From Psococerastis gibbosa (taxonomy: Eukaryota > Arthropoda > Insecta > Psocodea > Psocidae), in the NCBI GenBank assembly GCA_963971405.1, contig OZ020486.1, forward strand, positions 7,463,419-7,527,418: DNA of 64,000 nucleotides. The letters run 5' to 3'. A program made the translations under genes and the position numbers. This document shows, in pieces, positions 1 through 64,000 of the stretch. Under the pieces are notes generated by a model. The model had not been told where the DNA came from, did not search any database, and saw nothing but the letters and a program-made list of their open reading frames with translations. Each line of letters begins with the position of its first letter. Position 1 is the first letter of the stretch.

Positions 1-112
1 CATCGAGGAATTCAATGCTACTGAGCGCCCAAGATACAATCTTTGTAGTCTGTCATGATGTCGACCGTAGCAGTCGATGAAACGTTTAAAAGTTCGCTAG
101 GATCCTGTTAGT
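1..112. repeat. Partial MITE copy (family 'GACGAAGCAGTAG')
   Basis: The first bases of the window match the interior and right part of the complete element at 16909-17098: 'GAGATACAATCTT'-like and 'GACGAAATGTTTGGAAGTACGCT'-like stretches occur in the same order with substitutions. The left end is outside the window. A third relative with the same ends is at 28009-28092. Non-autonomous DNA transposon is an inference from the inverted ends of the full copy. Confidence 0.55.
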
Positions 113-207
113 GGTAAAAAATGAAATAACTCTATAAATAGTATCTATTTACTGTATTTTATATTATTTATTAATGATGTATGATAAAATAACTAAATAT
201 TTAAATC

Positions 208-218
208 GACCGGTTTCG
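208..218 (+). repeat. Recurrent GACCGGTTTCG motif, copy 1
   Basis: The 11-mer occurs here and at 12477-12487 and 48239-48249, and inverted at 56536-56546. Here it is followed by a 'GTCGTCAGAC' stretch. Such ends are common on dispersed arthropod repeats; the family is not identified. Confidence 0.4.
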
Positions 219-1802
219 GCACTAGGCCGTCGTCAGACTATGCACATACGTACATACAACGCTGCATAAATTAACAAGTGCGAACAATGGTTCGGGATAT
301 TTATTTAATAATATTGGAAAATTGGCTGCAAGATCCACTAGCGGTGATCTTCTCATAAATGTTACATCGTTTAGAACGATTTTCCCTGAGTTCATAGCTC
401 TCTTAATTTCTATCACGTCTAGGGAGTCCCTTACCAGTGTAAGATTTTAATTAATCATTAACATTGCAAAGATGGCCTGTCATGTTTGTATGTTGGGCCA
501 GAGCGGAAGTGGTTTCATGCTTGCCAATGCCCTTTTATGCTCTTTAATTCTATCCTGAAAATACCTTCTGGTCTGGCCCATATAAAAACATCACCGCTGC
601 TGCAGTCTACCGGGTGCACAAAGGTATTCTGTCCCATCATTACTTTACAGCCTATTTCTTAGAGATTGCCCATGCTATCCCAAAAAAGGAGAATATTTTC
701 CGTGGCTCAAATACGAGTAAGGTTTCTCGGCAATGTAATGTATTGTATAATCGTATTTAATAATAATACATACATGTATATATACACACGAACAGTGCCT
801 ACATATCGTATCTAATCGTATATAATAATAATACATACAAGTATACAGTATATACACACGAACAGTGCCTTCATAGGCCTATTTTACTACGTATCGTATT
901 CATTGATTATTTAATATGTTTTATTGTCCATTCTTACCGTATTTGTAATAAGCTAGTCTTTTTTGTTTTTAAATTAGTTTACATATTAGTAATTAGTTTT
1001 AGTTTGAGGGGCCCATCGCGGGAAAATCCTAACGGTGCTACTCTGAACCACTAAAACCAATATTGTATGCTTTTATATGTAATAAAGATTTACCCTACTT
1101 TAGTTTACTTGTTAAGTTCATGTCCTGTTGTTTCACTTAGCCTAGACTTCCAAAAAATCGGTAGGTATTTTCAAATTGTCACATATTTCCGGTTGAAATT
1201 TCAACCAAATTGTTCTTCGCCCTCACCACCACTACCAAAAAAATTTTAAACCTGTGTCGATTCGAACCTAAAGCCTCGCGTTACAAAATAGAACGCAAAA
1301 GCGATGTACAGATAAGTTAATAATACATTGGGTTGCATTGTCGCCGAGTTCACCAGACTGCCGACATCTCCATCGATCGCTCCCCGACACGGAACTTCCA
1401 ATGGTCACCCTGAGTACACCTTTTCCTGCATTTTGTTCTACGCAAGCAATCGTGTCATAATCTAATTATAGCATAAAACGACAACCCATAAAGGGTTTAG
1501 GCCTGAGGACTGGTAGAGAAATCTCTTTTTATAACCACTGCACGGAATTTCGAATGGTCCCCACCAATTGCATTTTTACAACTTTATCTCCTCCCTTTTT
1601 GTTCTATACAAGTTTAAAAAAAATATATATATATAATATAATGATAAAACAAATCTGTAGAAAGACGACCAGTGAAGAGTTAGGCCCGAGGATCACTGCT
1701 CAATGCATATGGGACGTTGTGGTCAGAAATATTACCGGTAGCGGCGATTTTCAATACCCACGATGGTAACGTGCAAAAGCCATCGGCATAGCTTGTGGAA
1801 AT

Positions 1803-1955
1803 ATAAATAAATAAATAAAGACTTTTTGTTATATAATCGAGCCAACCTAGCGGAGTTAGGGATATAAAGCCCTCTCTTACACTCAACTAGGAAAGCCCGG
1901 GACCGCCTGCTTTACATGTCTTCCGAAGCATGACCAGAAAATGTAGGAAGTGTAG
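1803..1955 (-). repeat. SINE-1 copy, truncated at its 5' side
   Basis: This is the reverse complement of the SINE body seen at 3266-3482: 'GCCAACCTAGCGGAGTTAGG', 'CTCTCTTACACTCAACTAGG' and 'TGCTTTACATG..TTCCGAAGCATGACCAGAAAATG' are all present. The tRNA-like head with the B box is missing. The A/T-rich tail (TAAATAAATAAATAAA) lies at the low-coordinate end, as expected for a minus-strand insertion. Confidence 0.7.
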
Positions 1956-2522
1956 GCTTCTTCTTGGATTCTATGGCGTGCATCAAATTGTCACAGTAAG
2001 CGATCTGAACACTGTGCACTATGCTGCTGCTATGATGGAATGAAGCCAACGACTGAGTGCAGAATTGGGAATACAGAGCCAGGCTACAGCGAAGAAAAAA
2101 ATCACAAATCTTCCATTGTTGTATTTCAAGTTCAATTATAAAATTTACTTTCTTGTTTAGATTTCCTCTGACTTTACTTATCATGGACCACTTTCGCGCC
2201 CAAATATACCAGCTCCCTCTTAAGCAACAGGCTACCGTCGAAAAGGTTTCAATTTGAAAGGAAACAACGAGAAAGGGGGTTAAATTTGGCCTGGTTCCAA
2301 GATGGGTTCACGAGACTATTACCTTGAGAGTTCCTAACTTATTAATTAAGAATCCGACAATGTAGAGGCGAGCGCTCATCCGTATATCCCATTCACCTTT
2401 TTCCCGTTATAAAACACAAACGCAGTCCCTTCATGTCTGAGCAATTATTACATGTCGTCCTAATCGCAACGAAAGATGAACTTTTGGTAGATGTCTTTAG
2501 TGAAGGGAAGAGGGAAAACATG

Positions 2523-2720
2523 AAAAAAAAAGGATAGACACGGGATTCGAACCGGAGTCTCCATCGTGCCGGAGCGATATGCTGACCACAGCACTAAATC
2601 CGTCACCGCCTAAGTCTTTACGTCTTCTCGTACGTAGATGCTCTAGTGACAACGAGTTTCCGCATTTCTCTTTTGTTATGCTCCTGCCTGCCGCAGCTTT
2701 TTACAAAGATAAATAGGTAC
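2523..2720 (-). repeat. SINE-2 copy (tRNA-derived head)
   Basis: On the minus strand it contains the pol III B-box-like block GGTTCGAATCCCG, preceded by a tRNA-like stretch. The same arrangement recurs at 16247-16500 and 23580-23705, including the downstream 'AAGTTAAATAGGTACC'-like segment at 16480 and a similar 'AAGATAAATAGGTAC' here. tRNA-derived SINE is inferred from the box plus recurrence. Confidence 0.55.
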
Positions 2721-3265
2721 GGCGTACCTCCACTGTTGTTATATGAAAACACACAATATTGGTGTCTAACAACCAATTATTTATTTGAAGAAATTTCAAA
2801 TATATTATTATTAATGTGACGTATTATATATTGATATATATTATATCTTGACAATGCAATAGTCCCATCAATCAATTCAGTGGTTTGTGACAGGGAAGGT
2901 CCAAGCCACTGAAATTTAACCCCCGGACAATTATTCACCCTGGAACTACTCATATTATCAGCCGGCCGCCATACCAAGTTGAATCCAGCTGACCAGAGCA
3001 GGTTCAAAGCTGCAGATAACTTGGTCGTGTGCACGGTGCCGGTAGGGAAACATGGTAGGACTTGTCCTGGTCACCTCCGAACTAATCGTGTGACTTCACT
3101 GTGTTTCCCAAGTTGTTCGGAATCCACTATAATCAGGAGGTCCACTGTCCTATGGGCTGGCATAGGACAGTCAAGTCGGGGTCGCTCTATGGGCCCAAAT
3201 ATGAGGCCTAAGTCGTTATTAACCCGACGAACACTACTACTACTACTACTCTACTCATATTATCA

Positions 3266-3482
3266 GGACCTGTAGAGTAGTAGCACAGACTCCAACTTTC
3301 ACCCGAAAGGTAGTTGGTTCGAGTCCCACACTGCCGGCATTTTCTGGCGATGCTTCGGAGGGCATGTAAAGCAAGCGGTCCGGGGTCATCCTAGTTGAGT
3401 GTAAGAGAGGGCTATATAGCCCTAACTCTGCTAAGTTGGCTTAGTAATACAACAACAAAAAGTCAAGATTTATTTATTTATT
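3266..3482 (+). repeat. SINE-1, near-complete copy
   Basis: A tRNA-like head (GTAGAGTAGTAGCACAGACTC, then CTTTCACCCGAAAGG and the B box GGTTCGAGTCCC) is followed by the family body 'GGAGGGCATGTAAAGCAAGC' and 'GAGTGTAAGAGAGGGCTATA', ending in an A/T-rich simple tail. Copies of the same body are at 1803-1955, 6380-6597, 7363-7537, 25935-26095 and 42948-43143. A (CTA)n run lies just upstream near 3235. Confidence 0.75.
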
Positions 3483-4194
3483 TTATTTATTATCTGCCTC
3501 GGTACTTATACTAATTTGCATATTATTGGACTTTGTCTGTTTGCAAATAAACGTTTATTTATTTATTTAATTATTGGTAAATAGGAAATCACGTTCACTT
3601 GTACAGGTTCTTCATTCTAGTGACGCATAAACGACATTAATACCGCCAGTGAGTCCAGAGCATGGAAGTTGCTTGAACTGGAATGTTGGGTAATACTGGT
3701 CATGCAACAGTATGTATTACCTTTGACCTTCTCTTTAAATAAACTGCGGACAGCCAGAATGTATAAACAACCATCAATTTATCAGATATAAAATATAAAT
3801 CCATTTATATTATACGTTAAAATGTTTTCAAAAATTAAATCCTTAGAATAAAATCCATAAAGAATAAACGACTAAAAAAAAAATCCATAAAACTAACCTA
3901 ATTTTTTAATCATTTGTTGGAAAACGTACTTAACGAAAAATAATAATTTCTATTATTGGTCACTTGTCTATCGAATAGAAGGCGCTACCTACTCATTTAC
4001 GTAGGATTATAATTATAAATTGGCTACCAAAGGGAGAAAAACCTTACAGGTGTGCAAAATCAAATGTCACATGAATTAATATAAAAATATCACATCCCTT
4101 AGAAGAAACGCTCCTCAAACACTTGATAAATAATACTGTATGTGACCACCACAATTTAAAATTGGCCCCAATTACGGAATTTGATTTGTAAATA

Positions 4195-4380
4195 TAATAG
4201 CGGGCCGACCTGGGCGCCCGAGAAAAGAGCATCTGCAGCATATTATGGAGGATATAGGGGCCAAGATATACGTGGAGCTGAAGAGGGCGTGCCAGGATCG
4301 AGGGGAGTGGAGGCATCGAAGCCACATGTTGCTGCCAACCAGCCATCCGGCTGTAACTTGAAGAAGAAGAATAGCGGACA
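4195..4380 (+). pseudogene. LINE reverse transcriptase C-terminal tail fragment
   Basis: One plus-strand frame reads a basic GRPGRPRKEHLQ block followed by 'ACQDRGEWRHRS'. This is the usual tail of arthropod non-LTR retrotransposon ORF2 proteins, where a GRP(R)xRW block precedes an A.DR..WR motif. Only about 60 residues remain and there is no catalytic domain, so this is a 5'-truncated fragment. Confidence 0.55.
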
Positions 4381-4517
4381 GTAACTTTTCAATCACTACA
4401 CTCGATATTTCCTGTGAATTTGTTCAAAAAAAACAAAAAATACAATTAAAAATGGTAATGAGTAGGGAGGACTGGGGAAAGGCCAAGCTAAAGACGCTTA
4501 TATTCTAAAATTACGAT

Positions 4518-4798
4518 AAGTGCCCGGTACACATGGGCGATTCTCACTGTCGCGTCTTGCCGTCGTCTTTTCCATTGTAGGGCTTGGTGAATGGTTAGTG
4601 CAAACCCACGGAGGCTATACTTTAGAAGATTTCTATGATCTGGTGTGTCTAGGGGAAACCGTGCACTTTCGTGCGGTCAGCTTCACGCTAGCTTCCGAAA
4701 TTCTCAAGAAATCATCTACCAGTCATATGATTACAATGGAAAAGACGTCCACAAATCACGACTGCGAGAATTGCCCGTGTGTACCGGGCCTTAGTTTA
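4518..4798. mobile_element. MITE with ~35-bp terminal inverted repeats
   Basis: The left end 'GCCCGGTACACATGGGCGAT' continuing into TCTCACTGTCGCG is repeated inverted at the right end (CGCGACTGCGAGAATTGCCC, then GTGTGTACCGGGC). The element is about 280 bp with no coding capacity. A diverged relative with the same ends is at 18555-18842, and one-sided similarity is seen at 57425-57470. TA lies just outside both ends, so a TA-type target is possible but unproven. Confidence 0.7.
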
Positions 4799-5084
4799 TT
4801 TTAATAGGAATATTTTGTTGTTCACCAGATTTTTTTTAATGAAGAAGATGGTAAATAGGGGGTTGTCCACATTGAATAATTGGCCTCAGGGCGTTAGGTA
4901 GTTTTTTTTTTATAAATTTAAATTATCTAATAATAAGTTACAATAGGCTATAAACAGTAGGAATTTTTGTTGTTGTTGTAGTTTTTTCGCTTTACATTAT
5001 GGAATATTTATACACATAAGGGCTACGGCTGTGTGATGTAATAAATTTTTTTTCTATTTTTATTTCACAAAGGCTAATCCGGCA

Positions 5085-5185
5085 CTGACCGCAGATGCGA
5101 CTGAAAAGATCACTCGGAAGTCGGATACATTAAATAAGTTTGTTATATGCGATTAACCTTTTATTTAAAAAAAAAAAATCTAAAT
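5085..5185 (+). repeat. Dispersed repeat (family also at 58050-58310)
   Basis: The stretch with 'GCGACTGAAAAGATCACTCG' and 'CGGATACATTAAATAAGTTTG' aligns by eye to 58160-58225. The type of element is unknown. Confidence 0.4.
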
Positions 5186-5398
5186 TATTTGCGAATGCTC
5201 GGATTTTTACACATTAAATGAGTATAATTCCCATACAAGTGACCCAGTTATTATTCCAAAGGGGTGTAATGTAGGCTACTTAGCCAACCAGCGATAGGCC
5301 AAGGTCCCACTCGCGCCACTAAACGAATTACTGCTTCAACAGTTCCATCAATAAAAATTAATCATACATTTGCAAGTATTTTCTATTGTACTCTAATG

Positions 5399-5435
<37 letters not shown>

Positions 5436-5504
5436 AACAGTGGCACTACAACCCAATGAGTGTCTAGGGATCCTCTCCATTGATCACTAATTTATTTGGA
5501 ATGT

Positions 5505-5790
5505 TGTGGTCAGCAACATGGAGAGAGAGTGGCGTATCCGTAGAAATGGTGAGATCTACGCGATACACCAAGAACCTACGATAGTAGCCGAAATCAATAG
5601 GGCCCGGATCAGGTGGCTAGGGCACGTGCAACGAATGCCAGACAAAGTGTCCCAAGGAAAAGGCGAGTGGGACAACCACGGTTGCGATGGTTAGACGACG
5701 TTCATGTGGATCTGGCGACCCTTGGCGCCGATGACTGGTGAAGGGACCGCGCAGGCTGACGCGATGTGACAGACCAGGCCAAGGCCCTTC
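5505..5790 (+). pseudogene. LINE ORF2 C-terminal fragment, frameshifted
   Basis: The reading begins with 'RIRRNGEIYAIHQEPTIV', then 'RWLGHVQRMPD', and after a +1 shift continues 'QPRLRWLDDVHVDL' and 'DDW'. This order (RxNxELYxLY.EP.IV, RWLGHV.RM, GRPR.RW.D.V..DL..L) is the standard C-terminal tail of arthropod non-LTR retrotransposon polyproteins. It is broken by the frameshift near 5660 and a stop after the tail. Confidence 0.65.
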
Positions 5791-6379
5791 GCGGGCCGTG
5801 GAGTAGTAGGTCAGCAACATGCCCAGCAGCCATGCCCTCCCCCCTCCTGTGATGAAGGGACCCATTGTGTTGGACGGGCTATTTTTCCTTTTACAGGTAC
5901 ATCGAGTTTTGTACCTCAACCTCCGTTTCATATTCCAAATCTCTGCCAACTGTACCATTCTTATTCCTTTAGCTGAGCCCCAATTGTTAAACTATAAACA
6001 CGCTATACTAATTTTTACCCCATTCTTTGATAATCGCAATCTATCGAGTCTCAATCGGTTTGCAGCAAACCTTTTCTTGATTCCTTCTGTTCCATTCATC
6101 TACGTCCTGGGCCGTTCTATTGAGTTCCAATTAGGTTCCGGCATCCCATGTCTTTTATGAGGTCTTCTGCGTACTCCTTCCTTGGATGGCTCCTGCCTCC
6201 CTCAATGTCTTCTAATATTGTCATTCATGTCAATCAGCGGACCAGCTACGTCGTTTAGTATTAACTTATTCTTGGGGTCAAAAATAATAATTCTAAAATT
6301 ATCTTGTTTATATTTGTAATCCCAGCTTAAAATTAAAAATAATCGCCATAGTAGGCCCGCAGGATCTACTTGGCTATTC

Positions 6380-6597
6380 TAAATAAATAAATTAACAATG
6401 GCTTCTTGTTCTATTAACAAGCCAACCTAGCGGAGTATAAGATCTGAAACGCTCTCTCTGACACTCGATTAGGAGGATCCGGAACCCCCTGCTTTATATG
6501 CCCTGCAAAGCATGGCCAGAAAATGTAGCAAGTGTGGGACTTGAACCAACAACGTTTCGGGTGAAAGTCAGAGTCCGCATCACTACTCTACATGTTC
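6380..6597 (-). repeat. SINE-1, near-complete copy
   Basis: The reverse complement carries the tRNA-like head (ACATGTAGAGTAGTGATGCG, then CTTTCACCCGAAA and a GGTTCAAGTCCC B box with one change) and the common body. The T/A-rich tail is at the low-coordinate side. Confidence 0.72.
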
Positions 6598-7002
6598 TCG
6601 CGGATATGGTGTTATACATAACGAAAAACCTTCTTTCGTGTATCCTTACGAGCAATGTGATCCCTCCATGATGTTTTTATAGCTTTCTTCTTCAACAACA
6701 CATCCGAAAGGATTCCAACTACTTTTTGTCTTTTTCGCAAATCCAGCCATATATTTTCTGTAAATTACTAAAAGTCCATGCCATGATCCATGTATCCATA
6801 TCCATGATCACAGCCGTGGACAAAATATTTTAGCCTTTAAAATAGTAGGCGCGACACGTAGGAGGCTAACGTAGGCGCGATACGGTGGCCTGACCCTGGG
6901 CCAATATATTCAATCGTACACATGCATATTTTGTGTGAAGGTTGCCAGTTAATTCAACAGATCTATGCACAACGGATACTTGCACAAATGCAACAATTAG
7001 TC

Positions 7003-7200
7003 TTATAATATTATAATAGCTTGTAAGCTTTGTGGTGGTCGAAATTTTCGATTTCGAGATTTCAACAGATCTACACGTTTTGAGGTCCCAGGAACCGAAA
7101 AAAGTTTTTTACTTAACGTCTGCCTTTCTGTCGGTAACTTGATTTGGGGCCAAACTACTCGATAGAATTTCATGAAATTCGGCATGTAGGCTCACCAAAA
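7003..7200 (-). repeat. Dispersed repeat with 'CCGAATTTCAT' and 'CTCAAAACGTG' blocks
   Basis: Three copies share the same block order: here (minus), 31790-32010 (plus) and 47935-48145 (plus). Blocks include 'GAATTTCATCAAAAT', 'GAGTAGTTTG', 'GGACCTCAAAACGTG' and 'GACCATCACAAAGC'. Such blocks are widespread in arthropod interspersed repeats; the element class is not assigned. Confidence 0.5.
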
Positions 7201-7362
7201 TATTGTCCAGGGGTAATTTTTTTTCATTTTTAGGATAAATTCATTGGGGGGCTTATACCCGAAGAAACGACAAATAAGTTACCAAAAAAGGAACGGCTCC
7301 AACTATTTCTTTTGAATTCACATATTATGTGGTACAGGTACAGGTCTATAGTACTTATTAAT

Positions 7363-7537
7363 AAAAAATAAATAAATAACGACTGGAGGTAGGACTACAA
7401 AGCCCACTTTTATACGCAACTAGCAAGGCCTGGGCCCGCCTGTTTTACATGCCCTCCAAAGCATGACCAGAAAATTTAGAAGTGTGGGACTCGAACCAAC
7501 AACACTTCGGAAGAAAGTCCGTACAGCTACATGTCAT
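7363..7537 (-). repeat. SINE-1 copy
   Basis: The reverse complement contains 'GGTTCGAGTCCCACACTTC', the 'TTTTCTGGTCATGCTTTGGA' body and a degenerate tail. The head lacks its first ~20 bases relative to 3266-3482. Confidence 0.65.
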
Positions 7538-7727
7538 TATTTTCACATAACTGAAAGATTTAGAACAGATATATTTGATTTCAGAATGATTTGATTTAAT
7601 GCTGAGAGTAAGCGCAATGAGCCTTCCTGGATTGAACTTACTCAAAATCAATCAAATGCTGACAAAGACCATCGTGGGACCCATCAGATGATGTATGGAA
7701 TACTCATTTGTCATAATCAATAACAGG

Positions 7728-7813
7728 CACGTATGCAGGATTCCAAGAGAAAGGCATGAATGTGCCAAGTGTAAGTCGAATCCCCCCCCCCCCCTCTGCA
7801 TACGTGCCGGAAC
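7728..7813. mobile_element. Short MITE-like element with C run
   Basis: GGCACGTATGCAGGA at the left is repeated inverted (TCTGCATACGTGCC) at the right, about 70 bp apart, enclosing a 13-base C tract. The ends look like a very short non-autonomous hAT-type element, but I could not define a clean target duplication. Confidence 0.4.
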
Positions 7814-8514
7814 AATACCGTCCTCAAATTTTCTATAACAGGGGTTCTTAAGAAAATAATAATCGTATTAATACTCAAGCCATAGCCTGTATCAACCCTA
7901 CAACCCCCCCCCCCCCCCATATCTTTGGGATGTCATACCATCCTGCTAAAAGATTTAAAACGTTGGGGTATTTTTTAATACAACTTATAATTTTTTAACA
8001 AAATGTAATTGATTGGCAGCCTTGAAGTTACAAACATATGTACAATATATCCCACTGTCACCATCTTACTTGACTAAAACCAAATTCTACCCTCGAAAAA
8101 TGTAAAAACAATGAAATATTTTGTGACATTACCAATAATTTCTTTTTCTTAGCACTGAGCCTCCCTAGGGCAAGCCCACCGCCAAACATTTGAGAATCCC
8201 TGCTCTTGGAAGAGCAATTGCTTTAAATAATTCTCTCGGTTGTTGACACTGAGAGAAAAATCACACAAGTCTCTTAATAAAACTCGACGACGGGAACAAT
8301 TTTGCCTCCTTGAACAATTCAACTAGACCGGCAAAACAGTAAATTACTGAACGAGCGTGGGACTCCACCACTCTGCACTAATGATACTCGTATTTTCCAT
8401 GTACCGTGTAAACATATTTAGCTGAATGTACAACAGTACAGTAACAGGTTATCATTTGGTTGAGCATACCGAGGAAAAACACAAGCTCAAAATATGACTT
8501 TCTTTCTGTCTTTC

Positions 8515-8720
8515 AAGCTCCGCATACAGAGCGAGAATGGAGGAAGGAAGGCCCTAAGGCAGGCCACGAAACTGCTGGAGGGAAGGGGTGGAGAATGATT
8601 GATGTCAGTAGAGCCTTCGCATAGGAGGGCAAAGGACCGGAATGTCTGGAGAGAGGTGGAGCAAGAGGCCAAAGCACTGAAGAAGAAGACCAGTTTATCA
8701 TTGTTGACTAGTAGATAACT
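8515..8720 (+). pseudogene. LINE ORF2 C-terminal tail fragment
   Basis: Frames on the plus strand give 'GRPRNCWREGVE' and, after a shift, 'RRAKDRNVWREVEQEAKAL' ending at a stop. This is the GRPR.RW..VE / A.DR..WR..V..AKAL pattern at the end of non-LTR retrotransposon polyproteins. At least one frameshift separates the blocks. Confidence 0.5.
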
Positions 8721-10453
8721 ACGGAAGAGCACACACCTAAATTAGGGTCACCAAATTTTCCAGACCATTAATACCGACTTAGAGTCCACTACTATTTGAA
8801 CTAGTGTATAGTTATTTTAGGGCGATTGGTGCTCTATCTACTGCAAAACATTTTGCACTGTCAACACAAATCTTAATGTGAAGGACAAGTTGCAAGGGCA
8901 GATGTAGTATTATCGTCAGGGAAACGTTTATGAAATATAGGTGAGGCATAGTAGGGTTTTAAAGATTTTACAAATAAAGCTGCAAACAAGGAAGGTTCGG
9001 GGGTGTCTCCCGGGTGAAAATGTTGGGGGAAAAGAGGCCCGGAATAATGGGGGCTAATGCATTTTGACAGCGGTTGCAGCATCTACCTATTGAAACGTCG
9101 ACCAATGTTCGACCTCCGGAAAATTTCTTCACAACGTTTCAATTCATGACCCCCCCTGAGTCTATTAATAAGCAACCCATTAAGCCATATTTAGGCTCAT
9201 TGATCAGTAATTATTATTAAAAAAATTAAAGATGCAACTTCAGAAAAAATCAAAGATCAATGACAATGGGTTGTAATACAAACTTACCTTTGACATAATA
9301 TATATATTATACGTAAGTACAAATTTACAACACCTATAATAGGCCCATATAATAAAGAGAAAGTGTTAAATGGAGATAATGCCAGGAATAAGGCATCACA
9401 ATTTAGCACAGCAAACGAACTATTGCGTCATGTTTTATGATTGATAAAAACAGTGCAAATGATAAGCAATATACCTGTATTGACAAACCAAATTTTATGG
9501 TGTCAATGTGCAAAGTCTGCATTTTATACGTATGCTATATCTGACAGTAAATTGCTTTCATCTCACTTCAAATTACAATTGTAAAAATATTGCGACCCAG
9601 TCGTATAGTATACACCCAAGACCACGGGGAAAAGATGATCATTCAAAGCGATTTTCTTTTGCTTTCTATGGCCGGAACATATTGATTTAAAAATATCCAT
9701 ATTTTCTCAGTAACTGGTAGTAGACTAAATCTGTGAGGCAAATAGACTAGTAGATTAGACTAAATAGGAGCGTAGAATATTGGCACCCTCAAATTTGTAA
9801 TTCATTTACTAAGCAAGTTATTAAAATTTGGTCTATTCAAGTTGTAAAACTGTAGAAGACTATTGCATACATTATGTTACATGATATTTTAAATTGTTTG
9901 TGTTATAGTTTATCCATGAACTTTACAGTGGGAACTTTTAATACTCTTCGGATTATTGGGGTAATATTCTAAGCTCCATATCATCTTAAGCCTGAAGCTT
10001 GTATTTATTTAAATCAATTTTGAATCTTTGTGACCGCGGAGTTTTTGAGTTAATTAATTACGCTAAAATGACGTTGTTTCCAAAATATTTTTAAATCTCT
10101 GGCTTTGGAAATATCTCGGTGTAAAAAATACTGGAAGACACGGCCATGTTCTACTGAATGGACAGAGTGGTTAGCGCGGCCCTAAGTGAACGCTTTGAGT
10201 TCCCACGAAATGTTTGAAAATGCGTAGTCTCCCATTCCCAGAAACTGTGTCATTATGTTAAAAACACACAGGCACACCCTTGGGCAGTCTCATTAAAACA
10301 CCCAATATTATGGCGTTTTAATCACAGTTTTGTTGTGTCTAGGACTAGGCATTATTTATCAGTCCAAATGGGCGGGTCTATCTAGTAAAACATTCAATTT
10401 AAATACAATGATATTTGATTAGATATAATGCGCTCAAGGGACGGGGCGCCTTA

Positions 10454-11116
<663 letters not shown>

Positions 11117-13395
11117 ATGACTGATATGGAAGACGACTGGTTTTATGAATCAATAAAAAGGTTTGTTGAGGTGTATCTACTAACTACTGTAGTCTGCCGA
11201 CCGGCCGCGGTTAAATTGGTGATTGGGCGTTTATTGATATAGACTATAATCTACAGTAGCACGTTCGCCTTTATACGATGTCGTATGCCCATGACAGCCA
11301 AGTACACTTCATGCCTATATTGACATTTATTTATATTTATTTATTCGATATGTACCTAAAAGCTTTTGAACTCCTATGGAAGCTGCCTGGTAGAATTGTA
11401 TTATATTAACACAACGAGCAGGTTGACGAGTTAGCCAGGAACGCCTCTACTGGGTATACGGCCCGAACCTATTCTCCCTTTAGGATTGACAGTTTTGAAG
11501 AGAACTCCTGTTAATAGCATATATAGGGAGCTTGAAATGGTATGTTGGTTAGTGCCCAAATGGCGTGTATCGAAATTATTCATCTCCCTTGATAAGGATG
11601 GGGGGAGGTCAGTAGAGAGACGGTTCGAACGACCGCAGCCATGGTTACTGGTCATGTTCTGTTTTCAGCCCACATGGCCAAACAATGTCATGGAGGTTCT
11701 ACCGTCTGCCGGCACTGCAATGAGTCCGGGGAAACCGCGGAACACGCGCGGTTGGCCACTGAATTAGCCCGAAAACTAATTATTTAATAAGTAATTATTG
11801 TCAGTGACAATAGCTGATATTTGTTTTTAGCTACAAAACCCTTCAAATGTACGACTTACAGATGGAACCAAAACGTATAACTAAAGTAAACGATTCAAAC
11901 TTATGCTTAGCTGGAACTCATACAGCTCGAAAGAGAACGGAGATAATGTGCATTAAACTGCCTAAGAAATTACTACTCCCAGCTGAAGAAAAGGGGCGCT
12001 GCAAGGGGAATGACTTTGACATAATCTCTGGTGGATTTTACGATGCTCCCATACATAAAATTGGAGCCATGATGGGTGAAAAATTATTAGCCTCTTTCAA
12101 GGGAAAAGTGGGGCTTTCAGTTCTGAATCTTGGATCAAAATCTTCAAGTAAGTGACTGCCTGGCTGGTTGTTATGAAATTATGACTCAAATTGAGGTGGA
12201 ATTTCGTCTTAGAGCATGCTTGAAAAAGGCTCAATACAGAGATCAACAAGTTATGCCGATTATATCCATCGGTATAGTTTTCGGTACTAGAATGTGGTGA
12301 AACCTTGCAGGTCTGATGGTAGTTGGTAAGTTGGTGGAGCGGTTGTTGAGTGGCGTCGTTTAGAGGCTGACAGAGCTGCCGGAGCTATGGTAAGGTGTAT
12401 CCAGAGGGACCCTCAGGTTATAACAGGGAGGAAGCAGGCAGCAAGCCTAAATTGCAATAACGGGTACTAAAAACCCGACCGGTTTCGACCTGATTAAAAA
12501 TATAAAGTAAAAAATAAGCTTTTGTAAATGGCCTACATTGTAAGATCGACATCCTGCAGTTAAGCAATTGGCGAAAACATGTAAGATATTTTTCATCACA
12601 CGACGTGAGTTGTGATGGATGGCACTTGAGGCTATATTTCTTATTTATATCCCAATTTTGCATTCCATTGTCAAGTAACTATTTCTGTTTACAGATGTCA
12701 TACGGGAAGAATCCAATTATCTTCATGGTACGAGCCTGGACACCTTGAACTTCGCCATAAAAGAAAATGGCAACGAAATTTTTGCTTCAAGAACCGTCAA
12801 AGATCCCATTTATGTCCTAGATTGCGGCACAGGTCAATTAATCAATACTTCCAACGTTCCAGAACTTTTCTCCCAGTCTCCAGGTGAAGTCCTTAGCACT
12901 TATTCATCACAACCAATCCTCATAAACACTTCCACAGGCTGTGTCGCTTCCATAGATAATCGCTCTCTACATACCTCAACAGTTATTTCAAAAGGTGGTA
13001 TTACGTCTCTATATACACTAGCCGTTAGCCCTAGTAACATGGTTAGTACTTTGTCTGCAACCGGACAGTGCGAGTTGTTTGATATCCGCTTTCCAAACAA
13101 ACCTACAATTTCCGGTAACCTTAATTTACCCAGTGTCCATTATGCAGACCCAAAATTGGTTGTGTCATCTAACAACAGACTTTCCATTTCTGGGTTTGGA
13201 AACTGCGCATATGTGTTTAAAGTTGATGCTAACGAGTTTAGACATGTTTTTACACATAAAGGGCATAGTCATTCTGATACTAACTCCTCTGATGGTCTAG
13301 TTACTGATCATTTATGGCTTCCGATTGTGTCTGAGAATTTCCTTGTTTCTTGCTGTGATAATGGGACCTTAAACTGTTGGGAATATAGAGTATGA
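11117..13395 (+). CDS. Wdr73: WD repeat-containing protein 73, complete, 3 exons
   Basis: Coding exons are 11117-11160, 11831-12147 and 12695-13395; introns have GT..AG ends and the phases (2, then 1) fit, giving 353 residues (human WDR73 is about 378). The N terminus MTDMEDDWFYESIKR resembles the WDR73 start. The C terminus has the family's 'FTHKGHSH' block and ends with a WD blade closing 'GTLNCWEYRV'. WDR73 is a WD40 protein linked in vertebrates to the Integrator complex and to microtubules, and mutated in Galloway-Mowat syndrome; its role in arthropods is less known. Repeats other than the last are weak, as usual for the family. Intron 1 holds a LINE fragment and intron 2 a GACCGGTTTCG-type repeat. 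It lies head to head with Rab6 and tail to tail with DAW1. Confidence 0.88.
11415..11775 (+). pseudogene. LINE ORF2 C-terminal fragment in WDR73 intron 1
   Basis: Plus-strand frames give 'VDELARNAS' and later 'HMAKQCHGGSTVCRHCNES' followed by GETAEHA. This matches the end of an RNase H-like domain followed by the C-terminal zinc-knuckle region (C..C..E..EH) of R1/jockey-type non-LTR retrotransposons. Stops and a frame change lie between the two blocks, so it is dead. Confidence 0.55.
12300..12372 (-). repeat. Fragment of dispersed repeat family C
   Basis: The reverse complement contains 'GACGCCACTCAACAACCGCTC' and 'ACCAACTTACCAACTACCATC', matching the start of the copies at 53755-54005 and 17595-17870. 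It lies in WDR73 intron 2. Confidence 0.4.
12477..12487 (+). repeat. Recurrent GACCGGTTTCG motif, copy 2
   Basis: An exact copy of the 11-mer at 208-218, lying in WDR73 intron 2. Confidence 0.4.
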
Positions 13396-13524
13396 TAGAG
13401 GTTTGCTGACGTTTCCCACAGTTAGACAGTTGCAACTTTGTTTGCTGTTTACATTCGCGTCGTGAAGAGAGGAGCAATAATAGCTACGCCACAGATTATG
13501 AAATCACCATCTTCGAAGAGTCAA

Positions 13525-13530
13525 ATTAAA
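13525..13530 (+). terminator. Possible poly(A) signal ATTAAA for WDR73
   Basis: ATTAAA lies 130 bp after the WDR73 stop and before the MITE that starts at 13589. A canonical AATAAA is at 13863-13868, but inside the MITE. Either could serve; transcript data would decide. Confidence 0.35.
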
Positions 13531-13588
13531 GTCTGTAGAATCCTGTTGAAGTCCACTTTGCCAACTATACCACATACCTATCTAATCT

Positions 13589-13953
13589 AGAGTTCTATGT
13601 AAGGAGAGATGGGACATTCGTTGCCCGAAAATGATATATTTTGAATTTATGGTGCAACTTGCCACGCTTTCTATGACCAATCAGAGTGCGCTTGCAAACA
13701 GCGAATCCCATCGTGGTAGCAAGACGTGCTGTAATAGGTCAGAAGAAGGGATTTCAATTGGTAGAAGCTCTCTCTGATTGGTCGAATGGAAGACGTGGCA
13801 CCATAAGGTTAGCATGAAAACAAGACTTTATAGTCTTATTGTTCGCCTTTTGTTTTGTTTACAATAAAGTCGTATTTTCATTTCATTTCATTTCATAAAT
13901 TGAGGGAAAAAAATTGGCGGGAACGAATGTCCCATCTCTCATAAACAGAACTG
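13589..13953. mobile_element. MITE with ~40-bp terminal inverted repeats
   Basis: The left end 'GAGTTCTATGTAAGGAGAGA' continuing TGGGACATTCGTTGCCCG is repeated inverted at the right end (CGGGAACGAATGTCCCATCT, then CTCATAAACAGAACT). There is no coding capacity. Relatives with the same ends are at 21727-21912, 47250-47432 and (right end) 63410-63515. It occupies the space between the convergent WDR73 and DAW1 genes and carries an AATAAA. Confidence 0.7.
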
Positions 13954-14135
13954 TGATCTACCCCATTTACGATGGAGACACCTTCAGCCGAAACTTCACC
14001 CTTGTGCCTTTCCCAACTGTAAGGTATCCTTTAATTAATGAAATAGCTGCGCATACGGTATTAAGAGGAAGAGTGACATGACAACACAGGTAAGATTGTT
14101 AAAACGTTTGTAATTATAAGATGCGTAATCTCTAG

Positions 14136-17100
14136 TTAATCATTCACTTTCACTTGCCAAATTCTACAAGCATTATCCTTGGAAGCTGTCAAAATGGAAG
14201 TGCCGGTATGGTTGAAAATACTTGAAAAGACCTCATCCCTGTGTCCCTCTAGGACCTGAAAATGAAAACTAGTATTTCAGGCTATAACGGAGTTAAGTAG
14301 TTGTACTGACTGAAGCAAGTTCATGAAATTTAACAGAATTCCACCGTTACTCACTATTATTATACTTATGGTATAATTTTATTCCTTATGGTCCGGGTAC
14401 CATAGCGAAGCAGCTCAGCAACCGGCCCACACAATCCCATGAGTCCAGCTAGTGTTCGCTTTCTGTTAGGCTTAGGCAATCTCTAAGTCTCGGTGCCACC
14501 ATCGCATGATACGTATCGGTAAGCAAAACTAAACGGTACCGCCATGTACCATTGCTTGACGGTGCCGTGTAGTATTCCTTACCGTGTCTTTTTAATGGCA
14601 ACCACCTAACAGTCATTGATAGCAGAAAAGGGTGCACAGCGTTTATTGTGCTGGCTGCTACAAGTCTATATTTCCAACAAGAAGTTGTGTTTCTCCAAGC
14701 TATGCCAATGGCTATTGTTCCTTAGTATTGTACAGTATACATCAGACTTTCAATTCAACTGTACATTTTGCTATTGTGAATAAAATATAAAAATAAAACT
14801 ATAGGATCGTGAGGAGCAATAAGTGATACTATTTGTCAACTGAAGTGGGTCATTGATGACCCAAAAATTTCAGTTATATTGATGATAGAATGGCCTGATC
14901 TACCTGGGCAACTGAGACCATGGCCTCTGCATTGAGCTGTCATTCCGTCATCAAAAAACCTCTGATGGCGTCAATACAACCCCGAGTATCTTGAAAATCC
15001 TTCAGAGGTTCGTAGGCGCTCAAACCTCATGCCTTTTTTAGTCTGCCTGATCACTCTTCAAAATTCCTTGAGACCTATAATTACCTGAAAGGGTGCTCCC
15101 GTTGTAGAATCCCAAAGTCTTGCCGAGCCGTCCCCCGACCCAGTCAGCAACATATGTCCTGCGGGATGAAAACTGACTTTGCTGACTTCCCCTCGATGGC
15201 CCTCCATGGTAGCTATATGGGTGGCACTGACCGTGTCCCATACAACAGCTGTACCGTCACTGCTTGCTGTTGCCAGTACCTTCCCTCTGCTATCGAAAGA
15301 TGCATCAAGTACCTGTTACAGAATACAATCCTTTCTGAATAGCCTTGATTAGGGTTTTAAGGTGGAAATAACCGCAAGCCCGCGCCTTAAAAAAACATAA
15401 AAAGTGAATTGGTTTATGACCAAAGCTACTGTTCAAAGAGAAAACCTTATATGTGCACAATATAAAATGTCACAGTATATATTGATATTAGAGGAGTACC
15501 AATCGGTGTTAATGATGGCCACATACTATACAGGTATGCATATCAAAATTCAATTGAACACTTTTTTCTGCTTATTCCTCACTTCGCGCAATACCTCTCC
15601 GTTGTGTCCACTAAGGGTGGCAGCGCATGTAAAGGTCCTGGTGTCCCACAGGCGAGCTGTTCCATCCAACGAACCTGTACCAATTAATGTTCCTTCAAAG
15701 TTGTTGACGCAACTGGATACCTCCCCCTCATGACCGAGAAGTAGAGCGACTCGACTGAAAGTGAGCAAAGGTCAGGATACTGGGTAGTGTCGGGAAAAGT
15801 CATACAGTAGGCAAAGTATGCTAAAAAGGGATATTAATCGCCATTTATGACCGTCGAGGAGTAGGCCACAAAGGAGAAGACCCATCGGCAGACCGAGGGC
15901 AACCCACGAGGAAAGGATTGAACAACTCGCCGGAGCAAGAGGGAAAACAATGGCCGAGCTCAAGATGTTAACGTCCGACCGGGGCGAGTTCGGGAAATGG
16001 GTTCGAGGCGACCCCCCACTCTGCGCACGCGGCATTAAGGGGGAAGAAGAAGTAGAATATGGGTAGGAGGGGGCAACCTTCAAAGCCGAATCCCCTGCAC
16101 CAGGTTGAAAGTCGGGGGCTGTTTTCATAAAACGTTGCCGCTCCTTAGGTCTCCCATTTAATCCCGTTCATCAGTAGCATGGATAGCACAACCATCTTTA
16201 TCGTTGTTCTAAGTGTTCTGGGTGGTAAGAGAAAAGAAGTGATGGAAAAACTAACAGAAACGGGATTTGAGCCCGATTCTCCACCATGCCGCACATGGTG
16301 CACAAAATGCGTCATCAGTTTTAATTAAAAAATTAAATTAAAATAAAAAATAAAAAATACGAATTTGTGGCAGTGATGGTCATCATACCTCCCCAGCAAG
16401 GTGAAGACTCGAATTCTAATTTTTCCATGTCTTTTCTTTAATTCCCCTGTCTGTAGAAGCTTTCAACAAAGTTAAATAGGTACCTAGGTATCCTGTACCG
16501 GCTGTACCTATACCCTATTATACTACTACAGTATGTATTAGGTACTGTGTGGTCATTTGTAGGCTATCAATTGATTGGTGGAGCTTTTAATTTAATTTTT
16601 AATTTCTCCTTAAAATGCCCATCTTGATTGATCGATACTCACTCCATTTGCCTAGTGTCCCAAACGCTGATGGTGTGATCCCAGGATCCGAGCAAGAGAA
16701 GGGAGCCATCTTGATTAAATGCTAAGCTTGTGACTTCCGCCGAGTGCCCTCGTAGCACCCCTAATTCTTGACCTGTACAAGACATAATATGATATTTCGA
16801 CTTAATCACACAGTTGCATGCATGTCTCATCTATATTCTTCTTTCCTCACAACTACCGTAATTTTTTTACTGCTAAAACTATATTTTATTACTAAAATTG
16901 AAATATAACGTGACGAAGCAGTAGTATCCGGGATGATAGGCCGTGGTCGTTTTAAAAGCGTACTTGCTGCTGAGCCTCCGAGATACAATCTTATAGAAGT
17001 CTACGCAGTTCCACTGAAGATGTTGACCGCATATGTTGACGAAATGTTTGGAAGTACGCTTTCAGAATGACCCGGATTCTACTGCTGCGTTACGTTACTC

Positions 17101-19734
17101 CGGCCGCGAAAACTTTTGTAGTTTTATTGAAATATTATTTTCTACCTGTAACGCAGTCACAGAAGCGAGCCGTACTATCCATACTTGCTGTTGCAACTTT
17201 CATACCGTCTGGATCGAATTGGGCTGCAACGACCTGCAATACAGTAGTATTTTTTTTTCTTTTTTAGTTTCGTGGGACTAGGTAATAGGTGGAATTAAAA
17301 TATGTTGCTATTAGCAAAAATCTCTAGCTTCAAACTGCATTTTCAACTTTGGCTGGCTAATTTATTGCCCATTGTCAGGGTCGCTGTGAGTAACATCAGT
17401 GTTCCTTACTTTCTACTTATTTCTCAGTGATAATTATAGGGTAGGTTTTGCGTATGCTCTGAAGACGTGTCGCCTGCTGTGCCCCCTGCTGGATATTAGG
17501 CGTACTACTACTTGTTTCTCAAGACCTTTTTCCTTACTATGAAGGGCTAGGACCCCATTTCAGGTTAGGTACACTTTTCTTAGCTCAGGTAGCTGAACTA
17601 AATCCTATTTTTCTTCCCTGGGTAGGGGTATTCCTTGCCAGCTAACATAGTGAAGTCGCTCAACAACCGTGCCTCTCAAAATTGCCAACTCCGACCAGCA
17701 AATGTGCTGGTTTCTGACAGGTTTAGGCGACTTCTTACGTGTACACGGTCATTATTTATAGCAGAAATCGGGCGCAAAAGAGTTAAAATTGCTCCGACGG
17801 CAGGACGCAGTAAGTCGAATATTTCCAACAAGTGTTTCCACAAGCTGTTCCAATGGCTGGCATGCTCACGTGTGCTTACCTCTCGTTTGTGACCCCAAAG
17901 AGTCCAAAGACAATTTCCAGTATCGACATCCCAAATCTTAGCTGTTTTATCGAACGATCCAGTGAGAATGCGATCGCTGGAAATATAAATCAGATATTAA
18001 TCTTCTCTACTCTGGTAATAGAACAATCGTCATTATTTATGATAGCAGCGTCGTCAGCGTTATTTTCACACAAGACATAATTTTATTATTACTCTATTGT
18101 AGTGTAACTTGACAGCTAAAACAGAATACCTATTAACTTTGTCAAAGGAAAGAAAATATCACACAGCAAAGTCTACTCACCATTTGTTTGGACTAAAAGA
18201 AACAGTGAATACAACATTGTGATGTTGTTCTAAAACTCTGATTTCTTTTGCGGTCTCAACGTCCCACACACGGCAAGTCCTATCATAGCTACCAGTGGCA
18301 CACCTGAAAGTTAAGTGATACAGTACCGAAATAAGAAAATACTTTGAGACCCGAGACTCTCCACAACAATCGCAAAACCGTAAACAGTCCACATGTCATT
18401 AGGAAAACTGTAATCAAATAGTTTCCCATTATATAGCCTTATTCCAACAAATTCAGATGGATTGCCTATTCTTTTGGATTTGATAATCTACTCCGTGCCG
18501 GCTGTGCCAGCAGTACGTTAGCCTATACATTATTTTTGTCCGTGGGACTAAAGCCCGGTTTAATTAAGGTAACGATTCTCGCTGTCGCGATTTGCCGGCG
18601 TCTTTCCCCATTATAGCCACAGGGCTAGCGCCTTCTTACCGATTTCAGAAGCTGGCGGGCGACCGCACGAAAAGGCACGGTGTGGGCACGGTTTTCCCCT
18701 AGACACGCCATATCATGGAAATCTTCTGAAGTAGACTGGACTTTTACCAACCATTTACCATGCCCGCATCCCTACAATGGAAAAAAACGTCGGCATATCG
18801 CGACTGCGAGAATCGTCCGGTGTACCGGCCTTTTGCCCGGAAAAGCCCGGTCACAGAATGCCATAAAATAAATTGAAGTTGAAGAGGCAACAATGCAACA
18901 TCCTTAGGCCTATAAGTTATAGGAGAATAGGCCGTTATGTCCGTAATACCATAGGCCTATAAAAGGGATTAGCAAACCAATTAATAAATTGTGTACCTAC
19001 CTTGTGCCATGCTTGTCAAAAGCAGCATTGGTTAGTGGCAGAATATGAGTGTTAAGTATACTTTTCGTCCTGTATCTGGTGAATTTTAAATGGCTGCAGT
19101 TTTCTTGAATTTTTAAGAGGGATTCTCTCAACTGGGGCATCACTGTCGTAGTAATCAAATTGTCTTCATCGGCCAGCACACTGGCAATTTGATCTAGATC
19201 TGACCTGAAAAAAAATTAAAATTGACTGGCTATGTCCAACAGATTCAACCAAGGCATGCTAAAAGTTTTTAATTAAGGCTCCACCACTACCGTCCCGCTG
19301 TTTTTGGACAATTATATACTGTATTCCTAATCGACCTATGCTATGGCTTGGTTTACGGCCTCATTGCCATTGGGCCCGTTGAGGTGGACAGTACGGTAAC
19401 CTATAACAGCAGCTATATTTTTACGGTTTCAGACCTGGCTTTACACATGTAAGTTATTATATGTTAAAGTACATTATTGAAAAAAATTGATATCGACATT
19501 CCGCTAAAAAAAAATTCATGAAATAAATAAATAATGGAATTGTGCCAGCATTTTTAGGGCGTCTCTAAGCTGTATAGGCTTGGAGATACATAGCCGATAG
19601 TAGAGGAATTTACTTTACCTCTCATTCAAATCTAATAGATCAATCATTTTTGGCTTAATGAGTTTTCCATTACTTTCTACTTCCCATCCGATCCCCGGAG
19701 GATAAAATCGTAGAAGGAATCTTTTCAGCTTCAT
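14136..19734 (-). CDS. Daw1: Dynein axonemal assembly factor with WD repeats 1 (ODA16), complete, 9 exons
   Basis: Minus-strand coding exons in order are 19734-19619, 19204-19001, 18303-18181, 17976-17880, 17233-17146, 16772-16643, 15754-15595, 15312-15085 and 14255-14136. All junctions have AG/GT ends and consistent phase, giving 421 residues (human DAW1 is 415). The N terminus [15 protein letters not shown] and the following '[10 protein letters not shown]' are diagnostic of DAW1. The rest is a chain of WD40 blades, e.g. '[15 protein letters not shown]', '[15 protein letters not shown]' and '[13 protein letters not shown]', ending '[10 protein letters not shown]'. The family's role is to bridge outer dynein arms to IFT46 for import into motile cilia or flagella, in arthropods presumably sperm. 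Oddities: one blade has FCDC where WD is expected (exon 5), and exon 7 uses a weak GTATTG donor. Introns hold several transposons. Confidence 0.95.
14395..14735 (+). repeat. Dispersed repeat family C, copy in DAW1 intron 8
   Basis: It shares ordered blocks with 17595-17870, 53755-54005, 56555-56910 and 61095-61220: 'CTCAGCAACCGGCCCACACA', 'AGTGTTCGC', 'AGGCTTAGGC', and at the right 'TTTCTCCAAGCTATGCCAATGGC'. It is non-coding here and the class of element is unknown. Confidence 0.5.
15835..16075 (+). pseudogene. LINE ORF2 C-terminal fragment in DAW1 intron 6
   Basis: A plus-strand frame reads '[20 protein letters not shown]' and then [12 protein letters not shown], ending KGEEEVEYG with a stop. 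The GRPR..W..RI..LAG / DR..W tail is typical of non-LTR retrotransposons. The region is GC-richer than the flanking intron. It runs opposite to DAW1 transcription. Confidence 0.5.
16247..16500 (-). repeat. SINE-2 copy in DAW1 intron 6
   Basis: The minus strand has a degenerate B box (GGCTCAAATCCCG) beside a tRNA-like stretch and the shared 'AACAAAGTTAAATAGGTACC' segment. It is interrupted by an AT-rich insert around 16320-16360. Confidence 0.5.
16909..17098. mobile_element. MITE, complete, with ~25-bp terminal inverted repeats
   Basis: The left end 'TAACGTGACGAAGCAGTAGT' plus ATCCGGG is mirrored at the right by CCCGGATTCTACTGCTGCGT then TACGTTA. The interior matches 1-112. It lies in DAW1 intron 5, about 50 bp from the exon 5 donor, and has no ORF. 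Confidence 0.7.
17595..17873 (+). repeat. Dispersed repeat family C, copy in DAW1 intron 4
   Basis: Blocks 'CTCAACAACCGTGCCTCTCA', 'TTTCTGACAGGTTTAGGCGA' and 'TGTTTCCACAAGCTGTTCCA' align to the other copies of family C. It ends within a few bases of the DAW1 exon 4 splice donor (donor bases 17874-17879 read on the minus strand), so it nearly touches coding sequence. Confidence 0.5.
18555..18842. mobile_element. MITE, diverged copy of the 4518-4798 family
   Basis: The left end GCCCGGTTTAATTAAGGTAA then CGATTCTCGCTGTCGCG and the right end 'CGCGACTGCGAGAATCGTCC' plus GGTGTACCGG are inverted repeats matching the family ends. The interior shares 'GACCGCACGAAAAGGCACGG'-like sequence in inverted orientation with 4660-4680. 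It lies in DAW1 intron 2. Confidence 0.65.
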
Positions 19735-20188
19735 CGTTGAATGGGAATATCACTGAAAAGTATCCATAGCAACGCATTTTACTTACAATTTAAACTTATT
19801 ATATTCAAAATTATAATTAGATAAGCTAGCTTATAATTTGGCATAGGCTAATTAAATAATAACATATTTTTAAATGTATAGCCTAATTAATTTTAACTTG
19901 TTTTTATTTTAAACTTTTTACACTTTAAAAAAGGCGCAAAAAACAAAATATGTGCGTCATTAGGGAAATACTTTTTGCCATGTTTCCCTTTCCGACCCTA
20001 CTTGGCCAACTTTCAAAATTTCAAATCTAATATGGCCGCCAATCGACTCATATCGATGAAATGTTGTTATTTTGTATTATTAATTTAAATATTTAATATT
20101 GACTTTCAATTCAATCCATTTATTTAATAACGTATTAGTGTCTCAACTGTTTGTCCATTGAGTAGGATAGAATCAGTAACCAGCGACC
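19735..20188. promoter_or_regulatory. Shared head-to-head promoter region of DAW1 and SF3B6
   Basis: The two ATGs are 454 bp apart on opposite strands. A TATCGAT core (half of the insect DRE element TATCGATA) lies at 20051-20057; no TATA box sits at a sensible distance. A bidirectional housekeeping-type promoter is inferred from the spacing. Confidence 0.5.
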
Positions 20189-23005
20189 ATGGCGATGGCT
20201 ATACAGAAACGGGCCAGTGTAAGTATTGTAGAAACTCAATTTTTGCTTTTGTCCTGATGGCTTCCAGTGCTATTTCATAGAATTTATTAAATTATGAACT
20301 TAGTTCAATTGGTCTATTGTTTAAAATAAGACAGAGTTATGTTAACCAAGGACTTTTTCAGTGAGCCTCTCGGATACGGAGATAATACGGTTCTTGGCCC
20401 CTTCTTTTGTTGTTGTAGTTGATAGTAGCATGTAATGCTAATGCATGCCCATAATCCATCGATCACTGTAAAGTTAATTTAGTGGTACCACAAATTCGTG
20501 CAATTGACTATTCCGCCCATTTTTTACCAAAGCACGAAGAACATGTTGAGTCGTGCAACTTTACTATGTTCCCAGACTGGTTCCGAATCATTATAATCAG
20601 GAGGTTCACCCTGTCAGAGAACTCCCCCTTCTCCCTGAGGTAGAGAAGTCTGCCCTTAGGGAGTCTCAAGCTAATAAACAGACTCACTCCCCCGCCAGGT
20701 TGACAAGGTTGCTTAAGCCAAAATGCTGAAACCAATTGGCCTCATCAATTTTGGCTTTTAACATGCCTCGCTATTTTACAGGTGAGACTGCCGCCCGAAG
20801 TCAATAGGATACTCTACATTCGAAACCTACCATACAAAATCACTGCTGAAGAAATGTATGACATCTTTGGGAAATATGGTGCTATCCGACAAATTAGAGT
20901 GTAAGTAAAATTTATAAATATAAGGCGCAGGCACGTACAATACGTGCTTGATAAGGCGATGACTAACACTAACTTTTACAATAAGTGACGGGACTTTGCG
21001 ACTAACCCGTCTGCCACTCTGGTATCACTATGTCTTTGACCCATTATTGTGCATGCACCTTGAAAAGCTCCATAATACGTTTGTCTGTGTTAATGTATTA
21101 AAATTAAAATGATCCATTTAATTCATGGTAATATTACGAATGTGTTGCCAATGTAGCAAAAAGCCCCTGTGTAATTGTTTCGAGGCAAGCAGAGATGTGT
21201 TCTTTGTAGTGGGCATGAAGAGATACTGGAACACCTCATTAGAAATGGGATCCTAGTGCTGACGTTCTTCTAAAGCTGGATTTACATCAATACCCTCATT
21301 GCTTGTTCTTGTTAGTGATTGAGATACACGAAAATTGTGTCGTGTCTTGGTCTTACTCGGGTCATGTAATAAGGTGATGATGCTTATGAGGAAGGTGACC
21401 GTTGACATTGCATTTCTGACATTTCAGTCACCAATCAGTTTAACGGCTAAACCCCTTGCACCATAAGTACAAACCTCCTTGTAGTAATATGTATGAAATA
21501 GTCCTCTACCGGTTGATGAGACCAAATCTTTAAAGATTAAGTTTTAAATTAAATAATAATATATGCCAAAAATGTAGGAATGATCCGGGGGTGGCCAATG
21601 TCAATGACCAGCTTCCTCTCAATTGTTTTGCCAGACTCTTATTGGAAAGCTCAAAGCTGGACTTCAGTTAGTCGACTGGCTGGAGGCCTTAGCTTCTCAT
21701 CACGAACGCATTCGACCATAAGTTGTACTAGAGTTCTATACATACTCGTATATGAGATATATAACATTCAAGCGGGCCAAAAATATTGTGTAGAGCGTGG
21801 GGCCACCTGATGCCACGCACAGCCTTATGACCAGCCATTGAAAAAACCTGCCATAAAAAATAATTTTGCCTTCATGAATGTCCCGTCTCTCCTATGTAGG
21901 ACTCTACGTTGCACAATAAGTGGCTGAGTTGATGACCAAAATTGGAGTAAGCTAAGCATTAAAAAACATGGGAATGAGACGTTAATTGATCTCAATTTCA
22001 TTATTATACTTTCAGGGGAAGCACGCCGGATACGCGTGGGACAGCTTTTGTAGTGTATGAAGACATCTTTGATGCAAAGAATGCATGCGACCATTTGTCG
22101 GGATTCAACGTGTGTAACAGATACTTAGTTGTTCTATATTACCAGGTATGTTTTACAAATAAAATAATAATTATAACGCATTTTATCCTGTCAAGCTTCA
22201 AGGAATTAAAGCCCTCTAGCTAAATAACATCAACTTTGAGTAAGTAAAACTAATAAAAATTCTTAGCCAATGGGACTAATAGGCTATTCAACAAGCTTCT
22301 GAAGGGTCAACTTTTTTTTTTAGTTGCGATCTATTGATTGGTTTGCAGCGAATGTTTTAGTTTTATTCTCCACTCCTGTCTTGTGCGGTCCTTTTTTAGT
22401 CCTTTGTACGTGTAGGTGTCCTCCTTCCTCTGTCGTCCTCTTGAGTTGGTGCCTTTAACCATACCCTCAATGACGTTCTTGAGGAGCCCTTCGTGTCTCA
22501 GAATAGGTCCCATCCATTTGCCTCTTCTTGTTGAAATGGTGGCCATAATTGCTAGTTTCGTTTTTTCTATGGAGCACTTCTTCGTTGGTCAACCTTACTA
22601 AATTGAATTGCAGCTGAGGGGTGAAGGCATTGCTCGCAAATGTGTGCCCATATTCTTTGAATGAGTTCATGGAGTCTCCTTAGCTTTAATCACTGTTTTC
22701 TAGTTGTGGCGACAGATTTTGTTATTTATAACGGAGCCTTATACATTACGTATACGTTCTCCTGGATTCCACCTTTTCTCATCTCATCAGCCATTCCGAA
22801 ATGAATTTTGAGAATTAATTTATTGACAAAGGCCCAGGACATACATCTAGTAAATTAAATATCACTTTCTTCTTGTATTATCTGATTGTCATTTTTTTTC
22901 CAGTCTAACAAGGCGTTTAAGAGGTTAGACGTTGATAAGAAGAAGGATGAACTTGAAAAGGTCAAAACTAAATACAATATTTCCGCCGAGGATTTGAAGA
23001 AGTAG
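20189..23005 (+). CDS. Sf3b6: Splicing factor 3B subunit 6 (p14), complete, 4 exons
   Basis: Coding exons are 20189-20218, 20782-20900, 22016-22145 and 22904-23005, with GT..AG introns and phases 0, 2, 0. The product is 126 residues (human 125). The ATG sits in a strong context (GCGACCATGG). It is a single RRM protein: RNP2 is ILYIRNL (residues 20-26) and RNP1 is RGTAFVVY (57-64). The aromatic Tyr22 that contacts the branch-point adenosine in human p14 is kept, as is the conserved '[19 protein letters not shown]' stretch. It acts in the nucleus as part of SF3b in the U2 snRNP, bound to SF3B1. The lysine-rich tail ends [11 protein letters not shown]. Intron 2 holds a MITE and intron 3 a LINE tail. 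Confidence 0.97.
21460..21560 (+). repeat. Dispersed repeat fragment (family of 58050-58310)
   Basis: 'ATGAAATAGTCCTCTACC' and 'GAGACCAAATCTTTAAAGAT' match 58235-58285 by eye. It lies in SF3B6 intron 2. Confidence 0.4.
21727..21912. mobile_element. MITE copy (family of 13589-13953)
   Basis: CTAGAGTTCTATACA at the left and 'AATGTCCCGTCTCTCCTATG' plus TAGGACTCT at the right form the family's inverted ends. The inner 'GACCAGCCATTGAAAAAACC' block also occurs at 63416-63436 and 47333-47350. It lies in SF3B6 intron 2. Confidence 0.55.
22331..22670 (-). pseudogene. LINE ORF2 C-terminal fragment in SF3B6 intron 3
   Basis: On the minus strand overlapping frames read [12 protein letters not shown], then after a shift '[20 protein letters not shown]', then '[18 protein letters not shown]' and a stop. 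[14 protein letters not shown] is a hallmark of the C-terminal tail of one arthropod LINE clade. It is broken by at least one frameshift and runs opposite to SF3B6. Confidence 0.65.
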
Positions 23006-23415
23006 CATTCCATGTTGTATTATGATGTTTCTTCAATTGCTGGTGCACCTTGTACACTCCTGGCAGACGTAATGTATGTTGCGGACGTAAAACCATGGAT
23101 AATATTCAAATACTGAACATTTTAGCAAAGAAGAAGGAAGTCACTACGTGTAGCTGTGTCTCTCCCGCAACATGCCTAACCTTGGGAGCTTGGATCAAAT
23201 CTTGAAATACTTGTAACAAATCAGAGTTCCAAAAAAGTTTTGCGTTGTAGCACTTTGTATTTGAAAATGGAGATCTTTCGACCTTTCGCATACAAATCCA
23301 AGGTGTTTGCTATTTCGTGATGACGTCACTGCCCTCGTTGCAGTCTTCTGAGTGGCTACGAGTTGTATAAGAAGTCTTCTCATTGGCTGGCCTTAATCAA
23401 GCAGACGGCATCTTC

Positions 23416-23421
23416 AATAAA
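23416..23421 (+). terminator. Possible poly(A) signal AATAAA for SF3B6
   Basis: This is the first AATAAA after the stop codon (about 410 bp downstream). It is directly followed by an A run. Assignment is by position only. Confidence 0.4.
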
Positions 23422-23579
23422 AAAAATTCGATTGGAAGTGCAGTGAAAATGTGATTTCAAAATAAGTGGACTAAAACAATGGTATTTCAGCCAATCCTAT
23501 TCATATTAATAATTTGTAATAGATCTCTTATTAAATTCAATTTTTTAAATAATTTTTTGTATTGGAATATGCAATGGGA

Positions 23580-23705
23580 TAATAAACAGAAAAAGAAAGA
23601 CGCGGAAAATGGATTCGAACCCTAGTCTCTCTATCGCCGGTGTACACCGAATCCGTCACGGTCCATGCGTCCATCTTCTATACTTAGATCTAGTGACTTA
23701 TGTTT
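23580..23705 (-). repeat. SINE-2 copy
   Basis: The reverse complement carries GGTTCGAATCCATTTTCCGC (B-box-like) preceded by a tRNA-like stretch, as at 2523-2720. 'TAGATCTAGTGACTTATG' compares with 'TAGATGCTCTAGTGACAACG' there. Confidence 0.5.
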
Positions 23706-23709
23706 TGCA

Positions 23710-25930
23710 CATTTATGCTGACTGATATTAATGGCAGGTTAGACTCAAGGAAACGGCACGAAGCACTCAACAACTATCACTAAAACCAACAAAAAGTAAT
23801 TTCGACTGAACCCCCTGAGTACGCCCTTGGAGCTTAGAACCAAATACAAAATGGAAGTTAAGACCCGATTCACCACCTTTCACGGCATAATGATAACAAA
23901 TCGGTTAGCTGGACTCACATAATTCTAATTTTAGCCTTACACCCGCTGAATGTGTCAATGGTAAGTATAATGGCCAATAATGGAAATAATATGGTTAATG
24001 GCAAAGATCAAGTAGACCCTAATTTTGATACTTTATTTACGTTTTATTTCTAATCTCTTTCGTCCAGGTTTTCAAATTTTCAGTGCTGTTTTATTTCACT
24101 TTATTGAATAAAAATTTAGGAAAATTTTATTTATAAAAGGAAATTAAGCGTAATCGGTCCGCGCTAAATTATTTCGTTTTTCTAATCTGATAATGAGTTT
24201 TTTTCGTTTCTGCGGATGTGTATAATCTGCAAATAGATACCTAATGCGTCCACTGTTCGGGCGCAGCAGCGCGGGATATCATTGGCAGTGTGTGGGTCTT
24301 ACCAAACTACTCTACCATTGCGAAGCAGGACTTGCTGTGAGCCTGTATCTATTGGTCGAAGCTTTGACTGGGCGTGTTGTGCTGACAATTGCTCTCAATT
24401 GCGTAGTAATGATTCACTCTTGACAGAGTGGTAAAGGTAATACACGTGTGTGCCAGTGTACCTATAGCCTGCTTTCACAATTATTGTGAGTTGATATTAC
24501 TAATCAGAGCGCTAATTACAAGTCTTCTAAACTATTGATGGGTAGGCTCCCTGAAGTGATTGACCTTTGTTAAAAAAATAAAAATAAACTTATAACAAAC
24601 AGTACGTGCCTAAAATAGTTAAAAAGTAGCGACAGAATGAATGATATAATAATGCACAAACGCGATTTTCTGCAACAACTGCGTCAAAACGATGGTCTAA
24701 TAAAATAGATGCAGTACTACAAAAGTAAGTCCATAATTTACGTTTAAAATTAAGCGCCAAAGAAGAAAATTGTCGCAATATAGAATATAATGAGGGAACA
24801 TTGTCGTCAAATTGTATAGAAAGCGAAACCACCATCTTGTTTTCGATACAGAAAGTGAAAAGAAGTGAATTTCTCAATAGCTTTAAGTTGAGTTTTAAAT
24901 GAAATTATGATTTAATTGTGTCTATTCTTTTATCATACCAATGCAAGACTGTTGTGGTAACGGTTCTACAACTTCTAAATCTATAAGTGATGTTTTAAAA
25001 GTTATATTTCATTCAATTTATGTCGGCGACTTCTACATTGCTCCTATTGTTATTATCATTGCTGTAATTATTTTGACACATTTTAAAAGTTAGTGATAAC
25101 TGTTTACATATAATTGTATGTGTAGTGTACAATTGTGTGCATGTTTAGTAGGGGGCCGGTGTCTAAAAGCCTGCATACTTGCTATGCAACTTCGGCAACA
25201 AGTTCGACCTTGGTGGGTCGGGAACTATTTGCAGTAGCCTTCAAACATAGTTCGGTAAGTCCCGGCCTTTTAGTGCCTATCTGTTTTTGTCTTTTCACTC
25301 AGTGTCATAGTAGCCAATTACTATTAGGGTCTGATTGGAAATTTATAGCGTTTATATTTAATATTCCAGAACTGGCATAATCTGTTAAAGGGAGTAGAGA
25401 CTGCAGATGTGTCGAAGCCAAGAAGAGAGTATTAGTGGGCAACTGCCACCTTGTTTTAGTAGGTAGAAGTCTATATTATGAGAACAATTTTGGTGGAGTA
25501 ACCTACGCCGAGGTCTCATCAATGAATGACTAATTAGTACCTATGCCTCCTACGTAGATTATATAATAGTTTCTGTTTTATGCTGCCCGTGGGAGAGAGA
25601 GAGAGAGAGAGAGATATTAGTTTGGACTAGCTCTAAAATCTCAAAAAAGAATTGAAGTAGACTAGATCTGGAAATCATAATGAAAAAACTACTTGTAGTA
25701 GCCCGTGCCTAACATGACCCAACGGCCATCGGCTGTCTACCACTAGAAATTTAACAAGGAACTTGTAAAAATCCCTTGTTCGCTCTCCTACCAAGGTTCC
25801 ATCGATTGATTATTGGCAATCATTAGCATTACATGCTACTATCAACAACAACAACAACAACAACATTCCGATAATTCCAAAAACATGGACATAATTTGGG
25901 GCAATAGTAATTAGTATGAATTTTTGTTGT
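23710..25930. other. Gene-free stretch, no recognised content
   Basis: No host gene is recognised. Open frames at 24590-24877 (minus) and 25135-25380 (plus) have no recognisable motif and no supporting splice structure. A (GA)n run is at 25591-25613 and a (CAA)n run near 25845-25862. Confidence 0.5.
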
Positions 25931-25934
25931 AATA

Positions 25935-26095
25935 CTAAGCCAACCTTGCGGAGTTAGGCTATAAAACCCTCTCATACTCATTGCCGCTTGCTTTACATGC
26001 CACGAGAAACATGGTCCGAAAATGTAGCAAAGTGTTTAGTAGCTACCTTATGGGCGAAAGTCAAGAGTCCATACCACTGCTCAACATGGTATTGA
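25935..26095 (-). repeat. SINE-1, diverged copy
   Basis: 'GCCAACCTTGCGGAGTTAGG', 'TTGCTTTACATG' and a head remnant 'GAAAGTCAAGAGTCCATACC' are in the family order. It has more substitutions than the 3266 or 42948 copies, and the B box is not preserved. Confidence 0.6.
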
Positions 26096-26252
26096 TTAAA
26101 CAATTGTACTACGAAATATAAAAAGTCAGCCTAAGATGCGAGATATGCGCTGTTCTTTTTACCTAAATTAAGCCTGCTGGATTGCTAATACTGCTGAGTG
26201 CAAAAATGGAATAGACTTACAGCGTTGGGAACAGCTTTTTCGACGCCTGTAT

Positions 26253-26265
26253 GGGGGGGGGGGGG
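26253..26265. repeat. Homopolymer G tract (13)
   Basis: One of at least eight G or C runs of 13 or more bases in the window. No coding context. Confidence 0.9.
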
Positions 26266-26934
26266 AGGTTCGGTAGATAGAGTAATTGGGACATTATATA
26301 ATTATGTGACGAACTTTAAGTGGTGCCTGACTTGTGACACAAAGGTGGTGGGGCGCTCGTCATTAGATGACCATGAGTCAACCTGGTATGTTCTATTCGC
26401 AAACGAACCACTCTCACTTGGTCTTTTCTGCTCATCTGGGGTTCGAGGAGCAGATTCCATCCCCACACTCGTGGTGGTTTAGTTTTTAACTTCTTGCCTC
26501 GCCCAGCATTCCACTCAATACGTCAATATTCTGTTAAAAGGCTGTGTGCTGTATTTTTGAAGTCGGACCGGTTAAAATAAGGGAAGGGGGTGAAGAAAGA
26601 TTAGTCCTTTCTTGTTGATATCCTTCGAGGCTATCATCCCCATCGTCGCGTCGTGTGTCCCGCAAAAGTAGCCTTTTACCATGGTCATAAAAACACAGGG
26701 TGTGCATTCCAATTTCAGATTTTTATTTGTTCTGCCCACTACAGGTACCTGTATATAGTGTCATTAAATCTATCTGTCTGTCTGTCTGGACAGCTGCAGT
26801 TTAAACGAAGACAACTAGTGTTATTATCCCTTACTCTACCAGTCGCACCAGTACCATCCTCACGACCCTAGGCCTACTTATAGTGGCCAACGACCCCATG
26901 GATTTCGAACATTATTTGTATTGTTTTCGTATGA

Positions 26935-27075
26935 ATTTTTGGCCATTGGCAAACTGGTACACGTCCTCGATGTCAACCTACACCGGCTACAAGCGATAAT
27001 GAACAAGCTGCGACAAGCTTACTATTGGCGCAGTGTAACAGGTGGAAGCATGACTTAAACAAGTGCAGATACGAG
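26935..27075 (+). repeat. Dispersed repeat family D
   Basis: 'GGCAAACTGGTACACGTCCT', 'AACCTACACCGGCTACAAGC' and 'AATGAACAAGCTGCGACAAG' recur with changes at 55465-55570 (plus) and inverted at 38325-38415 and 51325-51435. There is no ORF; the class is unknown. Confidence 0.5.
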
Positions 27076-28008
27076 TCAAAGTGGGACTAGTACCAGAGGA
27101 AGTGTTGAATGATCAAAAGAGGAAGGAGTAGAGGTGGCCCACCTATCACACCCGGGCAACTGGACCTGATTGCTGATGATGATGGGAAAGCGAGGCGCAA
27201 AGCAACCGCAGACGAGGAAGGCATTGTATGTGCATTGCATACTCCCAATGCATGTCTCGTTTATCTTTTAATTCTCTTTCGTATCGTACATAATGGAATC
27301 CCAAACCATTTAACTTGTTCATTGACTCCATCGTCGTATAATATTGATGCTGAAATTAACATGATGGGAGGTATAGTGCAGCTATATAGAGTGACTAGCA
27401 TTAAACCGACCACCTAGTCTTTAAAGAGGAGTTGGTCTGCCGCGAAGGAGTATTGAAACCAGTTGAATGTTCAATTAAAGCAATAAATGAATAATTGCAC
27501 GCTGCATACCTCGCCGTCCGCCGTCTTGTCGTTTTTATTAGACTGCATGCGAAGAATATGCCGGGGGGACTCATTTCATTTCAGTTCATTTACTAATATT
27601 TAAGTTCCCATTATGCCGTAAACTAGAGTACATTAACATTTGTCTAGCCTCCGCAGATCGTTAAAAGAGTTCGGAAGTCCTCAACACCGCCCTGAGTAGG
27701 GTCTTTTCTAATTTTCTATCGGGATCTGTCGTCATTTGTTAGTCACCAGGTACTGGCGACGGTGTGATCGAGTCTTCTGCAGGGGGCATCACGTGCAAGC
27801 GATCGGCTTCAACCCCTGACTTTGCTGAAGTATATTTGTCTATCATAAGCATTGGAAAATATGTCTTGTAAGCTCTTCTTGGCGTCTAGACAGCAAACAC
27901 AAGTCTCCTGTTACACCGACCGGACATTTCAACTCAATAACAACGTAACGCTTTACTGGGACGTCAGATATTATACTGGAGGTTAGAAAGACTTTCACGA
28001 GTTACGCG

Positions 28009-28092
28009 ACGAAGCAGTAGACTCCGGGATGATAGGTTGTGGTCGATATACTTTTTCAGATCGACCACAGCCTAAGATCCTGTATTCTCCTG
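28009..28092. mobile_element. Short MITE (family of 16909-17098)
   Basis: 'ACGCGACGAAGCAGTAGACT' with CCGGGATGATAGGTTGTGGT at the left, and the mirrored CCACAGCCTAAGATCCTGTA with TTCTCCTGCTTCATC at the right. It is an internally deleted relative of the 190-bp copy. Confidence 0.5.
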
Positions 28093-28782
28093 CTTCATCA
28101 TTATACTGGTGGCTAAGTTTATTTTCGAAGTTCCTATTTGTGTAGCATAGAAATTGTTAGAAAATGTTTTGTATTGTATGTTTTTGGCTAGTACTTTGGC
28201 TAAATGTTTAAAATTTTATATTCAGAAATGTAAAAATCGTGAAGATATCTAATAAAATGAAAATGGCCGTGTTTACTGAAATTTACGTTTTCTCGATATT
28301 TACGATGGATTTAGGGAACCCCTAAATTGTCGTGCTGTGCTAAATAATTTTCCATTGTTTTCATTTGCGATCGAGAATAGGATCCTCAATTTAACACGGT
28401 TTAGCATGCTTAACAGTGAATCCCCCTATTATGTATTTTGGCCGCAAATCAAACAGCGGCGTTTTTTTCACATTGTAATTTGAGTGGTTGACTAAAACCA
28501 CAACAGACTTTCCAAAGGGGGTGCGACTTGATACGCCCCTGTGAGAGCGTTTGGCGTCTGGAGTGCACCTGGCATCCCTTTAGCTCGCCGCCCTATTCAT
28601 TCATTTCTTCCCCTAAATAATGTAAATATATTCTAGTTCAGCTGCCTGTCGCCTTGTTGACTTTTAACCCTGAACATAGTTTTATTTTTAAATTTTTTAC
28701 CCTCTTCCTCCATAGACCATAATTTGCTGGCCGCAGAGAGCCAAGAAGAACTTAAGCCGCATGCAACGGTAACCAATAAATG

Positions 28783-28815
28783 AAAGTCAGAATCCGTACC
28801 ACTACTCTGCATGTC
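28783..28815 (-). repeat. SINE-1 fragment
   Basis: 'GAAAGTCAGAATCCGTACCA' followed by CTACTCTGCATGT is the reverse complement of the SINE-1 head only. Confidence 0.5.
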
Positions 28816-29324
28816 CGACTACATGTCATGAAATGAAATGAAATGATATAATAGGCCATTATTACCACATACAGTACAATATAGATATAAAGATGCAGTA
28901 TGTGCTCGGCACCGTCAAAACTACAATTAGATCTACCATATACATAACATAAAAACATCAAGTCTAGACTATAACATTTTGGCTATTTAAGAGTCAATAT
29001 TTTTGAAAAACAATGAGAGAAAAGTCCATATCATCCATCACACACCACATTCATGACACTAGGAGATGTAGGATACTCTATGGAAGCTGGCCAGTAACAG
29101 AATTGAGGGCGATCTCAGAAGGGTGGGTCGTCGGAATCGCTTCTTCTTCTTCTTCAGCCAACGCCCGTCCTTGACTGGTAGGCAATTTGACGCCGTCCCG
29201 CCTAGTAGAGCTGAGCCATTCCCATTCGGTTTTTTGCCTCTTTTCTGCATGGACAGAAGTGGAGGGGAGGGACATAGTACTGGGGACTCGTGCATTACAC
29301 CCGGGTGACGGGAGCTATTTTTTT

Positions 29325-29480
29325 TTTTTTTTTAAAGGTTAATCGCCAACAAACAATTTAATGGATGTATCCGATTGACCTCTTTAGTCGACTCTGTAGG
29401 TTACTACCTGTGTTGAGTTACGACACGTCTCCGAACGCATGGCATGTAGAAACTTGCACAAGTACTAGCACGCTACCACC
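29325..29480 (-). repeat. Dispersed repeat (family of 58050-58310)
   Basis: The reverse complement contains 'CCGTGTGAGTTACG'-type and 'CGGATACATCCATTAAATTG' stretches in the same order as 58110-58205. It follows a T run at 29318-29332. Confidence 0.4.
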
Positions 29481-30312
29481 CGGCCATCGAAGTCGATTAT
29501 TGAATATATTGATGATGAAGATGATGATTTCCAATTGTGTTCGAAAACCACTAGGCATTGGCAAATATACTATTTAACAGATTTTCCCGAGCCGCTACTT
29601 TTTATTTTTATTTTAAATTTAATTTAATTTATGTGCACTGAAGCACATTGTGCTCCTACAGCAAAGTATCTACATCGCTTCACTTCCTCGAGGCCTATCT
29701 CCCTCGCGCCGCTACTTACTACTATACTAGGTCTTTCTCGGATGCAAAACTAAAGGGCTATAAATTGAGTACATTGAGTAGGCGGTGTTTTCCCCCGCAG
29801 TAATAACTAAGTGACATAATACCACAGGTTTGGTTTTCAGGCATCCAATTATTCAAACCAGTGAAAATAATTCAGTGATAAATAGCCGTGTATGAGGTTG
29901 AAAACTGGCTAAATTTTTATTATGAAATTGATGTGCAAAAGTCACGCGAATAATGTGGCTATTTATTTGGCGTTGTGTAACATTTATAATACAAACCTTA
30001 TCAACTTTCCAATCCATTCACAACTTGTTTACAACCAACTGGATTTATTTATTATGAAGTTGGCGAATTGATATCCGCTGAATGGGACGGAAGATACGCA
30101 GATATCCTTCCCACGGTATTAGAATTCTGAAACGGTTAGGGTTATGGGTCAAGGCCTCAAACTGGGGTGTGACAACTCATGGAGTGCGACAACCCCATTT
30201 ATTTATTTATTGGTGCGTTTTGAAATGAATGGTACGAGTGCACCCGTACTAACTTTCCTATTTACTAATTTTTGTAATATGGGTGTAGTAGGTACGGTAA
30301 TAGATATTAATA

Positions 30313-31100
30313 CGGTGTGTATTCCACTTGTCATCAAATAATAACAAGATAAAATTAAATGATGAGAAATATCAATCGCCGTTTGTAAATTAAATAAAAA
30401 ATAAAAACCTGTTATTCCAGGGGTTACCAGTAACCAAGGACGGATACAGGGGGGGGGTAGGGGGGGTAGCTGCCCCCCCCCAAAAAAAAAAAAATTTGGT
30501 AAATCTATTGTAAATTAAGTTATTACGCTCTAATTTAGTCGATCCTACATAAGTTTTTCCTATTTTTACCCTCAGCTACTCCCCCCCCAAAAAAATGGGC
30601 TGGATCCGTCCCTGCCAGTAACTGCGTTTTACATCCCCTTAAGGCGTGTATTCCACTTGTCATCTTTTCTTCATCTGTGCACTAAAAGATGATGGGATTT
30701 TTGTTTTAAGTAGACTATTATGCAGATACTTAACTTATCTATTATAAATTAAGTCATAATGTGGTAGCAGACATCAATAATAAGTCTCTACCATATTATA
30801 ACTTAATTTAGAATACATAGATAAGTTAAGTATCTACATAATAGTCTCATTAAAACAAAAATCTCATCATCTTTTAGTGCACAGATGAAGAAAAGATGAC
30901 TAGTGGAATACACGCCTTAAGGGGATGTAAAACGTAGTTACTGGTACCCCCTGGAATAATAGGTTTTTATTTTTTATTTAATTTACGAACGGGGACTGAT
31001 ATTTCTTATCATTTAATTGACAGTCTTATCTTGTTATTATTTTAGTTGTTATTATTGAATCGGCTGGCGTAGTTAGTCTATGTGAGCCGATTCAACAATA
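30313..31100. mobile_element. Nested fold-back (palindromic) element
   Basis: Left-arm sequence from about 30336 is repeated inverted up to about 31043, with the turn near 30780-30790. Examples are 'ATAAAAACCTGTTATTCCAG' versus 31 kb-side CTGGAATAATAGGTTTTTAT, and 'TTAACTTATCTATTATAAAT' versus ATTTAGAATACATAGATAAG. The apex holds the motif TGGTAGCAGACAT. The tip 'GTGTATTCCACTTGTCATC' occurs twice in the left arm (30317 and 30645), suggesting one element inside another. A further hairpin around AATCGGCT..AGCCGATT follows at 31045-31145. There is no ORF. Confidence 0.75.
30435..30614. mobile_element. hAT-like MITE with perfect 8-bp target duplication
   Basis: CCAGTAAC at 30427-30434 and 30615-30622 flanks a 180-bp element with inverted ends CAAGGACGGATACAG / CTGGATCCGTCCCTG. 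Eight-base duplications and ends of this kind are typical of hAT transposons. The opposite arm of the surrounding palindrome (near 30935-30950) has the uninterrupted sequence, i.e. the empty site. The interior is G-, C- and A-rich low complexity. Confidence 0.85.
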
Positions 31101-31278
31101 ATAATAAAAATAATATGACATTAAATGATAAGTATCTGTCGTCGGATCGGGCCTAAGTATGTTAAAAGAACCGGTCCGAGTTTACTCGAACATGCTTTCC
31201 AATTTATCAAGTAGTAGCTAGAGAAAATGAGTAATTTCATGGTAAATAATTTTCCTCTAGTTAAATTTCGGGCATCTC

Positions 31279-31296
31279 GGGGGGGGGGGGGGGGGG
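31279..31296. repeat. Homopolymer G tract (18)
   Basis: The longest pure G run seen in the window. Confidence 0.9.
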
Positions 31297-31789
31297 TCCA
31301 CCTGACGTCACTGGAGGTGAGGTAAATTCTAAATAGGTCAGACCAACAAATTACCACCCAGCAATAATGGCAGGGCACTCAATGCATTTGACCGTGAATT
31401 TTCTATCATTTTTTCAAAAACATTTTTTTTTGCACAAAACCAAATAGTTTTTTGGGAAAGCAATCTGTCCGGTTTCGTTACTCAATTTAACACCTAAAAC
31501 ATGCCTGAAGGTAGAAATCATCGATGGAAAGGTTTCACAGAAAAATTATTTTTTAGTCATTTTTCATTAAAATTTAGTTATTTTTATTTTTTTACCCCCA
31601 GAAGCAAACTATCAAGGGGCAAGCGACCCCCCGCATTTTGTCAACATTAATAACGACTACAATATATGTGAATTTAAAAGAAATCGTTGGAGCCGTTTTT
31701 GAGAAATAATGTTTTTAGACGTTTTTTTGGAGTTTTTTTGAAAATAAAACCCCCCAAATTGAGATAGCCCTAAATAAAAAAAATAGTCT

Positions 31790-32010
31790 CGAGGTATAAT
31801 TTTTGTGAACCTACATGCCGAATTTCATCAAAATTGACCGAGTAGTTTGCCCGGAAATCGACGCACAGACAAACAGACAGAGCGACAGACAGACATTTCG
31901 TAAAAACCACTTTTTTGGGTTCCTGGGACCTCAAAACGTGTAAATCCGTTGAACTCTCGGAATCGAAAATTTGGACCATCACAAAGCTTTCCTTATACTA
32001 CGTATAAATT
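31790..32010 (+). repeat. Dispersed repeat with 'CCGAATTTCATCAAAAT' blocks
   Basis: Second of three copies (others 7003-7200 minus and 47935-48145 plus). It includes a (ACAG)n-like stretch 31868-31892 and the shared end 'GACCATCACAAAGCTTTCCT'. Confidence 0.55.
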
Positions 32011-32519
32011 GGAAAGCAAAAATTTGTTGTTGGAAGTTGTAGACTACTTCATACACAATGCCATAAGATTTTTATAATTTTTGGTGTTGCAGTTATTTAA
32101 TGAACTAAACGGAGGACTAAAATTTCACGCATTGTAATACTCATGGAGAAATGGCAGCACGAAAGCGAAATTTTGAAAGCAGGTGTTGGAAAACAAACAT
32201 TTTAATGCACACATACTGTATGTACCCGGCACTTACACTATTTGGCCACAGTTTTTGATGACGTAAAAAATGCAAGGTTATGGTCTGGTCCACACCTTCA
32301 AAAACTGTGGCCAGACGCTGTTACAAATCACGATACAAGTAGTCTTTCACTGTGATGCTATATTAAAATAAATGAAGAGGAACATTTTTCTTGGGGGATT
32401 CGGTCACGGAAGTTAGGGACATTATGGCTTTTGAACTAGGGGTATTATCGGCCCTGCAATGCCTTACAAGGGAGCTGGACGATGTAGTCACGATTTACGA
32501 GTAACTAAGTTTGTGCTGT

Positions 32520-32615
32520 GACGTGGAACCTACTTGGAACTAAAGAGAACGGCCCAAGACAGGGAGGAGTGGAGAAGGAGGTGGAAAGACTTGCTGCAAA
32601 CCAATCGTTAGATTG
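32520..32615 (+). pseudogene. LINE ORF2 extreme C-terminal fragment
   Basis: The plus frame reads 'GTYLELKRTAQDREEWRRRW' then KDLLQTNR and a stop. The A.DREEWR block directly before a stop is the end of a LINE polyprotein; upstream frames are broken. Confidence 0.55.
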
Positions 32616-33437
32616 AAACCAAAAACGATGAAGAAGTTTGTGCTGTACCTCGGCCTTCTATTGGCTTAGCCAAGTGGCCGTATAAGAAAAATCTCATTTC
32701 ATCTCATTTATGGTTATTTAATAAAAAAAAAATTTAGCTGCCATACGTCTGTAAAAAGGCAATTTTAAAATAATGACCGCTATATCTAGTCTATGGTAAC
32801 ATGCTTGATCCAGAATGTGCTTAGAAGAGGGTATAGACAGTGGAGAGGTTCTGATTTGACTCAGACTCTCGACCCATTAACGGTCTGTTATCGGGGTCGT
32901 CACCTGGAATTGACCATTAACATTTTAAAAGCTCACGGCCGTCTACATCACCAAACAACACTAACTATTAGCCCTGATCGTCATAATGTACAATATGTTG
33001 TGTTATTACTATAGTATTAGACTTTTATATAAGGTACGCCCATCTACATATCAGTGCCGTATTGTGTATAATATTTTTTAGGGGGAGGGGTAAGACCAGA
33101 TCTCCTCTAACTGGCAACTTCTTGCCGCGGGCAGAGGCCCGAGACGAAATTGAATTCTTCCAACTTAAGCGCTCACTGTTGATCTGAACATCTATATTAA
33201 TTAGGTCTGGCAAATTATGCATTACAACCAGGGCTTGAGAGGGGAGTCTCTGAAGCCACCTGAAATTTCTCCGGAATAGCAGCCCAGATGACAACAAATG
33301 TTTGCCCTCAATGTGTTCCAAAACTACTGACAAAAATATGATGAACTTGGGTAGGGTGTTCTGGGGATGCTCCCGAAGATTCCTTTTGATGTTTTCCCAG
33401 GAAATATGGATAGTAGGGCCATAAATGACATTACATC

Positions 33438-33571
33438 TAAGGCGGGTTTTCCATTGACCTCGTATTTGAACGTGAGCGTGATATTGACGTGGTAGCAGAC
33501 ATTAAAGACAGTCTAAAAATGTCTGCTACCAGGTCACGTTCAAATACGAGGTCAATGGAAACCCCGCCTTA
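33438..33571. mobile_element. Palindromic MITE, complete, 134 bp
   Basis: Left arm 'AAGGCGGGTTTTCCATTGAC' then CTCGTATTTGAACGTGA; right arm is its inverted copy TCACGTTCAAATACGAGGTC then AATGGAAACCCCGCCTT. The apex is 'GACGTGGTAGCAGACATT' .. AATGTCTGCTACC. The left arm has about 12 extra bases just before the apex. TA flanks both ends. It shares tips and apex with 60963-61093 and 36066-36960, while the arms between differ. Confidence 0.8.
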
Positions 33572-33599
33572 TATCATATCATAATATACTGTATATTAA

Positions 33600-36060
33600 A
33601 TAATTATTGAACGTTTCAGATCATACATTTAAAAGAGAAATTTAATCACAAAGAAATTAATTTTTATTTAAATTTTCCTCAATTATAAACCCCGCTTCGG
33701 TGGTTTCTTCGTCCCTTGTAAATATTATCATATGCATAACACATTTCACGCTGGTCCATGGAAGTGGGCGATACAAAAAAAGGCTCAAAGTCCTCTTTAA
33801 TACTGGCGGTATATGAAGTGAGCAAACTCGAAATTTTTTGTTTTTTGACAACTTCTATGTTTTTTCATGTTATGCTTGTATGGGAGCTAAGTCTTAGAAT
33901 AAAAATGGCATATGCACATTATTATTTTCATTTTATGAGTGAAAGGTTTGCTGCTTGCAGTTGAAGTGAGAAATTAGGGGAAATTGACTATTCGTGCCAA
34001 TAAATGGGGAGTCTTATTATTTAGCGATGTTGTTTGAGCGGTAAAAGGTTATTGTACCGTAGTGTCCTTCTAGTATGTGATAAGAATGAAGCTCCGCACT
34101 GACAGGTCAATTGCACAATACGCGAGGTACATTACTGTATATAGCGGCTAGTAATAAGGGTCTTTTCACACGTGGTCTTCTCTTAGCTCTAGGACGGTCT
34201 TAAAATGACCCTTCATTTGGTGTGCAACCTATTGTCGATATAATGTGACCCCCTAAAACTAGTGATGGACCCAAGCAATAGTTCGGTTTGACCGAGAAAC
34301 ACAACAAACTACAAGCCAAGCAAAACAATATTTTTTTGAGGTTTTCGCAGAATTCATATTTTTTTGAAAGCTACTAAAAGCCTCTTCACACTGCAAATCT
34401 AAATGTATGTAAATAAATAGCTCATTTCTAATGAAATTTATAAAAATAAAAATAAAATATTTTGCTTCTTACATGTTTCAGAAAAAGAGTATTTTTGCGT
34501 ACTCTAAACGACCTTCAGTTTGTAGAGTACACATGCATGAAAAAGAGTACAATACTCTGAAATACAGTAAGTTGGCAACCCTACTTGTATCTGATGTAAT
34601 ATGCTACCCTGGTAATCAAACCATCCTGCTTGCAGGAGCCCGCCGTAACAAGTTTCACTTCAAAAACGGATGTTAGAGGTGACCGGTTATAATAACTCTT
34701 TAAATGAAGAACTAATATGCCCACGCCTGCGCAATTCATTATACCGTAGCAGTGCCTTATTCCTTATGGGATGAAAACAGCGTTGTCACGAATCACGAAT
34801 CTTCTACAATGAAAACGTTTTAGCAATGAAAGTCCCGAGATTTTTGCAATCACACTAAAAAATATATTCGCCAGCGTCTGGTGCCTTTATCGTATCGTCT
34901 GGTGAAAGCGAAATGACAGATTTAACCATTATTAGTGCATGCCTAATAGGTGAAAATTGCCAAAGTATTGACAACAACCCAATGATAATAAAATAGAATA
35001 GATCGTGACTAGCCATAAGCCTAGTATTGCCGATAACGGGCACACGAAGTGGGACATGTCAAACAAAGGAAATTGTTGGGGGGGGGGGGGGGTTGGAAAC
35101 ATAAAAGAAGCAAATATCGGAAAATGAAAAATTCCTCAGGAGGGCTGACAATAGAATTGCAGGGGCTGAAGCTCTGCGCACAGCTTACGCTGGATGACAA
35201 CGGCGGAATCATTGGTTGATTGAGCCGTGAAGGGCCATGTTGCTATGTTGCTAGCCTGCTTTAACCTAGAAGCTTTCATGGGACGTATAGAACAAAATGT
35301 AAACTACCTTTTTAAAATGCTGCCATGTTGTTTTCTGGTTGAAGTGAGGCTCCATTATTATCTCTAAAAAATTGGCACTTGACATCAGCAGGCATAATGG
35401 CACAAACGGATAAGAATAACTTATCCGAAAATAATTGTCAATTATCCTGAATAAATCCCAATAAGTGTAAATTTACTTACAAAAATTAAAGCGAATTATA
35501 GATATTAAAATCGCAAATTGCTCGTCAATAGAGATTATTACCTGCTCACTGTTATATGTTATGCGTAGGCGGAACATTTTTTTTAAGGCTATTGGGCTGC
35601 ATGACAAATCAGTGGACTGTCCTCTGCTTTTGGAGTAAGTTTCTTTTAACACCGTATTTAAATGGTTTAAATAATTTTCGCGGGTAAGTTATTCCTCTTC
35701 CGTTGGTGCTATGCCTGGAGCTTAAATTACCCGGGGGAACAAAGTTACTTGCGTCTGTGGTGTATTGCCACCACACGTGTCGCCTCGGTAACACTAAATT
35801 AGCAGTAGCGATTCGCCACCAAAGCGCTGACCGACATAATATGCCGCGAATCTCTCTCGCCCATCTCAGAGAGTCAACGGTGACTATTATTTTGAAACGC
35901 TGGATGTCTAAACAATACCAAATTTACGGAGAACAACGGTTTCGTGGAGACATCTCGCTTATAATGGTTACCAAATGGCTAAGGGTGGGCGTTGGCTAGT
36001 AAGTAGGTTAGATTTGATAAATTCTTGACAAAACATTGGTATTGTTTCCATATGCCTTTA
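33600..36060. other. Gene-free stretch, no recognised content
   Basis: AT-rich DNA with scattered short open frames, none recognisable. A G run is at 35078-35092. I see no splice-supported exon. Confidence 0.45.
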
Positions 36061-36065
36061 TAAGG

Positions 36066-36450
36066 TGCCCATTCCACCGACCGGCTAGGGCTATTTACAA
36101 AAACAGTGACGTGGTAGCAGACATTCAAAACTTAGGCGGGGATTCCACCGACCTCGCATTGCAGAATTGACGGAAATGTTTATTTTCCTCCATGCCATAG
36201 TTAAAATCGATCAATGATCATACAGTAAAATCACAAACAAACAAACTAAAATTAAAAAAATGGCGTCATGGGATATGCTAAGTACAAACATTTTAATAGA
36301 TTTCTATAAAAAGAAAAATTCTAATTTCCGTCAATGTCATTTGCATTCTGCAATGCGAAGTCGGTAGAAACGCCACCTAAGTCTTGAATGTCGGCTACCA
36401 CGTCACTGTTTTTGTAAATAGCCTTAGCCGGTCAGTGGAATGGGCACCTA
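36066..36450. mobile_element. Nested palindromic element, copy 1
   Basis: Outer arms 'GGTGCCCATTCCACCGACCG' then GCTAGGGCTATTTACAAAAA and CAGTGACGTGGTAGCAGACA (36067-36130) are mirrored at 36385-36450. Exactly at the turn sits a second element, 36136-36378, with its own ends GGCGGGGATTCCACCGACCT and AGGTCGGT-like inverted end. Its interior equals, in the opposite orientation, that of 36627-36877. Confidence 0.75.
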
Positions 36451-36557
36451 AACACTGGTACAGGTCCTTGATGCGGTGATCCCAACGCGCCTTTATTGGC
36501 TGCAGCAAAGAGTAATGGTAATTGGAATAAAGGGTGCGCCTCGACTTGTACACCCTT

Positions 36558-36960
36558 TTTAGACGGGGTTTCCACCGACCCCTCATTGCAGAATGCGCAT
36601 ACGTGCAGCAGACATTCAAGACTTAGGCGGGGTTTCCACCGACCTCTCATTGCAGAATGCAAATGACATTGACGGAAATTAGAATTTTTCTTTTTATAGA
36701 AATCTATTAAAATGTTTGTACTTAACATATCCCATGACGCAATTTTTTAATTTTAGTTTGTTTGTGATTTTACTCTATGATCATTGATCAATTTTAACTG
36801 TGTCATAGAGTACAACATAAATTCTCGTCAATGTCATTTGCATTTTGCAATGACAGGTCGGTGGAAACCCCGCCTTAATTAATGATATCTACTAGCACGT
36901 CAACGTATGTGCATTCTGCAATGAGAGGTCGGTGGAAACCCCGCCTTACCTACTTAGTCA
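36558..36960. mobile_element. Nested palindromic element, copy 2
   Basis: Outer ends ACGGGGTTTCCACCGACCCC then TCATTGCAGAATGCGCATAC (36564 onward) are mirrored at 36900-36950. Inside lies a 250-bp element (36627-36877) with ends 'GGCGGGGTTTCCACCGACCT' / AGGTCGGTGGAAACCCCGCC and interior 'TGTTTGTACTTAACATATCC'. Again the inner copy sits between 'AGCAGACATTCAAGACTT' and its partial mirror, that is at the outer apex. Confidence 0.75.
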
Positions 36961-36964
36961 CCAC

Positions 36965-38320
36965 CTATAGCCCAGGCAATGAACGCTCAAAAAAAGGTGT
37001 CGAGGGAGTTGGTTGGAACACAATTTTTGACTTCGTAACTTTGTTTAGACTAGTTAGGAGGTGAACATATGAAAAGTCCTCACTGGTAATTGAGGCGTAG
37101 GGAGGGGGGGCTTTGAAGGTAACGTTTTTTGTTTTTCGCTTATATCTCGGAAACTACGTGCCCTAGCGATATTTCTGCTCTATACCAAATTAACGCTGAT
37201 TAAATTTGCTACAAGTTATATGAAGTAAAGCTTTTCGATATCTTGCATAGTTTTCATGATATCAGCTCGGGAAAATCATTAATTTTGGAAAAATCCATTT
37301 TTCCAACATTTTTTGAGCTTTTTGACAGGATAACTCTTCAACGATGCAACCAAAAATAAATGCAAAATGTAAAACATTAAATTCCCTTCAATAATTTATA
37401 TTACTTTACTGTTTGATATACTTTCCTTTCAAAGTTAAACCAATTCTAGTGTTGAGAGGCGTCATACGTATTGGCCAAAATATACACAATTACCGGTAGG
37501 CTATGTACACATAATGAGTATTGGACGGACGTCTAGAAATAGCTCCCAGCATAATGCCTCCGTTGCTATGAACATGTTTGTGCATGTGGCAAAAGGGCAA
37601 AAAGAAAAGAAGAAAAAACATAAAATGAAAACGAGGTTTATTGGTATTGAAAAGTCAAAAAAAAATACAATAGAGTGTCATTTCAGTCTATTTCTTTGCT
37701 CTTATGATGTGGGAAGGGTCTCTTCGTCTTTGATTTCGGCGTCTTTTTCTGCAATGCCTTCTTCATAGTCCAACCAAAATGGGAAAATGTTTTTGGAGTG
37801 ACGGTGGCATGGGCATATCAACCTAACAATACCGGTTATTACACAGATTTTACAGTCTATAACTTACTGATATATTTCTTAAATATACCGTGCGAAATAG
37901 TGGGGATTTACGTATTTTGATAGTAAAAACAAAATTTTACAGACTGCAAACGGGGGGCAACTTCGTTAATTAATGAAGGTTCAGATTACTTCTTATTTCA
38001 GTGAGTGCGCGTGCGTGCGTGCGTGTGTGTGTGTGTAGTTTCGATTCTGTCAATTGGGAAAGATATCTCTTTTAGCCGTAAGTGTAACTTATGAATAATA
38101 ATTTATTTCGCCTTGAAACATTACGATACTTATCGTACCGTAGCAGATAAGAAGAAAAATAAATAATGCTTGATTAGTTCAAATAATAAGCACTTTAAAA
38201 GTGACATTTAGAGAAGGGAATCCGCTGCGTTTTGGCGTGGCGGTTACTGTATCTTCATGAAGACTCGTGCCCGAACTGGTTAAGTTCCGCGAACGCCTGT
38301 TTCATTGGGTCAACGGTAAG
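36965..38320. other. Gene-free stretch, no recognised content
   Basis: No exon or known repeat seen, apart from a (TG)n/(GC) mixed simple repeat at about 38005-38035. The open frame at 37514-37768 is lysine-rich low complexity and not convincing. Confidence 0.45.
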
Positions 38321-38324
38321 CATG

Positions 38325-38415
38325 TCTCAGCTTGTCCATTGTCGCATGTAGCCCGTGCAGGTTGGCATCGAGGACGTATACTAGTTTGCCAGCGGACAAA
38401 ACTCATACGGAAACA
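38325..38415 (-). repeat. Dispersed repeat family D
   Basis: 'TCTCAGCTTGTCCATTGTCG' and 'CATCGAGGACGTATACTAGTTTGCC' are the reverse complement of the blocks at 26940-27030. Confidence 0.5.
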
Positions 38416-38889
38416 ATACCAGTAATGCCTGAAAAAATTAATGAGGTTATTGGCAGGGCAATATTCCATGGGTCACTAAAGTAGGCCTACATCCATAAAA
38501 GGTATTCAAAATAATATTAATTATAAATAATAATAAATTCTAGCACTCTCCAATAGGCTACTTGGAACCCTATTTTAATGCATTAGCAGATTTATTTTAT
38601 GCCCATTAAAATTATTATTTTTTCCTAAAAATTAAAACGCTTGATGGTTAAAAAGGGAGTCACATATATCTCTATAATGTGACCTCTTCTATGATGGCCG
38701 CGGAGTAGCCGCCAGTACTACGTCCCTCATGACAATTCGGAATGTGACGTCATATTCATGTTACCCATGTCTGCCGGCGTTTTCGCTCTTGTAATCCACA
38801 GCTAAAACACCAACATTTATTTATTATTTTTTATCTTTCTTCCAAAAAACATTAATCGAAACATTAAGCTTCATGCTTTTAAGAGAAAG

Positions 38890-39595
38890 AAAGGTCATCT
38901 CTTGAACAATCGACTGAAAAATTTAAGGCGCCGTACGCTAAAAATTGGCACAGAAACATCCTGTTTTCAGATGAAATGTTTTTTACCATAGAAGAAAGTT
39001 TTTAACAGGCAAAACGATAGGGTGTATGCCAGAAGCTCTGACCATGCAAGTAAAATCGCTCCTAGGATTATTTGAGGCCATCATCCCTCCTCAGTGATGG
39101 TCTGGTTGGGAGCATCATACCGGGGTATGACTGAAGTGCATTTTTGTGAAAAAGGTGTAAAGACTGGTGCTCTGGTGTATCAAAATATGGTACTTGATAA
39201 GGTGGTGAACCCTTTGAATCAAACCCTATTCAAAAACCAACGCTGGGTTTTTCAGCAGGATTCTGCTCCAGCCCATAAAGCCAAGAGTACTCAGAAGTGG
39301 TTTCGTGAGAATAACATTGACTTTATTGCTAGTGACTTGTAGTAGTTGCCCTCCTCCAGCCCAGATCTCAATCCACTGGAATATTCTATCTGGTGCATTA
39401 TTGAGTAGAAAGCCTGTGCGAAACCCCCACAAAAATTTGGACTCGCTGAAGAGGTCCATTTTAAAGGTATTTTAAAGGTAGTCGAAGAGATAGACATGGA
39501 TGCGGTGCGTACTGCTATCGATGATTGGCACCTACGTCTTCGAGCCTGCATTCAGGCAAGGGGCGGGCATTTTGAATATTTTTTTTCCTGTATTC
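38890..39595 (+). pseudogene. Tc1/mariner-type transposase relic
   Basis: After frame changes the plus strand reads 'NILFSDEMFFTIEESF' (first catalytic Asp region, near 38950-39000), then 'MVWLGASYRGMTEVHF', 'WVFQQDSAPAHKAKSTQKWF' (second Asp, 39240-39300), and after two in-frame stops at about 39340 'SSSPDLNPLEYSIW' with a C-terminal 'IDDWHLRLRACIQARGGHFE'. This is the DDE/D transposase order of the Tc1/mariner superfamily. Stops and frameshifts show it is inactive. The third acidic residue is 39 codons after the second if the two stops are counted. Terminal repeats were not found. Confidence 0.85.
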
Positions 39596-40170
39596 CTTGA
39601 CAACTGTTCTACATATCCATTAAATATTTTGTTAAAAAAGGTTATTATTCTACTGACTTTTTCTTAGTTTTAAGTGTGACGGAATTTATCATCCAACTAG
39701 GTAGCATATTTTATATTTTTTTGTTGCTACTGTCAAATCGACTACTCGCCATATTGGTATCGCAGGAGGACCCAGTTACGTAACGGTGCAGATATTTTTT
39801 TCTTTACTTTTTTCAGAGCTTAGAGTAATATTTAAACCTCTTTCATTCCACGAATTATATTTTAACTTATTGCTGAAACCTGAGGAAATGATATCAAAAT
39901 CGCTGAAAATTTCAATAACTGCCTTTGTTTATTGTTCATATTAATGGGATTGGTGTACCAATTTGGGAAGTACGAGTTTCGTATTCTGGTTTAAGATGTT
40001 TTGAAATTCAGACTGCGTGGTTTCTGGTTTTAAGTTCGTTTCTTTGTCCGGAAAGTAGATCTCTCACTGATTGCCGTAATGAAGTTGTTGCTCTGAATAA
40101 AGTAGCTTGGATAACTTATCGATCACACTGAGATTTTGCAGAATTAATGAATGAAAAACGGCTTCATATA

Positions 40171-40420
40171 AGAAAATTTGTGCACTGTGTGCAGTGTAAA
40201 TCCTTGTGAGAGTTTCCTTGGTGACTTCGTGGAACTTGGAGAACATCATGAGTAGAGGAAGAAGAACGCAATGATCCACAGTAGAATACTTTAATAGTGA
40301 CGTATTTTACTGTGGATCATTGCGTTCTTCTTCCTCTACTCATGATGTTCTCCAAGTTCCACGAAGTCACCAAGGAAACTCTCACAAGGATTTACACTGC
40401 ATACAGTGCACAAATTTTCT
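40171..40420. repeat. 113-bp inverted repeat with 24-bp spacer
   Basis: Left arm 40171-40283 and right arm 40308-40420 are reverse complements with a single mismatch (GTGTGC versus GTATGC), around the spacer 40284-40307. It lies 140 bp upstream of the Oatp exon 1 acceptor. It could form a long hairpin in RNA or cruciform DNA. No flanking target duplication was found. Confidence 0.9.
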
Positions 40421-40589
40421 TTCCAATGAAACTTCTACGCTACTAAGACCCGGTCCCAACATAGCATCGCTTGAAAAGTATCCCCCATCTACCATTCTAC
40501 CATTGATGGGAACTGCCCTAAGTAAAGTGAGAAAGACACCTAATGATCTCCTTTTTTTTTCAGAATACCCCACCACCACTGCCACCAGT

Positions 40590-43500
40590 ATGACAGTAGA
40601 GCACGGGCCCGTAAACAATACGTCTGCTGACTGGAACGATGCTGTCGCTGAAAAGGACAAAGTAGCTGCTGAAACGGAGACACCTGCTGACACCAATGGC
40701 GCTCTAGTGGCCAACGGCGAGGCAGTTGCTGAAGACAGCGAGAGTGACGACGAGGACCTACGCTGCGGCCTCGGCGTGCTATCACCGCAATGGATGCAAC
40801 TCTTCGCGTCCAAGCAAGCGTTCCTCGTCATCTTTTGCATCACCTGGGTCCTACAGGGCATGTACTACACCTACTTCGTCTCAGTCATTACCACCATCGA
40901 GAAACTCTTCCAGATCCAAAGCAAAACAACAGGGTTTATCATGAGCGCCACCGAAATTGGTCAGATTGGCTCGAGTCTCCTGCTAACCTATTTCGGCGGT
41001 CAGGGACATAGACCCAAATGGATCGCCTGGGGTATGGTTCTTTTCGCGGTCAGCTCCTTCACCTGCTCTGTGCCGCATTTCATTTTCGGCAACGAGCTTT
41101 TACACGCGCATGAAGTTTTGTACAGTGGGGTATCCGCGAAATCTCCGACCCCGCATCTGTGCCGGACTCGTGAGCCCATTTTCGGTCCCACCCCGTTGGC
41201 TCCTGGGGAAATCACGCGGAATTTGTTCCAAGAAAATCCAAGCTACGAGATGCGGAATAGTTTTTTAATTTTGAACGCCGTCGGAGCGTTGCCGTCGACG
41301 AATGCGTCAGTGAGTGCATTTCCCGTGGGAAATAATAGTTTAGTTAATGGTGTATGTCACGACGAGTTTTTGAAGGAGCAGGCGAAGCAAGGGAAGATCA
41401 CGAAAGTGGTGTTGGCGATATTTTTCATCAGTCTTCTCGGCGTCGGGATGGGCCAAACGGCTGTTTACACCCTAGGGATACCGTATATTGATGATAATGT
41501 CGCGACGAGGGAGTCCCCGCTTTACTTCGGTAAGTTGTATATTATGCTGGAATAGATTTGAAGGTAGCAATGTTTAGCTTATTACCCGTGAATACTACTC
41601 ATATCAAATCCTTGACATTGAAGGGCATTTATTCTTCCCTCTTAGTGCACCGTGAGAAGCATGAGGGGGTAGTCCCGGACCCATTTCTTATACTCGACCC
41701 GGTCGGGCAGCCTTTTATTCCCTCTTGCTCCGGCGAGTTGTTCGACTCTTTCCTCGAGGGTTGTCCTCGGTCTGCCGATGGGTCTTCTAGTTTGTGACCT
41801 TGCCAAGTTCGGGTTGTCCTATTCTCATCCATCCTTTGGACAAACCATTGCAGCTGCTTGTTCTCCATGTTCCTAACCACAATAATTTGTAAAATTGAGC
41901 ATTAGTCAAGAGAACGGATCCTCTACCAGTTCTCAGGCTAATGAACAACTGCAAACTTGCAAATTATCATCAATTGGCCAGGTAGTTAGTTGTGCACTAG
42001 GTCACACCAAGTTTCGTTTTTTTTTTCCTGCAACATTGTATGCTATGGCTTCTTTGTTATTTTCGCCAAGTCATTCGGCCCTGGGCACTTGTTCTCTTCG
42101 TGGTTCAGACATTGTATAGCACTAGAAAATGAAAGGGTTTTTCCATACATTGGCCGTCTCGCTGGAGAGACTGTGTATTGGCATCAAATTGGTTCACCGG
42201 CCTTGACTGGTTTCCAATGTGAACCAAAACCGTGTAGGCAGCTGCACGATTGGGCGCTGATTCGTCGGCCGGACGTTCAACTGTGACCGTAGTGATGTCC
42301 GCGGGACCCACGACGAGACGAGACTGCTGTTTTCGCTGAGGGACAGTCCTTGACTGCATTCCCGCGAAATAAGGGGAATTAATCGCGATTCCGATGTTTA
42401 GTCTTGGTGGTAGGAAACGTTCCTACTATGTGTAGCCAAGTTGGTCCGAAAGGGACAGTGGTTTTCGCTGCGGGACAGTCCTTGACTACATTCCAGTGAA
42501 ATAAGGGAAATTAGTCGTGATTCCGACGTTTAGTCGTGGTGGTAGGAAACGTTCCTACCATATAGCCAAGTTTACCCCTAAAAAGACAGCTGGTTTCGCT
42601 GCGGGACAGTCCTTGACTTCATTCCCGCGAAATCAGGGAAATTAATCGCGATTCCGATGTGTGGCCAAGTTGGTCCGAAAGGGACAGTGGTTTTCGCTAG
42701 GGGACAGTCCTTGACTTCCTTCCCGCGGGACACTCCTCCAGAAATAGGGGGAATAAGTTGCAATTCCGACGTTTTTTAATAGATATACCGTAGCCAGAAG
42801 ACAGCGGTTTTTGCTGCGGGACGGGACACGGGACAGGACAACTGTTATCGCTGCTGGACGGTCCTTGACTTCATTCCCGAGTGATGGGGGCACCGGGCTC
42901 TGCGATTAATATTTTCATGAGATGTTTGATTTTTGCACTTAAGTCAGGACATGTATAGAGTAGTGGTACGGACTCTGACTTTCACCCTAAAGGTTGTTGG
43001 TTCGAGTCCTTAACTTGCTTCATTTTCTGGCCATGCTTCGGAGGGCATGTAAAGCAGGTGGTCCCGGGTCTTCCTAGTTGAGTGTAAGAGAGGGCTGTAT
43101 AGCCCTGACTCCTCTAGGTTGGCTTAGTAATGGTATTATAATAGTTATTTATTTAAAAGGTCCCTCCGATTGTCTCTTAAGATATTTCTGCAGTAAAAGC
43201 TATTCCTTCCTTGTAAAGATATGTTCACAAAAAATTATGTGAAGGACTGAATTGTGTCAATTCAAACTAAAAGTTTCGGCTGGTTAGAATTTAATTAAAA
43301 TTAAAATCGTAATGTAGGCCGTGCAGTTTTACTATAGGTACTACGTATTAAAAATGATTGTTTATGTTCCTTAATGATTTAGAACGTAATTCCCATCCAA
43401 TTATCGTCTGGCCAGTGGCGATGTCGCTTTTTGTGGGTAAACAACTGATATCTTATCATAATTGTATACATGCAGGAATGTGTCTCTGAGATCCATTAGT

Positions 43501-46500
43501 TAAAGTATTTGACCTCAACTTTGATATCAGTTCAAATTATGGCGCCAAAATGGGAATTATAATCACAGTGGGAAACAATGTTTTTTCCTGTAAATTTCTG
43601 TGCTGCTGAAACCGAACAGGTGAATAATGACCAATTACAATGTTGTGTATTGTATTTCCCTCATGCAATAATATTGCTGAGAGGTAAGTCATCATAAATC
43701 GCGACGCAAACAGTTTATGTACTTTACGATACATATCTGGTGCCAGCCTAAGAGAGGAACAATACAAGAAGCAGTTGAATGAACCATTTTCAGAGGCCAA
43801 GGGGCCCGGTTATTGATACCATTACAGACAACTTCGTAGGAGTAGTAAATATTTTATTAAGAATGTCTTTTGAGTTTATCTTTGTCTTGTATTATTGGAA
43901 GAAGCCGGGCATGGGAGTTAACTTGTTATAAAGCGTTATTCCTGTGAAGAATGATATTTCCGGTATTTCTCCTTTTTGATCTGTGTTTTCATGACGTGTT
44001 GAATTTCAGCATACGTTTTTAAGGGGAAACTTTCCAAATTTAAGGAAAATGGCGTGAGAGTTAATTAATTACATTCTCATTCCGCAATTGGCAATTTACC
44101 GATATTTAGGCGGTAGGGGCCTCTTACAATATGCTTTTTGAGGAATTCCTCTCGATTTTTCTGAATGAAAGTCATTGATGACTTTATTGATACACAAATG
44201 TATGTATATATTTTTTTTTTTTCTATGGACCATAGCAATTGATTTGTATTAGTATTCTCCGACGGCGGCTTTACAATGTGGTTTGTTTAAGCTGCATTGG
44301 AACAAAAGAGAAGAATTTCCATTGCTAATGCCTTATTGCACACCGAGTTGTTTTTCAATCTCATCTCCGCTGGCCTTGATGGGTTATAACTGATCTCCAT
44401 CCTTCTATGCGTGCTGTGAAAGACGTTACGGGCAATCTTTCCAAATTTTGGAAAAATAACATGACGTGAGAGCTAAATAATTAATTGATCGTTGTGGGGT
44501 CCTTGTATTGGCAATAATGTTCTTTAAAGACCTCGTAAATATGAAACTGAAAATATACAATAGATATTCCAGTCCAGTGAAGTATCCTTAGCCTATAAAA
44601 GTCTTTAAAATTCGATAAAGTAATATTTCTGGAGTACGTCGTCTGCTTCTCTTCCCTTCAGACTATGAATATTTTATAGATTTACAATTGTTCATAGAAG
44701 TAAATGTAAGTATTTCAGCAGGTATTTCAGGAAGCGTTTTTGGCTTTTTGCTAATAGATGGACTTAGAGACTCGGGAGCATAGAATAAATTAATTAGCTT
44801 TGATGCCATGTTGTTTTCTAAAAATTACGAAATAATAATTTAATTGATTTATTAATTGATTATTCTGTTTTGGTTGTTTCAGCAATTACAATAGGTGTGC
44901 GGATATTAGGGCCGGCCATGGGGTTCATGCTGGGGTCGTTGTGCACGCGGTTGTATGCGAATTTGACCACTGACCCCGGGTTTTCACCGACGGATCCCCG
45001 ATGGATAGGCGCCTGGTGGCTTGGTAAGAATCTCGTAGCAATAGGATTAAGGGCAGCAGCCACCAAGTGTAGGCAAACCTATGGTAGTGGAATACGAAAT
45101 GTATTGGACGCGGCTGTACCTGCATTTCACCACTGACCTACGTATCCCCTATGGATCGGCGCCTGGTGTCTTGGTAAGTTTCTGGAACCCGTACTGTAGG
45201 ATTAAAGCTTGATTTGTTTAAAAGCTAAATTCCAAGCTTTTCCTTGTGACCAGGGTCACTCACTAACTATGAAAGAGAAGGAAAAAGGGAAAGCATTTCC
45301 GGGCTGGGTCCTCCCAGCGGCAATGGGTACTACCCTCACGTGTAGGTTAAAAACGCGGCTGCCGAGCGTGTTACTGACCACAATATCCCCAATGGAGAAG
45401 AGGTTTCTCTGCCAGTCCTCCATTGGTTGCTTCACAGCGTCTGCTGTTGGTTTTTCATGGTTTCGAACAATCCTTTAATTGAATTTCACGACGAGAATTT
45501 TGTTTTACTCTACTCACTCGGGTACTGAACTTGCGACCTTCTGTTATTTGTCTAGACTGCCAGAGTACTTTAGTGGTATAGGAAGCAACCTAAATCGGAA
45601 CCTACGGCACTATGCAACAATCCTGAAATGTCATGGAGCATTGGCTATACTGGCCTGTTACTTAACAGTGCAAGATACCATGTAATAACATCCGTTTGGA
45701 GCTCCGGTATCGAGAAGAGGACCTGGCATAGCGCGCAAGTTTATATGTAAATCACATGGCTATAAGGGACATTGCGCAATCGGTGCGACTGGCTAGTCTC
45801 TCAGGTCGGGGGTCTGCACTAACTGTCCACTCTCTATAAATTAATAAATAATGTCTTCATTATCTTTATGACTCCATCTGGTGAAGTTAGGGCTATATTA
45901 TATATATTATGTTATATTACACGTTAAGAGTAAATCGGAGAACCCTCACGTTTTTTTTTTAAACAAAGTCGATTTTCAGATCGTAGAGCCATCATAAATA
46001 TCCATTAAATTACCAGAAATACTCCCCTACATTTTGATATATGACGTGTGCTATTCACACACACACACATTCAATCTGTGTTGGAAAGAGGTACATTTAT
46101 ATGATGATGCCATGAACCTCCAAGCTTAAAATCGGTCAGAACTTTTTGCTGCCTCATTACATGCGCTGTGGATGACTACCTTACACCCCCCTCCCTCCGG
46201 ATCCACCCTTGTGTATCAATAAGATTGAAGTGAATGTTTTGTGACTTGTTGCAGGCCTAGTGATCGTCTCGTCAATGCTGATGCTTTCGTCATTCGCCAT
46301 GTTTTCGTTTCCGAAGCGACTGAAAAGTTACCAAGGCAAACGAGTGCGTAGGCGCTACGTACGCAATTCTAAGAATCCCAGTTTGAAAGGTATGTGAACG
46401 CACTTTCAACCTCATATTGACTCGACACAGTTTCGAAATCCCACGTGTGTACGATTTATTTATTTCCTATTAAAACATTGGAAAAGGAAAGTTTTGTGAT

Positions 46501-49500
46501 TGCCCGAATTTCTTCCCAACTACTCTATGGATTTGTTTGAAATTCGACATGTACAGGATTGTAGATTCATAAAAATATTCTCTATGGACTTTTTTCATTT
46601 TTTAATCAAATTAAAAAAATAAAAAGTGGCTGAACTCTGGCTAAAACAGATATCTTCGCGGAGCCTTTCCATAGATGCTACTTGACCTCAGCAGGCTTAG
46701 CATGAGGTACCAAGTTAACTTATTGCCGGGGTTTGAAACATAAACAAAACAATGTCATAACACATAATAACCATCCCGTGGCTGCAGACCGTTATGAATA
46801 TGGCTGCTAGTGTAGCCTGCACAAGATAAGTGGGCAATTTCGCCGGGAAAATAGCCTGCACAAGCTAAGTACAGAGTTTTGACCGGGTCCAGGTATCCGG
46901 TCTGCTATGCTGCAATGTGTAAGACTTCGATATTTTTTCCGTTGGTACTTGTCTCTGATAGTTGGCTTATGGTTAACGGGTGCCCCGTAAGGCATATTAT
47001 GGCTCCCGCCGCTCCAGTTAATGTATTTCTATGATAATAACACTTAAAAATATTTTGTTTACATTCTTAACTCCAGTAATAAGTTGACTTTATGCCTTGT
47101 TTTAAGCAGCTGTGAAAAAGAGTAAATCCAGCACATTTCTCAAGTAGTTTTTTTTTAGGAATATTAAAAAAAATCATATTCCTATGCATTATTATGACAT
47201 ATGCCGTTCATTATATAGTATTATATACTACTTACTATACATAGTATATTCTAAAGTTCTATATAGGAGAAATGGAACTTCGCCTCCGTAACAAAAATAT
47301 ATATTTTTAAAACCACGCCCCGTCTCCTATGGCCAGCCATAGAAAATACGTAGCAGGTGGCCCCAGGGTTCAAAAAATATTTTTGGCGCAGTCGAATGTC
47401 CTATCTCTCCTTTATAGAACTCTAGTCAGAAGCACTCATATTCATTGCTATACTAATAGCTCCATAGGATAGCATGCACGGGTTGTTGTTGTTGTTGTTG
47501 TTGTGTTGTTGCTTGGTAGCTAAAGGCTAATTTGAAATTTTAATTTTATTTTTAATGTAATAATTTAATTTTAATTTCACTCGCACCTGTTGTTTCTAGA
47601 CGCTAACAACTCTATCATTACATGTTATTTTTAGATCAATCAACGGCGTTGACGTTTGAAGATGGCATTTAGTGTCAATTGCAATGAATGAAGGATTACA
47701 TAAATAATAGCGTATAGTTAATAACCTGTGAGAACGTGCAAACACTTGCCGGTCTGAAAGACGTTGCTGGCAAGTCTAGGAGACGGTTGTTGAGTGGTAC
47801 CCGAACTTTAGCGAAACAAAGAACTGGTACCAACGATTGAACCCGTACATGCTTTCCTATTTATTAATTAGTACAGTAGGTACCGAGACGGAGAATATGA
47901 GTAGTTCCATGGTAAACAATTGTCCTAGGGTTAAATTTCTGTTGCCTCGCCATTCCCATGCCGAATTCCATCAAAATCCATAGGTAGTTTGCCCGCAAAT
48001 CGACAGACAGCCCGACTTTTCGTAAAAAGACACTTTCTGGTTCCTGGGACCTCAAAACGTGTAAATCCACTGAAATCTCCAAATCGAAAATTTCGACCAT
48101 CACAAAGCATTCCTTATAACTGACTTATAAATAGGAAAGCAAAAACTAATTAAACGTTTTAAAACCAGAGGGACACCATGTTAACCTTAGGTTACAAAAA
48201 GAAGCGAACGCGGTTCCAAATATCCAAAGGCCTGACCTGACCGGTTTCGACATAGAAAATAGTTGTATACACTATTTTGATTAATTGTTGATGCCAGTAA
48301 AACACCAAAACATTCGGTAAATCGTACCATACCATGAGAAAACGTAATGTTTATGGGTATATGGCGGAATGGCCACCTTAAAGCGAGCATTTCTTTTTTA
48401 AGAATTTATTGACTCCCTATCAATGTATTAAGCGAATATTGCCTATTGCCAATCCCTGCATTGATATTTGCAGGTATGTATAGTAATGAGAATTTTTTAT
48501 TCAGCCCGCGTTCGTAGAAAAGAGAGATGGGTTTCCTCAATACCTACTGTACGTGGGCGATGTATTGATTGCGTTAGGTTGCATTGCAATATTGAAGTTG
48601 GAAAAGTGTAGTTTGCAGCAGTGGCCCGGGCTAGACGGGCACGTACAGTAATAGGCTTCTGCCATTTCGCTTGATTGATATGAAGAAAGAATCTTTATTG
48701 GTGGGACCAAGTATTTGTGAGTGGATGTATTGAAAATGTAGTCGAGAAAAAGGAACAAGAGATGGGTTTCCTCAATACCTGGGCTATACGTATTGTTTTC
48801 AATATTGATGTTGGGGAAAACCTAGCTAAGCAACATTGGCCCAGGCTAGTTGGGCTTCTGCAATTTCGATTGATTGATTGACATCGAACAAAATGTTAAT
48901 TGGTTGCTTTAGATAAGTATGCATATAGTAAGTAAGGAACTTTAAACCGTCTGTTTTGCTATAATTCCACGAATAAATTTACATTACATTAAGGTGGCTC
49001 CATCGGCCCGTGAGGACCTCTCGCCTGTCGCACCAAGCCCCTCCAAAGCGCGCGATTCTCCGCCAACTCCCTCCATGCGTTGAAATGGATGCTGCAGGCT
49101 CTCAGATCCTCGAAGAGCTGGTCCACGAATAAAGAAAAAACTAAAAAGTGCCAGTTGTTTCGGTGGTAAGACCATCATCAGATGCTTAACAAGTGCCGAA
49201 CTATAAGTAATAGTGTTGAAAATATAGTCGCAAAAGTGAAGAGATAGCAACAATGGACCAGGATGGATGGGCACGTTGTCAGCTGCAGCCATTTCGATTG
49301 ATTGATATGATGAAAGAATATTTCGAGCGGGCGGGTTGGTCTATAAATCATGTCGTTGCGAGATACTTTGCCGGACAACTCCCGCTGTCTTGTTTGTCCG
49401 TCACCCACGAGGACCCATCTTTATGTAGAGACTGTTGAACAATGGTTGAGTGGTGTCGAGTGAGGAAAGCGGACGAAGAAAGCATGTCATGCGAGGTACT

Positions 49501-52500
49501 TGCAAGGCGATCCCACTGTCCTGATCGTCCGTCAGAAGTCCCACCCCTCATAGAACCGTCTTCATGTAGCTACTGTTGAACAATGGTTGAGTGGTGTCGT
49601 GTGAGAATACTGGATGGGTTGGTGAAGAAATGGTGTCATTGCGAGACACTTCCTTGACGATCCCACTGTCCTGATCGCCCGTCGAAAATTCCACTCCACA
49701 AGGAACCATCATGTTAACAACTATTGAACAATGGTGGTTGGGAGTCGATTGAGAAAAACGGACGGGTTGGCGAAGTAAGTGAAAAGATAGGGTGCCGTTG
49801 CGAGACACTTGCCAGCCGATCCCACCCCACTCATCTAGGGACTGCTGAACAATGGTTGATTAGAGTCGATTGAGAAAAACGGTCGGGTTGGCGAAGAAAT
49901 CGTGTTATCGACGATCCCACTGTTCTAATTGCCCGTCGGAAGTCCCACCCCACAAAGAACCTTCTTGATAGTAACTGTTGAACACAATAGTTGAGAGGAG
50001 TCGAGTGAGGAAAACGGTCGGGTTGGCGAAGGAATCGTGCTATCGACGATCTCACTGTTCTAATTGCCCGTCGGAAGTCCCACCCCACAAAGAACCTTCT
50101 TGATAGTAACTGTTGAACAATAGTTGAGAGGAGTCGAGTGAGGAAAACGGTCGGGTTGGCGAAGAAAGTGGAGAGACAGGATGTCCTTGCGAGACCCTTG
50201 CCAGACGATCCCACTGTCCTTGGCAGTGAACTTTACTAACCAACCAATTGATCCTGTTCAATTACACATAAACTGGAACTTATTTAACTCACTGTTCTCA
50301 CGCGCAACCAAAGATATTTTTTATTGGTTTATTTTAATATTATATAATATATCTGTCCCGCTTTGCGGGGCTTCGTGTTGCCCATGCCCGTCATATGCTC
50401 ATACGGAAATAAAGTGTCTGATAAATCCATGGGGTCGTCGGCCCAGTCGGGCCCAATCTGAGAAACGGCTGGGGATTGCGACCTCTAGTCATAACATAAC
50501 AAGCAAAAATATGTTTATTTTTTCTGTTGCAGATTTCCCAGCGGCAGTTAAGCGACTGCTGAAGAACGACATTTTGATGTTTCGGACTGCGAGCAGTGTG
50601 CTTCACATCCTTCCCATTGCCGGTGTCTATACCTTTCTTCCTAAATACCTCGAGTCGCAATTCAGACTCCCCGCACATCATGCCAACATGATTTCTGGTA
50701 AGTTAGGGTAAATTAGCGTAAGTCATTGGAGTGGGCAGCCCAAAATACCGTAAATGGCGAAATTTCTTTGGGAGCCCCTGCAAGGTATTGCGTATCTGCA
50801 TAGCCGGAATCCTTATAAGCTAATCATGGGCGACATTTGTGGGATTTGACCCCCTATCAGAAGAGGGCTTCTTGCTTTTTTCTATCGGAAAGTTCTCTAT
50901 TCATCAGTAGGTTGGCTGGAAATATCAGTTCTTGATTTTTTTTCAGGTGTTGGTGGCATTCTAGTTATGGGTCTTGGCATAATAATCAGTGGCGTATTCA
51001 TTCTGCGTGTGAAGCCCAATGCAAGGTTCGTCGCGGCTTGGATAGCGTTCACAGCTGTAGTTTACGCCATTGGTATGTCTTTACTACTGAGTATTACTCA
51101 TCAGTTTTTTAACATATTAAATGAGGAGGGAATTCACCCCTTTTCATTAGCACCTTTTCTTTTGCTTCGTACCCGAACTTGGTGAAGTCATGTTTACGCC
51201 TATGTAGTTGTCTCAATGGTAAACATAGTGAGATATAGATCGTTAGAAAATCCGTGTATTTATGGGGGGGGGGGGGGGGGAAATAGGCACAAAGAGAATT
51301 ACAAAGCCGAAGCGTGTGAGGGTGGCACATGTCTCAGCTTGTCCATTGACGCTTGAGGCCGATGTAGGATTATATCAAGGACGTGTAGTTAGGTAGCCAA
51401 CAAAAAGCTCTAGTGTTTCCATATGATATGCCAAAGGCTGGTGAGGTTAGGTGTGAATAGGTTTTCATATTCCTCGCTCTGATTGCATTATCTTTCAAAA
51501 CCATGGCCAATCGACGTTAGTGGTGGACACATACTATGCATTAAAATGTAGTTATCTAAATGGTGGCTTTGTCCTCAATATTTCCGATGAAATAAATTTT
51601 AAATCGTAACACAGGTGCTATGGTGCATGGGGTCTTAAGTGTTTCGGTTATTATCATGATTGAAATAAAATAACGAATACTGTTTGCAGGTATGTGCATA
51701 CTTATGATGATAGGCTGCCCGATGGACGACCTGGTCGGTCTGGACCAGCGGCGTCAGGGCCAGGACCTGTTGGCGCCAGCTTGCAACGTGTCGTGCTCCT
51801 GCTACTCAGACCGATTCTCACCGGTTTGCGGCGCCGACGGCAGGACGTACTTCTCCGCGTGCCATGCAGGCTGTCGCAACGCTACTGTCAGAGATGGCAT
51901 TTTACACGAGGTACGTAACTACCTACAGATAACTTAGTGCCAGGATCTGGACCTGCTGACGCCAGCTTGCAACTGATATTCGAATTGGTTGGCGGCGCTG
52001 ATTGCAAGACGTACTTCTCCGCGTACCATGCTGATACAATTCTATTATTCGAAGATGTCATTTTTATGTCAGGCCCTGTTGTCGCCAGTTTGCAAATTTC
52101 GTGCAGCAGCACTTCGGACCGGTTCTCACCGACAGCTGGACTTCTCCATGTGCCATGCAGCCTGTCGCAACGCTCCTGCCAGATATGGCATGTTTTTATT
52201 ATTATTATTATTATTATAGAAGTAGTAGAAGAGCATAAGTACCTTGGTCTGCAAATTGACAGTAGAATGACGAGGGAAAACCACATAGAAAGACTATGCA
52301 AACGACTACGCTCAGGGAGTGCGGCTTTGGCACGATTAAAATATGGAGTACCTTTTAAAACAATTAAATTAGCATACCATGCCCTGGTCGAATCCATAGT
52401 AAGCTACGGCATAACAGTATATTTCAAAGATAGGAATACATACACCTACAAACTAGAAATGGTACAACAACGTATAATAAAAAATATGTTATCAAGTAAA

Positions 52501-55500
52501 AATAACATGAAATACAAACAATACGACGAAAAATTTAAACATGCTAACATTTTGCCAATAACTAAATTATTCAAGTATAAAGTAATAAGGGATAACTATT
52601 TTAAAAATGAATTCCAAGTAGATGATAAAGGGAAGTATAATACAAGAAACCCAAAAAAGCTTAAGTTTGAGATAACATATAACAAATATGGAGAAAGATT
52701 AAACAAAGTACTCATACCAAAGATACTAAATGAACTTCCTCCAGAAATGAAAAAAATTAAACAGATGGGTGAGTTAAAAGCGGGGATAAAAAAATGGTTG
52801 GTCAATGGGAGGGAATAATAATAAAAGCAGACTATTAACATAAAAAATAAAAATAAAAAATAAAATAAAATAAATAAGTAAATAAAAAAACAGTAGGCCT
52901 ATAAATAAAAAATAATAAAAAATATTATTTTAAAATAAGAAAATATAATATGATAATATCTTGTTTTAGCAGCACTGTATAAGTCCTTTGTCCCAATCGA
53001 GCTTTAGCTTGGGGATAAGGGATGTTATCATTATGTCTATTGTATTTTGTAAATATATGCTCCTTGTCCAGGGGATACTGGGCAAGGAAAAGAAAGAAAA
53101 AAAAGATTATTATTTTGTAGAGAGTTGAAGCTGACACAGGTTTTATGACCATATGAACAGCATAATTATTGGTTACTACAATCAGACTTGATTCCGATTT
53201 TGCATTCTGACTGGGTTTTGGCACACGGTCTTTGGGATCACTGATGATAGCAGGGCAAATAGTTCAGATTGCTTTTCTTGATAAGTTGCTGAAAGAAGAT
53301 TAATTCGAATGTCTCTACTAGCTAAGCCAATGACAATAGACAACAAGGTTTCAATAAGCCAAAGGCTGCAGTAGATGTTAAACCCAAGCTAATGTATCAT
53401 GCTAATTATAATTATTTATTGTTTGTTTCAGTTTACGGATTGTTCCTGCGTAACTCAGTCAAATACAACGATCACTGTGAATTCCATGTATTCAGAGGTG
53501 AGAAATACTTTAACCTATTCTTCAGAATGTAGCACTTCAGAAAGGGAAACAGCCTTAGTCTTAGACTTTACATTTATAACTTATTAACTTTTTTCCTCCG
53601 ATCGGGGTTGTTAGCCCTTATTGCAACCCAATTCACTTGTCTTACTTTTATAACCTGAGGTTTCACATTGTGTCTCTCTGGTTACACTTCCCCTTCGTCA
53701 AGAGGTAGCTGCTTAGGTAACCCCTGGACTGTGTCCTGTTTTTACTTTGCTATTGTTTCGGTCCCATTTGTCCCTGCAGCGTAGCCACTCGACAACCGCC
53801 CCACAAACTTGCCAACACTTATCAGACCAGCGTGTGTCTGCACATTCTGACAGGCTTTCGGCAGTCTCTTGACATGAAGACTGTCATTGAGAGCATCGAA
53901 CGTTTATGCAGCAGGATGCACGCCGTGTTCAGATTGTTCACTTCGACAAGCAGCAGCTTGCAAGTCAGATTCCTACTAGAATCACTGTTTCCAGAAGGCA
54001 TCCGGATGACACGTATTAACTTAATAATGTAGAACATAGAACGGGGGAATAAAACACAAAGGGGCTTCAGGGAAGATACTCACACGGTACAATCTTTCGG
54101 AACTCAAGGTCCATGTTTTATTCCTCACGACCTAGACTAGACAGTATGACAATATATGTCTTCTATTTAGGTGTCTACTGCGAACATCGGGTACTGTGAT
54201 CTCCAATGCTCAAATTTTGTACCGTACATCCTGCTATTCTCCCTTTTCGTGTTTATCCATTCGACGTCAGAAGTAGGCAGTATGCTGCTGATACTTCGCT
54301 GTGTCGACCCCCGAGACAAGGCGATGGCACTTGGTCTCATTCAGTTTGCCATCGGCCTTTTCGGTAAGTTGCTTGGCGGTGCCAATAGAACTAAGCAAAC
54401 GTTATTTCAAAGGTACTTTATACCAATTACGACATACAGTTAGGAGACAGAGGTCTGCTGACGGACAAGAAATGGAAACAATACACCCTTTGTCACGTCA
54501 TGTGATGAACGAAAAGTATCGCCTTCTGCATGTAATAATCCAAGGGAAGATAGAAGGACAGAGGGCTCACGGCAGAAGAAGAACATTATGGTTTGATAAC
54601 CTGAGGCAGTGTTTCGGCAAGAGCTCGACTTCCCCTTTCAGTGCAGCCGTCTCCTAGGTCCAAATTGCCATGATGATCGTCCATCTTCGATAGAAGAGAC
54701 ATTTAAAGAAAATGAGAAGAGAGTTTCGGGTGGAGGAACCATTGGTGGAGAACTGCAACGGTTTGGACAAGTAAAGTGAATGGGTAATAGCAGGTGTGCG
54801 AGGAAATTGCTGGAAGGGGGGGGGGGGGGAATATGAAATGTTGATCGTATAGCTGTCGAATATATCACATTCCTTAGAAGAAATGCTCCTCTACATGTTG
54901 ATGTATATATAAAACCGATTGGCCATAATAATCGAACTTGATTTGTGGAAAAGAACTGGCCAATCGGTGTTAGTGACGGTCACATACATTTCAAAATGAA
55001 GAAGAGAATTTTTTTAACGGGTGCGACATTTTTGATTTTCCACACTTTGTAACAAATGTGTGTGTATGGGGGTAGGGGGTGTCCGATTTAAGGGGATTTG
55101 GTTGCATTTGCGCTTAAGACTAATCGCTTGGTTTTATTTCAGGAAACGTGCCTTGTCCGATTGTATATGGCGCAGTTGTAGACTACGCATGTCTCATTTG
55201 GGATAAAGCCTGCGGCAAGCAAGGTGCCTGCTGGCTGTATGACACGAAAATGTTTAGAACATTTTTCCATGGTAAGTGCTACAGTTTCTCGATTGATAAG
55301 TTTGTAAAATTCAGTTAAATGTTGTTATTCGTGGTCGTATCAGCTAACACTGGTAGTATACTGAGAGCTTATAGACGTAGACCTACTTCAGTTGCCCATT
55401 CAACCTTGCCCTGCTTACGACCTCATCGATGTATTGAACATTTTTTTTAAACATTGCATTGTTTCCGTATGACAAACTGGTAGATGCCCTCATTGTGAAC

Positions 55501-56229
55501 CTACACTGGCTACAAGCAGCAATGGACAAGCCGAGACAGCTTATTTGTCATTGACATATCGCAACTTAACCAAATGCGGGTACTTGTTCTTGTAGAGCTA
55601 ATCAGTATCAGTTGTCAGTAATCAGTATTTAGCATTTAAGCATGCTAATTGAAACCACCCGAACCTTAGCTAAAGAATCGAGGACACGCAGATTTCGAAT
55701 TCAAAACTACATGGCTTATTTGGAAGTCGTTTTGAGCAGGTCACTGCTCTCGTTATATTATAGGGATACTCACGTAACAGTGTAAATCCGCTGCGTAAAC
55801 AATGAAGCGGGGAAAGGTTGTGACTGTGATAGAACTTGGAGGTTTTCGTCATAAGCTAATCACAGTCATAACAAAGCTATGTAAATTGCGACTTAAGCAC
55901 GCAGAAACTTACGGGGGCGGTTTCGTTGGCATGTTTGCCGCAATTTTCTTTTTTTTATGTTGGAACCTGACAAAAATTACCTTTGACAACCTTTGCCTTT
56001 GACATTCATTTCCCCCCCCCCCCCCCAATCGCCCTACTTGGCTTATGGGTAGACGTTACCTATTCTATATCTTTGTGTAGGTACGACTGGCGCGATTCTT
56101 CTGTGCGCATTCTTGGTGGACTTGGTGGTTTGGTACAAGGCTGGCAGCATCAATTTCAAGGACGATCAAGCTATAGAACAGACTGAGGAGCTGAACCCGA
56201 TGAAGCCGCGGTCCGAGACGTCCGTCTGA
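40590..56229 (+). CDS. Oatp74D: Organic anion transporting polypeptide (SLCO/OATP family), complete, 10 coding exons
   Basis: Coding exons are 40590-41529, 44883-45023, 46255-46389, 50533-50697, 50947-51072, 51690-51910, 53432-53497, 54171-54363, 55143-55271 and 56081-56229. All introns are GT..AG and phases agree, giving 754 residues. It is a plasma-membrane MFS-type carrier with about 12 membrane segments. The OATP signature '[11 protein letters not shown]' ends exon 2, and the cysteine-rich Kazal-type extracellular loop (exons 6-7) is present. N-glycosylation sequons lie in the large loop of exon 1 (NAS, NNS). The N terminus '[20 protein letters not shown]' most recalls insect Oatp74D, the ecdysteroid importer EcI; that subgroup call is from memory and less sure than the family. 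ATG 40590 lies 27 bases after an acceptor (TTTTTTTTTCAG), so a 5' non-coding exon lies upstream, not located. Confidence 0.92.
41629..41885 (-). pseudogene. LINE ORF2 C-terminal fragment in Oatp intron 1
   Basis: The minus frame reads '[20 protein letters not shown]' and further downstream a degenerate basic tail. This resembles the '(N)QLRW.GHV.RM.E.R' block of LINE polyprotein tails. The expected GRP..RW block is only seen in other frames, so it is frameshifted. Confidence 0.5.
42295..42890. repeat. Tandem repeat array, five decaying units of 98-155 bp
   Basis: The anchor GGGACAGTCCTTGACT begins near 42339, 42472, 42603 and 42701, with a weaker one near 42855. Each is preceded by 'GTTTTCGCTG'-like and followed by 'TTCCCGCGAAAT' and 'GCGATTCCGA' blocks. 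Units differ by small indels and the last one is degraded. It lies in Oatp intron 1. Confidence 0.85.
42948..43143 (+). repeat. SINE-1, near-complete copy in Oatp intron 1
   Basis: Head GTAGAGTAGTGGTACGGACT then CTGACTTTCACCC and GGTTCGAGTCC B box, body 'GGAGGGCATGTAAAGCAGGT', 'GAGTGTAAGAGAGGGCTGTA' and the end 'GGTTGGCTTAGTAATGG'. It is the cleanest copy together with 3266-3482. Confidence 0.78.
45084..45175 (+). pseudogene. Decayed tandem copy of Oatp exon 2 (copy 2)
   Basis: GACGCGGCTGTACCTGCATT then TCACCACTGACC and 'TATGGATCGGCGCCTGGTGT' followed by CTTGGTAAGT match exon 2 bases 44945-45028 with a deletion of about 10 bases. The splice donor copy is even closer to consensus than the real one, but no acceptor precedes it and the reading frame is lost. 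Confidence 0.75.
45346..45400 (+). pseudogene. Decayed tandem copy of Oatp exon 2 (copy 3)
   Basis: 'AACGCGGCTGCCGAGCGTGT' then TACTGACCACAATATCCCCA and ATGG align to copy 2, more weakly than copy 2 aligns to the exon. No donor is left. Confidence 0.5.
45401..46254. other. Rest of Oatp intron 2
   Basis: Nothing recognised except a short (CA)n at 46057-46068 and the polypyrimidine/acceptor before 46255. Confidence 0.5.
47250..47432. mobile_element. MITE copy (family of 13589-13953) in Oatp intron 3
   Basis: 'AAAGTTCTATATAGGAGAAA' plus TGGAAC at the left and 'TCGAATGTCCTATCTCTCCT' plus TTATAGAACTCTAG at the right form inverted ends. Inner 'GGCCAGCCATAGAAAATACG' as in the other copies. Confidence 0.6.
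47725..47800 (-). repeat. Fragment of dispersed repeat family C
   Basis: 'CAAACACTTGCCGGTCTG' and 'GGCAAGTCTAGGAGACGGTTGTTGAGTGG' relate, partly inverted, to 53795-53825 and 17655-17670. Weak. Confidence 0.3.
47935..48145 (+). repeat. Dispersed repeat with 'GGACCTCAAAACGTG' block
   Basis: Third copy of the family at 31790-32010, in Oatp intron 3. It is followed by the GACCGGTTTCG motif at 48239-48249. Confidence 0.55.
48520..49330. repeat. Diverged repeat array in Oatp intron 3
   Basis: AGAGATGGGTTTCCTCAATA then CCT occurs at 48523 and 48761. The blocks 'GGGCACGT', 'TTTCGCTTGATTGATATGAA' / TTTCGATTGATTGATTG / TTTCGATTGATTGATATGAT and 'TGTTGAAAATATAGTCG'-like text recur in the same order up to 49325. 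That makes about three units of 230-400 bp, much eroded. Confidence 0.55.
49430..50225. repeat. Tandem repeat array, six units of 121-149 bp
   Basis: The anchor TGTTGAACAATGGTTGAG (variants) starts near 49433, 49573, 49722, 49843, 49976 and 50111. Each unit continues with a GAGTCGAGTGAGGAAAACGG block, GGTTGGCGAAGAAA and 'CCCGTCGGAAGTCCCACCCC'. The last two units are nearly identical, showing recent duplication. It ends about 300 bp before Oatp exon 4. Confidence 0.9.
51264..51280. repeat. Homopolymer G tract (17)
   Basis: Pure G run in Oatp intron 5. Confidence 0.9.
51325..51435 (-). repeat. Dispersed repeat family D
   Basis: 'ATGTCTCAGCTTGTCCATTG' and 'CAAGGACGTGTAGTTAGGTAG' are inverted relative to 26935-27030. 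It lies in Oatp intron 5. Confidence 0.45.
51690..51910 (+). CDS. Oatp74D: Oatp exon 6: Kazal-type extracellular loop
   Basis: This exon covers residues 503-576. It encodes the start of the large loop between membrane segments 9 and 10, with the cysteine pattern CNVSCSC...[16 protein letters not shown]; exon 7 adds 'FTDCSCV' and two NTT/NNT-type sequons. These cysteines form disulfides in characterised OATPs. It is the exon that has been duplicated in tandem just downstream. Confidence 0.9.
51938..52066 (+). pseudogene. Decayed tandem copy of Oatp Kazal exon (copy 2)
   Basis: 'GGACCTGCTGACGCCAGCTT' then GCAAC and 'GGCGGCGCTGATTGCAAGAC' then GTACTTCTCCGCG align to 51765-51880. The stretch encoding the CSCYSDRFS part is reduced. 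No donor follows and frame relations are lost. Confidence 0.8.
52067..52193 (+). pseudogene. Decayed tandem copy of Oatp Kazal exon (copy 3)
   Basis: 'GGCCCTGTTGTCGCCAGTTT' then GCAA, 'GACCGGTTCTCACCG' and 'GTGCCATGCAGCCTGTCGCA' then ACGCTCCTGCCAGATATGGCAT align to 51760-51900. The part for the second cysteine pair region is deleted. It is cut at 52193 by an (ATT)n run and the LINE. Confidence 0.8.
52194..52890 (+). mobile_element. 5'-truncated non-LTR retrotransposon (jockey/CR1-like) 3' end
   Basis: After (ATT)n at 52197-52216 a clean frame runs to the stop at 52818, about 200 residues. It contains '[12 protein letters not shown]' and '[14 protein letters not shown]', the segment that follows the reverse transcriptase core in jockey/CR1-like elements, and ends '[14 protein letters not shown]'. 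It is followed by an A-rich (TAAAA)n tail to about 52890. No stop or frameshift is seen, so the insertion looks recent. It lies in Oatp intron 6, same orientation as the gene. Confidence 0.85.
53755..54005 (+). repeat. Dispersed repeat family C, copy in Oatp intron 7
   Basis: 'ACTCGACAACCGCCCCACAA', 'CAGACCAGCGTGTGTCTGCA', 'GAGAGCATCGAACG' and 'CAGATTGTTCACTTCGACAA' match 56670-56880 in order, preceded by the shared 'TAGCCCTTATTGCA' lead at 53611 and 56555. Confidence 0.6.
54450..54655 (+). pseudogene. LINE ORF2 C-terminal fragment in Oatp intron 8
   Basis: The plus frame reads '[20 protein letters not shown]' then [36 protein letters not shown] is the tail of a common arthropod LINE polyprotein. 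The final part is shortened and frameshifted. Confidence 0.65.
54816..54829. repeat. Homopolymer G tract (14)
   Basis: Pure G run in Oatp intron 8. Confidence 0.9.
55465..55600 (+). repeat. Dispersed repeat family D
   Basis: 'TTGTTTCCGTATGACAAACT', 'GAACCTACACTGGCTACAAG' and 'GGACAAGCCGAGACAGCTTA' match 26925-27030. It lies in Oatp intron 9. Confidence 0.5.
56012..56026. repeat. Homopolymer C tract (15), upstream of the Oatp exon 10 acceptor
   Basis: It lies 55-69 bases before exon 10, beyond the local TTTGTGTAG acceptor. Confidence 0.9.
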
Positions 56230-56501
56230 CAGTACTGTGATTATGGACAGCTATAGTACTAGCTGGGTCACATTGGCGTCCCTGCCACTGCTGTCGTGGC
56301 AGTAGAACAAACCGGGTGAAATCCTATTATACCTCAACACTTTTCTACAGCATGGCCGCTGAGGCCTGTTTATGTAACGTGACCATAACATGATGTATAT
56401 AGACAGCAGAGATCTGTTATTTTGTCATCCAGATTGCAGACGGCATTTTTTAGGATGAAGACAGTTGCACTTGCCAATGTTATGGTAAATGTCGATGTCT
56501 G

Positions 56502-56507
56502 AATAAA
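56502..56507 (+). terminator. Poly(A) signal AATAAA of Oatp
   Basis: The first AATAAA after the stop (270 bp). It fits a short 3' UTR. The GACCGGTTTCG-type repeat (inverted, 56536-56546) starts about 30 bp further on, so the transcript end and a repeat boundary nearly coincide. Confidence 0.65.
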
Positions 56508-56535
56508 ATCCAAGTCCGCGTTTCTTTCCTTAGGT

Positions 56536-56910
56536 CGAAACCGGTCAGGTTTGGTAGCCCTTATTGCAGCCGTTGGCTTATTGTAACCTGAGGTTTAAAA
56601 TTGGTTTCCTCTGGTTACCCTCTCCCCGAAATAGCTGCTGTAGTAGCCCCTGGACTAAGCTTTGTTTTGTTCCGCTATTTTGTGCCATCTTTTATATTTG
56701 CGAGTGTCTCACAAACTTGCCAATACCTATCAGTCTAATTAGTGTTCGCACATACTGACAGGTTTTTAGGGGTCACAATGATGTACACGGTCTTTGAGAT
56801 CATCGAACATAGCAGCAGTAGGATGTATTGCGCTCAGATGGTTCACTTTGACTAATTGCTGCATGATTCCAAGAAAAAGCAATGTTTCCACAAGCTATGC
56901 CGATGGCTTT
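56536..56910 (+). repeat. Dispersed repeat family C with GACCGGTTTCG-type end
   Basis: It begins with the inverted CGAAACCGGTC motif, then 'TAGCCCTTATTGCAGCC', 'CCTGAGGTTTAAAATTGG', 'ACTGACAGGTTTTTAGGGGT', 'GAGATCATCGAACATAGCAG' and 'TTCCACAAGCTATGCCGATG'. It is the longest copy of family C and links that family to the GACCGGTTTCG motif. Confidence 0.6.
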
Positions 56911-56919
56911 CAACGCCTT

Positions 56920-59840
56920 TCATTGGACCACTTTCGTAAAGGAAAATAGTTGCGCCCACCAATCATATTATGGGCCAAACCAATCAAAACATTGGGATTT
57001 GAAATCATTTCCCTATGGATTTCTATATGAATGAGGTTCGTTGATTTGGTAGTCCAGTGGCCTGCTACTAGTTTTTAATCTGGGAGATCCGGATTGAATG
57101 TGTAGTCGGTTGTATTTTTAAGGAATGTTGCCATTAAATGTAAATTTTCGGTGTCTTTTTTATTAAATCCGGTTTAAGAAAGGAGTAAGTAAGCAATAGG
57201 GTGGACAGCGGCCATGTTGTACAAAAGTGACTTGGTTGTGTGGGCCTAAAGTGGTACCTCCTTAAGACTAGTTTTAACACATGCTGCTCCATGGCGTTTT
57301 ATATATATATGGGGATAACAATATTTTCCAGCGTCTGCTGAAATGTAGCTGAGAATGCCCAACGTGATCGCTGCTTGTTGGTTTGTGATGAAACTATCAA
57401 CCTCCGAAGGTTAACTTTTTCGATTATGGCCCGGTACACACAAATTACCGCGACGTCGGTGACGCGCTGGGAAATTTTTCATTGGTGCAAATGGGCTTGG
57501 AGAATGTCTGGTGCAAAAGCACAGAGTGTACTTCAAAATATTTCTGTGGCCTGGCGTGTCGAGGGAAGACCCGTGCACGGGTGTGTGGTCAGTAGAACGC
57601 TTCCGAGTTGACTCTGTGGTTTTCCAACTACCCATTTGCTGCAATGATAAAGTTCCCAGCGCGTCACAATCATCCGTGTTTTTCTTCATTCTACTGCGAT
57701 CTCAGTGAAAGCAAGGAGATAATAATTTGGGATTAACTTTAAGCAGAATGTGTGTAAAGCTAGTCTTTAACATCGGTCAGTATCGTTGCTTTTTTGGTGT
57801 ACAAATATTCTGTGTTTTTGGACTAAAAACTGGAGCAAATAAACTCAGCCAAATGTCTGCATCACAAATGTCGCCATTAGAGAGTAGTTCCATTTTTTTT
57901 TTTTTAATTTTGGTGCAAAAGCTTTTCTGTGAAACTGATATGTGACAAATGTACTTATGTAATTATGAAGTTCGTGAAAAAAATTATAACAAAAATAGAT
58001 AATCCGTGTAGTTATCGAAAATACAATACCATTTAAATTTCATATTTGTGCCCCCTCAAGCCGAAGTGTTTGACGGTGGCACAAAATGACAAGGTGGTAG
58101 CGTGCTTATGCTTGTGCTATCGGAGACGTGTCGTAACTCAACACGGGTACAAACCTACAGAGGCGACTGAAGAGGTAAATCGGATACATTCATTAAATTG
58201 TTTGCATGTGATTTTTTTTAAATTAAAAAAAGGGTATGAAATAGTCGCTACTAACTGACGAGACCAAATCTTTATAAGTTATGTATTGAAATTAAATCAA
58301 ACATGTAAACCATTCTATTTTGGGGCGATCCAGCCTTAACTAATGTCAGTAGTCATCTTCCTCTTAAAATTTACAACATTTATGTTTAAAATAAATTTTT
58401 GTTGAACTCTAATATGATGTCATGTGTGAATGTGTGAAAAAACACTCTAGTCTGAAAAATTCAATAATTGGGGCGGAGACAACGTTACAGCGAAAAAGTA
58501 TAACAAAAAGACCGGTGCTTCTTAGGAGGTAACAATTTAGTTCGTGAGAATCTTAACAAAATGGGCATTCGCCTATGGAGCTCCTAATTCTTTTTTATGG
58601 TTTTAATTTGTCTTGTCTTATATTGTATTTAATTCTTTGTTTGATGCTAGAGAGTTGGCTTCTACGTTTTGGACTTGGTTTTAATGTTTTTGTTTTGAGT
58701 GGATTTTAGTGTGGGGTAACAGGTTTTTGTCGGTTTTTAAATTTTCTAGATTTTATAGGTTATTTTAATATTAAAATTTTCAGCAATTCTTACATTACTT
58801 ATGATTAATGTAGGTATCTTTACAACGTTTTGTATTGTAAATTGTACGTATATACTAGCATTTATATACAATATTAGTGGGTTTCGGTGGCATAACTAAC
58901 TTGTATATTTTCTTTAAAACTTTTACAACAGCCCATGTACCTGTTATTATTAGTTGTGAAGCCAACTCTCTTAAGTGGGCCATTTCAGATTTTATAGAAA
59001 ACAGTTGTAGATTCCGTTCATTTTACAGTGCATATTTAAGAAAAAAGTTTTATATTTTATGTTGCATTTTTTGTTTTTATTCTAATAGTTTATCGAATCA
59101 AAATATAATTTTTTTCCGTCACATGTGAGCTCCATGTATGGGAACGTTTACTTATAAGTCCAATGTGGCGATGTTGTTTCTCAGGCCTATATTTTAGCAC
59201 CAGTCAGGTGTTTAGGCCAAGTAAATGCGGCCATGAAAAAAATATTTTGTCACTTAATATTATTTTATTTTAAAGCTTCGGGAAAAACAACCGCGTACAT
59301 TTGTTACTTTTTTTTTATTAAGGGCGTCCGTGCAATAATGGCTAAACAGTCGTCATATTGGATTTCTCTTGTGAACATTTCCATTACAAATAATGCATGG
59401 CCGTTTGTGAAAACCGGCAAACTATTATCGATTTCTACTTAGTAAGTGATTTTTGTAATGGTACATTTTGCTAGATGAATAACTTATGATTTTACATATT
59501 ATTTACGTTGCAATGAAAATTTATGGATACGATAGCTAAAGATCAAACTCTGCCAATTGTTCATTTTAGTGATTGTGAATGTAACTAAACCAAATACAAA
59601 ATCCAAATGATAAAATATTTAATTTTACTACCCGTTATCAGGCTACTTAAGGCAGAGATTTAAAAATAGTTTGTAAACAAATGACGACCGAGCCTTTTTG
59701 GTGAAATTAATTGATTTTTCGTTCTGAAATAACTGCAAAGATGTGAGAAAGGCCAGATGAAAATTTATATAAAATATAAGCTTAAAACTCAGACTATTCA
59801 CCCAACTGAATGACTATACTGTTGTTTTGTATAAAATCAG
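56920..59840. other. Gene-free stretch
   Basis: No exon recognised. It has one-sided similarity to the 4518-4798 MITE at about 57425-57470 and the repeat at 58050-58310. The open frames at 57375-57611 and 58877-59128 show no known motif. (TA)n at 57299-57310. Confidence 0.45.
58050..58310 (+). repeat. Dispersed repeat, longest copy of its family
   Basis: 'GTAGCGTGCTTATGCTTGTG', 'AGACGTGTCGTAACTCAACA', 'AATCGGATACATTCATTAAA' and 'GAGACCAAATCTTTATAAGT' are shared in pieces with 29325-29480 (inverted), 21460-21560 and 5085-5185. No coding motif. Confidence 0.45.
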
Positions 59841-59849
59841 TGTCTTAAT

Positions 59850-60270
59850 ATGCCTCATCTAGTGATCATTGGCGACCATCATAGCAATTTAGACCCTGGA
59901 CACTGCTGCTCTGAAGAGGGAAGTCGTGCTCTTGTCAAACCACTACCTCAGGTTTTTCAATCAGGATGTTCTTCTTCAGCCGGGAGCCCTCTGTCCTTCT
60001 ATCTTCCCTTGGATTATAACATGCAGAAGGAGATATTTTGCGTTCTTCATCACATGCCCGAAGTATGCTAGTTTCCCATTCTTAACCGTGAGCAGCAACT
60101 CGGCTTCTGTATCATTCGCCTCAGGACCTCAGCATTAGGGACACGATCTCTCCAAGATATGCGCAGCATTCGTGCGTTTATCCAAAATTCAAATGCACTG
60201 ATTCTGTTCTCCATAGCTTGGGTTAACCTCCATCCCTCCTTACCATTTAGAACGATCATTTCACCATTCT
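59850..60270 (-). pseudogene. LINE ORF2 C-terminal fragment
   Basis: The minus strand reads 'GWRLTQAMENRISAFEFWIN', 'RMLRISWRDRVPNAEVLRRM' and, with stops, 'RTQNISFCML' and a GR-rich tail. The order E.W.L...ENKI.AFE.W..RRMLRISW.DRV.N.EVL.RM is a standard post-reverse-transcriptase block of arthropod LINEs. It has several stops, so it is inactive. Confidence 0.75.
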
Positions 60271-60962
60271 CAATCGAAGGTCAAACCACATATCAGTGTA
60301 AAGTACTTTATCGTGTGTAACTAGAGTAATAATTTTTCAATTGGGACAGCGTAAATTCACTGCAAAAAGCTTTTATTTTTTATGCATTTTCCATCTGACC
60401 ATTTGCATATCTTTGCGGCTGCAGAACGAGCAATTAATTAATTTGATCAAAAAACTCAGACGTCATTTGTTTACGAAATATTTTGCAATCTCTACCTTAG
60501 GTAATTACATAAATTTAAAATAAATAAATAATTATTTTTTTCGTTTTATGTACAGGCGTAAAAAAATATAAAAGTGTTGAGTTAGGCAAAATTCGTCTAT
60601 TCTAGGCGAAAGTGTACTGCAGACATGAAAATTCCTTTCTTGGCTGAGTTTGACAAAAGGGAAAGTGTTTCTTGCTTCAATATATAATGAGCGATAGTTA
60701 TTTCTAGCAATTCGTGCCTTATATTGTTGATTTAAACGTTATGTTAGCTACAAGGATTCGGGCCCAGTCCCTAAGCTGACAGTCAGGTTCCAAGTGGCGG
60801 CGTCCAATCATAACCACGATGTCCCCAAATTGGTATCGGCCAATTGTTTTGCATACAATTGGCGTCTCCTACTTGGAACTTATCATAATTATAATCAGAG
60901 CCCTTTTATAAACTGGAACATGGACAAGGCTGATAGTATGATATCTGTTATGTACACTGTTA

Positions 60963-61093
60963 TTAAGGCACAAATACCACCGACCTCGATAGTGATAGTG
61001 ATATTGACGTGGTAGCAGATATTTTTAGACTCTTTAATGTCTGCTACCACGTCAATACCACTATCACTATCTAGGTCGGGTGAATTTGCGCCT
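60963..61093. mobile_element. Palindromic MITE sharing apex with 33438-33571
   Basis: Left arm 'AAGGCACAAATACCACCGAC' then CTCGATAGTGATAGTGATAT and apex TTGACGTGGTAGCAGATATT. Right arm AATGTCTGCTACCACGTCAA then TACCACTATCACTATCTAGG and TCGGGTGAATTTGCGCCT. Apex loop 'TTTTTAGACTCTTTAAT' is the inverse of the loop at 33505-33525. The arms between tip and apex are unrelated to those at 33438. Confidence 0.8.
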
Positions 61094-61094
61094 G

Positions 61095-61220
61095 AGGCCA
61101 TCGAACATAGCAGATATTGGATGAACAGTGTTTTCATATTGGTCAGATTGTCAGTTGCTGCAAGTCGAGATTACCGATAAGAAGCACTGTGCACAAGCTA
61201 TAAAGTTCTGTAGGGACAGT
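61095..61220 (+). repeat. Fragment of dispersed repeat family C
   Basis: 'GGCCATCGAACATAGCAGAT', 'GGTCAGATTGTCAGTTGCTG' and 'GAAGCACTGTGCACAAGCTA' match the right half of 56536-56910. It abuts the palindromic MITE ending at 61093. Confidence 0.5.
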
Positions 61221-61229
61221 TTTGGTCAC

Positions 61230-63400
61230 TAGGTTCGCTGACGACAATAAGATATCCATATTATTCAAAATGGCCGCCGTTTGCATGTGAAAACTAAGTT
61301 CTTAGCATCCAATTAATTCTTTTAATATTTTTTATAATATTTTTACTATGTCTGGACCTTTTTGGGCTGCATATAATTTAATATATAAATATATATTATC
61401 CATGATTTATAGAAAAGTATCACTTCAAATAAATAAAATAATTTTAAAATATTATTGAGGCTTATGGAAAAATCAACGCTTTGATATCTTAGCAACTGGT
61501 GCTGCCATCTACAAAATGACCTCACAAATGAACCTCATTACCAATGACACCAAAATTAGGTTGTCTATTTATAGCGGAAACACTGTAAGTGATGAACAGA
61601 TTGCATACTGTATTGTATGTATGTTGGACCCCAGCTCCCCTGTGGTGCCTTCGTCTATAGAAAGTCCATCAGGCTATTGTGCAATATTAGTGGCTAACAA
61701 AGCGTTTGACCAATAGTATGTTTTTTTATAAATGTTAATTATAAAATAGTTAATAATACATGACCATCTGTGATAAAAGGTAGCACTATGTAATAAGCGT
61801 AAGTTTGCTTATTTCATTTCTTTTCTTCTAATTTACGGTCTGATTTCTTAACTCACAATTGGCTATTCCATATTTAATTTAAAATAACCAAGGTTATTTT
61901 TATGCAAGAAGACAATTGCATGGGGTTTTGATGAGTTGCCATCATCGCTTGTTAAGTCTCCGTATGGAATACAAGACGGCGTAGCCATCTTCCAATGCAC
62001 AGCGGTGCCATGCTGTATTCCTTATTGAGGTTTTGTAAGCGATAGTGGGACTCGCTCTTATTCGTAACTGTCTAGTAGTTGTTTTGAACTGCCTGCAAGT
62101 ACAGGCGAGCTCGATAGGCCAGTCAGTGATCCCATGCTTACAACTCCTAAGATGATTGGTCCGTCCAATTTGGGACATACTCCCCTTCTCAAGGATCCCT
62201 CACCCCATTAATTCGCGAAAACAGGCAATCTCCTTTTATTATCAGTAAAATAGTTTGTAAACGGAGATATTTCGTACTCATAGAAATCTGACATACATTC
62301 AGCCATTTCGAGATAGCGTGACAAACGCATTTGCTTGCTTTCTTCTGGTAGGCTAGTCCTTACAGAAGCAAAAGGTACTTTATGGACGTAAGATCTCCAT
62401 TACGAAAATATTTGTGAGCATAGATGCTTTAACAATGCACGAATATACATTTGTTTAATTGTTTAATTTATCAATTTCTTTACTTAAAAATAAAAACATA
62501 GAATTGTCGCTGTTATTATAAAGCGTGTGCAATTTTTCTCCGTATGCTAGTCCATAAAAGTGGCACAGTTTCTTATGGTTTTCATGAAACGGGTAATGCC
62601 TATTTTTTTCCCTATTACATTTTATTTGGTTCATATTATTACTTTGAACTATTTGATACTAACTCGTAACGGATAAAATTAATATATTACTGACCTAAAA
62701 GCTGATTTTATTCTACTGTTGTTGATTTTTAATATTGTTTTTGATGATTAATAAGTCTCGCCTCCCTTTGACGAGTTACTGCAGAATTAACGTATTGTCT
62801 TTTGAGATCTAGCTCAGGGGTCGGCAACCTTTGAATGCGGAAAAGTGAAAAAATTTCCGAAGATTCCTGTTTTTACAAAGTCGCGATTGTTTATTGTTCA
62901 ATATTATAAACCCACTGAAAAGAGGGCACGATAGGACTCCCCGGTTGAATGAGTTGAAAATGTAGGAGTATAATAATGGAGTTTTAAATATTTATCTCCT
63001 GCTGAGTTCCTTGACACTCTAAAGGGGGTACTAACAAGCTAGATAAGGGAGAAGTGGATAATACAATGCAACGGAATCAGGGGCCCTGCCCCCCGCCCCC
63101 AAATAAATCCTCAATCACTAGAATCACTTATGCTTGCTACCGCACCTTCCCTAATAACTCCTCTGTGAGTAATATTCTTACAGATAGAACTACTTGTACT
63201 TTACGCCAACACACGCTCCCGTTTCTGTTCCAGTCAACTATTTTTAACAATCTGTGAAAACCCTTAACTCCTTGTACCAAAAAATCGTACAGTAGACAAA
63301 GGCAAACTGTTGTAGACAGTACCTGGGCAACTCGTTGTCTAGCGCGCTTTGTAGCAGTTTGCCGAACGCCGAACGACACTAGTGCACACCACACCAACCC
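61230..63400. other. Gene-free AT-rich stretch
   Basis: No exon recognised. The open frames 61516-61716 (plus) and 61942-62178 (minus) have no motif I know. C-rich text 'GGGGCCCTGCCCCCCGCCCC' near 63080 may be a broken hAT-like MITE end. Confidence 0.4.
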
Positions 63401-63409
63401 CATTCAAAA

Positions 63410-63520
63410 CTTACGACCAGCCATTGGAAAAACATACAAGTTGGTCCCAAGGGTATAAAAGTAATTTTGGCACACTCGAATGTCCCACCTGTCCAAACTG
63501 TAGAACGAACCTTATGCGGC
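63410..63520. mobile_element. Partial MITE (family of 13589-13953)
   Basis: 'ACGACCAGCCATTGGAAAAA' and 'CACTCGAATGTCCCACCTGT' followed by a TAGAAC end match the right half of 21727-21912 and 47250-47432. The left end is not found. Confidence 0.5.
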
Positions 63521-64000
63521 TAACATGTCGCAGTGTTGCCAACCCCTGACCTAGCTTATCTGTTGCTGCAAACTTTATTGCACAACATTTTGATATTATA
63601 TAGTATGTCAAATACAATTTTGACAGTTTTAGCGTGCCACTGTTTACGTACGTTTTATTGCATTTCTAATCTGCAGCTTAGGTATCAATGTACCTATACA
63701 TTCTCAGTGTATTTATTCGGTATTTTATAAATTTTATTATTAAATCATTTATGTAAAGAAATCGGACCTGTGTAATCTACCTCAACCCTTTTTCTGTCCA
63801 TCGAATACATTGTTTTTAATCTAGATAAGGTAACGGTACCTTCAACAGATAATTCTCTGGTTTTGAAGAAATCAATTAGAGGTTTTAGGTTTTAAGAGTG
63901 TACGTTCGGTAGGAAATTGTCAGCCCGAAATTTAATACTTCTTATTTTTTATTTAATCAACTAAGCAGGTTATTAAAATATTGTTTAATTTAAGTTATAC

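Follow-up and report, generated by a model that had tools for sequence, protein, structure and literature searches.

Palindromic elements in the window

The window, i.e. the whole stretch of DNA analysed here, comprises 64,000 nucleotides of contig OZ020486.1 from Psococerastis gibbosa, whose genome has 409 Mb in 68 contigs. Two stretches of the window matched the OATP transporter family; among the best 120 of 435 matches of the OATP exon, the named relatives were insects, and the top named one by E-value was Polyplax serrata with 50% identity. No Rfam family matched within the window at the gathering threshold, and no tRNA was found in it. The preliminary description had placed palindromes at 30640, 33438, 36066, 36558 and 60963, and indeed a palindrome was present at each of these five sites. 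The features and their boundaries are as follows:

30314..31018, no strand: larger palindrome with arms at 30353-30434 and 30937-31018 and the tip GGTGTGTATTCCACTTGTC at 30314
30640..30919, no strand: long-armed relative, body 30643-30916, with the apex TAATGTGGTAGCAGACATC and its diverged mirror
33438..33571, no strand: solo hairpin of class G, body 33441-33568, flanked by TAA (33438-33440) and TTA (33569-33571)
36061..36451, no strand: composite hairpin of class A, body 36064-36448, flanked by TAA and TAA
36135..36377, no strand: inner element nested in the class A composite, with related tips and arm
36559..36948, no strand: composite hairpin of class C, body 36562-36945, flanked by TTA and TTA
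36626..36874, no strand: inner element nested in the class C composite, with the arm TCTCATTGCAGAATGCAAATGACATT
60964..61095, no strand: solo hairpin of class H, body 60967-61092, flanked by TAA and TGA

The two solo hairpins are each ~130 bp long. The left arm of the hairpin at 33441-33568 is TCGTATTTGAACGTGAGCGTGATATT, and its right arm is deleted in part, with 14 letters left. The hairpin at 60967-61092 has the left arm TCGATAGTGATAGTGATATT and a right arm equal in length with 2 differences; a copy with identical arms is present at locus L007 (apex halves at 1751 and 1783). The elements at 36066 and 36558 had been described as palindromes. They are palindromic, and their structure is that of a hairpin carrying a second element in its loop, with a length of 384-385 bp for both composites. 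In the class A composite, the outer arm GGCTAGGGCTATTTACAAAAACAGT is followed by the apex and then by the nested element inside the loop; this inner element is without the apex motif and has an 11-bp deletion in one arm. The class C composite has an outer arm near TCTCATTGCAGAATGCACATACGTT and an asymmetric loop, with CAAGACTTA on one side and ATATCATTAATTAA on the other. The weaker element, originally delimited as 30640-30950, is likewise a palindrome, and we assign it to a class in which the arms are longer and the apex has diverged; its body is 30643-30916, and relatives lie at L017, L018, L044 and L052. It is placed at the CCCCTTAAGGGG (TTAA) centre of the larger palindrome 30314..31018, for which a right tip was looked for and not found.

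As had been noticed before, a tip (GG(C/T)GnnnWTTCCA) and an apex (GTGGTAGCAGACAT) recur across the elements, and the 33438 and 60963 copies have a common loop in opposite orientation. The latter is expected, since a palindrome can insert either way round.

Copy number

The apex 15-mer GTGGTAGCAGACATT occurred 26,337 times in the genome (13,090 + 13,247), versus 3 occurrences (1 + 2) of the reversed-pattern control. The 18-mer apex GACGTGGTAGCAGACATT had three exact matches in the window, plus one with a mismatch; when up to 3 edits were allowed, it had 32 matches in a grid sample of twenty 10-kb stretches (~200 kb) versus 0 in shuffled sequence. The palindromes are thus far above chance. The matches in the grid sample represent 18 elements, of which 14 are composites, making these the majority form, with two of the 14, both at L044, resembling one inverted duplication. 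From 18 elements in 197 kb, the number of elements in the genome is estimated at ~37,000 (95% range 22,000-59,000). Their lengths range from ~126 to 400 bp, and the family makes up very roughly 3% of the genome, a value calculated with element lengths entered by hand. The apex 18-mer had 0 matches in viral contigs and was present at 3 loci in the searched genome contigs; the apex 15-mer was found at 65 loci in viral contigs, each with one match, and the inner tip pattern had 0 matches.

Element ends, target duplication and the likely transposase

For the comparison of ends and arms, arms were taken as half-elements, from tip to apex. From 129 half-elements initially collected, 12 were dropped for lack of a recognised tip (two, L015 1550 and L014 2078, are real halves, and the rest resemble chance apex matches) and 3 for a false tip (window 405, L053 5449 and L048 4292). 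The remaining 114 halves formed 49 pairs and 16 singles; L004 was omitted because it duplicates the window element. The set of 49 pairs is non-random, as 30 of the 50 genome loci had been retrieved by a search with the 33438 element, in which 40 out of 1085 candidates were scored.

The elements end in GG(C/T)G and have a 3-bp target duplication, TTA or TAA. TWA was present on both sides in 32 of the 49 elements with both halves; it was concordant in 25 of these and discordant in 7 (Fisher p 0.0036). The flanking 3-mers were identical in 26 of the 49, compared with a mean of 14.7 and a maximum of 24 for shuffled pairing. Genome-wide, one end type (GGCGGGGTTTCCA..TGGAAACCCCGCC) had 575 concordant copies, TTA..TTA or TAA..TAA (303 + 272). 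The 3-bp TWA duplication is that of PIF/Harbinger (Tourist-like MITE) elements, and the small size, terminal inverted repeats and high copy number are those of MITEs, with a length that allows little coding room.

Two other lengths of target duplication were considered and rejected as the rule. A 2-bp TA duplication, as in Tc1/mariner (Stowaway-like) elements, does not account for the third base, which is also common to both sides in 25 of 32 elements; a TA-only reading is needed in at most 7 of 32, and genome-wide 87 TTA..TAA copies stand against the 575 concordant ones. For a piggyBac-like 4-bp TTAA duplication, identical flanking 4-mers were found in 0 of 49 elements, when the start of the body is taken as GG(C/T)G.

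The PF13359 (DDE_Tnp_4) profile gave 150 scored genome matches among 220 candidates, and many like-scoring copies have open transposase frames of 375-384 aa, so PIF/Harbinger-type transposons have probably been active recently. The elements are non-autonomous inverted-repeat MITEs whose ends and duplication fit PIF/Harbinger, and a PIF/Harbinger transposase is most likely the mover.

The arms belong to one alignable family

Tips and apex had been proposed to be kept while the arms change. This was borne out for 14 class representatives, with a mean pairwise identity of 0.75 for the tip, 0.55 for the arm and 0.95 for the apex, the last value being inflated because the halves were found through the apex. 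Matches to the tip revealed relatives without an apex or with a diverged one, namely the inner element and the long-armed class.

The arms of the 33438 and 60963 elements had been called completely different. This is wrong: both terminate in GTGATATT and can be aligned over their full length with a score reached by 1 of 20,000 shuffles, one 6-bp deletion and five substitutions leading from the former to the latter. When 3 tip-side and 4 apex-side letters were trimmed, the direct match was weak (728 of 20,000 shuffles), so the link rests on an intermediate at L005. One arm of this element has 26 nt, and its opposite arm is identical but for the 6-bp deletion (TCGTATTTGAACGTGATATT); five substitutions separate the shortened arm from TCGATAGTGATAGTGATATT.

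The same held for the whole set. At z of at least 5, 23 arm classes, each copied from a sampled element, connected into one chain, and a 10-class tree had a mean link of 6.1 and a weakest link of 3.0, whereas none of 40 shuffled sets exceeded 2.46 and 1.35, respectively. For a minimum spanning tree, we dropped 2 long-armed halves and added 25 arms picked from 72 genome arms, which gave 88 distinct arms (137 half-elements). The maximum step was 0.36 normalised edit distance; in the control with shuffled arms, in which random pairs and not nearest neighbours were compared, the mean was 0.56 and the lowest of 200 values 0.38. The order of the arm ladder was A, B, B2, I, C, inner type, G, H, D, F, E. 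When whole arms were tested, 0-3 of 20,000 shuffles reached the score in four of the weakest links; with cores trimmed as above, three of these became marginal (D-F 87, inner-G 111 and G2-H 164 of 20,000) and the fourth was reached by 1 of 20,000. Classes A and C, and A and G, showed no direct arm similarity even untrimmed (4982 and 14,973 of 20,000 shuffles), and classes as far apart as A and G are joined by way of intermediates only. With more copies, the arms thus form one alignable family of 23 classes, with weakest links that are marginal when trimmed, and the suggestion of unrelated arms did not hold. One alignable family is the outcome that the preliminary description itself had named as refuting an exchange between elements. 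On alignment, the arms appear unrelated only until many copies are included.

An exchange of arms between elements by template switch or ectopic conversion would replace the middle at once and leave tips and apex in place. Such an event could be read from the class C outer tip and arm, which equal those of the inner element over the first 36 letters (L040), from unlike tips within one element (GGCGGGG/GGCGCCG in L038, GGCGGGG/GGCGCGG in L035, an outer and an inner tip in L040) and from the lack of direct similarity between the A and G arms. However, small-step intermediates join the classes, the 25-nt arm classes can be aligned with few or no gaps, and the inner-type arm is joined straight to the apex in solo hairpins (C1:27187942 and C1:38903958), so that no transfer has to be assumed for the class C arm. 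Given the connected classes and the small-step spanning tree, we reject an exchange of unrelated arms as the general explanation and regard arm exchange in place of the stepwise family as quite improbable, although some exchange may have occurred, as in the elements with unlike tips.

Class differences are largely mirrored in the two arms, single-copy changes are not

The loop is directional, with AAAGAC on one side and TTTAGAC on the other, and the two arms of an element can therefore be distinguished. In class G, the alignment comprised 27 elements, namely the window copy and 26 of the 29 other loci (without L006, L015 and L026), which had been selected for their resemblance to the 33438 element and are not a random sample. 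Mirrored and unmirrored states numbered 4 and 0 at column 23, 7 and 0 at column 29, and 7 and 8 at column 38. None of the 43 private (single-copy) substitutions was mirrored; a mirrored single-copy change at column 36 of L017 was not scored as private since L028 has the same letter in one arm. The two arms were unlike at columns 22, 41 and 48 in 6, 8 and 18 of the 27 elements, which shows that asymmetric founders can multiply. As read off the alignment, all 18 elements with a T or C in column 48 had it on the TTTAGAC side (L027 differs on the opposite side as well), and no inversion of the loop (spacer) was found among these 18 informative class G elements. In class G, the arms agreed more within elements than between them, with a value of 1575 versus a mean of 1547 and a maximum of 1561 in 500 shuffles.

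In 13 of 14 composites, one (L043) being dropped for length, the agreement of arms within elements was 751 versus a mean of 707 and a maximum of 737 in 1000 shuffles. Shared changes were mirrored in 34 cases and unmirrored in 34, and 2 of 23 private changes were mirrored, both in the sole class B2 copy. Arm lengths were equal in 40 of the 49 paired elements, at 20, 25, 26 and 27 nt, and length differences of 1 nt and 6 bp were present in both arms (26/26 in class D, 27/27 in the 27-nt variant and 20/20 in class H). Asymmetric classes exist as well: in E (48 vs 27 nt) and E3 (37 vs 27 nt) a long insertion is confined to one arm, and the arms of class F are unlike each other.

Plain decay of a single family was rejected, as the differences between classes are mirrored in most classes and those of single copies are not. 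The arms might also mutate independently, with no copying at all, if selection for a paired hairpin retained only compensated pairs. Paired arms do endure large divergence in most classes, and the complete absence of mirrored private substitutions in class G is expected when copying is rare or absent. Against this, strict pairing is evidently not required, given the 18 of 27 class G elements that differ at column 48 and the unlike arms of classes E and F, and the mirrored lengths of D, its 27-nt counterpart and H could hardly be produced point by point. We therefore consider compensation unlikely. The results support re-copying from one arm to the other within an element, with the asymmetric classes E, E3 and F and the even split of shared changes in the composites counting against it. 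Since the arms match in most classes and private substitutions in class G are unmirrored, founder lineages seem to be the level at which homogenisation operates. We conclude that one arm is occasionally copied into the other along founder lineages and that the asymmetric states represent the interval between such events. The 43 unmirrored substitutions would, as we reason, still be compatible with a modest rate of hairpin repair after insertion, since private changes arise later than the insertion itself and repair would erase a change as often as mirror it. The earlier proposal that arms are re-copied or exchanged thus stands for re-copying within an element, seen in the mirrored class changes, whereas exchange between elements is not needed, given the small-step intermediates.

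Composites

The centre of the composites reads AGACTTA, inner element, TAAGTCT. Class C and I composites have an asymmetric loop, with CAAGACTTA beside the inner element on one side and ATATCATTAAT on the other, and the polarity of the inner element, judged by eye, was the same in 4 of 4 (the window copy at 36562-36945 and L005, each with both sides, and L040 and L053 with one side each). In the class I composite of L005, both outer arms are TCTAAGTGCAGAATACACATACGGT and the loop is still asymmetric. The inner-type arm together with the class C/I loop is also present in solo hairpins of the genome. The simplest reading is a single insertion of a family member into the loop, followed by amplification and mirrored drift of the arms, with the loop asymmetry lost later in B and A.

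Discussion

To summarize, we think it probable that the palindromes constitute one very large, diverse MITE superfamily that is moved by PIF/Harbinger, changes by mirrored re-copying of its arms and forms loop-nested composites. The conserved tip would be the cut site, and the apex, which in the short classes lies ~40-70 bp inward from each end, may be a second recognition site or a loop-forming element; its role in recognition is a guess. Internal sequences of mPing do affect mobility, but no promoting motif common to mPing and mPong was found (PMC9921582). The arms between tip and apex would drift under weak constraint. While a lineage is active, one arm would sometimes receive a change that arose in its partner, with template switching or mismatch repair on the hairpin as the most likely route, and new founders would mostly regain matching arms and then amplify. 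For the composites, a family member would have inserted in the hairpin loop, and the composite would then have amplified while its arms diverged in concert, presumably in the order C, I, B2, B, A.

The elements resemble the Tourist-like MITEs of the PIF/Harbinger group (mPing/Ping/PIF) in being short and gene-free with a 3-bp TTA/TAA duplication. Tourist-like MITEs have GG-rich terminal repeats, as do the elements here. A 3-bp target site duplication and an extended target preference are described for PIF/Harbinger (PMC2836001). Unlike Tourist-like MITEs, the elements here are mostly palindrome, with a conserved apex, and loop-nested composites predominate. The use of one arm as the template for the other is also like quasi-palindrome correction, in which template switching on short inverted repeats abolishes the differences between the arms (PMC8604942). 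Here, in contrast, the process would run along transposon founder lineages and give serial arm classes, and the spacer inversion also described for template switching was seen in none of the 18 informative class G elements. With Galileo and other Foldback-like elements, the family shares long inverted repeats, a variable terminal structure and a palindromic target motif (PMC4168063); however, Galileo belongs to the P superfamily and makes 7-8 bp duplications, as opposed to 3-bp TWA. Among the titles and abstract openings of the open-access literature, we recognised no paper describing this palindromic MITE family. It is a large, unusual MITE superfamily and not a new kind of element.

MITE families are commonly viewed as an ancestor plus decay. 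The ~37,000 palindromes described here, with mostly matched arms, record the frequency of inverted-repeat re-copying in an animal genome. They also call for caution, as hairpin elements that share ends and centre may seem chimeric when few of them are compared.

The target duplication may carry a further record. For the end type counted genome-wide, the 87 TTA..TAA copies (T-to-A) compare with 25 TTA..TSA copies (T-to-C or T-to-G; 10 + 15). Transitions are usually commoner than transversions. In the sampled pairs, TAA..TTA (4) and TTA..TAA (3) were about equally frequent. Tentatively, the TWA duplication could serve as an intrinsic reporter of the repair that hairpins undergo once inserted: in a folded palindrome, the middle bases of the duplicate would be opposed as a T.T or A.A mismatch in every fresh insertion, and hairpin repair would convert TTA..TTA to TTA..TAA or TAA..TTA. 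The skew may instead stem from an occasional 2-bp TA duplication at TTAA sites or from a Tc1/mariner-type mover, with which both the excess of 87 over 25 and the centre of the composites agree. We consider this doubtful, since concordant TWA prevails both genome-wide and in the sample, and since a TA duplication at TTAA gives no TAA..TTA unless there is an extra A at an end, whereas this form was as frequent as its reverse in the sample and is that of the 33438 element itself.

Should the TWA duplication indeed report hairpin repair, the T-to-A excess would measure the germ-line rate of extrusion and correction of resident palindromes genome-wide, and the same repair would also account for arms that diverge as mirror images. 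Palindrome extrusion and correction, on which most work to date, to our knowledge, concerns microbes and yeast, could then be counted straight from an assembled genome.

Arm deletions and tip variability

Among the 27 aligned class G elements of the hairpin family (palindromic MITEs with a conserved apex), arm deletions were found in six: those at loci L005, L008, L014, L021 and L032 of the same genome and the element at 33441-33568 of the window. In all six, the arm that carries the deletion was the one on the loop's TTTAGAC side, and in four of them it was the identical 6-bp deletion; this one-sidedness may reflect a bias, because the loci of the alignment were picked by similarity to the window element itself (the 33438 element). 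Within the tip, the triplet following GG(C/T)G was the most variable part, with an identity between classes of 0.33. Despite this variability between classes, tip positions 5-8 were the same at both ends in 36 of the 49 elements for which both halves were available.

Other repeats and an open frame in the window

Further features of the window
4522-4789, inverted-repeat element
18572-18816, inverted-repeat element
40170-40421, near-perfect palindrome (arms 120 bp, 98%; centre 12 bp)
42321-42657, tandem array, 132-bp unit
49841-50167, tandem array, 135-bp unit
51919-52818, open frame, 299 aa

A terminal stretch resembling CGATTCTCGCTGTCGCG is common to both inverted-repeat elements, which look like a separate MITE family in the same genome. 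The palindrome and the beginning of the open frame in an OATP transporter exon overlap. The tips of this palindrome did not match those of the hairpin MITE family; it could be a different element or an assembly artefact. Both tandem arrays lie between the two stretches that match OATP, or close to them. The likeness of the 299-aa frame to a portion of a non-LTR reverse transcriptase is only an impression, since the Pfam search of the window gave no match for this frame.

Composites at two loci

Composites, in which an inner element is nested in the loop of an outer hairpin, showed two further arrangements. At L044:2439-3246, two class A composites are oriented as mirror images, with GGCTTGGGCT present in both inner-facing outer arms; this arrangement resembles a local inverted duplication. 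The composite at L040:2478-2785 has an outer tip at its left end and an inner tip at its right end, and is flanked on both sides by concordant TAA, as if one outer and one inner end had been jointly used in transposition.
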